Positions 1 to 64,000 of a stretch of 64,000 bases of DNA are shown piece after piece. The translations under genes and the position numbers were made by a program. The notes beneath the pieces were generated by a model, which ran no database searches, had not been told where the DNA came from, and saw nothing but the letters and a program-made list of their open reading frames with translations. The DNA comes from Triatoma infestans (lineage: Eukaryota; Arthropoda; Insecta; Hemiptera; Reduviidae), in the NCBI GenBank assembly GCA_011037195.1, contig JAAEAF010003592.1:62001-126000 (forward strand). The letters are read 5' to 3'. Within the stretch, counting starts at the first letter, position 1, and every line of letters starts with the position of its first letter.

Positions 1-108
1 CCATCCGATAGGACATCTTGTTTTACATTTCGATGGAGTGGTAAACGCTAGTCAAATAGGGAAGCATTCTTTCTGAGAGATAGGGTCAAATATGTGATGA
101 TTTTTAGT

Positions 109-330
109 GAATTCAAAGCTGCATTAATAGTCTCTAGAATTAGCAGCTCGGGAGATGATAAAAAGTGCTAGGAGCTGATGAAAATCTTCTAATCCGTGGG
201 CTGAATGTTGTGTTTCAGTGGTTCTCTGTGCATTGTGGACTTCAGGAAAATGGTCAGGCCGACAAATTAGCCAAAATGACGGCTGCAATATAACCTGAAA
301 ATGAATTAACCTTTCTTATGGTGAAAAAAA
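109..330 (+). pseudogene. LINE RNase H remnant
   Basis: The plus strand translates in pieces to the C-terminal half of a LINE-encoded RNase H. 'FKAALIVSRI' corresponds to the third catalytic region (DSQAAL-type) and 'HCGLQENGQADKLAKM' to the last (HxGxxGNExAD-type). A stop follows soon after, and the intervening frame has further stops. RNase H of this type degrades RNA in the RNA-DNA hybrid during target-primed reverse transcription in I, Jockey, R1 and LOA-like elements. No 3' end or target duplication was found, so this is an old fragment. The clade is not resolved. Confidence 0.6.
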
Positions 331-1377
331 AAAAATAACTGGGTGTGCGAGTTAAAGAAGAGGCCAAGAAACATACTAAAGAGAAAAGCTTAGCCATTTT
401 TTTCTAGATCCCCAAGTCCGCATAACCAGTGGTCTGCCAAAATAGGAATGTGTGCCCCGATTCATAATGATAATGAGCTATTATTAGTTGTTAGCGACAA
501 TTATTTTCAAAATAGGCGTCGCACAATCACCGCTAGGTACATTCTAGAGACAAGAGAATATGGATGACGCATATAATGACATTTCCTGGCCACATTTCCA
601 TACATGAGAAAGAGTGAATTTACTATTTCCAACATGTATTGGGCTGCCAGAACTCGAATAGCCGAAGCAGCCTTATCTAGAGCGAAAAAAAAAATTGCTG
701 ATAACAATATCTACTTATTATTTTTTTGGATTGTGATAACCAAGGAAATATAGCTGCTAATTTTAGATAGGACACTGACCTAGAGGACCTCACTATCTTA
801 TGTTATCATACTCAACAACCTAATAACTACATTAGGTTGAATATGATAGCATAAACTTAAATCTTAGATTTATATAAACAGTCAATCAAATACAACATTT
901 TTTATTCTAATAGAAAAATGATTCAAATTGGAATAATCAATAAAAACTAATTTATCTATAACGATAGGTAACAAATTATTTTTTTTTATTTTTTTTAATT
1001 TCGACAATTCACAATTATTTATATTTTAAGATTATCTACTGTTTTTATGACATGTATTTGTTATTCTAATTTTTCTGAATCAACTGAAGTTATAAAAATT
1101 TCTAAAAAACTTGGAAGTTATACTATAAAAGTTTTGATTAGTTTTTAGTTTACGCATAAACATAGGATGTGGTGATTAGCTGGACGTTGATTTTTAAAGG
1201 AAAAGGTCAATCAAGGGAAAAGTATGTCAGTGTAGCAGATATAGCAGCAGCCTCTAAGGTAGTAAAATATTTAATGGCAAACTAAAATTCTCATCTTAGT
1301 CAGATTCCACACAGTATACTTCGGGAAAAAAATATGTTTTCCACTAAAACGCTACAAATAATTGTGATTGGTTAAAT
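331..1377. other. AT-rich stretch, no gene seen
   Basis: Contains homopolymer A and T runs and only short chance frames. A 66-codon antisense frame at 507-707 shows no recognisable domain. It may include further decayed LINE sequence downstream of the RNase H remnant. Confidence 0.5.
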
Positions 1378-1610
1378 TATAGCATTCCAACTTTAAAGAA
1401 AATTTTAGAGCCGTTTCCGGAAAAGAGAAAACTGAACTCTCTATTCAGCATGTCGGTTAATAGATTTTCTTCAAACACATTTTCAGAAATTTAAGCATAT
1501 TGCTTAAATTTATGAAAAAATTATTTGTGCACGATGTGCCAAAGTGGATTTTAGTGAAAATCCTAACGTTCCAATTCCATCAGATGCTTCCGAAAATCAA
1601 TGTGTTTAAT
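1378..1610 (+). repeat. Duplicated block, copy 1
   Basis: About 220 bp from TAGCATTCCAACTTTAAAG to CAGATGCTTCCGAAAATCA recurs at 3101-3292 plus 4017-4046, where a solo LTR now splits it. This copy is unsplit and gives the pre-insertion site. One frame reads ICARCAKVDF, with two CxxC pairs further on, but it is too short and broken to assign. Confidence 0.8.
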
Positions 1611-1674
1611 GCGATGCTACGATGGTATATTGTACATATATTGTATATATTTGTATAATAGATATCTAGTTTGA

Positions 1675-1770
1675 GAATCTTGATGACACATTTTGTTCAC
1701 TCAATCACTCACACTACACACACACACACACACACATACACACATACAAACATCACATACAATTATTACT
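1675..1770 (+). repeat. (CA)n-bearing duplicated block, copy 1
   Basis: A block that includes TTTGTTCACTCAATCACTC followed by a CA microsatellite (1714-1747) recurs almost unchanged at 2885-2965. The long CA run creates a spurious open frame here. Confidence 0.8.
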
Positions 1771-2057
1771 AAAAATAAAATCCTTTTCAAGCGCTTCTAT
1801 ACATGTAATGGGGTGTATAAAAAAAAAAAAAAAAATGACCGTTTTTCTAAGCCAAGGAGTTTAAAACCCAGCAATATACGGCTAATGTTCACAAACGCGG
1901 TATATTGTTAATCTTTAGACTGTGTACAGTGTTCCTATACATTATTATGTCCCCATCAAATAGGTCATTTCAATTGTGAGCATTTTTTTTAGAAAACCAC
2001 GACTGTGTCTTTTCGATATATTAGTAATTTGATGTCACTAATTCAAAAAAAAAAAAT

Positions 2058-2533
2058 AGTGTATAGCTGCTGAAGCTATGCATCCTCTATGTAAAGTAGC
2101 AGGTAAGGATGTCCTTGATCAGCGTAGTGACCAGCACTGGTTTTAAAAATTTAATAGTGATAATACGACCTTAGAAAGAAAGGCAGCCATCACGTGACTT
2201 TACGAGAAGTTGTGGAGTCAAATCCAACTACAAATACTCTTACACCTGCTGCAGAAATGGCAGTATACAAAGACATACTTAGCCGTCATCTCCATAATAT
2301 GGGAGAAAGGTAAAAAGGAAATGTAAGATAGTGCCGTATGAACTTACATCTCAACAAGCCGCCCATGAGAATGAATGCTTGCCAACATCTCTGAAAAAAA
2401 TCCATCTAACATGCGCTTCTATAGAAGAATAGCGACAAGTGATGAGAGAAATGGATTTATTGGCGAAATCCTGAGACAATTTAGTTTGCAGTCAAACGGC
2501 ATTTTCGGTTGGTGTAAGAGAGCAATTTGAAAA
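2058..2533 (+). pseudogene. mariner transposase, N-terminal part
   Basis: Fragments on the plus strand follow the order of a mariner-family transposase. 'AAEAMHPLCKVAGKDVLD' and 'DQHWFKKFNSDNTTLE' (with a frame interruption) match the N-terminal helix-turn-helix region. The linker 'VPYELTSQQAAHENECL' matches the conserved 'VPHELT' motif. A degenerate 'ATSDERNGFIGE' stands where the first catalytic aspartate motif (GDEKW) is expected. Such transposases cut and paste at TA. Frameshifts and stops make it dead. The reading stops where an LTR-like repeat (2534-2884) begins; the rest of the gene lies at 4085-4500. Confidence 0.75.
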
Positions 2534-2884
2534 TATAATGGGTATGAGAAGGAGAGAATTGGGTTTGAGAGATAAATAAACTGGAAATAATGCTGAGAGT
2601 AACAGAAACAAGTATAATGAAAAAGTAACACAAACTGCCAGGACTTTACATGAATATAAAAAATTATAGCGAGAGATTTAGAGTGAGTGAAGAGAAGTGT
2701 AGAAGTTGGTTGCTGACGCGATGTAACTGCTGTATAAACTATTCTAAAGATTGTTCCTTGTAGAGCTAGCGCTGCTATATATAAACAGAGTCTCCCACTC
2801 TAGTCTGGCCTAAGTAGCGAGTGAGTCTGTCCATTTTTGTGTCTCTCTCGCTTCTTTAGATCCCTCTCTTGGGAATCTTTATGA
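2534..2884 (-). mobile_element. Family E LTR-like repeat (5' end altered)
   Basis: Read on the minus strand it matches the other family E copies: GAGAGGGATCTAAAG near the start, a TATATATA core-promoter-like stretch, then CCAATTCTCTCCTTCTCA and CCCATTATA at the end. The start is replaced by a CA-rich block, so no target duplication can be seen. It interrupts the mariner remnant. Confidence 0.6.
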
Positions 2885-3100
2885 TACATTTTGTTCACTC
2901 AATCACTCACACTACACACACACACACACAAACACACACATACATACAAACATCACATACAATTATAGCGAAAAGTGATGAGAAATGGATTTATTGGCGA
3001 AATCCTAAGACAATTTGGTTTGCGGACAAACGGCATTTTCGGTTGGTGTAAGAGAGCAATTTGAAAATATAATGGGTATGAGAAGGAGAGAATCGGGTTA
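2885..3100 (+). pseudogene. Second copy of mariner D1 region with (CA)n
   Basis: The CA block of 1675-1770 is repeated here. It runs into a second, better-preserved copy of the first catalytic motif, 'AKSDEKWIYWRNPKTI' (mariner consensus DEKWxxYDNPKR), at about 2966-3055. It then enters the first ~30 bp of a family E copy (TATAATGGGTATGAGAAGG), which breaks off at 3100. This block is a partial duplicate of 2415-2565. The mosaic suggests local template switching, unequal exchange or a haplotype join. Confidence 0.65.
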
Positions 3101-3292
3101 ATGTATAGCATTCCAACTTTAAAGAAAATGTTAGAGCCGTTTCCGAAAAAAGAAAACAGAATTCTATTCAGCAATGTCGGTTAATAGATTTTTTCAAACC
3201 ATTTTCAGAAATTTAAGCATATTGCTTAAATTTATGAAAAATTATTTGTGCACGATGTGCCAAAGTGGATTTTAGTGAAAATCCTAACGTTC
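3101..3292 (+). repeat. Duplicated block, copy 2 (left part)
   Basis: Nearly identical to 1385-1570. It ends in CCTAACGTTC, where a solo LTR has inserted; the block resumes at 4017 with GTTCCAATTCCATCAG. Comparison with the unsplit copy shows the insertion exactly. Confidence 0.85.
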
Positions 3293-4016
3293 TGTAATGG
3301 AATCAGATATTGGACGCAGTAATGGGGGGGTGACATGAGATGTAATGGAATCAGATATTGGACGTTCTGATCCCACCGCTGCCACCAGATGTAATGGAAT
3401 CAGATATTAGATGTAATGGAATCGTTTGATGTGTGATTCCTGGAGTAGCAGATGTCTTGAAGAGGGCGGAAGTTAGTTTGAGAGATTTGGAAGTTAGTGC
3501 TCGAATTATTAAACGGTTTTTTATATAAAAATAAACTGTATTTTAACAATAATTTAAACGTGATAAATGGTAACTAATAACTATAATAAAATACTTAATA
3601 ATAAATAGAAGATAAATAGCTGATAATTTAGAATGGTTAAAATAACGAACTAAAGTGCACAACTACGAGAATGATAATGAATATAACTGTGAATTGCCGC
3701 TCGTGTATAGTTTGGTCGTAGATGATATAATAATCCTCGTCGTATATCATAGAGTTTATATATATAGTTGTTCACACTCACACCAAGATATCTGTCTTAG
3801 TGTGCGGCCTTGTGCGACCTTCGTAGTTTTCTGACCTTATTTAGTGGCCATACTTATCGCGGTGCCTGCCTTTGAGGTGAGAATTGATGAAAAGGCTTTG
3901 TTGTTTGTTCGGTTGACCGCGGCTGTCGGCGGCCAACAGTGTTACTGTTTTCACCTTTTGTGAATTATTTCTTTGGCGTACTTTGCCGATGTCAATGACT
4001 TTGCCATGTCATTACA
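3293..4016 (+). mobile_element. Solo LTR with 4-bp target duplication (GTTC)
   Basis: A 724-bp insertion starts TGTAATGGAATC and ends CATTACA, so its ends are short inverted repeats of the TG...CA type. It is flanked by GTTC on both sides (3289-3292 and 4017-4020). The unsplit copy at 1378-1610 has a single GTTC, confirming a 4-bp target duplication as made by Ty3/gypsy-type integrases. The motif TGTAATGGAATCAGATAT recurs several times in the first 130 bp. A TATA-like stretch near 3755 followed by TTCACACTCA could be the promoter. No internal retroviral region is present, so it is a solo LTR formed by LTR-LTR recombination. Confidence 0.88.
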
Positions 4017-4500
4017 GTTCCAATTCCATCAGATGCTTCCGAAAATCATTTCCTCTTAATAACTTTCTTCTTAATAGGATATTACAAGAAAAACTCGATG
4101 TTGTACGTTTTCTGGAAGGAGTAATTCATCATGGGCATTCCATAAATTACGAAATTTACTCCCAACAATAGATAGAGTGTACTCAAAAATGGCCCAACGT
4201 TATCCAGCTTTGCGCAATCGCAAACAAATTTTGTTCAAGCAAGATAAAACTCAGCCATACAACTCCCGTCAGAATACAGAATAATATTGAAGAACTTCAT
4301 GCATGGAACTTCTTTTACACCCACTCCTATAGCTCTGACTATAATTTGTTTCGGTCCAATTGGGAGAAAATTTAATATCTTCACCGAATTTGAAACTAGA
4401 GTGCAGGAGTTTTTTGATTCCATACTTAAGGGAATGGTCATTAGCGAGGAATCCATCAGTTGGTAGAAAGAAGTTTTACAACACAGTCAATCACATTGAG
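4017..4500 (+). pseudogene. mariner transposase, C-terminal part
   Basis: After about 70 bp of the duplicated block, the plus strand resumes mariner transposase. 'EGVIHHGHSINYEIYSQQ' corresponds to 'KGVIYYELLxxGxTINSELYxQQ', and 'MAQRYPALRNRKQILF' follows. The second catalytic region is 'KQDKTQPY' (consensus HDNARPH, aspartate at about 4243). The third is 'YSSDYNLFRS' (consensus YSPDLAPSDYHLFRS, aspartate at about 4337). Their spacing, about 31-32 codons before indels, fits the DD34D catalytic triad. Stops and frameshifts show that the gene is inactive. Family C begins directly downstream. Confidence 0.8.
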
Positions 4501-4510
4501 CTAGGCTCAT

Positions 4511-5476
4511 TTTTACTTTCTCTTACTCCTAGTAAGAGGAAGTATTGCAATCGTGTCAAATTTTCATATTCAGTTTTTACCGGAAATATCCGTTTTGAGG
4601 TCCCCTGAGTCCAAAAAAAGTGGTTTTTTAGCAAATGGTCTGTGTGGTGTGTGTTTTGAAACAGCATAGCTAAAAATGAAAAATCGTAGAAAGTTGAAAC
4701 TTGATATTACGTTTAGCTATCACCATGGGCTGACGGTGCGTTATGTGTCAATATTCCTCAACCGGAAGTACCACTTTACTAGTTGTTTTTTTTACGATTT
4801 TGCAATTTTCTCAAAAATGGCTCCGAAGATTTTCTTTAAATTTGCTATATCAATTACATATACAAAGAGCTACAACTTTTATTTCAAACATTTCTCCGGA
4901 AAAATTCATTTAAGGGCACTTTTGTGGGAGGGGGAGGGTGGTTAGGTTTTCATCTTAACTGCTATTTCAGTTTATTAGTCATTTCTGTTGTCTAAATAAT
5001 GTTAATTACAATTAAATATGTTGTTGAAATTCCGAGTTTGAAAAAAATCGGATAACCGGAAGTACATTTGTTTTAACACTTTACTAAATGATTTTTTCAT
5101 TTTTTCGCGATTTTCTCAAAAATGGCTCTGATAATTTTCTTGAAACTTCATATATAAACTAAACATGCAAAGATCTACATCTTTTGTTTAAAACATTTCT
5201 CTGGGAAAATTCATTTAAGTGGGATACAGCTTCCTCTAAAGTGGTATCATAGTTGATTATACAATTCTATCATCCAAACAAAATTAATTAGAAATAAATA
5301 GATTCCAAGTTCAAAGAAAATTAGTAAGCCGGAAGTGCACATTTACTGAACAGTTTTGTCAGTTTTCGACGAATTTCGTATTATTTGGAACACAAACTAT
5401 AAACATTTGTCAATTATAATTTTGAAAACAGGAGTAAGAGAAAGTTGTGTGAGTGTTTCACACCAGATTTTTTTTT
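4511..5476 (+). mobile_element. Family C repeat, full-length copy 1
   Basis: About 965 bp. It opens with CTTTCTCTTACTCC at 4516, and the exact inverse GGAGTAAGAGAAAG lies at 5431-5444. About 30 bp more (TTGTGTGAGTGTTTCACACC, then AGAT and a T run) follow the right inverted repeat. At the left end the inverted repeat also forms a hairpin with AGTAAGAG. The interior carries degenerate ~295-bp tandem units, each with CCGGAAGTxC and ATGGCTCYGAxxATTTTCTT. There is no coding capacity. This is the orientation reference for all family C entries. Confidence 0.85.
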
Positions 5477-5689
5477 GTATACACTCCATCATTTCCGATG
5501 AAATTTCATTTTCAAAAATTTAGCTTGTTCGCAATAGAAGAAGAGTGTAAAAAGAAGAATTGATTACAACTGCTAAATGTAAACCATTAAATTACTGAAT
5601 GAATAAAATAACTTCAAAATTTGTCGTGATCGCAATGCTTTCTGTTACAGCAATAACAGAAACTAGCGCTGCTTAACATTATAATCTAA

Positions 5690-5815
5690 ACATTCTGACG
5701 ATGGACGATGTCACCCAAAAGAAACATTCTATCACGGTAAAGATTTCTGACACAAATAAATGATCACAATTATTTAAACAATTTTTCGAGTATATTTATT
5801 TAAACAATTCCGATA
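5690..5815 (+). repeat. Fragment shared with the loop of a family B element
   Basis: CCCAAAAGAAACATTCTATC and the AT-rich stretch after it match the loop region of the family B element at 8478-8580 (CCCAAAAGAAACATGCTATC). No arms are present. Confidence 0.5.
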
Positions 5816-5854
5816 GGGATCGAGAGCATGCATGATAAGATGGCGCAAGCATGA

Positions 5855-5855
<1 letters not shown>

Positions 5856-5929
<74 letters not shown>

Positions 5930-5936
5930 TAATAAT
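5856..5936. repeat. (AAT)n microsatellite
   Basis: About 27 nearly uninterrupted trinucleotide units. Several LINE 3' tails in this window end in AAT repeats, so it may have grown from such a tail, but no LINE body is visible beside it. Confidence 0.95.
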
Positions 5937-7002
5937 GAAAACTAACCACCTCTATTGCATAATTAAATGTAATGTAAACATTCTAAATTGAATAAAATGT
6001 AAATTAAATTGACATTATGCAGAAATTAAAGACATACGAGTATTTGAATGTAATTAATAATGACAATTATTTTTACGAATAAAACTTCAATTATAATTAA
6101 TCTTATAATATTATAATTAACATGATTTCATTCAAGACATTCAATTCAAAATAGTATATTATTTTTTTAATTTTTTTTTAAAAAATAGAACAATAAAATT
6201 GAATGAATTCTTTGTTTCAGACATATTCGACATGGTTTTGGCCGAATGGAATAAGCAAAGAATTCACCCAAAAGGAAATAAGCGATGAAACCGAAACGAA
6301 AAGATGATTACAGAAGAAAATAATGTTGAAGACAAGATACTTTTTTCCTTTATTCCCCCGTTGTTATTTGTAAGTGAAGTTACTGTGGACAATAATAGCA
6401 CAACTAGGAATATGATTGCTGTTTGTAACAATTCTCTTGTATACGTAGAAGATAGAATTAGGAGAAGAGCTATATTAAACAATAATTCAAGATAAAATTT
6501 TATAAAGAATTTATGTATAAAATGAATTATAATGCAATCGCAGTAAAAACTTGTTTCACTGGGAAATTCCTGTCAGTTACTTAAGGTGATTAATCATTAA
6601 GAAAACTGATAATAAACACTATAGAAAATTTATTATCATTAAAATTAATTAGACATTTATAAATTGAAACTATTTTCCACTAACAAAATAATATGAAATT
6701 AAGTTTCTTTCAATTTTATTTCCCAAGGTATAGTAATTAAACAAAAAATATTTGTATTAATTAAACATAACTAACGTCTTCCGATTATAAAGTTCACAAA
6801 TTTATCTCCACTTTAATTATATATCATCTCTTTTGTTCGTTTCCAAGAACTATCAATGTTAATGCAACTGTGCTAATAAATTTCCGGGTATGTTGGGGTA
6901 GATTGTTCCATTGCACGAGGATGTGGAAGTGCATGGGATTATAATACACGAATTTAGTGTTTCCAAAACATGAAAAAACAAATCGCATGAATAATATTAA
7001 AA
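5937..7002. other. AT-rich stretch, no gene seen
   Basis: Overlapping frames on both strands at 6264-6495 show no family features. Nothing else recognisable. Confidence 0.5.
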
Positions 7003-7590
7003 ATGACATTCAACTGTTTTTATTCGATATTACCAGATCAATATATTTTTGGGAACAAAAAATTAAAACGCTACATTAATTGTTGTGATGGTTGGTTTCC
7101 GCAGAGCTGGAAAGCATTAGAGACATTTTCCGTGGTAGCCTGCTTCATTTTGTGGTCATCGACCGGTTTCGGGCGTTCGCACATCTTTAGGATGCGTTTT
7201 TCAGACAGTGTGACAACACAGACTTGTACAGAGCAAACTTTGTTTTCACACCTGTGAAAACAAACTTTGGGTGAAAACAAAGTTTGCTCTGTACAAGTCT
7301 GTGTTGTCACATTGTCTGAAAAACGCATCCTGAAGATGGGCGAACGCCCGAAACCGGTACATGACCACAAAATGAAGCAGGCTACCACGGAAAATGTCTC
7401 TGACGTTACATTAATTTCTAGTATTTTATCCTTCGTAGCATGCATATTTCTAATATGCCAGACCGGCTTCGGAATTTCATCCAACGTCAGTGTGAATTTA
7501 TCAAGTTCTGTAGAGAGCTAATTTCAACTTAATGTTTCTGTTACACACTACACTTTTTGACTTGTTTATTGTATGTGCGGAAGTACATGT
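7003..7590 (+). repeat. Duplicated flank plus family B left arm (copy split by family A)
   Basis: The sequence CATTCAACTGTTTTTATTC through ACGCTACATTAAT and on into the family B left arm (7407-7575) repeats that at 8231-8470. Both copies share the junction between flank and family B, so the B insertion came before the duplication. The right half of B is missing here and the sequence runs into a LINE fragment. A family A element (7081-7406) later inserted at the flank/B junction. The arm includes GAATTTCATCCAACGTCAG, the reverse complement of the family B ribozyme-like core. Confidence 0.75.
7081..7406 (-). mobile_element. Family A palindromic element, copy 1
   Basis: A 326-bp insertion flanked by the 9-bp repeat TACATTAAT (7072-7080 and 7407-7415). 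The related empty site at 8301-8315 has it once. Left and right arms (about 7119-7240 and 7280-7402) are near-perfect inverse complements. A tail, TGTTGTGATGGTTGGTTTCC, is present only on the left. The right arm holds CCTGAAGATGGGC then GAACGCCCGAAACCGGTA, a hammerhead-like core with GUA in place of GUC. Open frames across it on both strands are palindrome artefacts. Confidence 0.88.
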
Positions 7591-8225
7591 TTATCATATG
7601 GGAATCTTTGGGAATGACGAGGTGGATAGGTTTGCCAAATTAGGCGCCTCGCTCCCTTTCATTGGTCCAGAGCCTGCTGTCGGTGTGTCTTCTGGCACAT
7701 GTTTATCAGGCTTTCAGACGTGGATGACCTCACAGTACTCATCCTTATGGATGAGTGCAGTGGGTTGTCGGCATCTAAGATGCTCATTGGGGGTACGGAC
7801 GGAGCTTGGAGTAGCGGGATCCGATGTCTTTCACGGACCTCTCTTAGGCATCTGGTTGGCTTCCTCACTGGGCATTGTGGCTTAAGGAGGCATCTCTATA
7901 CAATAGGACTCATGCCTGACCCCTTTTGTAGAGTTTGTGAGACGGAATAGGAAACACCCATGCATCTGACGACGGATTGTTTGGGGTGTGAGGAGATTAG
8001 GTTTAAGACCTTCGGCCGGAATAGGATATGGGTAAAGGATCTTAAGCTATGTCCTTTTAAGGTTTTGGTCCGATTTGTTCGGTCTGTGGTGAAACATAGA
8101 TGGTTAAAACCTGGGCCTAAATTTTTGTTCTAGTCCCAGTAGTTGGTATTCTTTAGGGGTAGCTATATGGGCCCTCGGAGGCTTTGGATAGCGTAGGGTT
8201 TTGCCCTCCCTTCTTTGAATAATAA
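7590..8225 (+). pseudogene. LINE RNase H and 3' end (R1/LOA/I-like)
   Basis: 'GIFGNDEVDRFAKLGA' is the last RNase H catalytic motif. 'FIGPEPAVGVSSG' and, after a frameshift near 7780, 'TSLRHLVGFLTGHCGLRRHL' are typical of LINE RNase H C-termini. The zinc-knuckle-like 'FCRVCETE' with 'HLTTDC' follows, with one in-frame stop. The coding end lies near 8130. The untranslated end (GCCCTCGGAGGCTTTGG) closes in an AAT-repeat tail at 8218-8230. The same family occurs antisense at 56890-58180. The fragment is 5'-truncated and dead. Confidence 0.85.
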
Positions 8226-8313
8226 TAATATTAAAGACATTCAACTGTTTTTATTCCATAATACCAGATTAATATATTTTTGGGAACAAAAAAATTAAAA
8301 CGCTACATTAATT

Positions 8314-8745
8314 TCTAGTATTTCATCCGTCATCGCATTCATATTTCTAATATTCCTGACCGGTTTCGGAATTTCATCCAACGTCAGAGTGAATTTATCA
8401 AGTTCAGTAGAGAGTTTATTTTCAACTTAATGTTTTTGCTACACACTACACTTGTTGACTTGTTTATTGTATGGTAGGTTATCGATGTCCCCCAAAAGAA
8501 ACATGCTATCACGCCAAAAACCTCTGACCACTTTATTAAACTTTTATTTAAACAATAACCTCTCGTATTTAAAATCAATGTCAACAAGTGTAGTGTGTAA
8601 CAGAAACATTATGTTGAAATAAACTCTCTACATGAACTTGATAACTTTACTCTGACTTTGGATGAAAATCCGAAACCGGTCAGGAATAACAGAAAAATCA
8701 TGTTATGACGGATAAAATATTAGATGTTATCCAGCCACATATTCA
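8314..8745 (+). mobile_element. Family B palindromic element, copy 1
   Basis: A 432-bp insertion flanked by the 12-bp repeat GCTACATTAATT (8302-8313 and 8746-8757). Inverted arms run at about 8316-8450 and 8590-8725, with an AT-rich loop between. A tail, ATGTTATCCAGCCACATATT, is present only on the right. The right arm reads CTGACTTTGGATGAAAATCC then GAAACCGGTC; the left arm's complement is CTGACGTTGGATGAAATTCC then GAAACCGGTC. This is the same hammerhead-like arrangement as in family A. There is no coding capacity. Confidence 0.85.
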
Positions 8746-8880
8746 GCTACATTAATTCTTTAGGTTCATTCTGTTGTTTCTTGCAAGAATCATAAAGAAG
8801 ATGAGAGAAATTAGTGTCTGGTATTCCTTTTATAATTGTTGATAGATATTGCTGATGAGCTCTATGTGACGACTATCTTT

Positions 8881-9693
8881 CAAAATTTATCTAAATCCTA
8901 ATATATTTTTATATTAAATAATTAAAAAAAATAAATTGTAAACACAATGAGAATAAAAAATAATAATAATAATAATATATAATTTCCACCATTTTTAAAG
9001 CATTCTCCCACAACTTTAAAGAAATTCAGTTCAATTAAATAATAATAATTTCAGAAGAATCGGTCAAAAGACTCTTATGAAACTTATTTTCACTAACAGA
9101 ATTCAAAGTTTCCGAAAGTGTTAGCGTAAAATGTTGTCACTGAATTTTCTCAGAATTGCGCTAAATATTTAATCACAGCAAAAATAAATTTGATCACTTG
9201 ATGCTATAATTTCAATAAAGAAAATAAGGGCAAATATTATATTAACTAAATTTTTATTCTAAATATCAAAAATGGCAATACATAACTAAATAATTTTCAA
9301 CTAAACACAGCAAATGAACAAGTGCTTCAGTTTTTATTTCGAATTTATCTGATTACTTTTATAGAAAAATCAAATAAATTCATAGCGCACAAAATTGACA
9401 CACAGTGACATATAATGCTTCAATTCGTATAATCATAAATATATAATAATCTTCTTTTGAAAAGTAGATAGCCGATGAAAGATATGTTTTAAATATTCAG
9501 ATAATCTACAAACGGATGACAGCTATTAGAATAATTTTTATAGACAATGAGATGTGATTTCATTAATATGGATGAACAGTGATTTGTATTAAATCAAAGA
9601 TCTTTTTCTTTTCTTTTTTATTCTCATTGTGTTTACAATTTATTTTTTTTAATTATTTAATATAAAAATATATTTAGATTTAGATAAGTTTTG
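8881..9693. mobile_element. Non-autonomous element with ~80-bp terminal inverted repeats
   Basis: The first ~80 bp (8881-8960, CAAAATTTATCTAAATCC...) are the near-exact inverse complement of 9613-9693 (...AGATTTAGATAAGTTTTG). The ~650 bp between have no open frame. I could not define a target duplication. The long inverted ends fit a DNA-transposon-derived MITE; the superfamily is not identified. Confidence 0.7.
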
Positions 9694-10269
9694 TCATTTC
9701 AACATTATAGCGTTGTCATTTAAATATATACATATTTATGGAGTAACAATCGGAAGTGCCCAATCCACTCTGGCGGTGCCTAAATTACTGATGTTATTTA
9801 TATTATAATAACCTGAATGTACAATCAAATTGCATTTTCTTAGAATATAATATTTTTTTTTATTTTTATCATCAAAACTTAAAGTCTTTAAAAAGTATAT
9901 TAAATTTCATAGCTTTTTTTCTTTAGAATGAGAAATCTAAAATCTGTCTGGGAAAAAATTAATAGTCACTGAATGTAGGGTGTCATAGCCGAGGGAACGT
10001 GAGAAGATTTCCGATAAATGGAAGTAAGCTCGTTAACATGAATAATCATAAAAATAGACTTTATTTATAATCCAATTATTAATGGGAATAAGTTCTATAC
10101 TTGCATTATTGGTTCTGCCATTTCGGACCACCTTAACTTGGAAGTTTAGGCTAACACTTTAAGTGTATAATCACTTTTAGGTTAATTTAACCCGGCTTTA
10201 GCATTGAATTATTTTTTTCATTAAATCATTTTACATTTTGATGTTTTGACAATAAATCTGTAATATTAT
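9694..10269. other. No gene seen
   Basis: AT-rich sequence with one less AT-biased patch (9960-10140) that matches nothing I recognise. Confidence 0.5.
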
Positions 10270-11240
10270 TAAAAAAAGAAAATCTCGTGAGAAAAACTCA
10301 CACAACTTTCTCTTACTCCAGTTCTCAAAATTATAATTGACAAATTTTATAGTTTGTGTACCAAATTTAACGAAATTCATCGAAAACTGAAAAAACTGTT
10401 CAGTAAAAGCTCACTTCCGGTTAACTAAATTTCTTAAAATTCGGAATCTAATTTAATTTGTTTGGATGACAGAATTGTATAATCAACTATGATAAGCACT
10501 TTGGAGGAAGTGCAAAAGTGCCTTCCTAAAGTGCCCTTAATGAATTTTCCCAAGAAATGTTTTAAAATAAAGAATTTTAGATCTTTGCAGTTTAGTTTTA
10601 TACAAAAGTTTCAAGAAAATCCTCGGAGCCATTTTTGAGAAAATCGCGAAAAAATGGAAAAATCATTTAGTAAACTGGTAAAGTAAACGCACTTCCGGTT
10701 ATCCGATTTTTTTCAAACTCGGAATTTCAACAACATATTTAATTGTAATTAACATGATTTAGATGGCAGAATTTCTAGTAAACTGAAATAGCACTTTAGA
10801 TGAAAACCTAACCCCACCCCTCCCCAATAAGTGCCCTTAAATGAATTTTTCTAGAGAAATGTTTCAAATAAAAGTTATAGCTGTTAGTATGTGTAGTTGA
10901 TATAGAAAGTTTGAAGAAAATCGTTGGAGCGATTTTTGAGAACATTGCAAAAACGTAAAAAAAACAACAAGTAAAGTGGTACTTCCGGTTGAGGAATTTC
11001 AACAGATGACCCACTGTCGGGTCCCATGGTGATAACTAAACGGAATATCAAGTTTAAACTTTTTACGATTTTTTGTTTTTGAGCTATGCTGTTCATACTT
11101 ATACACACACACAGACCATTTGCTAAAAACCACTTTTTTGGACTCAGGGGACCTCAAAACGGATAATTCCGGTAAAAACTGAATATGAAAATTTGACACG
11201 ATTGCAATACTTCCTCTTACTAAGGAGTAAGAGAAAGTAA
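10270..11240 (-). mobile_element. Family C repeat, full-length copy 2
   Basis: Antisense copy. It starts with AACTCACACAACTTTCTCTTA and ends with AAGGAGTAAGAGAAAG. The internal units repeat CACTTCCGGTT at about 10420, 10690 and 10980. GGGACCTCAAAACGGATAAT and a short ACACAC run mark the head. The overlapping open frames inside are not genes. Confidence 0.85.
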
Positions 11241-12172
11241 TAATACTATAAATGTAGAATAATATTAAAAATTATAATTATTACATACTAACATAAATGA
11301 GGCGTTACCAACCGTTCTATTGCATTTGAGAATAAATATGTTATTTTTATAGACTAAGTGTCGTTTAATATTTTTTTATTTATCCATTTTTGACTCCGTT
11401 TACTAAATAACTAGCTGAAGAAACCCCATCGAAATGTCAACAAAAATTGATAAATATTAGGAGTGATGAATTTTCATTATTCATAAATTGACAATTATTT
11501 TTGAAACTTGGAATTTCTATTTTTGACACTGAGTTGTATTTAACACTATATATAGATAGTCTCTAAAGTTTACAATTTCAAGAGAAGTACATCCTAACTT
11601 TTCCCTTGAAAAAGAAAAATATCGGAAAACAAAAATTAGTTAGTTTTCTCAGAAGACTGTGTGATATTTATTTTAAAGAATTACATCCAAGTCAATCGAA
11701 GTTTTTATTAGAATTCAAAGAGATCTTTTATTTTTACTGTTTTAACTCTGCCGTGAAAACACACGAATTTCTCTTACTTGCAATTGCCACAATTTTAATT
11801 GACAAAGTTTCATCGAATTTATATCTTTTATTAAACCATTAAGCCCATAATATTAAACAAAATTGAAACATTAAATTATACGCAATTAACTGGTAGCGAT
11901 TTGAGATAACCATAATATCGCAGCATCTCAGAAACATCAAAGGTCCAGTTTCTCGATAAAATTTTTGACAGAAAAGTGAAGGCCCATATATATTATGATC
12001 CATAAAGGATTATTTTTTTTCCCCAAATCGGAATCTGCTATGTAGAAAAGTTTAGTGAGGATCCAAAAAATTGGTATAGGGATTTAACTTATCGCATTCA
12101 AGTTAGTTCTATCTTCCTTTTCGTATTTGAGTGTCAAATTATTTTGAAAGAATTTGTCAGAAATCATTGGAG
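11241..12172. other. AT-rich stretch, no gene seen
   Basis: A 78-codon frame at 11606-11842 lacks recognisable motifs. Nothing else is supported. Confidence 0.5.
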
Positions 12173-12176
12173 TTAA

Positions 12177-13065
12177 CCCGTCATTGGTCACTGTTCTCTT
12201 ACAGAAATCGTTGTCGCTAGGGAAGGAGTACTTTTGTTTGCCTTAGGGTCGTATCCCCTGTCCTAGTTGAGTTCTAGACAAGCGTAGAGTCTTGTAAGGT
12301 CAAGCGTAGAGTTGTCAGCCCTCCACTTCTCAGTTGGCATAAACCGTGGTCTAGTTAACATTGTGTTCCTAAATGTGAGATAATCTTAATTATTTTATAT
12401 AAAATTTTTCCTTCTCGTGGTAAAAAAATAAAAAGAATAAGCTGTAGATGGCTTCTGACTGTTGTCTTCTCTTTGCTCATTATAGTTGCAATAAACAGCC
12501 AAATTATTTACTTCTCCAACACGGGCCGAAAAATTGAGAGAAAGGATTCCTAAGTTCTAGCATTAGAATTAATGAAGCCATACGTAGTTATAAGATATTC
12601 TGTTCCAAATTTAACTCCAGAACTTAAAATGTCCATCAAGAGAATAGCGAATATTGAAGACATTGATCCAACGTCATCCATAAAAGAAATTAAAGAAGGA
12701 TTTTGTGCATTTTGTCTAAGGTGGAGAACAGAAAACCTAAAGAATTGTCATTTATGCCCAAGCCCATCTGCCCAACTCATACCGTACAATCACACAGTGC
12801 ATCAGATTGAACATTTATTTAGTTTAAAATATTTTCTTCTATACAGTTTTTTAAGTTTTTTTTTTTTTTTTTTTTTACAGTTCAAGTTTTCTTGATTTCA
12901 TTGTATTTATATTACTTTTATTTTATTTTGGTTAAAAAAGTAAATACATTAAAAATGTATGTGTGTGTATATATTAAACCTTAAACACAGGTGAAATATT
13001 TGGTGTGAGAGAAATTTTCACATGCAACCAATGGCGTTATAACTGCATTACCGACCAATGACGGG
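12177..13065 (+). mobile_element. piggyBac-like element, internally deleted
   Basis: An 889-bp element begins CCCGTCATTGGTC and ends GACCAATGACGGG, perfect 13-bp inverted repeats. It is flanked on both sides by TTAA (12173-12176 and 13066-13069). TTAA target duplication with CCC...GGG ends is the hallmark of the piggyBac superfamily. The interior keeps only a transposase C-terminal fragment in the expected orientation near the 3' end. Identical inverted repeats suggest a fairly recent insertion. Confidence 0.9.
12572..12895 (+). pseudogene. piggyBac transposase C-terminal fragment
   Basis: A 107-codon frame includes 'VPNLTPELKMSIKRIA', then 'GFCAFCLRWR' and 'KNCHLC', giving a CxxC-x11-CxxC pattern. 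This resembles the cysteine-rich zinc-binding end of piggyBac transposases, which binds the transposon ends. The catalytic DDD region is absent. The last ~30 residues are low-complexity translation of a T run, so the true reading probably stops earlier or is frameshifted. Its place inside the TTAA-flanked element supports the assignment. The fragment alone cannot transpose. Confidence 0.65.
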
Positions 13066-13204
13066 TTAAAGAATTGATTTATTATATAATTTGTTGTGTA
13101 TATTTCAGAATCTATTTTCTTAGTTAATTCATTATTAATTCAAAATAGGTAATTGTTCTAATTAAATTAATTTTGTTGCGTGTAAAAAATTTCCTAAGAG
13201 ATTG

Positions 13205-13545
13205 ATGTACGTGTATAAGAAGAGAATGTCTCAAAAACGAAAAATCGCAGCAAGCTCAAACTTGGCGTTTTCGTTTAGATAACATCACGAAAATTTCGAT
13301 CAAAATTAATCAGCAGGTCACAGTGCTCCTATAATGATTTTTTTTTTTTTAGTATTACACAATTTTCTCGAATATAGCTCAACCATTTTCTTTAAACTTT
13401 GTATGCTGTCTATAATTAGGATTGGGTATTTCACATTTATCTATTAGGATTGTTATATCACTTTTATTTTGAACACCATTCCGGAAAAATGGATTTTATG
13501 GATACTGTAACGTTAAATTTCAAATATTATGATGGTTTTTCGAGT
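13205..13545 (+). repeat. Family C fragment
   Basis: 'GTCTCAAAAACGAAAAATCG' and 'ATTTTCTCGAATATAGCTC', followed by 'GAACACCATTCCGGAAAA', match family C interior in the sense orientation, strongly diverged. Confidence 0.5.
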
Positions 13546-13701
13546 TGCCGGCTCTTTTATGCGAGCTTGTGTATAATCATTTACACTATCCTACCTCGCT
13601 TGGATACATGCACCCATCACTTCTGTATTTTTATGCTAGGACTAAGTGAAATTATCCCTATATATATATTTATATACATACATACATATATATATATATA
13701 T

Positions 13702-13914
13702 TTTTTAATTCAAGGCGCCTCAACATCTAGGTCTTGGCGTCCGGAAACTTCTCAGTGCACTGCCGGCCTCCGGATAGTGTTCTCTCGTTGCAGGCAACGA
13801 GCTGTATAGGCTACTAGGAAGAAAAAAATCTAAGGGTAGCACAGCTGGACCCGAACCCGGGTCCTCCGCGTGGGAGTCCAGTACGCTAACCACTTTTTAA
13901 ACTATTCCCTTCCC
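13702..13914 (-). mobile_element. tRNA-derived SINE, copy 1
   Basis: Antisense. The complement starts AGGGAAGGGAATAG and carries an A-box-like region that is partly damaged (GGTTAGCGTACTGG) and the B box GGGTTCGGGTCC. It ends in GCCTTGAATTAAAAAA. These are internal pol III promoter parts of a tRNA-like head. A TATA-rich microsatellite lies at the tail side. Confidence 0.85.
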
Positions 13915-14179
13915 TATATCCTAATTTGAAAAATATTTATCATTTTTAGGATTAGATGAATTTAGTAAATGAAAGATGTGGGTGTGTGCTTCACATTAAT
14001 GTTTTCTTATTGAATGTCATAAAAGCACAAATTGAAAAATATAATAGTAAATCTAGCCATACTCATTACAATCGATTTCACAAAAACTTATTAACACACC
14101 CTAACCCATTAGCAGCTAACTTGTCCTCCAGCCACGCTTCCTTCCAACCACCGAAGGCGACTGACGCGTATAGATTATT

Positions 14180-14413
14180 TTTTTTTTTTTATTTAAGGCG
14201 CGTCAACATCTATGGTCATTGGCGCCCGAAGCCTTCTCGGTGCACTGCCGGCCTCCGGACCGTGTTCTCTCGTTACAGACAACACTGTCCATCATTCGGA
14301 CAGTGAGATGCAGAGCTCCAGTAAGAAAAAATCTAGGTACACAGCGAACTCGAACCCGGGTTCTCCGCGTGGGAGTCCAGTAACGCTAACCACCTTAGCG
14401 ATTCCCTTCCCTT
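14180..14413 (-). mobile_element. tRNA-derived SINE, copy 2
   Basis: Antisense copy of the same SINE, flanked by an imperfect 13-14-bp target duplication: GCGTATAGATTATT at 14166-14179 and GCGTATGATTATT at 14414-14426. The complement has A box TAAGGTGGTTAGCG and B box GGGTTCGAGTTC, then a body ending in CTTAAAT and an A run. Confidence 0.9.
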
Positions 14414-14479
14414 GCGTATGATTATTATTATTATTTATTATTATATGATTATATATTAGTAACCTATCACGGGTTATTA

Positions 14480-15385
14480 TTATATTATTTATTACCATAC
14501 CCGGCACTGCAGCCAACAGAGGCTTATTGTGCCTATCCCCGGTCACCTCTAGTAGATGAAGCCTCTCTTCCTTAAGGAGTTTGAGGACTTTCACCACCTT
14601 ATCATTGGGCTACTATCTCCTCAAGGTCTCGTACCTTCATTTATTTTATATGCTACGCATCAAAGACAGTGGGGAGAGCCGTTGTACTTCGTCCCCTGAG
14701 CATAATTTTGCCAAGGCTTCCGCTTATGAGCCCTACTTGCATATGCTTCTGAACCTGCCATGAACACGACCATCTCCCGTCACCAGAGAAATCTGGCTCC
14801 CACTTAGACTAAGGGGGCATTTTGGGTCCTTCTTTTACCCATCCTGGCATCATCTTTTATTGTGTATGGCAAACCTGGCTCCCCCTCCAAGCTCTTCAGG
14901 CTTACTGCGTGTACCACTCCCCAATTGTTCGCAAGAATCGCTCCGTCAGGGATCCTAGGGCCGGCTCTGGACCAATGAACGGAGTATTTGCCACGTTCCT
15001 GGCCAGTTGGTCAGCCCTCAATCCCTATATGTCCAGGCATATCAGCTGTACCTTGTTGTGCCTGGAGAGTCTTGACAATGCCTCTTGACATTCCTTCACT
15101 AGGGATGAGGTGGTTCTGTAAGCCTCTAGGGCTTTTAGTGCAGCCTGAATATCCTAGCAAATGCGTATAAACTTGCCCCTTGGGGCTCTACGCAGATTCT
15201 TCTCGGCAAAGAACTTAATAGCAAATACTTCAGCCTAGAATATTGTGGAATATCTGCTCAGCGACCTCTCAATACGTACCTGTGGGCCCATTCCACACAC
15301 TCCTGCTCCAGTTCCGCACTCCATTCTAGAACCATCAGTAAACCACAAAGGTCCTGTCCGGTTGGCCCCGCGATCACCTTGTTGA
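14480..15385 (-). pseudogene. LINE RNase H remnant (R1/LOA/I-like), antisense
   Basis: The complement encodes, in nearly one frame, 'WFTDGSRMECGTGAG' (first catalytic D), 'AEVFAIKFF' (E), 'DIQAALKALEAYRTTSS' (D), 'LRADQLARN' (last D region) and 'FIGPEPALGSLTERFLR'. Several stops interrupt it, for example after 'TIF' and 'IRIC'. It is a related but distinct copy from the elements at 7590 and 48566. The plus-strand frames at 14822-15170 are its antisense shadows. An AT-repeat region at 14421-14500 probably marks its 3' tail. Confidence 0.85.
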
Positions 15386-16019
15386 CTAATAAGTAAACAT
15401 CACTGGATGATCACCATTCAAGCCATTCACCACCTTTACCATATTTACTTATTGTACCACTATGTACAGTTGTAAATGACAAATAAAAAGTTAAAAAAAA
15501 AAAAAATCTAGCCAATGTTGGTTATAAATATTTGTATCTTTCAGGAGTTGTATTGTACACATTTAAAAGTAATAGGCAGGTTGTAAATACGAACATCAAA
15601 AGAGAAATGTCAAAGTAATATATTACTCTCCAGAAATAAGAAAACTACCGGATAAGTAACATGGTAGTTTTTTTTGTTTTCTTTCAAAAAGAAGTAAGTA
15701 GCCAAATTGCGGTAAGAACTGGCCATTTCCTAAAGAAAAGGATTAACATTATCTACTACAGGAGCTTTCAACAACAAAAGAAATATTCTTGTTATACCAT
15801 TTCTAGGTCTCGTACTAAACTTTAACGGTAAAATGTTTCAGGTAGTACAGTGTTAACAGGCGTGCCCACAGTAAATCTCATTCTAATTTGCCAAATGCTT
15901 TAAACTACTGGCAGAATTCTAGTGGAACAAATAATCCTTTTTTGGGAAATACCATAATGTACGTGTATCCTTTTTTTCTTTTCTTTTTTTTAATGTAAAA
16001 GGTATTTATTTTTTTTTTT
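15386..16019. other. No gene; possible retro-copy 3' end
   Basis: At about 15480-15506 AATAAA is followed by a run of A, as left by a polyadenylated retro-inserted transcript on the plus strand. I could not identify its body. The rest is AT-rich and featureless. Confidence 0.35.
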
Positions 16020-16575
16020 TTTAAAACTGTTCTTGTAAAGAAAGTATATGTAGCTTATGATTGGTAGATATAATCAAGGTTATGGTTTTTTGTACACTGT
16101 TACTCTATAGAGCTATACTTTGCGATTTTACTGAAATTATATATTATTACTAAAATTTTGAGTTTAAAGAAAATCCGAAAAGTTTGACCAGAAGTAAGTT
16201 TTTATTGAATACTTTTTACAGTTTTCTGTGATTATAAAATCGAAAAGGATACACCATAAAAACAATGACAGACTTCATTAAACTTGTTATACTATCTATA
16301 CATACAGAGACCGATCCACTTTTGTTTGTAACTTTTTTCATCGAAAGTTCATTTAAGATGGTTTTGGGGGTGAAATAAGGTTAGGTTTTTCTCAAAGAAA
16401 AAAGTGGTTTTATTGAATTTAAATCCTCCCGTTGATATTACTACAGAACTAAACAGAAGAAAACTAAAAATCTAGTAACAATTATAAGTTTGAAGTGAAT
16501 TTGTTATTCATAATAAATAGTAAATTGCATTAAGAGAAAGTTGTGAGAGTGTTTCACACCAGATTTTTTTTTAAT
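16020..16575 (+). repeat. Family C fragment, 3' part
   Basis: Diverged internal units end in TTAAGAGAAAGTTGTGAGAG then TGTTTCACACCAGATTTTTT, the characteristic right terminus of family C. Confidence 0.7.
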
Positions 16576-16814
16576 TGATTTTGAAGGCTTTAAGAAGGTT
16601 TCAAATGCAAGGTTTAATGCCTTTAATATTTCGATGGAAGTTTTACTTCGTGAACTATTTTTCAAAATATGAGTGTGGGGGGTACCTATGAATAAAACTA
16701 TTTCGTATGATTGTAGGTTCATCTACCTATCAGAAAATTAAGTATATTGTAAGTATTCCAAGTTTGAAATAAATTTGTCCCTAAGAAAATGAGAAAACCA
16801 ATTATTTGAGGAAG

Positions 16815-16978
16815 TTCTCTTGATACATATAGACGGCTGTCTATCACCGGACACTGGTTACTAGTAGAGGCTACTAGGAAGAGAAAATTTAAGGGCAGTA
16901 TTGCTGGAATCGAACCCACGATCTCCGAGCTGGTAGGCCAGTACGCTACCACTGAGCTAATATCTTCCTTGCCTGTTT
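16815..16978 (-). mobile_element. tRNA-derived SINE with a different head
   Basis: The complement reads AAGATATTAGCTCAGTGGTA GCGTACTGG (A box) and GATCGTGGGTTCGATTCC (B box), unlike the head of the main SINE. The body (CTTCCTAGTAGCCTC) is shared. The left part is degraded. Confidence 0.75.
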
Positions 16979-18039
16979 TAATTATTGATACAATTACTTC
17001 TAGAGAAATTAAGAAACAAAAAGTTCAAATATTTTAAAAAACTTTTTTTTATATTGTTGTTGTTATTGTTTACTTAGAAAAAACAAAACAATCAACGTTA
17101 GAAGTCACAAGGAGTTACAAAAACATAATTCTTAACGGAATAGTAAAACATTAACTGCTTGCTTCCACACATTCTCATGGAAATATACTGTTAAAAGCTT
17201 AGGCACATGTTATTTGATTTTTAATGTCACAAGGCAATAAAAAAACTGAACTGAAAAAGGATTAAGTAAGTTATTTCAAAGATATTTTTTTGAACTAACA
17301 TTAAAATAAAATATTTAGTTTGAGATTTTATAGTTTACTAGAAAGCTTTAAAAATTTACTCTTGTGGCATCATTTATAATGAAAATAAAAATAATGGACT
17401 TTTTGAAAGTTGTTATTTTAATAATTTTGAAAGAAAAACAGATAAATTTAACTTCGCATAAACAAACTTTGCAGAAATCAAAGCAAATATAAATATGTGC
17501 GTCGAATTTGAAGCACTATGGCACCAATCAAGCATTATTAATGAATAATCAATTAAATTAGCTAACAATTTGCTTAATTAAAATCTCAAAGTTATAACGT
17601 CGTAGAAAGTTTTGAATATAATTTACTGAAGTGCTACGATTGTGATTATTGTTTAATGAAAATTTTGAGAGAGAAGGTAATATTTGTTCTAATTTTTTAA
17701 TTGTTTTTTCTGCCATACTTTAAACAATGTATTTCGAATTATTAAGAGTTAAATAGGCTCTCACATGGTGGATACTCTTTCACTAATACTTTCTACAAAA
17801 TCTAAAAGTGTTACCAAAAAATCAACGATTTTTATAGAGTATACGTAGAAAGAAAAGAGAAGATATTTTAACACAATATAAATAAATATTATCCATTATC
17901 ATTTACCAAGTGATTGTCGGATTATGAAATAAAAGTCGTATTGAATAATTGACTGCGATGCCGGGGTTATAGTCCACCCGAATGTTCTTCAACCTAATAT
18001 CTAATCTATTATTGAATAAGCATAAAAGTAAGTCAGAGA
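16979..18039. other. AT-rich stretch, no gene seen
   Basis: No frame, repeat or structure that I can support. Confidence 0.5.
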
Positions 18040-18520
18040 AAAAAAAATCTGCTGGGAAACACTCACACGACTGTTTCTAATTGCAATTTACATAGTAATA
18101 ATAAACAAACATACGAGTTGGTGAGCCGGGCGGGCAGTTGACTGAACCATTAAAAAAGTTTTCAGATTGGGGCGCATTCTTTTAATTACAAGCTGTGGTA
18201 ATAAATGGGGTAAATAAATCAGTAGAGCAGAAATTTAAAAAAAATAAACAGCCAACGTTTAAAGAAAAAGGGTTTTTTATGTTTGATCTTGACGAAAAGT
18301 ACTATTTGCTTCGACGTATTCAACACTTTTAAAGTTTACAGCTATGGTTCTCGGCTGCCTACTTCATTTTTTTGAGGTATGCTATGCACACAGACGATTT
18401 TCTAAAAACCACTTTTTCGGATTTTCTAAAAACACGTATTTCCGGTGAAAACTTCATATTGAAAATGTGAAACGATAGTTAGCAATACTTCCTCTTATCA
18501 GCAGCAGTAAGGAAAAGTAA
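18040..18520 (-). repeat. Family C copy with replaced interior
   Basis: Both ends are recognisable (AATCTGCTGGGAAACACTCA at 18046 and AATACTTCCTCTTATCAGC near 18490). The central ~250 bp differ from other copies, so it is a deleted or rearranged member. Confidence 0.6.
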
Positions 18521-20339
18521 AAATTAAAGCACACAGAGAAATCTGGATAATTATCAATTATAAGTTGATTCCTTTTACCTTTTACCAAAACTTGGCAAGT
18601 TTATGAAAACATCTCTGCTAATTACCACCGCTATAATCAAGTCCAACAAAGCAGATATCTGAGAAAATATGGCCAACAGTTGTTACTAAAAAAAAAGTAG
18701 AAATGATCAATAAAGGAAACTTATCATTCTCACAATCTATTCATCATAATAAGTGGGTGAACTAGGTAAGTGGCAAGTTTGTATATCAATTTTCTTGGTT
18801 ATTCACTGAATATATTTATTTAGAATGAATTATTATTATTCAACTATAATATGTTAATATTAACCTTTTCCTCATACCTAACTACCTATCGTTTTCGTCG
18901 CTGATGGATATTTTCTCAGTCCCTCCCCCCTAGCTGATCAACATTTTAATTTAAATTATAGTCATTAGCTCAAGACAGATTGTATAGTAAATTGCCCAGA
19001 AAGTTTTCTTTTGCATTACAATTGCATTATCTAATGAAATGACAAAGATTGATGGAAAAAAATTAACTTTAAATTGAATTGAGAATAAAGTATTTTCAGA
19101 GGATAGAAGTCTGCTATGGCTGTGAATCCAATTAAGAATAATAACCCAAATAATTTGAGATTTTGAGATAAGAATAATGAGAGATTTATGAGAGCTGCCA
19201 TTGTAAATGAATAGTAGCGAACACAGAGAATGAAACTGAAGGAGGCTGTTAACACTATATCAGCAGTAATTCCGATGGCATGGACATCTTTAGAAAGAGA
19301 AATCTAAGATTTCAATTAGACGAAAAAGATTGTGGAGCAGGTTCTAAGTGATCTGAGACTCTAAGTGTGAATCTAGACACTTATCTGAATCTAGCACAAA
19401 GTAATGTTTCAAATACTGCGAGATTGTGAAATAGGAATAATGAGACCATTATGGCAGCCATAATTGCGTGAAAGGATATCGAATGGTGAGATTCGTCTGT
19501 GCACGGTTTACATTTTATTTTGGCTGGTCTCTCACCAGCCAGTTTTCATGGCGTTCTACCCGTGGCTGATATGTAATAAAATCGTGACTAAACCAAGTTC
19601 AACTTTCAAGTTTCAAGTTCACACTTGTGAAGTTCAAATAAATAATAATTATGCAAATTCTAAGTAGACAGCATGAAGTAACTATACTTGGCTATGAAGA
19701 AGCCCAGCAGAATCTGGTACTTAGTATCATTAGTTAATGTGAAGTTGATGAGTGGGATCCCCGGCGTGATTACCAGTGAGTAGGAATCCCTTTCAGCTAG
19801 CCGTCACTTCTGGAATCCTTTAGAAAAGAGATGGTTAGAAAATAAATATTTGGATCTTCAAAAGTTTATTCCTTCAGGAGGCAGTATAATAGGAAGGAAT
19901 GGAGCAAGGAACACTTTTTTTAAGAGAATAAAAAACATGCCTTTAGTGATATTAGTGTGGGTCGCCAGGAGGAGTATCTTCTAGGCAGAAAATCAAGCTT
20001 TCAGAAAATGGATGAGAATGCCTGGCAAACTCAGCAGCTTGGCAGGAATAACAGAGGTACTCAATTTTAGATGTCCGGGTATGCTGACGTGAAAGACATG
20101 AGATTGTCTAAAATCTGGCCAGAATAAGGCAGCAATTCTCTTCAATGGACCGTAGCCCTTTTGTGGAATAAGTAACCGTCTTTCCAAGGAGAGCTTAGAA
20201 ATGAGGAGGTAGTGAAGACAGTATTGCTTTGGAGAAGCCTCCCAGATATTAAAAGAAATTAAGATAAATTTTGTCGGTAATATCTTGAGGTTATGAATCA
20301 GGTCAAAAAAAAAAAAGAAAAGTCCTATGTAGACAAAAT
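18521..20339. other. No recognised gene; higher-complexity patch at 19740-20300
   Basis: 18521-19740 is AT-rich. From 19740 (GTGGGATCCCCGGCGTGATT) the base composition is more balanced and plus-strand frames read a few dozen residues between stops. It could be a decayed transposon coding region, but I found no motif. The antisense 117-codon frame at 19993-20346 has no recognisable domain. Confidence 0.4.
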
Positions 20340-20540
20340 ATCTCAAAAACGAAAAATTGTTCAGCAGAAGGCTGAAACTTGGATATTCTATTTAAGTATC
20401 GCCACCGCAACTGACACAAAGTTTAGGACAAAAACCGCAACCTTCAAAGTGTAACTATAACTTATTTTCTGTTTTTCTTGATTTTCTCCAAAAATACCTA
20501 CAACTTCGCACACTATTCACAAAAATAAAAAATGTCTATC
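20340..20540 (+). repeat. Family C fragment
   Basis: TATCTCAAAAACGAAAAATTG, GAAACTTGGATATTC and TTTTCTCCAAAAATACC correspond to family C interior. Confidence 0.45.
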
Positions 20541-20664
20541 ATTTTTACATGAAAAATTGCTTTTTGGAGGATTCTAGAAGAGTCACAATATTAATCATTC
20601 CTTTGACGTGCCACTCCAGTACAATGTATGGTTCTATCGCCAACATAATATCAAGGATCAATAA

Positions 20665-21060
20665 AAAGTTGAATATGTGGATGTGTCCGCAATGCTGGAT
20701 AACATCTGGTAATGCTTTATCCATCATAGCATGCATATTCTTTTTATTCCTGTCCGGTTTCGGATTTTCATCCATCGTCAGAACAAATTCACCAAGTTCG
20801 TGTAGAGAGTTCAGTTCTTCAACGCAATATTTCTGTTACACTCGACACTTGTGGGCTGGTTGATTGAATGTGTGGAAGGTTATAAGGTTACGTTACTGTA
20901 ATATTTATAGTTATGTCGGTTATATGTCGAGTGTAACAGAAACATTGCGTTGAAGTGAACTCTCTACACACACTTGGTTGAATTTGCTCTGAAGTTCGAT
21001 GAAAAACCGAAATCGGTAAGGAATAAATAGAATTTGCATGCTACGATGGACAAAATACCA
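20665..21060 (-). mobile_element. Family B palindromic element, copy 2
   Basis: A 396-bp insertion flanked by the 9-bp repeat GATCAATAA (20656-20664 and 21061-21069). Arms at about 20720-20852 and 20925-21058 are inverse complements; the loop is ~70 bp. The tail (AATATGTGGATGTGTCCGC...) is on the left. The complement of the left arm holds an intact core: CTGACGATGGATGAAAATCC then GAAACCGGAC. Frames across it at 20545-20863 are palindrome artefacts. Confidence 0.87.
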
Positions 21061-21204
21061 GATCAATAAGTATTACTATAATTCCTAGTTTGATGAACAA
21101 GATTCCAGTCTGTGCAATTTTACAGAATATTGATTTTTGAGTTTTTGAAATTTTTTTCTAAAACTGTTATTTCAATTTTTCTTTTTTTTTTTACTTTCTC
21201 TTAC

Positions 21205-22025
21205 NNNNNNNNNNNNNNNNNNNNNNNNNNNNNNNNNNNNNNNNNNNNNNNNNNNNNNNNNNNNNNNNNNNNNNNNNNNNNNNNNNNNNNNNNNNNNNNN
21301 NNNNNNNNNNNNNNNNNNNNNNNNNNNNNNNNNNNNNNNNNNNNNNNNNNNNNNNNNNNNNNNNNNNNNNNNNNNNNNNNNNNNNNNNNNNNNNNNNNNN
21401 NNNNNNNNNNNNNNNNNNNNNNNNNNNNNNNNNNNNNNNNNNNNNNNNNNNNNNNNNNNNNNNNNNNNNNNNNNNNNNNNNNNNNNNNNNNNNNNNNNNN
21501 NNNNNNNNNNNNNNNNNNNNNNNNNNNNNNNNNNNNNNNNNNNNNNNNNNNNNNNNNNNNNNNNNNNNNNNNNNNNNNNNNNNNNNNNNNNNNNNNNNNN
21601 NNNNNNNNNNNNNNNNNNNNNNNNNNNNNNNNNNNNNNNNNNNNNNNNNNNNNNNNNNNNNNNNNNNNNNNNNNNNNNNNNNNNNNNNNNNNNNNNNNNN
21701 NNNNNNNNNNNNNNNNNNNNNNNNNNNNNNNNNNNNNNNNNNNNNNNNNNNNNNNNNNNNNNNNNNNNNNNNNNNNNNNNNNNNNNNNNNNNNNNNNNNN
21801 NNNNNNNNNNNNNNNNNNNNNNNNNNNNNNNNNNNNNNNNNNNNNNNNNNNNNNNNNNNNNNNNNNNNNNNNNNNNNNNNNNNNNNNNNNNNNNNNNNNN
21901 NNNNNNNNNNNNNNNNNNNNNNNNNNNNNNNNNNNNNNNNNNNNNNNNNNNNNNNNNNNNNNNNNNNNNNNNNNNNNNNNNNNNNNNNNNNNNNNNNNNN
22001 NNNNNNNNNNNNNNNNNNNNNNNNN
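21205..22025. other. Assembly gap (821 N)
   Basis: A run of N. The last bases before it (TTTACTTTCTCTTAC) match the outer end of family C, so the missing sequence probably includes a family C copy. Frames annotated across the N run are meaningless. Confidence 0.99.
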
Positions 22026-22929
22026 TAACAAATATTATAGCCCCCCCCTCACTATATTTGTTAGGTTACCCAAATTACGAGTAAAAAAAAATTCCAACTT
22101 AAAAAGGAAATTTGTTAATTTATAATTGTACAGCCGCAGTACGGGGAATTTCGCTGTGAATGTTCCACAATTCTATTATTATCACGTGAATTCCAAGAGA
22201 ATCCAAGAGACAAATCCATTACCAATGATAATAATATATATAATATAAAGATTCATTTATTTTTTATCGTGGATGTCCTTCTTTTTTTTTTGCAGACAAT
22301 ATTAATGATGCACAGCTGTCAATGATGCATGACATCTATTAAATAAATAAATAAATAAAAAGTATTTATATACGGGTATTTAAATAACTGCTAGATAATT
22401 CATCTTGTTCAGTGAACCAACGCTGTCCCATCAGCATTGTATTTTGACAATTTTATTTATTTCTTATTTAAAAATACATCATTCAATTAATTAAATTAAT
22501 ATGATCATCAATATTTATTTATTTAATAATTTATTTAAGATAATTTGATAATAATAAATTATTGTTAAAATTAGAATAATATAAATTTTTAATAAGAATA
22601 CATTAATTATTGTATTTTGAAGTGTGTTTTTAAATTGTAATAAATAACATGAAGTACAAGCGGTGCTCTGAAGTGAAGAAATGGAAAGATCTATTATGTG
22701 AAAATGGCCGGTGACGTGACACTCCAGCAAAAACAAACCCTTATATATAAGGACTAGGCAAGAACATGCAGGTGGCTTCTTACAACACGAACATTTTTCA
22801 TAAACAACTATATTATATTTATTAATAATTATTTTAAATATAATGTTTTATTTTATGTTTGTTATTTTCATATATTTATTATTTATATTGGAATAATGTC
22901 AACTTATCAATCTGATTAATTTTTATTTC
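22026..22929. other. AT-rich stretch with short microsatellites
   Basis: Contains an (AAAT)n run at about 22338-22362 and the palindrome TTATATATAAGG near 22740. No gene seen. Confidence 0.5.
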
Positions 22930-23240
22930 TTTACAACGCTTTCTCTGACTCCTACAAAAAGGAAGTATTGCGGCGGCTTCATTAAATTTACGACGTCAAG
23001 TTTTCACTGGAAATATTGGTTTTGAGGTCTCCTTGGTCCAAAAAAAAAAGTGGTTTTTAGCTAATGATTAGAGTGTCTCTCTGTGGGTGAGTGAGTGATC
23101 AGCATAACTCAGAAAGGAAAAAGGCAGAAGTTCAAACTTGAGATTTAAATGTAAGTCAAAATCAAACGATTAATCGGAAGTAATATTTCAGCTTTTTTTT
23201 TTGTTATTTTCACGGAAACGACTTCAACATTGTTAATACC
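22930..23240 (+). repeat. Family C head fragment
   Basis: GCTTTCTCTGACTCCTACAA then GGAAGTATTGC and AAAGTGGTTTTTAGC identify the outer end of family C, cut off after about 300 bp. It lies in tandem with the next copy. Confidence 0.65.
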
Positions 23241-23284
23241 TACTGCATACTGTAGGTCTATACTTTTATTTCAGTTTATTTACA

Positions 23285-23955
23285 TGATCCTATCTTACTC
23301 CTCAGGAAGTATTGCAATTGTGTAAAATTTTCAATATCAAGTTTTCACCGGAAATATCCGTTTTGAGGATCCCCTGAGTCCCAAAAATTGTTTTTTAGCA
23401 ATTAGTCTGTGTGTGGAAGTGTGTATGCGAACTGTATAGCTCAAAATCGAAAAACCGTAGAAAGTTGAAACTTGATATACCGTTTAGGTATCGTCATGGG
23501 ATCTGGCAGTACGTTATCTGTCAAAATTCCTCAACCGAGAGTACTACTTCGCTGGTTATTTTTTTTTGCTATTTCTCAGAAATGGCTCTGACGAATTTCT
23601 TGAAACTTCCTATAAAACTACACATACAAAGTGGTACAACTTTTATTTAAAACATTTCTCTAGGAAAATTCATTTAAAGGCACTTTTAAGGGAAGATGTG
23701 GTTATGTTTTTCTCTAACGGGCTATAGTGGTTGATTATACAATTCTATCATCTAAACCAAGTTAATTAGAAATAAATAGATGGCCGAAATTTGGAGTTTC
23801 AAGAAAATCAGTAAAACGGAAGTGCACTTTTACTGAACAGTTTTTTTCAGTTTTCGACAAATTTCATTAAATTTGGTACACTAACTATAAAAAATTTGTC
23901 AATTATAATTTTGAGAACTGTAGTAAGAATGTTACACACCATATTTTTTTTTTTG
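23285..23955 (+). mobile_element. Family C copy lacking one internal unit
   Basis: Head CTTACTCCTCAGGAAGTATTG, interior AATGGCTCTGACGAATTTCTT, and an end with GTTACACACCATATTTTTTT. At ~670 bp it is about one ~295-bp internal unit shorter than full copies, consistent with unequal exchange among units. Confidence 0.75.
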
Positions 23956-24059
23956 CAGGTTTCTCCATGAAGATATCAATCAAAGAACAACAGTATAGTG
24001 TATAGTTTTTACCATCCATTATAATATTAATATACATTGAAAAACATTATTTGAATTAC

Positions 24060-24440
24060 AAATTTGAATAAAAGCTGTTTGATTAGATTAGATTGATAGA
24101 CGGCGAGGGCAGAGCCTCATTCCAATGTGATCAGCATTAAGTAGTTTATTGTGGATCCCTTAAGATTATTATAGCTCAACCTTCAGCTTCGGCCTTCTAA
24201 TCAGAGCTAGCGAAAGCTGAAAGTGGTTCCGTCATGAAGCTCTATATAGCTTCGGGATTGCTTGTCCCTCAGTTGAAGAAATATTGTCCTCATCAGGCCG
24301 TAATCACACTCTTCTACCTGCCTGAATAAGTACTTGTCCCCTCCCCTACTACCTGTACATTAATGTGCGGACAAATGAGTAATATTTGAAGTGAAATGGA
24401 AATTAACAATTATATACATTATTGTAATGGATTTGTGCTA
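24060..24440. other. Unidentified higher-GC repeat-like island
   Basis: Begins with repeated GATTAGATTAGATT, like the 3' tail of an antisense LINE. It continues with balanced-composition sequence (GGCGAGGGCAGAGCCTC...). It ends near a family C terminal scrap, GTGTTTCACACCAGATTATT (24431). Probably an antisense retro-element 3' region; no coding match. Confidence 0.4.
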
Positions 24441-25734
24441 GTGTTTCACACCAGATTATTTTACCTGAGCCTCTATTCTCGATGATAATATTACCGTCTT
24501 TAGAATCTTGGTTGGATAAGATTTCAACAGCTATATCAATTCTTCAAAATTTAATGAAGAAGAATTTGTCCATGAATGTTGTTAATTTAAACTTGATTTT
24601 GTCAGAAAATACCAACAAAAAAAAACTATTAATTCCATTGCAAATTAATAATGTAGCGTGTTTTCCATTTACAATCTATATAAATTGCCAAAAATTTTTG
24701 CAAAAGTTTTGCAAGCCAATTCTTGAATACAATAAAAATCCAAAAATATATATCTTTAAAAATTTCCATTAAAGGTGTTAAGAATCTTTGAAAATTCTGA
24801 ACTTAAATCCTCGAAAATTTTGCAGACAATCAATGTGCATGAATTACACAAATACACTATATCTTAGGATTTTAAAATAAATAGTTATTAATTCATAGTG
24901 ATGCTTTTTTTTTTTTTTTGAAACTATCTGTGCTGCATTGGAGAAACCTCTAAACTTATCTGAAGAAAGATTCAAGTTTCAATTGTAGGAATATTCATCA
25001 TTTTAGAAAAGCCAATAGAACACTATGTTTCATGAAAGGTGTGACCAGATGTTAGCCCCGGTTTTTCCATTTTTTTTTTTCTTCTAAATATATTCCATAG
25101 TTAATAAAAATTATCTGACCAAGAAGTGGTTATTTCAATTGCGTATAATTATTTTGCATTTTTAAGAAAGTCGTCCTTAAAAAATGAGTACAAATTTGTA
25201 GACCAGTGAATGCAGAGAGCAATTGCGATTAATATACTTTCTTTTTCATTGCTTTGCTTTACACACTTAAAATTGTGATTCATTTAATCCCCCTACTCCA
25301 AGCAGCAGTTTGAAAATATTCTCCCGAAATTAGTAATTACAATAAATGCGTTTTGTGTTAAAGTCAATTTAATTTGAAATACAACATTCCAATAACGTCG
25401 AAACTAGTTTTTAATTAGAAGTAAATATTTATTTATTTATTTTTATTTATTAATTCATCAAATAGACAACTCTGTGTATTTTAAATTAATAAAGTAATTT
25501 ATTTTCCATTTTACAAGCGGCATAAACAATGATTAGGCGACTCTATTTAGGGATATAGAGTGCAGGATGTTCTTTTAAAGGCAATTTATTTGGGTTTGAT
25601 TGACAACATGAACTACTAAGGAATTAGATTGCTTTTAACTAGGATGAACTTCAAACTAGGTCTCCTTACAAATTGATCTATAACCTACATTCACACACAT
25701 AAACAATTTATATTTATTTAATACATTTTTATTT
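24441..25734. other. AT-rich stretch, unassigned 96-codon frame
   Basis: An open frame at 24482-24772 begins 'MIILPSLESWLDKIST'. It shows no recognisable domain, has AT-driven residue use (I, L, N, K) and no supporting context. Nothing else is supported. Confidence 0.4.
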
Positions 25735-25875
25735 TCTCTTACCGCTGAAATAGGACGTATTGCGATTTGAGACGTATTTTCGAAACCGAGTTTTCACGGA
25801 AAAATACATCTTTTGAGGTTCACTTAGTCCGAAAAAGTAGTTTTCAGACTACCACGGAAAATGTCTCTGATATGA
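25735..25875 (+). repeat. Family C head joined to a family A arm scrap
   Basis: TTTTCTCTTACCGCTGAAAT to AAAAAGTAGTTTTCAG is the family C head. It passes directly into ACTACCACGGAAAATGTCTC, the outer part of a family A arm. Either A inserted in C and was then deleted, or two fragments recombined. Confidence 0.6.
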
Positions 25876-26084
25876 ATATTTCATAGTTTCACCTACACTT
25901 CTTTATAGATCGGAGATTTAAACTGGTAGTGGAAACAACAATACAAGTCAGATTTTTTAAACAATTGATGGGTTGGGCTCTTTTCTTGGATCCAAAAAAT
26001 GATTGAAGATAGTTTGCCAAAAATTTCTCTCATCAGTGTGAGAGAACTACGTAATTTAGGATATAACAACGGATAATGGAACTA

Positions 26085-26200
26085 GTTCTCACAGCTTTCT
26101 GAATGGCTAAGTATTATTGGGGGTGCCTGATATTATTCGCTCTAACAGTCTAGAGTTCATTGCAAAGAACATAATTGAACTCCAGAACTAATTCAAAAAT
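26085..26200 (+). pseudogene. Possible retroviral-type integrase core fragment
   Basis: One frame reads 'GVPDIIRSNSLEFIAKNI', resembling the 'GxPxxIRSDNGPEF' segment that carries the second catalytic aspartate of DDE integrases; here the aspartate is lost. The match is short and bounded by stops. It could be a chance similarity. Confidence 0.3.
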
Positions 26201-27876
26201 TGTCTAACCCGTGATCTCACTGAAAGTTGAGAGAAATATCCATTCCAGTTATAAGTCATCATGTGTACAAAGAAATAAGCTTGTTAATGATTCCAGAAGA
26301 AGACATATTATATTATAAATTTGCTATATATAAACTGAAAGTGATTGTCAATTAGAATCTATAGTGACAGATTTTTTAGGAATATAAAATAAAATGGATA
26401 CAATTCCATCGATAAATGCTCTGCCCGTACTCTCTATAACTTAAATTGTAATAGAAATCTGGAACACATCTTTCTACTTTGTCTTCAATACATTCACCAC
26501 TTAGAAAGCATCATTTATCCCAATATATATTTAATGTAAATAATTTCACCAATTTAATTAGTTTTTTTTTTTCTTAATCAGATCAATCCAACATTTAAAC
26601 AGTTTATATTATTCACCATAGAATCATCTAAATTAGATCGTTTATAGTGAATAAGTTATAATTATTAAGAATGGATCCATAGCCTTCGATATTTCTTATA
26701 TTATGTTAAGTCTTTTACATAAATTCATTTCAGAATTCATATTTGCATATATTACTTCGTTAAATTTTTGTAACAATTGATGAAAAAATGGAAAAAAAGA
26801 AAAATATTTTATTTTTGAATGCATTTTTCAAGTAGCTTGAAAGGGAAATGTTTATTTATGGCATGGTTAGATTTGAAAGAATATTTAGAATTATTAGCAT
26901 TCCTTCTGTTTTCTTTATTATGAACTGAAAGTTATTTATCAAAATAGTGAATCAAGTATTGTTTTTTTTACATTTGAGTTTAGCAGAACGAATTAAACGA
27001 ATTTTAAAAATAATTGATTCGTCTATTCAATATTAAACTGCAAACAATTGGTTCCTAACTTATATAAATATAATGAAATTTGAAGAGATACAAATACTAA
27101 GAATATATTCAAATTCAAGTCAAATATTTCCTCTCTCTATAATCTGCTCCGCTTGGCATAACCTCAAAGACATAATCGCAAATCCGCTGTATGTGCGATT
27201 GCCGCTAGATGTCGGGCTAGAGTTGAATAATATTTGATTACACTAAGGTAATAAAGTAATGGCTGCTATTACTTTTTGTCACTTGTGAAATAAAGTAGAA
27301 CTTCATTCATTACTTTTGATTTAATAATTCTCATATTACTATACGGTCGCAGAGAAAGTGTATTTATTTATTTTTGTGTAGATGTAAAAAAGATTTATTT
27401 TTATTTATTTATTCCCTTGTGGATAACGCACAACATTTTTACCTGTTCATTTTCTTTAGATACAAATTATAATTTCTTTATCTCCATTTTCTTTATATTT
27501 TTGTGGATAAAATAATTATTTCTATATATATAATTTTTATATATCTATTTTTTTTTATTTTATTAACTATTTATAATTTTTTGTTTTTATTGCTTTTGTA
27601 GATGTGTCAGAATATGAAAGTTATTATTTGTTAATTTTTTTTAGGTACTAGAATAATTAGTCATTTTTTTTTTTTTGTAAAGGGTTTTTCTTTCATTTCA
27701 TCCAGAAATATTCAGTATTATTATTCTACTTTATCCCATGCAGTGATAGTAAATTCTTATACTATTTACATTATTCATTATTATTTTTTTCCATCATATA
27801 TTACTAATATTATTGTAAATTATTTGTGCAATTGTAGAACACTATTATGCTCTGTTTTATTTTATTTGATTATATT
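26201..27876. other. AT-rich stretch, no gene seen
   Basis: Very AT-rich, with many TATTTATT runs around 27360-27860. No supported feature. Confidence 0.5.
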
Positions 27877-28108
27877 ATTTTTTTTAATTTAAGGGGCGTC
27901 ACATCTATGGTCATTGGCGTCCGGAGCTTTCTCAGTGCACTGCCGGCTTTCGGACAGTGTTCTCTCGTTACAGACAACACTGTCCATCACCCGACAGTGA
28001 GCTGTAGAGGTTCCTAGGAAGAAAAAATCTAAGGGTAGCACAGCTAAACTCGAACCCGGGACCTCCGCGTGGGAGTCCAGTACTAACCACTTAGCTATTC
28101 CCTTCCCT
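27877..28108 (-). mobile_element. tRNA-derived SINE, copy 3
   Basis: Antisense copy of the main SINE. The complement has AGGGAAGGGAATAGCTAAGT (A-box region), GGTCCCGGGTTCGAGTTT (B-box region), and ends CGCCCCTTAAATTAAAAAA. It sits in an ATT-rich stretch that hides any target duplication. Confidence 0.88.
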
Positions 28109-29239
28109 TATTATTATTATTATTTTTTTAAGATAAATTCTATAATGTATCTAACCATACTCGTATATGAATATTTGTCGCCATTAATTCTAAATTTAAT
28201 TTGATTAAACTCCAACCAGATGATTCAAAATAAATCCATGGGGATTTATTCATTATTATTGGCTGTCATTAGCATTATTTTAGCAAAAGATTCTGGGTAA
28301 TCAAATAAAACTTTAGCGGTTTCTAAAACAATATTTTATGTTGCAATTTTTTAATAACCAAATAAATAAACACTTTGCAATCAACAGGAATGAAAGTACT
28401 CCTTAGTGAGGAGGCCAAATGGTGAGATTAAGGTCAGTAGGTGTTACAGAGTGACGGCCACTAATCTCTAGGTATCCGCCCGGTTATTAAGGGCTGCTGC
28501 TAAGGGCTCAACAGTTAAGCTACATAATACGAGAATAGAGCTGCTACGTGGACACCGGCCTTTGCTCATTTGAACTTGGAAGGTACTTCGCTTTTTTGAC
28601 TGTACAACCAAAAGTACTAAAAGTAGGCTCAAGGTATACAAAATTATCCCTAAAAAGTCCTTCGTGATGTTCTAACCTCCCAACTTGCTTTTTAATAAGA
28701 GGTCCTACCACCACATCACTAAAGTAGTTTCATTGTACTAACACTATAATGAAGTGTTATTAGTAAGAAGGGCCTCCGTATAATAAATAGATATAATCAA
28801 CTCTCTACAATTTTGTTAATAGATATACCTTTAATATATATAATAGTCATGCTCCATATGTATGCGCACGTTTGTGTGAGTATTTGTGGCTACCTGTTAC
28901 GATGTGAGGAAGTGTAGAGACTTCAGTCTTGTCTCTCTATTAATTCATTGTTTCCTATTGGTGGAGTTTTTTTTAAAAATAATAAAATATTCACCAATAA
29001 CGTATTTTTAAGTATAATAAAACAGACTCTACCCAAATAAACAATTACAAAAATGTCATTATTATAACGATTATAAAATCAATTATTATATCAATTATAA
29101 AAAGTAGATCAAAATGTTCCTAGGCAATCCAAAAATTTAATTTCTTCGACTTAGTGTTCATTGTTCATAACTAAAAGATTTTAAAATTATCTTATTCAAA
29201 TATTCTAATCAAATCCTTACCCCGCACCTATTTTCTAAT
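28109..29239. other. No recognised gene; non-AT-rich patch at 28386-28770
   Basis: 28386-28770 has balanced composition (GCCCGGTTATTAAGGGCTGC...) and frequent stops in all frames. It may be decayed transposon sequence. The rest is AT-rich. Confidence 0.4.
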
Positions 29240-30270
29240 CTTAAATTCCTATTTGTCCGGCCGACATTTCTGGGTCGGTAACTTGGTTAGGCCTTTTGTC
29301 CTATATATCCTATCCAAGTTGGCATCCCGCAAGGGAGCATTCTCGCTCCTCTCCTTTTACACTATAAATACACTGCTAACATCCCCAATATCCCCTTATA
29401 TACTGCTATCTACTTTTGTAGACGACATTGCTATCCTCTCCCCGCATAATGATCTCGTATTTTCATTTAGAAATCTTCAAAGCCATTTAAAACTCACTGG
29501 AAACCTGGTGTAAAAAAATGGCGAATAAAAATTAACGAAGCAAAATGCCAATACACTACTTTTACATTAAGACTGACTACATTATCCCCTCTGTATTTTA
29601 ATGGTATTTCTCTTCCAACTGCTGACTATGTACACTATTTAGGGTTATACATCGACAAGCAGCTCACCTGGAACCCGCCATATGCGACTAAAAAGACAAC
29701 AACACAAACAGACGATTAAAACTAGTAACACTACTTACTCGGCAGACATCTAAACTATCCCTACAATATAAAAGACTGATATACCTAGTAACACTCAAAC
29801 CTACCTACGCTATTGAACTATTGGGTTCAACCAAACACTCCAATTCTCACCGAATCCAGTCAAATTTCAATCCAAAAATTCTCAGAAAAATTGTTAATAC
29901 CCCTCTTCTATGTGTCAAATCTTACCCCTACATCAAGATCTCAATATTCCTTACATAGCCGAAGTTGTTCAGTCCAAATACAAAAAGTTCCATCTGTTCC
30001 TCTCTGCTCACCCTAATCCTTTAGTCCGCCAGCTAGGTTCTTCTACCCTACCAGATAATCCGCACAAACAATTGAAACGCCGCTGGCCTCGAGACTCTCT
30101 GATGAGTAACTATGCTATAAAGTGCCACATGTGTTTCTTATGGAGGTCTCATCGCTGGGTGAGTTCAAGAGACACAAGTGGTTCAAGTGATTTGTGTTAT
30201 CTTTCCCCATATTTACTATTATTGTATTTATATACAGATGTAAATTACTAATAAATGGAAAACAAAAATT
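29240..30270 (+). pseudogene. Jockey-clade LINE, reverse transcriptase 3' half
   Basis: Joined frames follow Jockey ORF2: 'LSGRHFWV', 'QVGIPQGSILAPLLFTL', the catalytic 'TFVDDIAILS' (YADD-type box), 'WRIKINEAKCQYTTFTLR', 'VHYLGLYIDKQLTW', 'TSKLSLQYKRLIYL', 'ILRKIVNTPLLCV', then the C-terminal 'HPNPLVRQLGSSTLPDN' and 'RRWPRDSL'. At least four frameshifts and several stops are present. There is no RNase H, as usual for Jockey. A polyA-like end (AATAAATGGAAAAC) is near 30270. An antisense fragment of a close relative lies at 61777-62235. Confidence 0.88.
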
Positions 30271-30420
30271 CTTTTTAACTTACTATTCCAAGAAGAAATA
30301 TTGCTCCTATGCCAACATTTTAGAGATTATTTTCACCGGAAATACATGTTCGAACACCCCGAGACGGAAAAAAGTATTTTTACAATGGTTTAATGTGTAT
30401 TGTGTATGTGTATGTAGGTA
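30271..30420 (+). repeat. Family C head fragment
   Basis: TTTAACTTACTATTCCAAGA to TTCACCGGAAATACATGTTC and the TGTGTATGTG run match a diverged family C head. Confidence 0.55.
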
Positions 30421-30834
30421 GCTATTTATGAAATCCAGACAATAGATTGTTAGGGGGGATTGATGAATGATCTATTGTGCCCCAATACAGACAATATGTT
30501 TTGTCTGAATATGTGTTTTTCAAGTGAAATCAAAAATAATCTCAAAAATAAAATATTATAAAAAGGAAACTCAAAATTAATATCCATGTTGGCAACACTG
30601 CAAAACTCCAGAAATGTTTCAGTCAAAATCCAACTACCAACAGACAATGGAATGTTCTTCACTTTTTTTTTAAGCAATTTTCTTGAAAGCAATATTAATG
30701 AAAAACAAAATGCCTGCCATATTTCAGGAAAAAAATAATTTTAGGATTCAGAAGGAAATGCAAACTACAGCAAAACTAAATTCTATTCTGGAATGCTATT
30801 TCACTACAATATTTTTTTATGATTACTTTTTTCA
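30421..30834. other. No gene seen
   Basis: AT-rich; an antisense 80-codon frame (30450-30692) has no recognisable features. Confidence 0.45.
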
Positions 30835-31087
30835 TTACTTTCTCTTACTGCTGTAAGAGAAAGCAGTGCGATGCTGTGAAATTTACGATATTAGTTTTTA
30901 CCGGAAATATGTGTTTTGAAGAAACTTGAGTTCAAAAAATAATTTTTAGGAAAGTGTTCTGCTTGTGTAAGCATGTATGTAGTGAACTATGAAGATCGCA
31001 GAAACTTCAAACTTGATATTTAGCGCAATAATAGGATCCGAAAATGAGGTTTTCATCAAAATCTGGTCAACCAAAAGTATCTAACAT
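30835..31087 (+). repeat. Family C head fragment
   Basis: TTACTTTCTCTTACTGCTGT AAGAGAAAGCAG forms the terminal hairpin. TTTACCGGAAATATGTGTTT follows. It is cut by the family E repeat starting at 31088. Confidence 0.7.
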
Positions 31088-31366
31088 TGTAATGGGATCC
31101 GAATCATTAAAGATTCATAGGATCCGAAGAGCGAAGAAGCAGACATTAAATGAATAAAACGTTTGTTACTGCCCATCCAGGTCAGACTAGCAAAGGGAGA
31201 GTTCGATTTATATAAATAGAGCGATAGCAAAACAATTCAGTACAGTTTTATAACAGTACATCCAGTCAGCAACCTATCTAATAGTCAGCCAGTCGGTCTC
31301 TTTATATTTCTCTCGCTACCTGAATTCTATTTTACTATGAAGTCCTTGAACTATGTGTGTTGTATA

Positions 31367-32149
31367 TGTTACGCTCAAAGACCGAAAATGCTCATTGAGC
31401 GAAAAAAACAGCTCACAACGCGTTATGGTCACTGTAAAACATCCACATCGCAAAATTCGTGTTATGGCTCTTATGAAAACGCTCATGACGCGTTGGGGCA
31501 ATCAAAGAAAGACCGCATGGCGAAATTCGTGTCGTGGCTATCATGCTAGACGAACACAACGCATTCTCGCAATGAAGAAAAGCCATGATGCGTATGGAAC
31601 TATATTAGAACCATGTTCAACGAATTTTTGAATTTGTGCTATCTGCTCCAGGTTTAATAAATTTTTCAGTGTCACCACTGATTTTTAAGACATCATATCG
31701 TTTAAGACGATGATACTGCGTTGAAGATAGAGACTGGTTGTTTTTTTGTTTTTTTAAGAAGCTGAGATTGTTTTGTTTCATTAAGTAATGTTTCATATTT
31801 TTCTGTACTCAAGATAAAACTGCAATCAGTGCTTCTTTCCATAAACTCACGTAATTTATCATAAAACACTTCTTTTTTATTGGTCATGGTTAGCGCTAAT
31901 ATATACGTTCACCCTCAGAAACAGACAAGAAATGAATAAACAATTCTACTGATGTTTTAATGCATCGTTGTACTCAAAACCGACCAAGTTACAATGTGGT
32001 CTATCTGTGATTGCCACAACGCGTCGTGAACGTTTTCATAAGAGCCATAACACGAATTTCGCGATGTGCGTGTTTTACAGTGACCACAACACGTTGTGAG
32101 GTGGTTTTTTTTTTCGCTCAATGAGCATTTTCGGTCTTTGAGCGTAACA
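31367..32149 (-). mobile_element. Ginger-like DNA transposon derivative with ~150-bp inverted repeats
   Basis: Starts TGTTACGCTCAAAGACCG and ends CGGTCTTTGAGCGTAACA. The left arm (31367-31515) and right arm (32000-32149) are near-complete inverse complements with internal ACGCGTT-type repeats. It is flanked by TATA on each side (31363-31366 and 32150-32153). TGTNR-type ends with a 4-bp duplication fit Ginger elements, as does the antisense integrase-like leader inside, but TATA is self-complementary, so the duplication length is uncertain. Confidence 0.6.
31680..31887 (-). pseudogene. N-terminal fragment of a KRBA2/Ginger-type integrase protein
   Basis: The complement starts 'MTNKKEVFYDKLREFMERST' and continues 'STEKYETLLNETKQSQ'. 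After a frame change it reads 'RLKRYDVLKISGDTEKFI'. This resembles the leader before the zinc-binding and integrase core of KRBA2-like proteins, common transposon-derived proteins of arthropods ('YxLLKRYDVL' motif). The integrase core itself is absent. Placement inside the inverted repeats suggests an internally deleted carrier element. Confidence 0.4.
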
Positions 32150-32279
32150 TATACATTATACAGTGCTCAGCATATCATCTAGTTTATTTCTAATCTCATA
32201 TCCTAAAATTCATTCTCTCAAATTCGCTCTCCTTCTCTCACCCCCATTATACACTTTAATGAATAGATGTTACAGCTTT

Positions 32280-33005
32280 TTTGCAATTTTCTCGAAACCG
32301 ATTTTCTCAACCGATTTTTTTTTTTTCAACTAGTATTCTATAAGTTTTAACATATAGGTAAAGAATTACAACTTTTATTTGAAATATTTTTCCTACAAAA
32401 TTCATTTAAGAGGAGTACTGGGGAGAGATGGGGTTTATGTTTTCCACTGAAGTTTTATTTTAGATTGTTAAAATAAAACTAAAATAAACCATCATCTAAA
32501 TAATATTAATAACAATTAAAATCTGATACCAAAATTCTGAGATAGAAGAAAATCCGGTTTACAATACATACAGTTTTTCTTTTGGTTTTGCGACTTTTTT
32601 CTATAAAGACAACAATTTTAAGCACCACTCTATCAGCTTTATAATATTAATTAGAATTAAATGATCAAAATTAAAAATTCCTAATGTGAAGATAATCAGT
32701 TGGTCCAGAAGAAGTACTATATTGCTGAAGAGATTTTCAGTTTGCTCCAAGGAACCAATAATGGGTTTCATTAAACTTGAGATATTGACTACACTAACAG
32801 AACCCTATCACTTTTGTTTGAAACTTTAATTCCGAAAAAACGTATTTTAAAGAGGAGGTGGTGCGGGGAGTTCATGCTCTCTCCAAGAATGTTTAATTAC
32901 TACTAAACGTTTAATAAAAATTATAAGCTTGAAGAATGTTTGTCAATAATAATTATGTAAATTGCAGTAAGTGTGGAAATTATATGAATGTTGCAAACCA
33001 AATTT
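32280..33005 (+). repeat. Family C copy, diverged, head missing
   Basis: Internal units (ATTTTCTCGAAACCG, AAATTCATTTAAGAGG, TCTGAGATAGAAGAAAATCC) run to a worn right end at about 32990 (ATGTTGCAAACCAAATTTTT). Confidence 0.55.
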
Positions 33006-33735
33006 TTTCATTACTAATTACTCATTTATTTGTCAATTAACGTTAATCGTAGCAAAAATACAGTCAATCATAATGAAGTTTTCTTTATGTTACATCAATG
33101 GTGACATTTTACAATGCAACGTAAGTCCGGTGAAAATAATGCAGAAATTGCACAAAAATAAAAAAATTGTCTACAACTAATTTCCTTCCACTTTCTGTCC
33201 GATAGTAATAAATTTCCAACAAGGGAGCATTAATTTAGTTTCATCTGTATTAAAACATCTTCCCTTAATTTTATCAACACAATACTAAATTTGTTCTGCT
33301 TTTCAGCTTACGGCTGAGATACCCTTTTTGGCTAAATCTGTCATATAATTTTACCTCTATCTTGCAGCTGGCGTGGACTAAGTTATTCTCCAAGGAATGT
33401 AGTGGATTATACATGCTCCAATCTCACAGTGATGAAAATTTCAATTTATTTAATTGATCTATCATTACTTTTTTTTAGTTAATAGATAAATTTGTGGATG
33501 TATCTTCTTTATGAAAATGTTCTTTGTTTTTTGTTTTATTATATATTTATTTTTTTTTCTATTTATATTACACAAAATATAAAAAATAAAAAAAGACGAA
33601 AACAATCAAAAGAAATTGAAAACTAAGAACTGTGAAAAATAATCATTCTATTAAGTTGGTGATGTGATTTCCAATTCCAAACAAAGAAGGGAAAGTATCT
33701 GCTATAGCTTGCATTTTCTGGTAGAAGTTTATAAT
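33006..33735. other. AT-rich stretch, no gene seen
   Basis: A 69-codon frame near 32971-33180 lacks features; nothing else is supported. Confidence 0.45.
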
Positions 33736-33960
33736 AAGGTTTAGAAGGAGAGAATTGGGTTTAAGAGATGAATTACTGGGTAATAATGCTGAACACTGTA
33801 TAATGAAGAAGTAACACAAACTGCCAGAATTTCACACGTAAATAGAAATTAGGTAGCGAGAGATTTAGACTTAGTGAAGAAAAGGGTAGTAGTTGGTGGC
33901 TGACTCGTTGTTAACTTGTTGTAAGACTGTTCTTCTGTAGGGCTAGCTTTGCTGTATATG
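33736..33960 (-). mobile_element. Family E LTR-like repeat, truncated
   Basis: Antisense copy parallel to the next entry (GAAGGAGAGAATTGGGTTTA to GGGCTAGCTTTGCTGTATAT), lacking the upstream promoter part. The two lie in the same orientation 63 bp apart, as in a degenerate LTR pair or a tandem duplication. Confidence 0.6.
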
Positions 33961-34023
33961 GAATTAGCATTCTAAGTTTGAATGGAAACCGTTAGAATAT
34001 TCAAAAAGAACCCATAAACCTAT

Positions 34024-34378
34024 TATAATGGGCGTGAGAAGGAGAGAATTGGGTTTATAAGAAGTAATATAGTGGGGATTATGCTGAACACTGTATAATG
34101 AGAAAGTAACACAAACTGCCAGTACTTTACACAAATATAGAAACTGGTAGCGAGATATTTAAAGTGAGTGAAGAAAAGGGTAGTAGTTGGTGACTGACGC
34201 GTTGTAACAGCTGCATGAACTGTTCTAAAGATTGTTTTCTGTAGGGCTAGCTCAGCTATATATGTACCGATTCTCCCACTCTAGTCTGGCCCTAAGTAGC
34301 GTGTGAGACTCTTAATTTTTGAGTGTCTCTCTCACTCTCTCTCTCTGCTTTAGATCCCTCTCTTCGGATCCTATTACA
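34024..34378 (-). mobile_element. Family E LTR-like repeat, complete
   Basis: A 355-bp antisense copy. The complement starts TGTAATAGGATCCGAAGAG, has a CATATATAGCTGAGC promoter-like stretch and ends CACGCCCATTATA. No matching target duplication is seen (CTAT versus CAGC). Confidence 0.65.
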
Positions 34379-35255
34379 CAGCTAATTTTACCGGTAGCCA
34401 AAGAGTTAGATAGCTACACCTTTGCGAATATTTCAGAGTGATTGTTTCAGAAAGAGATTTAATACTATCTTGTAAAATATGCATTGACATCTAAAATTAT
34501 CAGTTTAGAGTAGTCATTCAAATCGTCAGAACGGCGGACTAAGTACCAAGATGCTAGCATAAAATATCCGCAAGAAGATCTTTTAAATTCAATATTTAAT
34601 TTGTCTAAACCCTTTTACTGATTAAATATTTTAAGACGGAATGATGCAGACAAGCATAAATTTATTTCTGTGAATTTGTTGAAAACATAAATCCAGGATA
34701 CGCATATAGTTAGCGCAGCTTTATAGCTAATGTTAATCACTAAAACTTACGTATTGTTAAACAAGAAAGAATTGATAAATGAACAGGAATTGTCAGATAT
34801 CGACATTTTTCTAGATTCGAGAAAAAGGGATTATCTCGAATTATTTTCTGTAATAAAGGTTTCTTGCAAATCGAATGCTCCATTGGATACTTGTTCTCCG
34901 TACTCAGAATGCATCTGTTAGCATGGATGTGAAAAAATTATTTGTTAGAAGATTTTAAGTGACATTTTTGTATGTTCGAGTTCAAGTTTACAATGAAACT
35001 CATTAAAAAAGAAGAAGATTTAAAACTGAATAAAACTAGACAATCTTTATCTATTAAATAAATATGGAGAAGGTTACCATCCGAAAATTGTATAGTATTT
35101 TGGATTATCTAAGGATTTACTTTATCGAAAAGTTTACTAAAAAAATATTAAATTTGAACCATCTTTGACAGCGGAGTTTCATGTAAAACAACACAACGTC
35201 ATTTCGTAAGTGGCGTAAAATTATAAATCCCCAAATTAACACCTAAGGATATGTA
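34379..35255. other. No recognised gene
   Basis: Unassigned sequence with a 63-codon frame at 34730-34921 that I do not recognise. Confidence 0.4.
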
Positions 35256-36090
35256 AAAATCTGGTGTGAAACACTCACACAACTTTCTCTTACTCCAGTT
35301 CTCAAAATGATAATTGACAAATTTTATAGTTTGTGTACCAAATTTAATGAAATTCGTCGAAAACTGAAAAAACTGTTCAGTAAAAGCGCACTTCCGGTTT
35401 ACTAATTTTCTTGAAACTCGGAATTTCCGCCATCTATTTATTTCTAACTAATTATGTTTGGATGATAGAATTGTATAATCAACTAGGATAGCACTTTGAT
35501 GAAAATCTAACCCCACCCCTCCCCTAAAAGTGCCTTAAATGAATTTTCCCAGAGAAATGTTTTAGACAAAAGTTGTAGATCTTTGCATGTTTAGTTTATA
35601 TACGAAGTTTCAAAAAAATCGTCAAAGCCATTTTTGAGAAAATTGCGAAAAAGTAAATAAATCATTTAGTAAAGTGGTAAAGTAAACGCACTTCCGGTTA
35701 TCCGATTTTTTTCAAACTCGGAATTTCAACAACATATTTAATTCTAATTAATATTATTTTGATGACAGAATTGTCTAATAAACTGAAATAGCACTTTAGA
35801 TGGAAACCTAAACCCACCCCTCCCCCAAAAGTGCCCTTCAATACATTTTCCCGAAGAAATGTTTCAAATAAAAGTTGTAGTTCTTTGTATGTGTGGTTGA
35901 TGTTTGACGTTTAAAGAAAATCGTCGAGCCATTTTTGAGAAAATCGCAAAAAAGTAAAAAATCCAACTTGTAAAGTGGTACTTCCGGTTAAGGAATTTTG
36001 ACAGATAACGTACTGTCAGATCACATGGTGATACCGAAACGGAATATCATGTTTGAACTTTCTGCGATTTTTCATTTATGAGCTACGCTG

Positions 36091-36121
<31 letters not shown>

Positions 36122-36266
36122 CACATATACAGACACACACAGACCATTTGCTAAAAACCACTTTTTTGGACTCAGGGGACCTCAAAACGGATATTTCCGG
36201 TGAAAACTCGATATCGAAAATTTGACACGATTACAATACTTCCTCTTACTTAGGAGTAAGAGAAAG
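35256..36266 (-). mobile_element. Family C repeat, full-length copy 3
   Basis: The best-preserved copy, about 1010 bp. It starts AAAAATCTGGTGTGAAACAC, then has CTTTCTCTTACTCC, and ends in GGAGTAAGAGAAAG at 36253-36266. Three internal CACTTCCGGTT / TACTTCCGGTT sites at 35389, 35689 and 35979 show repeat periods of 300 and 290 bp. A CATA microsatellite fills the usual microsatellite position (36093-36123). Confidence 0.88.
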
Positions 36267-38340
36267 AAAAAAAAAACTTCTTATGGACAAACAATGAATA
36301 AAAGTACACTTATATTTTCTCATTTTAAGAAGTATTTAAAAAAAAAATGATAATAAAAATATTTTAAAAAAAACAACAAAAAATTGAAAAATAAAGTCTA
36401 TCTAAGAATTAATGACATTTTGTTAAAAATAAGTTATTTTACATGTCCGAAATATTTGAGAATAAAAGAATGTGTTAATGCAAAAAGTTCATTTAGTCCT
36501 GTCTTTTGTAAAAAATATTAATCTAAAAAACATTCAATTAAGGCGACAGGAATAATAATCAATTAAGAGTAAAACATTAATTTTCTTGTTACATGATAAA
36601 AAAAAATAAAAAAATAAAGTAAAATAAAATAAAATAAAAAATAAATGAAGCACCATATGTGGTACATTACATGATACGGAGTGGCAACATTTTCGGCACA
36701 TTGTTTCAAAAGTGGTTATAATAAGTAATTCCCCAACCCTCATCCTAACAAAAAATTCTTGTGGATGGTCAACTATAGTGAAAAATGGACAGCCAATTAC
36801 CCTGCTGTCTGGCTAACGAAGTCAGCCTGCCAATTTAATGGATCCAACTACGGCCGTAATGCCTCCGCCCACTCTACACTATCTAACCAACAGACCAGTG
36901 AACAGAGAGAGTGAGAGAGAGAGGAATACAACACAGTTGTTGTATTTTTGAGTTTCAAGACAGCACACAAACTCATAAAGAGGAATGAAATATCTCTTTA
37001 CTGAAGGGAGTATGAGGGCAAAATGGTCATGGAGTGTTGTTTTTGTGGTAGTGGTTGTATTTCCGCCTGTAATTATTAGATGGGATTCTTACCAAGCAGG
37101 GAAGTATTTTTGTTGCTAGTAAACCAGTAGCCAGCGCACCCTCTTCATGGTAAGCAGGTAGCAGTCTCAAGTTATTCTTTTCTTCGCACACCATTAAACT
37201 GTTTACGAAAGTTATTAAAGTTAAAGTGTATTTTCTTATCTAAAACAAAAAATCATGCTTTACTTTATTATTTTTCTTAACATTTGAGGTGATAAATAAT
37301 TCTATTTCGCATTAAGAAACTCTAGATGATACTTGTTACTATAGATTATATTCATTCTTTTAACAGATCCTAAATGGGACCAACCCATAAAGAAAGTTTA
37401 AACTGACCACATATATAAATTTTTGACCAATCAATCTAGCAATTGAGGAATTTGGTTTTTGAGATTTGGCCTCCCCTTGAATAAAATTCTCCAATTTTAA
37501 AATTAATATTCTCTTGATTATTTAAGCAACCACTTTATCCAAGAGCTCACTTGTATTTTTTCCCAATTATTCTTTAAATCAAAAACCAATATTATTTTTA
37601 TAATAATATTTATTTAGAAAGATATGCAAAAATACAATTATATAATATATAAAATATAAATAGCAATAGCTTTACAGCCGTCTGCTAGAGTTCACTGCAA
37701 AAAAAAAATAATAATAACACAAATAAAATTATTCTCAAATTTTAAATGGTCCGTAAAAACAATTAAAAACAAGAAATAGTTAAAGCAAAATGTGCTCGAA
37801 ATAAGTTCAAAAAGAAAGAAAAGACAAAAACGCAAAAAGGAGGGGAAAAGAAAACAGAACTGGCAGATTAAATAAAAGAGTTACATTACTTTCACATTGA
37901 AAAATCACACCTTGTAAATAAGAGGGCGAACAGAAAATGAGAGAAAACATGAAATCTATAGGGTCATAAAGATAATATTAGAGATATTATTAACAATAAT
38001 AATAATCAGTATTCAGCTAACCAACTGTATCTAACCTTCCAGTCGTGGCGAGCGTATTTGAGCAAAGGACGAGGATGTTCTTGGCCAGACAAAAAAGAAA
38101 TTATATCTGCCCTTGGGAGAGTACGTTTATTTAAATAAAGCAATCGAAATTTGCCTCCCAAAAGGCTTCCCAGGAAATGATACAAATCTTCCTAAAACCA
38201 ATATTAATTTGCAGTTCTTATCACTGATGAAGTAATAATTGACTAAAAATTCCTATAGCACCTAATTAAGAAATTTGTAGTAAAGTCAAAATTGAAATTC
38301 AATTTAGCTACCATTGTGTAGGATCCAATAAGAAGGTAAT
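36267..38340. other. AT-rich stretch, no gene seen
   Basis: Includes a less AT-rich patch at 36770-37150 with GAGAGAGA runs and a patch at 38040-38180. No motif or repeat relation was recognised. Confidence 0.45.
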
Positions 38341-38380
38341 TACTGGCAGTTTTTCTCGAAAACGGCTTCAAGGATTTTCT

Positions 38381-38730
38381 TTAATTGTTGTGGTGGTTGG
38401 TTCCGCAGAGCTGGAAAGCATCAGAGATATTTTCCGTGGTAGCCTGCTTCATTTTGTGGTCATCGACCTGTTTCCGGCGTTCGCCCATCTTCAGGATGCG
38501 TTTGCCAGACAGTGTGATAACACAGATTTGCACAGAGTAAATTCCGTTTATACACTCCTCTAGTACAGGAGGTTTATACACTCCTCTAGTAAGAGTGTAT
38601 AAACTGAATTTACTCTGTGCAAGTCTGTGTTATCAAACTGTCTGACAAACGCATCCTGAAGATGGGCGAACGCCCGAAACCGGTCGATGACCACAAAATG
38701 AAGCAGGCTACCACGGAAAATGTCTCTGGT
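38381..38730 (-). mobile_element. Family A palindromic element, copy 2
   Basis: Tail at left (TTGTTGTGGTGGTTGGTTCC). Arms lie at about 38420-38560 and 38590-38728, with a small loop containing a further short inverted repeat (CACTCCTCTAGTA). It is flanked by near-identical 9-mers GATTTTCTT (38372-38380) and GATTTTCAT (38731-38739). The right arm holds GCATCCTGAAGATGGGCGAA then CGCCCGAAACCGGTCGATG, the most complete hammerhead-like core. It is inserted in a family C fragment (38341-38380, 38731-38800). Confidence 0.82.
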
Positions 38731-38800
38731 GATTTTCATTAAATTTTGCATACTAACTATATTGGCCTAGCTGAAACATTTTCTTATTTTCTAGAAACAT

Positions 38801-39817
38801 TGATCTTTGGACATTATCTAAACAATATATAATATACCAAGCGTTACAAATATTTTTTCTATACCAAGAAATTGAAAATATCCTGAAGAATGCACAGTTT
38901 TGAATTTCTATAGGCTCTCAAAAAAAATCCTTTTTTTTGCAGCAATATGGTAAAAAGAATTAGTATGGCAAAATCCGATTAGTAAACACAAAAATAAAAT
39001 ATTATATAATAATGAACAAACTGACCTTATAAAAAAGTAATGAACTATACTGATGTTGACGTGAAGGAAATTACAAGTGTTTGATGTGTGAAACAAACCA
39101 CCAGAGCACTGTTTTAATACCATTAACCTACCTACCTACCCACCATCACTTAAGTACACAATTCTAATGTGCTAATGTGCGTGTGCTAATAACGCTTACC
39201 CATAATACAATTGTTTCACACTTAGAACAAGTTAAAATTAATACGTCGTTAGTATTATGTTTACAAACGGTTAAATAGATTATTAATTTTTATTTTATTT
39301 AAACTAAAAACATTCTTTAAAATATTATGTATTAATTAATAAATTTATATTTACTGAAGAAATACAACACCAAATTTGAAACGCAACATTCAAATTTGTT
39401 ACAAATATCATTTAAAGTGTAAATAATTTTAAAAGACGGAAGCTAAGATTACGTAGCAAATTAGTGGTTGAACTGACCGTTTCAAAGCCGGTTAGAATAA
39501 CCTGCTACAAGAACAACACTTCATCGCATCTTGTTCTCCACTCTTCACATACTATAATATTTCTATCCATTTTTATTTTTATTATTTATAAATTTATTTA
39601 CAATTATGTATGAGATCTATTTAAAAAGAAAAATCTGAGGCGAAATACTCACACGACTTTTATTCACACAGCCATTTATATGGTTTGGATTTATGATTTA
39701 TTATTTATTTATATGGTTTTTACCTAGGTACAAATTTCATATAATAACTGAAAATATATATCTATAGGGTGATGACTCAAAGTCCACAGCTTAGGGACAT
39801 TTTTGGGGTCAAACATG
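38801..39817. other. AT-rich stretch, no gene seen
   Basis: A short family C terminal scrap (AAATCTGAGGCGAAATACTC) is at 39631. The rest is unassigned. Confidence 0.45.
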
Positions 39818-39826
39818 TCCAATAAA

Positions 39827-40158
39827 TCAGAAATATTTTCCGTGATAGCCGGCTTCTTTTTGTGGTCATCGACCGGTTACTGGCATACGCCCATCATCAG
39901 GATGTTTTTGTCAAATAGTGTAATAACACAGACTTGCACAGAGCAAATACAGTTGATACAGCAAATACATTGATACAAATACAGTTGATACACTCGTATC
40001 AACTGTATTTGCTCTGTGCAAGTCTTTGTTATTACACTGTTTGACAAAAACATCCTGATGACAACGCCCGAAATTGGTCGATGACCACAAAAAGAAGCAG
40101 GCTATCACGGAAAATATTTCTGATGCTTTCCAGCTCTGCGGAACCAACCACAACAATC
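39827..40158 (+). mobile_element. Family A palindromic element, copy 3
   Basis: A 332-bp insertion flanked by the 9-bp repeat TCCAATAAA (39818-39826 and 40159-40167). The tail (CCAGCTCTGCGGAACCAACC) is on the right. Around the core the right arm reads CATCCTGATGACAACGCCCG then AAATTGGTCGATG, with half of the stem deleted. The left arm complement keeps CTGATGATGGGCG, with GGTAACC changes. The ribozyme-like core is probably inactive here. Confidence 0.88.
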
Positions 40159-40243
40159 TCCAATAAACATAGATCTGAATATGCTTCCCAATGAAATATA
40201 GCCATTGAAAGGTGAAAAGCCTGAAATTAATTAAAATAAATTG

Positions 40244-40430
40244 TTGGTATTGGTGTAGTGGTTATGAGCATGGACTTGTAAGTGGGAGGACCCCAGGTCG
40301 AGTCCAGCGTATAATTGTTAAATTTTATATTTCTTTAAAAAATGTTAATTGTAAAGTAGGTGCTTCCGCCCCCATCCACGACACCTAATTTGGTAGTTGG
40401 ACGTTAAGCCAGCCTAAAAAATAGGCATTA
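40244..40430 (+). mobile_element. tRNA-derived SINE, second type
   Basis: Head TTGGTGTAGTGGTTATGAGC ATGG (A box) and CCCCAGGTCGAGTCCAGC (B box) in tRNA-like spacing. A body (TTCCGCCCCCATCCACGACA) unlike the other SINEs follows, and its end runs directly into the 102-bp minisatellite. Confidence 0.75.
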
Positions 40431-40438
40431 CTTAATAC

Positions 40439-41130
40439 TCATTAATATTATTTAGCTAATAAAATCGTACGGCAATCAATGAAATGTCACTTTAAAAGGA
40501 AGTCTAACTCGAAATTTTAGCTATATATTAAATTTAATACTCATTAATATTATTTAGCTAATAGATCCGCAATGCAATCAATGAAATGTCACTTTAAAAG
40601 GCACTCTATCTCGAAATTTCAGCTATATATTAAATTTAATACTCATTAATATTATTTAGCTAATAGATCCGCAATGCAATCAATGAAATGTCACTTTAAA
40701 AGGCACTCTATCTCGAAATTTCAGCTATATATTAAATTTAATACTCATTAATATTATTTAGCTAATAGATCCGCAATGCAATCAATGAAATGTCACTTTA
40801 AAAGGCACTCTATCTCGAAATTTCAGCTATATATTAAATTTAATACTCATTAATATTATTTAGCTAATAGATCCGCAATGCAATCAATGAAATGTCACTT
40901 TAAAAGGCACTCTATCTCGAAATTTCAGCTATATATTAAATTTAATACTCATTAATATTATTTAGCTAATAGATCCGCAATGCAATCAATGAAATGTCAC
41001 TTTAAAAGGCACTCTATCTCGAAATTTCAGCTATATATTAAATTTAATACTATTAATATTACTTAGCTAATAGATCTGTACTACAATCAATGAAATGTCA
41101 CTTAAGCAGGAAGTCTAACTCGAAATTTTC
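40439..41130. repeat. 102-bp minisatellite, about 6.8 units
   Basis: Unit boundaries at the TTTAATAC step are exactly 102 bp apart (40438, 40540, 40642, 40744, 40846, 40948, 41050). Five internal units (40541-41050) are identical base for base. The first and last units share variants (GGAAGTCTAACTCG) that differ from the inner ones (GGCACTCTATCTCG). Confidence 0.98.
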
Positions 41131-41149
41131 TCCAAAACTCATATTAAAA

Positions 41150-41575
41150 CAATTTTATCAGAAAAATTTACAACTATAAGTAATTGAAATATTGGTGGGT
41201 AGTAAGCAAAGAAAAAGGAAAGAAAATTAAGAAAATTATTGAACCGCTTTTAAGGAGAAACTGAAAACTCCATTACGTAACTTGGTACTTCTAAGTGAGG
41301 GATTTTGATCACTATATTGGTCGTATCCACTGTGATTCCAAAACGGAAAATCAGATATGAGTTTCGTGCAATTTTTTTTGTTTTTGTACTAGGCTAAACA
41401 CATATAACCAGTTATAAAACACAGACACATACAGAATATATAGAGACCAATTTTCAAAATCCACTTTTTGTACTCGGGGAAAATCTAAGCATTTACATAT
41501 ATTCGGCGAAAACTCAACTTTGGAAAATTTGACCAAATCGTAATTACTTCCATTTAGCAATAATTTCAATAATGT
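41150..41575 (-). repeat. Family C fragment
   Basis: Antisense interior and head: AACTTGGTACTTCTAAGTGA, CCAAAACGGAAAATCAG, ACCAATTTTCAAAATCCACT, and a worn end near AATTACTTCCATTTAGC. Confidence 0.6.
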
Positions 41576-42375
41576 GTGAAGAAAAGTTTAAAATATTACC
41601 ATTAAAAAAGATATCAATAATACCAAATAACAATACTAATAGATTAGCTACGGCATTAATAGAAATGATAGTAGACTTTTAATCAAAGAATAATTAATAT
41701 CCATATTTTTTTTTATATTAATAAAAAAATATAAATCATTTCATAAAATTGTTTTTATTACTGTTATTATATGAGTGAATAGAGGAAGAGAATTTTAACG
41801 AATATGCATAACCCAGAGGGCAGAGAATGTTGATGGAAAGGGAATAGGGTTGGTGTTGCACTGGTACATACACATGCAATGAGGGGGGGGGGAGACAAGC
41901 ATACCAAATACCAGGGATGCAAAAGGTAGTGACAATGGTGAGAGGAAGCGGCTGAAAGGATAGTATGTTTACTGGCGTTTTGCTTATATGTTACATGTTA
42001 TGCATAGCAAACGAAACATTTCAAAATTCGTTGAATTAAACCAATATCCAAATATGCTTTAGTTTAAATATTGAAATATATATTTAAAAATATTTTATTT
42101 TTAATGGTACTATACGTATATTTATTACATTTCCTTTTTTACCTCTCTCCCGGGATTCGTTTAAATTCCAAATTATTAATTTATTTTGTTAGATAAATAG
42201 ATTAATTCATTTAATAGAGAACTTTCGTGTAGCTTAAATTGAATAAAAATATAGTATTGGTATAAATACCAACTTTTAAGGAAATGTATTAGTGAGTAAA
42301 TTAGGAAAAAATGAAAAGTAATTCAGTAAAATATTTAAAAGACGATTGAGCCCATAGTACACAGAAACATGAGAG
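41576..42375. other. No gene seen
   Basis: AT-rich, with a G-rich patch (GGGGGGGGG) at 41883-41892. No supported feature. Confidence 0.45.
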
Positions 42376-42890
42376 ATTTTTTTCTTTATTAGCCTGATTC
42401 ATTTTATGGTCATCACCAAGTTTCGGGCATAATTAGGGTGATATTTTAGACTAGCATTCAGCCAGAATAGATTGTAATTGCTTATAATGGATATCTTAGG
42501 TGGAGAGAATTTAGGTCTGATACGATGATATAAGAAGGAGACTTGGTTAACACTGGTTAACTAATATATTAATTAAGAGACACAGACTGCCTGGACTTTA
42601 CAACAGAGAAATGTTTTAAGGTAGAGTGGTATAAAAATGACACGTAGTAATTGGATGTATTGAACTGAATTCAACTGTGTTTTTATGGACTGTCCGTCGC
42701 TATATTTATACTGTTTCTCCCACTCCACTCCGAGTGAGTGGTTGAGCTTCTCTTTGCTCTCTTTGGTTGCTGAGCTTCTCTTTGGTTGCTGTTACATGCT
42801 TGTACTGCCGTGACGATCTCACACCCCAATCAGGACTTTTTGAAAAAAAACTAAAATCGATCTATGAACACAAAATGAAGCAAGCTCAAA
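42376..42890. mobile_element. Old family A element split by a family E LTR
   Basis: Outer left-arm sequence (TTATGGTCATCACCAAGTTT CGGGC) at 42405-42430 and the matching right arm (GATCTATGAACACAAAATGAAGC) at 42860-42883 bracket the LTR at 42483-42796. Strongly diverged. Confidence 0.5.
42483..42796 (-). mobile_element. Family E LTR-like repeat with possible TGCT duplication
   Basis: The complement starts TGTAACAGCAACC and ends CCATTATA. It is flanked by TGCT on both sides (42479-42482 and 42797-42800), consistent with a 4-bp target duplication and supporting the LTR reading of family E. Confidence 0.6.
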
Positions 42891-43004
42891 AAAATTTCAG
42901 TAAATTGTTGGTATGATAAATCTATTATTTTATTATTAAAATGGTGTATAAAAAAAAATAGACCATTTTTCAATAAAAAGAAAAATCAATTTTACTTTCT
43001 CTTA

Positions 43005-43116
43005 CTCCTGTTAAGAGGAAGTATTGCGATCGTGGTAGATTTTAGAAATTGTGTTTTCACCGGAAATACATGTTTGGGGGTCACCTGAATATGAAAAGTT
43101 TTTTTTAGCGAATAGG

Positions 43117-43157
<41 letters not shown>

Positions 43158-44262
43158 ACTGTTTTTTAACAGAATATCTCAAAAACGTAAAAAGTCGTAG
43201 GAATATGTGCTGTTCACATATACACGGTGTCCCAAGGTATATGGATAACGACTTTTTCTCGGAAACTAAGGTAGCTAGAAAAAAAAACTAAAAAATACAT
43301 GTCCCCGTAGTTTTTTTTGTTAGAAATCCAAATTTAATTTGCAAATTTGTTTTGGTGCTTCCAGAAGCGAGATACAGGCAGGCACCAACTCCATTTTTTC
43401 AAATAGAGAGGTGTGGTTTTTATTTAAGAAATAGATTCCTCTATTTTTTGTAAGAAAAATTTACTTGAACGGTTTTTTTCTGTGAGCGATATTTTACAAG
43501 TAATGAATGAAAACATGATTCTTATAAGAAATTTCCAAATGATATTATAACGGTTTTTTGATTGATTAAGAAGAAAAGTACTATTTTATTATAAAACTTT
43601 ACTCCTCATTAATTACAGATTTTGCTCGAACTGGCCTCCACCAATTGGAGATGTATTTCTTTGGTCGTAAGGTACAATTAGCAGCAAAAAGCATAGGTAT
43701 GCATCTCTAATGGTGGGGGCCAGTTCGAGCTAGATCTGTAATTAATGAGGAGTAAAATTTAGAATAATATAGTACTTTTCTTCTTAATCAATCAAAAAAC
43801 CGTTACAATATCATTTTGAAATTTCTTATAAGAATCATATTTTCATTCATGCTTGTAAAATATCGCTCAAAGAAGAAAACCGTTCAAGTAAATTTTTCTT
43901 ACAAAAAATAGAGGAATCTATTTCTTAAATAAAAACCACACCTCCCTATTTGAAAAAATGAAATTGGTACCTGTATCTCGCTTCTGAAAGCGACAAACAA
44001 ATTTGCAAATTAAATTTGGTTTTCTAACAAAAAAACTACGGGGACACGTACCTTTTATTTTTTTTCTAGCAATCTTAGTTTCCGAAAAATGTCGTTATCC
44101 ATATAGCTTGGGTCACCCTGTGTATACAAACACATACAATTCGTTAAAAACACTTTTTCTTATTCAGGGGACCTCAAAACGTATATTTCCGGTATAAACG
44201 CAATTTTGAAAATCTAGCACGATCGCATACTTCCTTTTACTAACAGTAAGAAAGAGTAAAAA
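43005..44262. repeat. Two inverted family C heads flanking a palindrome
   Basis: A sense family C head (43005-43200, with a TG microsatellite at 43117-43152) and an antisense head (44140-44262, ending AACAGTAAGAAAGAG) face each other across the ~900-bp palindrome. The whole block is one nested inverted repeat about 1.25 kb long. Confidence 0.8.
43221..44124. repeat. Large palindrome with ~430-bp arms
   Basis: Left arm 43221-43654 (TACACGGTGTCCCAAGG...) and right arm 43700-44124 (...CTTGGGTCACCCTGTGTA) are inverse complements with few mismatches, around a ~45-bp loop. There is no coding capacity; the 64-codon frame at 44003-44197 is incidental. Confidence 0.92.
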
Positions 44263-44466
44263 AAAAAAAAATTCGTATATAAAACAACGATTCTAGTAGT
44301 GTATTTCTTAAAATTTGAATTGTTTCCTAAATTTTACTGGTACTTAAAGCTGTGTAAGTGGTAGAAGTGGAAATTTTAATCAGAAAATTTCTAATAAATT
44401 TGTTTTGCATTATCTATAAAATAAAAGTTTACACTTTTAGTTTATCTGTCTAATTAGTATAAGGAG

Positions 44467-45152
44467 TGTAATGGGATCCGTATCATTAAAGATTCATAGG
44501 ATCCGAAGAACGAAGAATCAACCTAGTTACTTGCTACCCAGGCCAGACTAGGGGGGGCGATTCGATATATAATAATAATAATAATAATAATATTTTATTT
44601 AAAAATTTTACATTCAGAAAGATTAATACATAATATTTACAGCTTGGAATTATATCCGTCAGCCGGAGAAAGATGTTACAAACATTCATTAAAAAACATT
44701 TATCAAAAATACTATTCCTTTAATAAAAGATATTTTCATGTTTACTGTAATACATGAGAAAAAAAAATATTCATACTGCAAATAAAATAAAAAATACATA
44801 AATACAAAATACTGAAAAAGTAAAAACTATTCTGAAACTTTACATTACTATACAATATTAAAATTAATGATGAAAAGGTTACTGGATTCGATATATATAT
44901 ATCTATATACAGCACAGCTGGCACTACAGCATGAGAGTTTTACAACAGTTTGCGACGAGTTTACAACCAGTGAGCAACCTTCTCACATCATTCAGCCAGT
45001 CTGTCTATATATGTATCTCGGTACCTAACTTCTATTGTGAAGTCTTTGCAGTTTGTGTCATTACAGAGCGTTCGGCTTGTATTCTAGTTTATTTCTGTTT
45101 AACCCAATTCTGTCCAATTCTCTCTCCTTCTCACTTCCTTTATAAGGAATTT
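44467..45152 (+). mobile_element. Family E LTR-like repeat with a nested retro-insertion
   Basis: Starts TGTAATGGGATCCGTATC, carries the GATTCGATATATATATA promoter-like stretch and ends in TCTCCTTCTCACTTCCTTTATA. Without the 314-bp insertion plus its 12-bp duplication it is about 360 bp. The 8-mer TATAAGGA is found at both outer edges. The open frame at 44931-45407 crosses its end and has no recognised domain. Confidence 0.6.
44571..44884 (-). mobile_element. 5'-truncated LINE 3' end with 12-bp target duplication
   Basis: A 314-bp insertion flanked by GATTCGATATAT (44559-44570 and 44885-44896). Read antisense it ends in AATAAAATATT and an (ATT)n tail, as with other LINE 3' ends here. No coding sequence remains, so the parent LINE is not identified. 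Confidence 0.82.
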
Positions 45153-46894
45153 GAAATAAATCATTGTAGCTATTTGAAAACTACAATTGAAGAAAATCCC
45201 ACAAAACTTGTTAATTATTCAATTCTGTTTAATCGATTCTTTCAAATTTCGAATTTCATTCGAATTCATTATGACCCTACATTTCAATCTCAACGTTTTC
45301 AACGAACACTCCTCTCCTACGCTAAAGAGCACAAATGGTACCCGAAATATAGAGCAACAAAGGATTCTTTCTTTCTTTACAAAACTCCTCTGGCCATTGC
45401 CGTATAAAACATCTCATTAAATATTATGACCTTTTAATTATTTAATTAATATTTAATGATATAGTGCAGAGAATTGTAATGTAAATCAAACAGATTGTAC
45501 ATGAATAATTATTTGGTTATAATAATTGAGATTAATTATTTGAAATTAAATTGCTAACGAATACTTTTAATTATTATACTACTACAGTTGGGAATAAGTT
45601 TTGAATTAGTTTTATTAAATTATTTATGTATAATCGGATTGGGAAATAGTGTTTGTTAAGCACCAATATCGATTCTGAGGCGTTTCTAAAATACATTCTA
45701 GTCTTGTTTATGCCACTACTTTCATTATGTATGCTTACAAGTATATACATCAAGAAAATAAGTTCTTCATCACCCAGAGTCTCTACAAAAGGAATTATTA
45801 ATAAACTTAGAGAAAACTTACCACAGTGTTTCAACTTTAATTATACATTATTTATTACTTTACTTCAATTTATTTATTATTATTTATGCAATAATCTTAC
45901 TAAACTTATACAAAGTTATTTAATACTAATTAGTTACTTATATAAACTTATTATATATTATATAAATAATTGTATTTATTCTGTACTAAGGGGTATTTTA
46001 AAATGAAATATATTTTCTTAATCAATAATTCTGTAGCTACCTATTGTCATTAACTGTTTATTACATTGTGATGCAAGTTTCTTCAGTGTTAGAACTTGGG
46101 GTTCATAATCAGAAATTTCCAAGTACTTTATTATTATTATCAAATTCATTATTTTAGTATATTTAGTATTATTTAGAACTCATAATATATTCATTTTGAG
46201 AAGTAGCTTCCAAATGGCAATGGCTAGAAGAATTTTTTAAGAAATAAATTCTTTATTTGTCCTACGTTTTGGGTAAATACTTGTATGCTCGGAACTGTTG
46301 AAGTGTCAGTGTCAGTGAGAAGAGAATTGCGTACAGATTGAACTGACTTACAGTTTGATATTAAAAACACTAAATGTATCTACTTGATTTTTTTTTTTTG
46401 TGAAACCTTTCTGAATTGTTTTTGGTGAAATAAAAGAAGACCATGTTTTATTTACGAATTGTGATTCATTCCCTTCCCCACGTAAAAAATTTCAATTTCA
46501 ACCATATTTTCTAACATTTAATCATCATTTTCAAATTCTACTACAAAGTTATTTTCATATCTGCGTATACCAATGTAATGTCCATTAGACGAATAAGTTT
46601 TTATGAAATTTTACGAGTTGTAGGTATTTATTTATTTTTTTTTTTTTTAAATCAGTAAAGATAAAAATTAGTTGTTTTCACAATAAAAAATTTTTAAATT
46701 TTCAAATGTTTGAACTGATATTAGCCAACTTTTCAAATAACACTGAAGATTGGACAACAAAATTTTCAGACAGGAAATATAATGCTCTTTCGAATAGTGC
46801 AATCAGTTCTATTGTAGCCTCCAGCACATCTGAAATTATTAGCGATTTTATACGGTAAGATATTTTTTACTTCATTTTATTTTTATTTATTTTT
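45153..46894. other. No recognised gene
   Basis: Two frames (45187-45420; 45653-46006, hydrophobic and AT-driven) show no known domain. Otherwise AT-rich. Confidence 0.4.
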
Positions 46895-47340
46895 TTTATA
46901 CATATGTGTGTGTGTGTGTGTGTGTATGTATGTGAATAGTATAACTCAAAAACAAAAAATTGCAATGACCACAATTTAGGAATAAAATTAGTACCTGATT
47001 AAAGATTTCGGTCAATATTCTTCAACTGTAAATTGAGACTTTTGCTGAATAGATTTTCGCAAAAGTACGTGATTTCTTTTTAAAAAAACTTGATATTCTA
47101 GCTAATTATTAGGGCGCCTTATAATTTTATTTGAAACAATTTCTTGGAAAAAAAATGGAATTTACAATGATTAAATGATTCAAAACTTTAGATTTTCTTG
47201 GAAATCTGTCATTTCAAAACTAAGAAAAGATGGTTTCATAATCTAGTTAATATTTAGGGCAAATCTAATATATAAAACAATAATATATCATTTACATTAT
47301 AATTTTTTATAATTTCCATTTTTTCTACTTTGTCAGATTT
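46895..47340 (+). repeat. Family C fragment
   Basis: A TG microsatellite (46904-46925), then TATAACTCAAAAACAAAAAA TTG and internal-unit sequence in sense order; diverged. Confidence 0.45.
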
Positions 47341-48549
47341 CCTATTCACGTAAATGCATGCAATATTTGCATTTAACAAAAGCGAGAAAGTATATGATTG
47401 TAGGCATGAAGTCGTAAATAACTGTTATAGTTTTTTTTATTGTACTATAATTTCTAAGTAATAACCTATTATAAAGAAAGTGCATTTCCAATTAAAGCAT
47501 TAAAAATTAATTAAACTGAATTTATTTATGTGGATAAATTTAGAAAAATTCTAAGTTTCTTGTTTACAGTTATATTCCATTCATATTGCTACCAGTATAT
47601 GCGAATTTCGTGTGTATTTTTGTTCTGAATGAAAAGCTGAAAAAAAAAGTTAAGACAATTCCATTGAACATAAATATTTGAACAATAATATTTTTTGTTA
47701 CAATTAACATTAATTTAATTGTCAGCTTTAATAATTTGTTGAAAGATATGTTATTTTTAGAAACATAATAATAGCAATAAACAATGTGTACAATGATGGA
47801 TTATTTTTCAGAATGAAACAACAGATATTACTGGAACAATCCCAGGGCTCCTTCTTTTTTACTACACTAAACATTTCAGTACAAATTAAGTTTATTATTG
47901 TTCTTTATTAACTTTATTAACTTTGTTATTGTAATTTTGTTATTTTATGTTATTGTTATAAGAAAAACATTTCAGATTTTCGATAAAAGGCAAAAAAAAA
48001 AAAAAAAGTTCTTTTCATTGAAGTATATCATCCTTCAGTGTCATCCATTGTCAGAGAAGGTGTATTTTGAGAATACCGTAAGCACCAAGGGAGTGTTATG
48101 TTGTTATAAGATACCTGTTTGTCGGTCGGTTTGAAAAAGAATATTGCTGAGGCATAATGTAAAACATGGGACAATAGCTTTTCCTATTCTATTACTGCTA
48201 TATCCGGCTTCTTCTTGTGAGCAACGTTCCTATCCAGAACTTCCCAGTATTTCCTAGACTTTCCAGTATATTTCAATATCCATGTTTTGGAGTTATGACT
48301 GTGGATTATATTTATAGCATAGTTATGTTCCAATATACTTTTAGTTTGGAATTGTTGAAATTGTGATAAATACCATTTCCAACAAGTTTTAAACAATTTC
48401 CAAATTGAAAGAAAATTATTCAAAATAATCCCCAACGGGTTTTAAACTGATTTATGGTCCAGTCACAACAGTCCGAGGATCAAGGCATATACTAATTGTA
48501 TGTCAGCGTTGACACATTCCACTTGATTGGCTGCAAGACGTTTATAAAC
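47341..48549. other. AT-rich stretch, no gene seen
   Basis: Short frames only (47898-48134; 48184-48435), no recognised features. Confidence 0.45.
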
Positions 48550-48559
48550 ATGATTTTAA

Positions 48560-49423
48560 TTTTCTGACCCACCCCTGTTCGGTAACTCGATCTGGTATAC
48601 AGATGGATCCAAAACTCCGACTGGGGTCGGAGCTGGGGTCTACGGGGGCAGGCCTAAAGTTAAAATTAAGGCCAGCCTAGGGAAGTACGCCACGGTCTTT
48701 CAGGCTGAAGTCGTGGCGTTACAACTCTGCGCTAGGATTATAACGCAAAGGATAGTAGGTAGAAGAGTGGCCAGATACTACGACAGTCAGGCAGCCCTGA
48801 AGGCACTTTCCTCACACCTAATAGTCTCAAGACTGGTGTGGGACTGCCTACTTGCCCTCACCGAGGTGGGTACTCGGAATAAACTGACACTCGCCTGGGT
48901 GCCGGGACATGCGGGGTTCCTGGGCAATGAGAGGGCGGATGCCCTAGCGAGGGAGGGCTCGCAGGATACCTTTATAAGCCCCGAACCCTTCTGCGGCTTG
49001 TCCAGGAGCCTCATTCAAACTTCTATCAGGGGATGGTTAGAAGATCAGCGTCTGCGTTGGTGGGAGGAAACACCAGGACAGAGGCAGGCAAAGCTCTTCA
49101 TTAAAAGACATCTGCCTAAATTTACCAAAGACCTACTGAGTCAGACCCAAAGGGATATGAGGTTAATTGTGGGTCTACTAACAGGGCATTGTAGGCTCAA
49201 TAGACACATGCACCACCTACAACTTGCGGATAGTGCGGTATGCCAATTCTGCAAGGTAGAGGAGGAGACGCCGGCGCACATCCTTTGCGAGTGCGCCAGC
49301 CTGGCGAGGATTAGGTTTCTTCAATTGGGGACGGGCAATCCCGAAGCTGTAAGCTTCATGACGGAGCCGCTCTTAGCTTTGCTAGGATTGATTATGAGAG
49401 CAAAGCTGGGGGCTGTTCTGTAA
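48560..49423 (+). CDS. LINE ORF2 C-terminus: RNase H domain and zinc knuckle
   Basis: An uninterrupted frame from the stop at 48557 to the stop after 49423. The LINE-derived part begins near 48566; internal GTG or ATG starts are irrelevant because the protein is truncated at its 5' side. It shows all four RNase H catalytic motifs: 'WYTDGSK' (D), 'FQAEVVAL' (E), 'YDSQAALKAL' (D) and 'GNERADALA' (D). 'AWVPGHAGFLGN' is the histidine loop. A C-terminal knuckle 'CQFCKVEEETPAHILCEC' gives C-x2-C-x8-H-x4-C. 'LTGHCRLNRHMHHLQL' is typical of this group. The domain would remove RNA from the hybrid made at target-primed integration. No promoter or reverse transcriptase remains. Confidence 0.93.
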   Translation, partial: FSDPPLFGNSIWYTDGSKTPTGVGAGVYGGRPKVKIKASLGKYATVFQAEVVALQLCARIITQRIVGRRVARYYDSQAALKALSSHLIVSRLVWDCLLALTEVGTRNKLTLAWVPGHAGFLGNERADALAREGSQDTFISPEPFCGLSRSLIQTSIRGWLEDQRLRWWEETPGQRQAKLFIKRHLPKFTKDLLSQTQRDMRLIVGLLTGHCRLNRHMHHLQLADSAVCQFCKVEEETPAHILCECASLARIRFLQLGTGNPEAVSFMTEPLLALLGLIMRAKLGAVL

Positions 49424-49500
49424 CTTAAGGGATGCACAATAGACCTCGACTTGTAGGTCGCAGTGGAATGAGGCTCCCTCCCCCGCTTCTATTCTATTCT
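48566..49500 (+). mobile_element. Young 5'-truncated LINE insertion (R1/LOA/I-like)
   Basis: A 935-bp insertion whose coding part is fully open. It is flanked by ATGATTTTAATTTTCT (48550-48565) and ATGATTTTAATTTCT (49501-49515), a 15-16-bp target duplication differing by one T. The 3' untranslated end closes with a short TTCTA/TATTC repeat tail. Open frame, clean tail and near-perfect duplication make it the youngest LINE copy here. Confidence 0.93.
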
Positions 49501-49580
49501 ATGATTTTAATTTCTAAAAAAATAAAAAAGTGTTCCCAAACAAAAAGCAGATTCAAATAAAATTCAAATAGTAATCACAA

Positions 49581-49840
49581 TCAGAGACATTTTCCGTGGT
49601 AGCCTGCTTCATTTTGTGGTCATCGACCGGTTTCGGGCCTTCGCCCACCTTCAGGATGCGTTTTTCTGACAGTGTGCTAAATTTTGCTCTGTGCAAGTCT
49701 GTCTTGTGACACTGTCAGAAAAACGCATCCTGAAGATGGGCGAATGCCCGAAACCGGTCGATGACCACAAAATGAAGCAGGCTACCACGGAAAATGTCTA
49801 TGATGCTTTCCAGCTCTGCGGAACCAACCACCACAACAAG
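49581..49840 (+). mobile_element. Family A palindromic element, copy 4 (small loop)
   Basis: A 260-bp insertion with 9-bp duplication TAATCACAA (49572-49580 and 49841-49849). Arms join almost directly (AAATTTTGCTCTG at the centre). The tail is on the right. The sense core is GCATCCTGAAGATGGGCGAA then TGCCCGAAACCGGTCGATG. The antisense core of the left arm is complete too, with a slightly altered stem loop (GGGCGAAGGCCC). Confidence 0.92.
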
Positions 49841-50008
49841 TAATCACAACTAATTGAAAACTGTTTGCTGGAACCTTACATAGCCTTTTGTAAATGATTT
49901 TCACCACTTTTTATGTTTAAAATGCGCTATTGGGTATACCACTATTTTCTGCATGCTTTCGCCAGAGGTACACATTCTAAACATTACATTTTTGATAAAC
50001 AGTATCTA

Positions 50009-50304
50009 ACAGAGATATTTTCCGTGTGTAGCCTGCTTCTTTTTATGGTCATCGACCGGTTTTTGGGTCAAACAGTATAATAACATAGACTTGCACAGAG
50101 CAAATACACTGGATTTTAAAAGTCTTTCAAAGTGATAACAAACACTTTTCAAATCCAGTGTATCAACTGTATTTGCTTTGTGCATGTCTATGTTATTACA
50201 TTGTTTGACAAAAACATCCTAATGATGGGCGAACGCCCGAAACCGGTCGATGACCAGAGAGAAAATACCTCTGATGCTTTCCAGCTCTGCGGATCCAATC
50301 ACAA
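50009..50304 (+). mobile_element. Family A palindromic element, copy 5
   Basis: A 296-bp insertion with 9-bp duplication CAGTATCTA (50000-50008 and 50305-50313). The tail is on the right. The right-arm core reads CCTAATGATGGGCGAACGCC then CGAAACCGGTCGATG, with one change (CUGA to CUAA) in the conserved core. The left arm has lost its stem part. Confidence 0.87.
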
Positions 50305-50619
50305 CAGTATCTATCTTTGGTAGCTTATACTTACATCCATCGTTATCATATACCCTTTCTGTTTTTATGAAATAAACTGCCTTTAATAAGACATTGATTC
50401 GGGTGTATGACAACAATAATTATGGAGCAACTACAATCGAGCTGTTTCTCGGCCCATTCGGTCTTCAATTTCGTCTCTGTCCATACCCGATTTTCCCTTG
50501 CTCCATTTCTGAAAGAAGAGATTTCCTGATGTCATGGGTCAATTTAAAATCATTGGGCATACTTAAATAGGTATTGAACAGAATACCTGCGATATTTCGT
50601 GTTTTAAGTTATTTTGTTC

Positions 50620-50755
50620 ATGAGCGAGCAGCATTTCACTAAAAACCACTTTCTTCATACTCAGAGAGAGAGAGGACTTCGAATTATGTATATTTGGTGA
50701 AGACTCAGCTTGGAAAATTTGACACTACTTTTAAGTTCCGTTTAAGAACAATAAA
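50620..50755 (-). repeat. Family C head fragment
   Basis: CACTAAAAACCACTTTCTTC ATACTCAG, GTATATTTGGTGAAGACTCA and TTTGACACTACTTTTAAG match the antisense head. Confidence 0.6.
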
Positions 50756-50786
50756 GTATGGGGAAATTAATTAGCGAAAATATAAA

Positions 50787-51773
50787 TTGTTATGGTTGTG
50801 GTTGGTTTCGCAGAGGTGGAAAGCATCAGAGATATTTGCCGGGATAGTACTTTTCTTTTCGGGCGTTCGCCCATCATCAGGATGCTTTTTGTCAAACAGT
50901 ATGTGATAATATAGTGTAATGTTATGTATTGGAGGGTATATTAACTAGATGTATTATGTTTTTATTAATAATTAATTATTATAATTTATATTTGGAATCT
51001 TTTCAAAAGGGATTTCGTGAGGTCTGTGTTTATCTGAACTGAGGAGGAATACAAAATACCCAAAAGAACACACATAAAAAGAAATATTCATATATTATAC
51101 AAATAATTAATAAAATAGATACAAAACTTATTCGTTTGTAAATTATTAAACTAATATTTTATAATCACATTTCGGAGGAGTAGAAACTTACAAATTATTA
51201 GTCTTCGACTTGAAGGTTGGGCATTTTGAATGAGGTCCACCATACACTACTACAACTTTTCAGGGAACACTCCGGCACAGCTTCAGTCTAAATTTTTGAT
51301 TCCCCTAATTATTGTCGCCCTTACATATATATACCTTTTCCACCCCTAGAAGAGTGGAAGGGATGGAAATTCCCTTCACTGTAATTATGAAAGGTATTCA
51401 ACTTTCCTAACTGTGCTCTTTTGTGGTTATCTGACCTTCAAAAAACCCAGCCTCAACTTGGCTTTATAATCTAAATTTATAATCTAAATTTTTAAGATAT
51501 AATCAAAATTCTAAGATTTTTTTATTTATAATAATTATTCGAATTATTATAAGAATTTCTTCCAACAGTGTGCATATTACAATAGATTTCCACAGAGCAA
51601 ATTTTGTTGATACATTCATGTTACATTCATCATTGATTGTATTTCATTCATTGTACCATTGATGCACTATGTTATCACACTGACAAAAAAGCATCCTGAT
51701 GATGGGCGAACGCCCGAAACCGGATGATGACCACAAAAAGAAGCAGGCTATCACGGAAAATATCTCTGATGAA
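50787..51773 (-). mobile_element. Family A palindromic element split by a solo LTR
   Basis: Flanked by the 9-bp repeat AAATATAAA (50778-50786 and 51774-51782). The tail and left arm (50787-50914) and right arm (51586-51773) are separated by the LTR at 50915-51581 plus its duplicated ATAG. The element itself is about 316 bp. The right-arm core is CATCCTGATGATGGGCGAAC then GCCCGAAACCGGATGATG, where the cleavage-site GUC has become GAU. Confidence 0.85.
50915..51581 (-). mobile_element. Solo LTR with 4-bp target duplication (ATAG)
   Basis: A 667-bp insertion starting TGTAATGTTATG and ending GCATATTACA, flanked by ATAG (50911-50914 and 51582-51585). The interrupted family A arm continues across it. 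On the minus strand a GGTATATATATGTAAGG promoter-like stretch suggests antisense orientation. Its sequence is unrelated to the LTR at 3293 apart from the TGTAAT ends. Confidence 0.88.
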
Positions 51774-51782
51774 AAATATAAA

Positions 51783-52819
51783 TCTCTGCAGATAAAGTTA
51801 AGAAGGATAAATAAAAGGCTGGAATTAAATCCAGTAATAAACTAAAAATGTTGGAAGTTTTATGAATGTAAAATTATTTTTTACAAATTATCGTATAAAT
51901 AATAAACTGATTTATAGTGAACAACTTAAGTTCCATAAAAAAAAAACAAAAAACGAAGTAATAATGTAATTACCATAAAAATAAGAGAAATGTGAAAATT
52001 ACTGGTGCGTTGTTTATAAATTAACTATAATTTTTTTCAATTTCAACTCTGAAACACATTTGCAAGAAGTTTAAGTGTGCGTTGTATGTGTGAGAACTGT
52101 GTAGGTCACGCCACCGCCAGCCCCCAGCAACGTTAATGCAACCAAATCCTACTTACCAACCGACATGAATCAACTTAAGTGCTCCCGTTTCAACTTCTAA
52201 CACCTTAGCCTTAGGACTGTGCTTACTCTCTCCAAACTCGCAGAGCTCCTTAATTTTAATGCTTTTATATTAAGGGTGTTACTTTATTTACATAAAATAA
52301 AAGAATATAAAAAAGCACTATATTATTTTTTTGTGCCGTAATATATATGGCAATGTTCTTTAATCATTCCATTAAAAAAAATAAAAAATACAATGAAATT
52401 GTAAATAAAATATTATATGTAAATAAAAAAAATATATATATACCTAATATACCTATAAAATAATCCTACTTAATGCAAAGAACAAAAACATTATATTTAG
52501 AACTAACACAACATTAACGCAACGTCGCCAAACGCGATGAAAACTTTTAGTGAAATTCTGTTCAGCCAATATTTACATTGCAAAGTAACATTCACTTAAA
52601 AATAATAGGATTATATAAACCTCATGCTGCAATAAATGTAAGAAAAATATAAATTATAGGATTTTTGGTTTAAACATAGGTAAGTTTGAGATGTAACCTC
52701 AGGCCATTAAAAAGAATGGGATCCATTCAGTAATCTCTTGAGTTCCTCTGACATACGCGTTTTTGCCTTTAGTAATTCTCATTCAAAATAACACGTTCAA
52801 TTTAGATATTTTTCGGAAT
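51783..52819. other. AT-rich stretch, no gene seen
   Basis: No recognisable coding or repeat feature; the patch at 52090-52270 is less AT-rich but unassigned. Confidence 0.45.
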
Positions 52820-52990
52820 TTGTGGTTGGGTCCGCAATAAGATCTGGGATTTCATTGGTCTGGTGCTTATTATTTTGTTGATTCTGACTGATTTTGGATT
52901 TCTCATCCAACGTGAAAGCATGATTATCAAATTTGTAGACATTGACTTGGACTTTTAAGTTTCTGTCGCACACTACATTTGAATTTTTTA
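52820..52990 (+). repeat. Family B left-arm fragment, old
   Basis: GATTTTGGATTTCTCATCCA ACGTGAAAGC and TTTCTGTCGCACACTACATT parallel the family B left arm with many changes. Confidence 0.55.
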
Positions 52991-52999
52991 CCGAAAACT

Positions 53000-53170
53000 T
53001 CACGTAAATGTGGTGGTAGTAACTAAACGGAATATATCAGGTCTGAGCTTCTCACGATTTATCATTTTTGAGATATTTTGATCACACACAAACACACAGC
53101 ACAGACGTTCACGCACACAGATTATTCGCTAAATCTTGTTTTTTCGTTCCCAGGGAGCCACAAAAGAAGT
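53000..53170 (-). repeat. Family C head fragment
   Basis: ACTAAACGGAATATATCAGG, then TCATTTTTGAGATATTTTG, an ACAC-rich patch and CCAGGGAGCCACAAAAG match the antisense head. Confidence 0.55.
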
Positions 53171-53254
53171 TTTTATTAACACTAATACTTAATACTAATA
53201 CTTAATAAAGTAACACTACGTGACAGATATTTAAAGCTAGGTAAACTCTATATG

Positions 53255-53317
53255 AAATGTGAGAATCCATAACCGGGTAGAAAAAAGCCATACTACGATG
53301 AACAAAATGCCAGATAT
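53255..53317 (+). repeat. Family B right-arm fragment
   Basis: GAGAATCCATAACCGGGTAG and CATACTACGATGAACAAAAT GCCAGAT match the outer right arm of family B. Confidence 0.55.
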
Positions 53318-53321
53318 AAGA

Positions 53322-53552
53322 GAAGGTATTAGCTCAGCGGTAGCGCACTGGACTAACAACGTGGAGGTCCCGGTTTCGAGTCCAATAGTGCTGCCCTTAG
53401 ATTTTCTCTTTTTAGGAGCATCTACAGCTCACTGTTCGGTTATGAGCAGTGTTGTCTGCAAAAGGAAGCACTGTCCGGATGCTAGCAGTGCACTGAGCAG
53501 TCCCGGGCGCCAATAACTATAGATACTGACGCATCTTAATTAAAAAAAAAAG
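53322..53552 (+). mobile_element. tRNA-derived SINE, sense orientation
   Basis: GAAGGTATTAGCTCAGCGGT AGCGCACTGG (A box) and GTCCCGGTTTCGAGTCC (B box). The shared SINE body is ACAGCTCACTGTTCGG, and the end is ACGCATCTTAATT plus an A run. The head resembles that at 16815-16978 and the body that of the main SINE family. Confidence 0.88.
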
Positions 53553-53699
53553 AAAGGTATGTAGGTATATTTTTCATGTTTTATTTTGTAAGGAGATAGT
53601 TTAAAGTCTAAAGCTTTTAAACCTATAGGGATAGAGTGAAAAGCACTATGATAACGTTTACGAGCGGTGATTTCTTGAACTTTAACTGGTTAGAAATCT

Positions 53700-54190
53700 T
53701 CTTAATGATTGTTTTGATGTTGCTTGTGAACTATGTGGTAGAAAACTGCTCTTGCTGGATAATGCTTCTTGATAGACTCCTTGTAACATATTGAAACAGA
53801 TTGTTAATAGTAGGTAGCGAATATCAACAACATATTGGCAATGGAATCGCCATTCACATTGACGTTTTTATGTCCATCGATTAAAAATATCGTTCGGCAG
53901 ATAATGGCACTTCTTGAGAACATGTTTTGTATTATGCTTCTCCTTGAGATCATGTTTTGCATAATGCTTCTTGATAGGCTATATAGTTACATCGTGGAAC
54001 ATTTTGTTAAGAGTAGCTTTCCCTTGTTGCGAATGTCAACAACATAGCAGCGATTGAAACGCGACTAAACATGGACGTTTTTATGCCCATCGATGAAAAC
54101 AAAACAGCCTTCGGCAGATCTTGGCACTTCGTGGGAACATGTCTTATATAATGCTTCTATAATACTTGTCTATAAGACTTCTGGAAACAA
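53700..54190. repeat. Diverged ~200-bp tandem repeat, about 2.4 units
   Basis: AATGCTTCTTGATAG occurs at 53761 and 53963, with a third AATGCTTC at 54150 (spacings about 202 and 187 bp). GACGTTTTTATG and CCATCGAT are also repeated at matching positions. No coding frame is conserved. Confidence 0.75.
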
Positions 54191-54359
54191 GTTTATTTAA
54201 GGGGAGAAAAAAAAATTCAACTTTTTCTTGACCAACTTCTTTAATCTTTTCTTTTATTCCCATCACCTCACTAAATTTTTCATTTCCCATTTAGTCAATC
54301 CTTAACTGATGACCTGGATTCTTGCCTTCCATTATAGAATGGAAACTCTCTTTCTATTT

Positions 54360-54402
54360 TTTTTTTTTATTATTTTTTTTTTTAATTTAAGGCGCATCTA
54401 AA
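54360..54402 (-). repeat. SINE tail scrap
   Basis: A T run followed by AATTTAAGGCGCATCTA is the 3' end of an antisense SINE without its head. Confidence 0.55.
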
Positions 54403-54629
54403 TAGTTGTAACCATTCTTTTCTATTAGTTGGGAATTGTGCTTCCAATATCGGAAACAATAATTAATAACTTTATTTGAATTTGCAAATCCTTTATGTTC
54501 TGTCTAGTCATATCTCCAAAATCCTTCTTCTATATCAAATCCTTCCTCCCTTAAATTCATATTCTCACAACATTTCCTATATATTTCATACCCACTATTT
54601 CATAGGCACTATTAACAAAAAAAAAAAGA

Positions 54630-54730
54630 AAGTATCTGGTTGAAACTTTCACACGAGTATTTTAACAATTCTAATTCATAAATTTCCTTTAAAACTTGCA
54701 GTTTTACTAAGTGCTTAATTATGTTTGCAT
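54630..54730 (-). repeat. Family C terminal fragment
   Basis: AGTATCTGGTTGAAACTTTC ACACGAGTATTT is a worn family C right terminus in antisense. Confidence 0.45.
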
Positions 54731-55038
54731 TAAATTATAAATGGCAATGCAGGAATTATACTTGTTCACCTCAAAGTGTTTTATATGACAGCGTTCGTTC
54801 TCTGGCTCAACACCTTGCAGAGCTTATAACGGCAATTTCAACTAGCACCCATTCATAGGTCCCTTAGAAGTCCTTATAATCAGTTTTTGGGAAAAAAGTT
54901 TCATATATGATTGTGTTACATCTATATAACAAGCGTTTCAAGTTCACAAAACCAAAATGGATCCCTTTTCTAGGTAATTCCTAAAAACTCTGCAAACTCT
55001 TATGGTCTTCTTTAAATTTGGAATTGTAGCAATGCTTT

Positions 55039-55275
55039 TTTTTTTTTAATTTAAGGCGCGTCAACATCTATGGTCATTGGCGCCCGGAGCCTTCCCAGTG
55101 CTGTGCCGGCCTCCGGACAGTGTTCTCTTGCTACAGACAACACTGCCATCACTCTACAGTGAGCTGTAGAGGCTCCTAGGAAGAGAAAAATCTTAGGATA
55201 GCACAGCTGGACTCAAATCCGTGTCCTCCGCGTGGGAGTCCAGTACGCTAGCCATTTAGCTATTCCTTTTCCTGA
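55039..55275 (-). mobile_element. tRNA-derived SINE, copy 4
   Basis: Antisense. The complement has GAATAGCTAAATGGCTAGCG (A box) and GGACACGGATTTGAGTCC (weakened B box), and ends CGCCTTAAATT plus an A run. It is flanked by AATGCTTT on both sides (55031-55038 and 55276-55283). Confidence 0.88.
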
Positions 55276-55439
55276 AATGCTTTGAAAATAACGGAATATT
55301 AATGTTGGCGGTAGGACCAAATATTGTACTGAAGTACCATAGGAGAAAACTTGCATCTCCCCCACAACCCTCCAGAATTTAACTGACGATGTTGTATTTT
55401 CCAATAAATATTTCAAATAAACGTGATAGATTTTTTTTT

Positions 55440-55620
55440 TGCACTGTTTATGTGGTTAAAGTTTAAAGAAAATCGTTAGTGCAATTTTTGAGAAAATCAT
55501 AAAATACTCAGTGACAAGGATTTAGTCCGAAATCACTGCCTCAGATGCGGTGATAATATCTGAACACAATATGATATATCCTTCTTGCAATTTTTCATTT
55601 TCAAAATATTTTATTCAAAT
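55440..55620 (-). repeat. Family C fragment
   Basis: AAGTTTAAAGAAAATCGTTA GTGCAATTTTTGAG and the TTTTTCATTTTC region are antisense interior. Confidence 0.5.
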
Positions 55621-56396
55621 GGATTCAATTCAGAACTTGGAAAAAGAAATTTTCGGAAACAGTTAATCAAAATGTATTCTGTATATATTAATTAATTCAT
55701 TCTAAAATTTTTAATTGAACTTAACAGTAGTTAATAGCTACAATCCTGTTGTGCTAATTTAATTTTTAATAGGTACCATTTACTTTCCTAAAAATCTAGA
55801 TGTGTAAGAAACCAATTGTAAAACTAAAAGTGTGTCCGAGTGGATATGATGTGCAATAATAAGGTAACTTTCATTTTGTAAAAGGAAGCGACAGTTATTA
55901 TTCATAGTTACGAATCATCCAAAAATTAAATTAAAATAACAATAAAACGTTAAAAGAAAAAATAATCTCGGGTTGAATCAAATTAAAACATAATAATATA
56001 TGATAGTAAAAGAATGCTACATAATGAAAAGGAATTTCATTATAAGTTCACTGTGTATTAAATAATTTTTTCTTTTAATGTTTAATATATTTAATGATTA
56101 AATTTCCAGTCTTTTTTAATAAAGTAATTTCAGTATTTTATGAACAAGCAATGGTTGTATAATATTAATAAAATAAAAAAAATTGAAGAATTTCGATTCA
56201 AAGAGACAAGGGGGTAAAGTTACCGGCTAAATTTTAATGTATTCTCTCAGTGGGAAAAGATATAATTAAAATATTTTTACTGGAATTTATATCATTATTA
56301 TTATAAGTAAAAACAACTTCATGGCAATGGAGCCAAGGCATACCATTGGTGCTTTTATTTTACAGGGAAACGTCTACAAGTCCACGAGTGATCATG
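55621..56396. other. AT-rich stretch, no gene seen
   Basis: Nothing supportable. The 87-codon frame at 56321-56584 runs into the LTR promoter and is incidental. Confidence 0.45.
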
Positions 56397-56400
56397 GTTG

Positions 56401-56709
56401 TGTAGGGGTAGAAACCCCCACCACGCATCAGAGAGAAAAGAGCCCCTCTCGAGAGAGAGGAGAGGAGAGGCCAGTTGGATATATATACGAGAGACAGAGT
56501 CAAGAAGAGGATTCTGTTCACAGTCTCACACTTGAATTGTACACATCGTTTAGCCACGTCAGTCAGTCTGTTCTGTTCTTGTAGTGTTAAGTATAAGTCC
56601 TTGGCAGTCAGTCATATACATATATATCAATTATATATCTTATACCGATATTGAGGTGTTATTTATCTATCAACATCTACAACCAACATCTCCTCCTACA
56701 ACCATTACA
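56401..56709 (+). mobile_element. Solo LTR with 4-bp target duplication (GTTG)
   Basis: A 309-bp insertion starting TGTAGGGGTAGAAAC and ending CAACCATTACA, flanked by GTTG (56397-56400 and 56710-56713). A TATA box (GGATATATATACGAG, about 56477) and a TTCACAGTC start-like motif downstream form an LTR promoter. The AGAGAGGAGAGGAGAGG purine run is just upstream. No internal region adjoins. Confidence 0.82.
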
Positions 56710-56769
56710 GTTGCTTGTGAGCACGGTTAGGTTGTTTTTAACATTCGCAATCGGGTTCTCCACTGTAAC

Positions 56770-56830
56770 TTCTGAATTTCACTCACGGGAATCGAACTTG
56801 GATCGCACTAGAGGTCAGTACGCTAGACTG
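56770..56830 (-). repeat. tRNA-like/SINE head scrap
   Basis: The complement has GTCTAGCGTACTGACC and CCAAGTTCGATTCC in B-box-like form. Too short and diverged to name. Confidence 0.35.
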
Positions 56831-56889
56831 TAATGGATTATCGGTACGTATCTTGCCTGCAGCTATGTCATAAGCCACCGCCCACAGTT

Positions 56890-58180
56890 ATATTATTATT
56901 ATTTGTCTGTGGGGAGGGGCCAAACCCTATGCCATCCAAAGCCCCCCATTGGGCCCCAAGAAAAACAACAACAAACCGGGTCTAGAACAAATATCCAGAC
57001 CTGGGTCTAATCCATCTAAGCTTCACCGCAGTCCTAACAAATCGGACAATAACCTTAGGAGGAAATAGCCTAAGCTCTTCCACAGACATCCTGCTCCGAT
57101 CAAAGGTCCTGAACCTAATCTCCCTCACAACCCAGACAATCTGTCATAAGATGGATGGGTGTTTCCTCTTCTGTCCCACAGACTTTATAAAATGGACCGG
57201 CATAAGCCTCATTACGTAGAGATGTCTCCTTAAACCACAATGTCCAGTAAGGGATCCAATCAGATGCCTGAGAGAGCTCCGTGAATGACACAGGAAAGTC
57301 TCGCTAATAGCCTGCCCAGACTCCCGATGAGCATGGACTGCCGACAACCAACTGAGCTCATCCATAAGGATGAATGCGGTGAAGCTGTCCATGATTGGAA
57401 GCCTGACAGACATGTGCCAGAAGACACGCCAACAGCCGGCTCGGGACCAAAGAAAGGGAGAGAAGCGCCTAATTTGGCAAACCTATCCACCTCCTCATAC
57501 CCAAAAATTCCTATGTGACCCGGTACCCAGACTAGAAGCACATCCTTCAGAGAAGAAAGCTCTTCCAGTCGTTTAGAACATTTTAACACCACCTGGAAGT
57601 GAAGACACATGAACTCAGCGCCGCTTGGCTGTCCGAGCAGATACAAACACCTTTTAAGTTAGTTGTACTCATCCAAGATAAAACAAAGAATTGTACAAAC
57701 CTCAATTTTGGAAGACTGTGGTCTATTCACCAAGAGATATGCCAAATGATCTCCGGTCTCAAAACATACCGCAGCTCCAGACCTACATCCATTCCGGAAC
57801 CGTGTAACACCGGAGGTAATTATCAGGTATCACACACTAGACTTACCCATTCTTGACCAATCTTCCCTAGAAGGTAACCTAACTCTGTAAGAATGCTCGA
57901 AAACAAAAGACAAAATTCTGTCAGAAGGAAAATCTGTAATAGGAACCTTCAAAAGCATCTCGAGATGAATGGTAGAATGATCATATCGCTTACCCTGTCG
58001 AAAACCTACTTGTTTAATTCTATAGCAGGCTTCATTGCCACAGATTTCGCCCACAGTTATATCACTCAATTCGTCACATGAGGTGCGACATATCTCCCTA
58101 TCACAAGCGATTCAAATTCCAACCGTAGGAGAGATCGAGATCCGCCTGTATAAACCCTTAAGAAAAAAGGAAGTAGAATT
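56890..58180 (-). pseudogene. LINE ORF2 C-terminal region with RNase H, antisense
   Basis: The complement runs from a linker region ('VGFRQGKRYDHSTIHLEMLL' and 'SFVFEHSYRVRLPS') through RNase H ('LVWVPGHIGIFGYEEVDRFA', 'FFGPEPAVGVSSG') to 'SSLRHLIGSLTGHCGLRRHL'. It then reaches an untranslated end and an AAT tail at 56891-56905. At least two frameshifts separate these frames. Same family as 7590-8225. Plus-strand frames at 57285-57576 are antisense shadows. Confidence 0.85.
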
Positions 58181-58929
58181 AAAAAAGACGTAAGGGAAGT
58201 TAAGGATCATATATAAAATCATACAAGGGATCATATAAGGGTCTTACACACACACCCATCAAGAAAACATCATCACCAACGCTTTTGCCAATTCTGTTTG
58301 TCATTCTCTCACGTTACCACACCTTTTCTATACTAAGGTTTTGTAAAGTCCTTGCAATACTTGTTTACTCAAACAACTTAATACCAGATAAGTTAAAGAT
58401 GCTATTTTATTATAGAATATGTTTTAAGGAATTTAAGTTACCTAGATTTTGTTTTGTTATTATACCACCAGCATTATGTCGCTTTGAAAGTAAAGTAAAG
58501 AAAAACTATGTTCCTTCATAAGAGTGGTTTTACGAGTGTATCCAACCTTTTAGGTGTTCCGAATGAAGATGCCTGACTGTAATATACTGTACCACGTTAA
58601 AGTTTTACACGATCGGAAATCGATACGGAGTAACGATAACATTTTAGCTTTATTGGCACTTGCCTACCAATAACGCCCTCTTAAATCTCCAAAGGGATTA
58701 GTAATAGAAGTTTTTTATATAAAAATTTACAGTATCTCTAATACAAAAAAAATGAAAGTCTTTTCTCTTTCGATAAAATTTTATTCAGACTGAAATTAAG
58801 TTGCCAACAGTCGGGTTGCTTTGACCTTTTCACTGGTGCCCTAGGGAAGAACTTCTACATGGTAAGCAAAATTAGAAAACAAAAATGGATAGGAGATATA
58901 AAATATATTAACGTTTCGCTAATAAAAGC
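58181..58929. other. No recognised gene
   Basis: Unassigned; a 78-codon frame at 58285-58521 shows no known domain. Confidence 0.4.
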
Positions 58930-59300
58930 CAACTTCGTAAAAACTAGTAATTATATTTACCAATTTGAAAGTACCACTTTAATAGATACATTTTTTTCAG
59001 TTATACAGATTTTTCTTTTTTTTTTAAACCGTTCAAACGACTTTCTTTGAACTTGATATGTATCAACTAAATATAAATATAAGGTGATACAATTTTTATT
59101 TGAAGCATTTTTCTAAGAAACTTCATTTTAGAGTATTCTGCTGGGCGCTTCCAAAAAATTAGTCTACTATGGAACTGCTGGCTTTAAATTGCAAACAAGA
59201 AGTTTCCTCAAACTCTTCAGTTTCGAAATTTTTTCAGGGGACTTTAAAAAATCTGACACCATCGTAATACTTCCGCTTACAAGCAATAAGTAAAAGTAAT
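58930..59300. repeat. Family C fragments in opposing orientation
   Basis: 58930-59200 resembles sense interior (ACAATTTTTATTTGAAGC). 59225-59300 resembles the antisense head (TTCAGGGGACTTT, GTAATACTTCCGCTTAC). Confidence 0.45.
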
Positions 59301-60049
59301 TAAATCTATGAACCTTTCTACTATATAATAATATATTAAAGCTTTTAATAAATAAATATGAAATTCAATGAATACCTTTATTATTTCTCACGAAAAAATC
59401 CAATTATTTTTTAAGTTTATGAAAGTAAAGATATTTTAAGATAACGGTAAAAAAAAAAAAATAAATAATAATAAAATAGTGAGGAATGAAGAGAATGGAA
59501 GAAATCTGAAAGTGGACATCAGTTCAGGAATTCATCTTTTAAAGAAGAGCGCTGAATGGCCGGCCGGTCAGTTACATTATATCCAGCCAGTCACCATCCC
59601 ACTTCTATTAGTGCTACCATAACTTATGATTTCCTTTTTCTTGTTTTTAATTAACAACTAACTCATTAATAACAAAACTCTTTATTAAAGGCATATCCAA
59701 TATTTTGTAAGAGGGTTTTTTTAAATTACTACTTAAAATTTAAATAAATAAAAATATATTGTACTAATAATTGAGATTGTAAATTGGAACATGTAAATAT
59801 AAAAATTACATTTCTATAAATATTAACTGTAATTATTAATGGTTGAAACTGGTTGCCTATCTTCATCCAACATGTTCTAGATACCAATCGTTTTATTTTA
59901 AAGATGATCCATAGAAAGTATTCAGAAATTGAAGTGATTAGATTATAGTCCAGAATATAGCGTCAATAATAGTGACCAAACTCCAATATCATTTGAAATC
60001 TAACGTCTGTCACAGCTACATTAGAATCCGCTGAATTCCATTCTTAACA
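59301..60049. other. AT-rich stretch, no gene seen
   Basis: No supported feature. Confidence 0.45.
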
Positions 60050-60885
60050 AGAAAAAAATCTGGTATGAAATACTCACACAACTTTCTCTTACTCCAGTTC
60101 TCAAAATTGTGATTGACAAATTTTATAGTTTGTGTACCAAATTTAATGAAATTCGCCGAAAAATGAAAAAAACTGTTCAGTAAAAGCGCACTTCCGGTTT
60201 ACTAATTTCCTTGAAACTCGGAATTTTGGCTATCTATTTATTTCTAATTAATTTTCTTTGGATGATAGAATTGTATATAATCAACTATGATAGCACTTTG
60301 GAGAAAAACATAACCCAACCCCTCCCATAAAAATCCCTTAAATAAATTTTCTCAGAGAAATGTTTTAAATAAAAGTTGTAAATCTTTGTATGTTTACTTT
60401 AGATAAGAAGTTTCAAAAAAATCGGCGGAGCCATTTTTGAGAAAATTGCGTAAAAGTGGAAAAAATCATTTAGTAAAGTGGTAAAGTAAAAGCACTTCCG
60501 GTTATCCGATTTTGCAAACTTGGAATTTCAGCAACATATCCAATTTTAATTAATATTATTTAGATGGCAGAATGTCTAACAAACTGAAATAGCACTTTAG
60601 ATGAAAACCTAACCCCACCACTCCCCCAAAACATTCCTTAAATGAATTTTTTCGGAGAAATATTTCAAGTAAAAATTGTAGCTCTTTGTGTGTGTAGTTC
60701 ATACATCAAGTCTGCAGAAAATCGTCGGAGCCATTTTTGAGAAAAACGCAAAAATGTAAAAAAAAAAAACTTGTAAAGTGGTACTTCCGGTTGAGGAATT
60801 TTGTTAGATAAGGTACAGTCAGATCCGATGGGAATACCTAAACGGAATATTAAGTTTCAACTTTCTGCGGTTTTTCGTTTTTGAG

Positions 60886-60921
<36 letters not shown>

Positions 60922-61041
60922 CATTTGATAAAAACCACTTTTTTGGATTCAGGGGACTTCAAAACGGATATTTTCGGTGAAAACTCGATATCGAAAATTG
61001 ACACGTTTACAGTACTTCCTCTTACTAGGAGTAAGAGACAG
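60050..61041 (-). mobile_element. Family C repeat, full-length copy 4
   Basis: Starts AAAAAAATCTGGTATG, then ACACAACTTTCTCTTACTCC, and ends CTAGGAGTAAGAGACAG. CACTTCCGGTT units recur near 60190 and 60494 and TACTTCCGGTT near 60782. A CA microsatellite (60886-60919) occupies the usual slot. Confidence 0.87.
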
Positions 61042-61049
61042 TAAAAAGG

Positions 61050-61640
61050 TCATAAAAGTGATACGTTTATATCAATGCCCAAGTTCAAAGTGTTTCAAGT
61101 TTAAAGGAAATTGTTATAGCCGCTTTCGAGGAAATTTGAAAACACTCACAAAACCTATTTTGTAAAGCCGCACTTCTATCTAACCAATTTTCCTCAAATA
61201 TGTGGTTCTAGAGTTTGCTTTAAAAATAGATATATTATAGATAAATGACAGAACCATACATTGGTTCTAAAGTAGTACTTTAGTGGGAAAATGAATGTTT
61301 CTGTTCCCGAAAAACCCAGGAAAGATATTTCAAACGAAAATAATCGATATTTAGGTGTGTAGAAAATAGGTATATGAAGTTTAAAGAAAATCGAGTATGC
61401 CATTTTCGAGATAATCGCGAATAACTGAAAACACTGAACTTCAGTTATTCATCAGAAATCTCACTTCCGGTTGATGCATTTTGGTCAAAATTTTATTATC
61501 ATATGGGTGGTGGATACTTAAAATGGAATTTCAATTTTAAGATTGCGGAATTCATTTTTGTGATATTTTGTTCCCACACTAGCGAATACCGACCATTCGA
61601 ATTTCTAAAAACATTATTTTTTTCGGACTATTCTAAGAGA
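61050..61640 (-). repeat. Family C fragment, diverged
   Basis: GTTTAAAGGAAATTG, TTTCGAGGAAATTTGAAAAC and CGATTTTCGAGATAATCGCG-like segments, with TCACTTCCGGTTGATGC near 61461, show worn internal units directly beside the full copy. Confidence 0.5.
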
Positions 61641-61776
61641 TATTGTTTATTTATTTATTTATTGTTGTTTATTTATAATATAAGCAAAATCTGTTAAATC
61701 AGTTAACAATAATTGCTATTGCTCACTGCTGATGGAGGATTGAAGAAGCCATCCAGCGATGACACTCCTGGCATTG

Positions 61777-62235
61777 TTAGTGTGTTTGGTTGCGAAGCTT
61801 ATCACTAGGCCACTTCCTTTTTAGTCTCCTTGTTGTATTCTGTGGCAAGTTTAATTTGGAGATAAGAGAATAGTTTTGTTGTGATAGTGTTTCGTGAAAC
61901 ATTTTTATATTTTTTTGGTTGTGATTTTTGTGTCTGTCACGAAAGGTATATTGAGGTCAGTATGCACTGTAAAGTTTCAGACGTAGTAGGGTGCGTCAGT
62001 AATGTGTCGCAGAAGTTTAGATTGGAAAGTTTGTATTCTGTAAAGATAGGGAGATTTTAGAACCCCAAACTTCGCAACCGTATAAGCCGTATAGGTCGAA
62101 TTATAGTTTTGTAAATTAGTATCATGTTGTAGAGGTTTTCCGTCTAGCAATCGTCGTAACTGTCGAAATCTCTGATTCGATACCTGTCTTTTAAGGCTGA
62201 TGTGTGGTTCCAAGTTAATCGGCGGTCTAAAAAAA
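61777..62235 (-). pseudogene. Jockey-clade LINE C-terminal fragment, antisense
   Basis: The complement reads 'HISLKRQVSNQRFRQLRRLL', then 'YRIQTFQSKLLRHITDAPYY', 'HTDLNIPFVTDT' and ends 'RRLKRKWPSDKLRN' before a stop at 61777. These match the thumb/C-terminal region of Jockey reverse transcriptases and parallel the copy at 29240-30270. One stop and frame changes are present. Confidence 0.82.
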
Positions 62236-62819
62236 CTCTTGTAATGTGCCTTTATTAAAAGATAGAGAGGTAGGATGCGACCTGCTTTAGAGGCTTTATC
62301 AGGCCCGCGTTACTTTTAGACAATTAAAAAAAATAATATTTACTTATCAACTGAAAAGTGTTGATGCCAAATGGCCTTCAAACGAATTTCTATGAAGTAT
62401 AGAACTTTACAACAAGGCTTTGTTTATCGACAATAAAATTTAAAAGAGAAATCTGTTGTAAAATACTAACATGACTTTATCTTACTGCAATTTTTGCAGT
62501 TGAATTGAGAAATTTTCTTTAAACATGCACTGTTTACCAAATGTTTGGTTAGGCTTGCATTACTTACAAATAAAGGCTTATCTGAAAGGACATTATATGG
62601 CAACGCCTTCTGTATCAACCAAGTAGGAAAGCTTCTAACAGTTTATAAACTTTAAATATATTTAAGGCCGGCTAGAACATTACTAACATCAATATCATCA
62701 TTTGATGATGATTGATGATCAATATCATCATAACATCATAATTAGTCCGGAAAAATGTTAGAAACAAAAAGGATATCTTTGAAGCTTTATAGTTAGCAAT
62801 TTACATTCTTATTTGGTGG
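62236..62819. other. No gene; family C scrap at 62440-62540
   Basis: GAGAAATCTGTTGTAAAATA CTAACATGACTTTATCTTAC is a worn family C terminus. At 62695-62740 a short ATCATCATTTGATGATGATT inverted repeat is present. No frame of note. Confidence 0.45.
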
Positions 62820-63931
62820 ATAGGATTCAGATTGTCAAATGGAACGGAAAACTCTCTAGATAGATACTGGTGAACTCGGGTATTCCCCCAGGGATCGAAA
62901 GTGGGCCCCTGGCTTTTCCACATCTATGTAAATGATCTACTGCCCAACTTAAAGAGGACATTAAATCATTATTTTTTGCTGATGACTCCAAACCGTTTTT
63001 GAAAGTGCAATCTAGAATGACTCTATAATATTGCAAAATAAGCTTTCAGAGATATTTAAATGGTGTGCAGATAATCGTATGGAGTTAGATATTGATAAAT
63101 GTTCAATAATAACGTTCTCAAGGGAAAAAAAAGCATATCAGAGCCAGTTACTACCTGGGTGAGGTAAAGGTCAAGAGAATTGAAATTGTAAAAAATTTGG
63201 GTGGCCTTCTGGACTCAGGTCTGACATTGAGTTCCCACATAGACTATGCATGCAGGGAAGCATCCAAATTTCAAGGCTTTCTCTGGAGGCACTGCAAGGA
63301 AATTGTTGATGTAAAGGCTCTATTGGTTTTGTACAACGCACGAATATGCGTCTATCATAAGGTCTCCATATACTGCTGAGGGCATCAAGAGAATCGAAAG
63401 GAGAAATCAAAAGAATCAAGAATCGTTCTTATTCAAAATAAATTTGTCTACTTCCTGAGGAGAAATGAAAGGCCTCCTATAGGAGGAAATCTTATTAGAA
63501 TCATTGGAAAAGAGAAGATGCCGGAAAGACCTCCTATTTATTATATTCAAACTGTTTAATGGAGATATAGACTGCCCCGAATTATTAACAAGCCTTACTT
63601 TTTATGTGCCTCCCGTTAGACTGAGACGGACTCCGATATTTGCACTACCAATCTCAGCAACTAAACATTCAGTCAACAGAGATCTAATCACGTTGCTGCA
63701 GAAGCTGGAATAACTTAATTTCTCTGAAAAGGATTTAATTTATATTAATAAAAGTTATATTAAAAAATCTTTGCATGTCCTAGCGTTTGTGTGCAGTTTA
63801 GTTATTTGTATTCATGTATAATCTTGTGATAATTTTTTTTTTTATTCTCTTGTGAATATTTTTTCCTTGTATTTCACTGCAATTTTTATGGTATAAGTGA
63901 CTGTTATTGCTGTACAGAATAAATAAATAAG
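62820..63931 (+). pseudogene. LINE reverse transcriptase remnant (Jockey/CR1 group)
   Basis: Joined frames read 'GIPPGIESGPLAF', 'SLFFADDSKPFLKV' (catalytic box), 'NRMELDIDKCSIITFSRE', 'RIEIVKNLGGLLDSGLT', 'ASKFQGFLWRHCKEI', then 'KRRCRKDLLFIIFKLFNGDI', 'DCPELL' and a stop at 63711-63713. This is the palm-to-C-terminal half of a LINE reverse transcriptase. Several frameshifts and stops are present. A ~210-bp untranslated end closes in AATAAATAAATAAG. It is a different family from the Jockey copies at 29240 and 61777. Confidence 0.85.
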
Positions 63932-64000
63932 TGTAAGGAAAACTGATAATGCTATTTTCGAGAAAAACTAGGAAACATATTCTCGAAACTTGCAGTTCCG
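63932..64000 (-). repeat. Family C fragment at window edge
   Basis: GCTATTTTCGAGAAAAAC and AACTTGCAGTTCCG resemble diverged antisense interior. It is cut by the window end. Confidence 0.35.

Follow-up and report, generated by a model that had tools for sequence, protein, structure and literature searches.

The hammerhead-like palindromes of the window, by which we mean the whole 64,000-nt stretch of Triatoma infestans contig JAAEAF010003592.1 analysed here, fall into two families (A and B) that are very probably (probability about 0.9) copies of endonuclease-type Penelope-like elements (PLEs), the shared core being a minimal type I hammerhead motif located where the pseudo-LTR (pLTR) meets the open reading frame (ORF). 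Each palindrome joins 5'-truncated copies of a very abundant PLE head to head, in most cases with target-site duplications, and the core is not the signature of a separate palindromic element. The initial annotation had proposed ribozyme-bearing non-autonomous elements, a proposal left unsupported by the variable centre lengths of 28 distinct two-core insertions and by the 29 loci, in a genomic sample of 60 (30 of family A and 30 of family B), that lack an opposite core over the 500 nt upstream; a partial or farther inverted arm is present in 8 of these 29.

The hammerhead-like motif is real and its abundance is well over chance. A scan of the 941-Mb genome returned 12,903 + 12,676 exact matches to CTGANGATN12GAAACCGGTC and 0 to its reversed form, and in the window CTGANGAN{4,24}GAAAC was matched 10 times where 0.52 matches were expected. 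Among the 17 window arms (12 of family A, 5 of family B), CUGANGA, helix II, GAAACCGGU and a cleavable H are kept in three, at 7330, 38656 and 49730, all on the plus strand, and the CUGANGA, GAAA and cleavable UH of a minimal type I hammerhead are likewise present in 3/17. Because the arm at 7330 has GUA for its cut site and its helix I is disrupted, the full letter set including helix I is found in 2/17. The earlier statement that all core parts are present is overstated: it is true of the letters of three arms, two of them with helix I; the remaining arms are changed, and none of the five B arms holds a complete family B core.

The two complete cores lie where they had been placed, at 38652-38692 (+) and 49726-49766 (+), and comparison of the window sequence bears out that the arms are inverted repeats. 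The former, in which 38652-38689 spans the hammerhead letters and helix I, with the PLE-frame ATG at 38662-38664, is the right-arm core of insertion A2 (38382-38738; left arm long, right short), where the direct repeat is just 7 bp (GATTTTC) and the left arm at 38458 has altered or absent blocks; the latter, for which this span is 49726-49763, belongs to A4 (49580-49842; left short, right long; direct repeat AGTAATCACAA), whose other arm at 49618 reads CUGAAGG. In A1 (7077-7403; left arm with tail, right short), the left-arm core (7154-7194, -) has CUAA in place of CUGA, and the right-arm core (7326-7359, +) is the one with GUA; the direct repeat TACATTAATT lies at 7072-7081 and 7407-7416, and there is an empty-site paralogue at 8285-8330. 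A3 (39826-40156; direct repeat TCCAATAAA) and A5 (50010-50306; direct repeat AACAGTATCTA) are both short on the left and long on the right, with altered or absent blocks in both A3 arms and the left arm of A5, and CUAA in the A5 arm at 50215. A6 (50795-51771; left long, right short) has arms about 760 nt apart that we assume to belong to one insertion; its left arm is altered too, and the cut site is missing from its right-arm core (51692-51729), a loss that the initial annotation had pointed out. For family B, the CUGACGA reported at 8651-8682 is not there: the right-arm core of B1 (8314-8735; direct repeat GCTACATTAATT) reads CTGACTTTGG near 8651, with CTGACTT replacing CTGACGA. The left-arm core of B2 (20746-20782, -) does have an intact CUGACGA, but CCGGAC replaces CCGGUC, making the cut site GGAC; B2 itself spans 20668-21063 (left arm with tail, right short; direct repeat GATCAATAA). 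A second copy of a B left arm lies at 7417-7574 (-), with A1 in its flank, and degenerate arms of family A (42365-42428, -) and family B (52816-52948, -) occur as well. No copy of two further families, C and D, was found in a search of the window, and no listed tandem array of the window overlaps a core.

The link to PLEs is most direct for family A, whose core is the start of an 841-aa open frame in a PLE (823 codons from the ATG, counted by coordinates, with the N- and C-terminal parts read); a second PLE ORF copy, an 828-aa frame, has the same core/ORF junction. In four of the 30 family A loci (L053, L058, L062 and L063), the sequence upstream of the core runs into the PLE ORF in the same orientation; a GIY-YIG end is found upstream of family A cores. 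The Pfam GIY-YIG match on L063 (E 2.6e-4) is slightly below the gathering score, and RVT_1 and GIY-YIG are both above cut-off in the related ORF of L028. The family A pLTR end precedes the ORF in L097 and L098 and follows the GIY-YIG end in L053, these being different copies. A protein database search with the family A GIY-YIG segment returned two unnamed proteins (E 2.3e-21 and 1.7e-7), and 25 of 30 GIY-YIG loci bear another hammerhead core, that of family C (two with one base changed). The sequence itself shows that family A is joined to a PLE ORF, its 3' ends fall within the first ~110 nt of that ORF, and its 5' truncation is variable. None of the 30 B loci matches a PLE ORF below E 1.3, so the assignment of family B rests on shared ends, the N-terminal peptide and geometry. 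Shared homology reaches at most -421 nt in 29 of the B loci and -1248 in L071. The N-termini read from the core are MGERPKPV (A) and MDENPKPV (B), and the two N-terminal peptides are homologous (score 63, against a shuffled mean of -17.0, sd 8.7 and maximum 25).

The structure of the core agrees with this placement. Helix II, beside CUGANGA and GAAA, is conserved in its pairing and separated from CUGANGA by a single unpaired nucleotide; with gaps of 0 and 1 tried on 48 distinct cores in 359 kb, the one-nucleotide gap was needed by all 25 cores with a helix II of at least 4 bp. The extra U before helix II that the initial annotation had remarked on is thus genuine, and it is the U of the AUG, because the core lies on the ORF start (CTGAAG-ATG-GGC...). 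Helix I, which covaries across families, has 4 bp in family A and 4-6 bp in families D, D2, E and F, and at most 2 bp among the common forms listed for family B; the stable intramolecular helix III of a canonical type I hammerhead is absent from these cores, ACCGGU and ACGU being self-complementary without a loop. Across PLE families selected for a helix II of at least 4 bp, 98.2% of the cells of helices I and II are paired compared with 61.2% after shuffling, with 23 double-change cells compared with 8.3. The compensatory helix II changes that had been sought as a check were found between families, and the suggested kinship with minimal, possibly dimeric PLE hammerheads is upheld, the A cores being a PLE pLTR/start-codon motif with covarying helices.

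Covariance-model searches, also proposed as a check, gave a divided answer. Searched with the Rfam hammerhead models up to E 10, the window, a 101-base segment around 38652 and five loci all gave no match, but a model built from other PLE families only (R1, with A and B left out) placed family A cores at ranks 1-7 of the window search, the top two at E 0.003. These were the only two A cores below E 0.01, and a family B core appeared at E 8.2 (rank 17 of 19). The strongest Rfam matches, to plant and animal microRNA models, lay on long hairpins and were taken as palindrome artefacts. An snRNA-type Rfam match (SCARNA7, E 0.0027) was observed at 60829-61020.

Head-to-head inverted pLTRs, a tail and target-site duplications are present in both families, and single-arm copies with 5' truncation occur. 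Measured from CUGA, one arm ends at 55-88 nt and the other at 107-117 nt in 28/28 distinct two-core insertions sampled, and this one-tail rule of one short and one long arm is the unusual point of the system; L075 appears short/short, but its score (20.5) is near background (null maximum 16.7). The 3' ends of the 30 family A loci (15 at 74-80, 12 at 107-116 and 3 between) agree with the two RT start sites and the tail of PAc (PMC11167929). A direct repeat of at least 7 bp flanks 20 of the 28 palindromes compared with 25 of 756 mismatched flanks, and is absent from the other 8; in the window, direct repeats were found at 8/8 elements compared with 6/56 mismatched. Target-site duplications, the outward orientation of the inverted pairs and a pairing that is conserved from family to family are likewise shown by the sequence.

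The alternative that short palindromic non-autonomous elements multiply as whole units, with the hammerhead acting in their cycle, draws on the very high copy number, on some arms with an intact core and on the use of hammerheads by known retrozymes, as the available text of PMC7229834 describes; it is largely refuted already, and we give it little credence. The core-to-core gaps of the 28 palindromes (54 to 373 nt) take 27 different values, so that the palindromes do not resemble repeats of a single unit. Of the 30 A loci, 18 lack an opposite core over the 500 nt upstream, and four run into the PLE ORF. Inverted arms had also been expected to give a core to transcripts of either direction, which is possible, but pairing with the other arm abolishes helix II, whose pair probability was 0.0 in all four whole palindromes folded. 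Fold-back or MITE-like DNA transposons would account for inverted arms and target-site duplications; the 5'-truncated single-arm copies, the ends within the start of the PLE ORF, the unequal outer ends and a duplication length that varies between insertions leave them a negligible probability. Even less credence than the non-autonomous units, if more than the DNA transposons, is due to the idea that the core letters are conserved solely as code for the PLE N-terminus and resemble a hammerhead by accident. The family A core is indeed coding, B reads likewise, and the A/B peptide homology extends beyond the core (residues 11-35; 0/2000 shuffles as high). Yet families D, E and F, with no ATG in the core, retain CTGANGA, helices I and II and GAAACGUC with compensatory changes, and the pairing is preserved between A and B although their amino acids differ (G to D, R to N).

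A stronger competitor, though still unlikely, concerns the origin of the inversion: in place of priming at both target ends, one cDNA or antisense RNA would prime itself, as has been proposed for the same head-to-head products in Adineta vaga Penelope (available text of PMC3846280). The two arms share the variable base of CUGANGA in 27/28 palindromes, as one template would give, though nearly every copy sampled from a family has that base anyway. Self-priming predicts equal outer ends, against the one short and one long found throughout, and arm identity is scarcely higher within than between elements (A 0.911 versus 0.894, B 0.857 versus 0.845; no clear difference), although decay may hide a signal. 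We tentatively suggest, at somewhat less than even odds, that each complete inverted PLE insertion consists of two cDNAs, one per RT start site, with the tail reflecting obligatory asymmetric (dimer-like) double priming and so not an optional extension. In the main reading, the PLE protein would nick both target strands, reverse transcription would start once at each of two RNA start sites, one per target end, and the two truncated cDNAs would join by their 5' ends into a palindrome with one tail. The family A core overlaps the AUG, with putative cleavage after codon 8; by analogy with the lizard element PAc, uncut RNA may serve both as mRNA and as the template for insertion, with a hammerhead that may cut weakly, or just with bound protein. 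Inserted palindromes would be dead ends, their cores held in duplex.

Parts of this picture are already in print, namely minimal PLE hammerheads, start-codon overlap, head-to-head pLTRs and the tail (PMC11167929, and the available text of PMC3846280 and PMC7761336). In PAc, an Anolis PLE of Penelope/Poseidon type with a GIY-YIG ORF and a pLTR, the hammerhead motif spans the ORF start, the cut falls ~24-26 nt past the start codon, RT starts ~110 nt into the ORF and the tail lies between two start sites (PMC11167929). Family A matches it in all of these, the cut position and the RT start being predicted here; host and sequence differ, our elements have the helix III core ACCGGU, and the family A ORF enters the comparison through its N- and C-terminal parts. 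The RT start site of PAc showed no strand difference in vitro (PMC11167929), which the two-start model leaves unexplained. Adineta vaga Penelope, in the available text of PMC3846280, shares head-to-head junctions, an inverted pLTR adjoining the element, a 31-bp tail on one inverted pLTR, a pLTR that includes the first ORF codons and, in some copies, duplications of 8-10 bp. That text presents 37 ORFs and treats the tail as optional, whereas here the core alone has more than 25,000 exact matches, many copies are bare palindromes and, in 28/28, one arm and never both has the tail. Minimal hammerheads, as partly seen in PMC7761336 and PMC6155905, resemble our cores in CUGANGA and GAAA, a short or missing helix III, possible dimer action and large genomic copy number; the single unpaired nucleotide before helix II in our cores may set them apart. 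Non-LTR retrozymes are also small hammerhead-bearing repeats of animal genomes, but the portion of PMC7229834 at hand describes them as short repeats in tandem that hold canonical type I hammerheads; tandem ~300-bp repeats of this kind were not found among our elements, which are inverted truncated PLE copies with arms mostly facing outward.

The identity of the hammerhead-like palindromes is thereby settled, and their odd extra U is accounted for by the start codon. Minimal hammerheads with CUGANGA and GAAA and a short or missing helix III are reportedly treated by Lunse et al. in 2017. The genome supplies thousands of natural PLE insertion products, and the rule of one short and one long arm, as seen in the sampled insertions, constrains the mode of PLE insertion and renders the two-start, two-strand model directly testable.

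Palindromic copies bearing the hammerhead-like cores are insertions of Penelope-like elements (PLEs) whose 3′ ends cluster, whose 5′ ends are truncated and which are joined head to head. The common sequence of 30 family A and 30 family B loci, every one fetched via its core, has variable 5′ and clustered 3′ ends. Counted from CTGA, 15 of the 30 family A loci have their 3′ end at 74–80 and 12 have it at 107–116, while the remaining three end at 88, 99 and 102; the long end is AC-rich (AACCACCACAACAA). An opposite core lies within 500 nt upstream in 31/60 loci, which represent 28 distinct insertions once L038, L077 and L089 are removed as second views; L058, whose opposite core lies downstream (+231), was left out. 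In 28/28 insertions one arm ends at or before 88 (55 for both L085 and L086), the other arm reaching 107 or beyond, where family B ends were scored against the L094 copy cut at 115–116, so that long B ends read no further and the right end of L094 is a match to itself. Eight further loci whose inverted arm is either incomplete or farther away (L047, L050, L057, L065, L066, L070, L082 and L093) follow the same rule in 8/8, with a short end at 40 in L065 and with both arms assumed to belong to one insertion in the distant cases L047, L066 and L093. L075 appears to be short/short, with a score near background, and the remaining single-arm copies carry either end. Among the eight window insertions, seven have one short and one long end; the tail of B1 contains a deletion and was judged by eye. 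Among 100 listed of the 7,435 ACGUC-type places, 18 of the 19 neighbouring pairs separated by no more than 4 kb point outward. The core-to-core gap spans 54–373 nt and takes 27 distinct values among 28 palindromes, which therefore look like separate events.

Direct repeats of at least 7 bp flank 20/28 insertions versus 25/756 mismatched pairs. Repeats of 7–12 bp flank 8/8 window insertions, versus 6/56 mismatched pairs sharing at least 7 bp, a background that makes the 7-bp repeat of A2 weak. A1 sits within a duplicated flank, and the empty form is found at 8285–8330.

Several other features share the window. A dispersed repeat of about 1 kb (4509–5479 on the minus strand, 10265–11240, 35255–36272 and 60047–61047; 82–86% alike) holds an internal unit of about 300 bp; three copies of the 1-kb repeat are spaced almost exactly 25 kb apart. 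There are also a tandem array (40432–41128; 102-bp unit, 6.8 copies, 96% matches), large inverted repeats listed without a hammerhead core (43211–44132, 31347–32169 and 8881–9693), two fragments 78% alike (7594–8140 and 56975–57518) and an assembly run of N at about 21200–22030. A 287-aa open frame on the plus strand (48560–49423) presumably resembles the RNase H end of LINEs of the Jockey type.

The core letters in the window are real and beyond chance, with 10 matches to CTGANGAN{4,24}GAAAC versus 0.52 expected. Across the 941-Mb genome, the stricter CTGANGATN12GAAACCGGTC has 12,903 + 12,676 matches and its reversed form has 0. The 35-base family A core occurs in 5,322 + 5,188 copies, the family B core in 697 + 693, and the ACGUC-type pattern CTGANGAN{7,30}GAAACGTC at 3,712 + 3,723 places versus 26 + 40 for the reversed pattern. 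The self-complementary centre of helix III differs by family, being ACCGGU in A and B and ACGU in the further PLE families C, D, E and F. The coordinates that the initial annotation gave for family A were confirmed; the family B core that it read as CUGACGA at 8651 is CTGACTT, and the one at 20746–20782 has GAC as its cut site. Core letters, helix II and the cleavable H are kept together in 3/17 window arms (7330, 38656 and 49730, all plus strand), two of which (38656 and 49730) also retain helix I.

Pairing patterns support a hammerhead fold. Among the 100 listed ACGUC-type places, 64 form a helix II of at least 4 bp that a single unpaired nucleotide separates from CUGANGA (26/59 by distinct insert), two have two unpaired nucleotides and none has zero, the pairing in the rest being decayed or absent; shuffled inserts reach 2.0%. 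Over seven families, picked by helix II and not by helix I, 98.2% of cells in helices I and II are paired versus 61.2% when shuffled, with 23 double-change cells versus 8.3, and helix I alone is paired in 96.4%. The compensatory changes anticipated in helix II are found between families (13 double-change cells versus 3.0, nine families). The proposed covariance-model search succeeded in part: Rfam models found no hammerhead, and a model trained solely on families C, D, D2, E and F gave ranks 1–7 in the window to family A cores (E 0.003 for the best two, 0.2 for the third) and rank 17 of 19 to the family B core (E 8.2). Plant and animal Rfam microRNA models match the palindrome hairpins at 49623–49761, 39917–40038 and 7210–7311 below gathering scores, and MIR6136 matches palindrome hairpins on both strands, which is a warning for automatic annotation. 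Helix II is predicted in 4/4 short core RNAs (pair probabilities >0.95), in 3/4 single arms (≥0.77; A1 0.16–0.17) and in 0/4 whole palindromes (0.0); the core of an RNA transcribed from an entire palindrome is thus predicted to be duplex, by folding of the whole rather than the co-transcriptional RNA.

The cores are linked to PLE open reading frames (ORFs). A GIY-YIG family search gave at least 38 matches (150 candidates scored of 1,157), and among 30 fetched loci a family C hammerhead-like core lies near the endonuclease in 25, with an inverted outward pair flanking it in four. In 4/30 family A loci, all four with long 5′ ends, the sequence upstream of the core matches a PLE ORF in the same orientation (E = 1.3e-7, 3.6e-5, 5.2e-5 and 0.02), and its GIY-YIG end is visible in the reading frames; in L053 the order is ORF end, pseudo-LTR (pLTR) of about 1.15 kb, core. 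With a segment of L063 as query, 150/150 scored candidates matched (5,585 in all), one of them, on contig C132, inside an 841-aa open frame. The frame start, read in L097, is CTGAAG-ATG-GGC-GAA-CGC-CCG-AAA-CCG-GTC-GAT..., encoding MGERPKPVDDHKMKQATTENVSDAFQLCGTNHHNKYGASEAK.... The extra U thus belongs to the start codon, whose third base is the first G of helix II. By coordinates, with the sequence between the ends unread, the ATG and the GIY-YIG end share one frame of 823 codons. A second copy, an 828-aa frame, has the identical type of pLTR–core–ORF junction with one base different in loop II. The family A ORF thus begins at hammerhead stem II, like that of the Anolis element PAc, where such overlap with the start codon is published, the cut site lies 26 bp past the start codon and reverse transcription starts 111–118 bp inside the ORF (PMC11167929). 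Window segments 5695–5751 and 8483–8528 are degraded and resemble a PLE start region (CTGACGATGGACGATGTCACCCAAAAGAAAC...), perhaps of another family. A pyrimidine-rich, 3′-splice-site-like tract ending in AG lies 2–7 nt before CUGA in families C (L006 and others), D2 (L096), E (L004) and H (L083), and was not seen in D of L015, F, A or B; if real, splicing would alter the 5′ strand of helix I.

Minimal hammerheads within the pLTRs of PLEs and in thousands of dispersed copies (PMC7761336, PMC6155905, PMC7229834), and inverted pLTRs, one of them tailed (PMC3846280), are already reported. The published explanation for such inversion, self-priming on an antisense template (PMC3846280), should duplicate the tail as well, and no such copying is seen in our data. 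We suggest instead, on the model of PAc, which cuts and extends both target strands in vitro, that the PLE protein would do the same here, that each insertion would use the two reverse-transcription start sites once apiece, with a different one at each target end, and that the truncated cDNAs would then join, giving an outward palindrome with exactly one tail. The PAc start site showed no strand difference, which counts against this two-start model. No count of tails per insertion was found in the part of the published PLE work covered, and the one-tail rule is a regularity worth testing. The PAc hammerhead cleaves only in the presence of protein and is dispensable for insertion in vitro; by analogy, cleavage may likewise depend on protein, and the hammerhead may not be required for insertion, in T. 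infestans.
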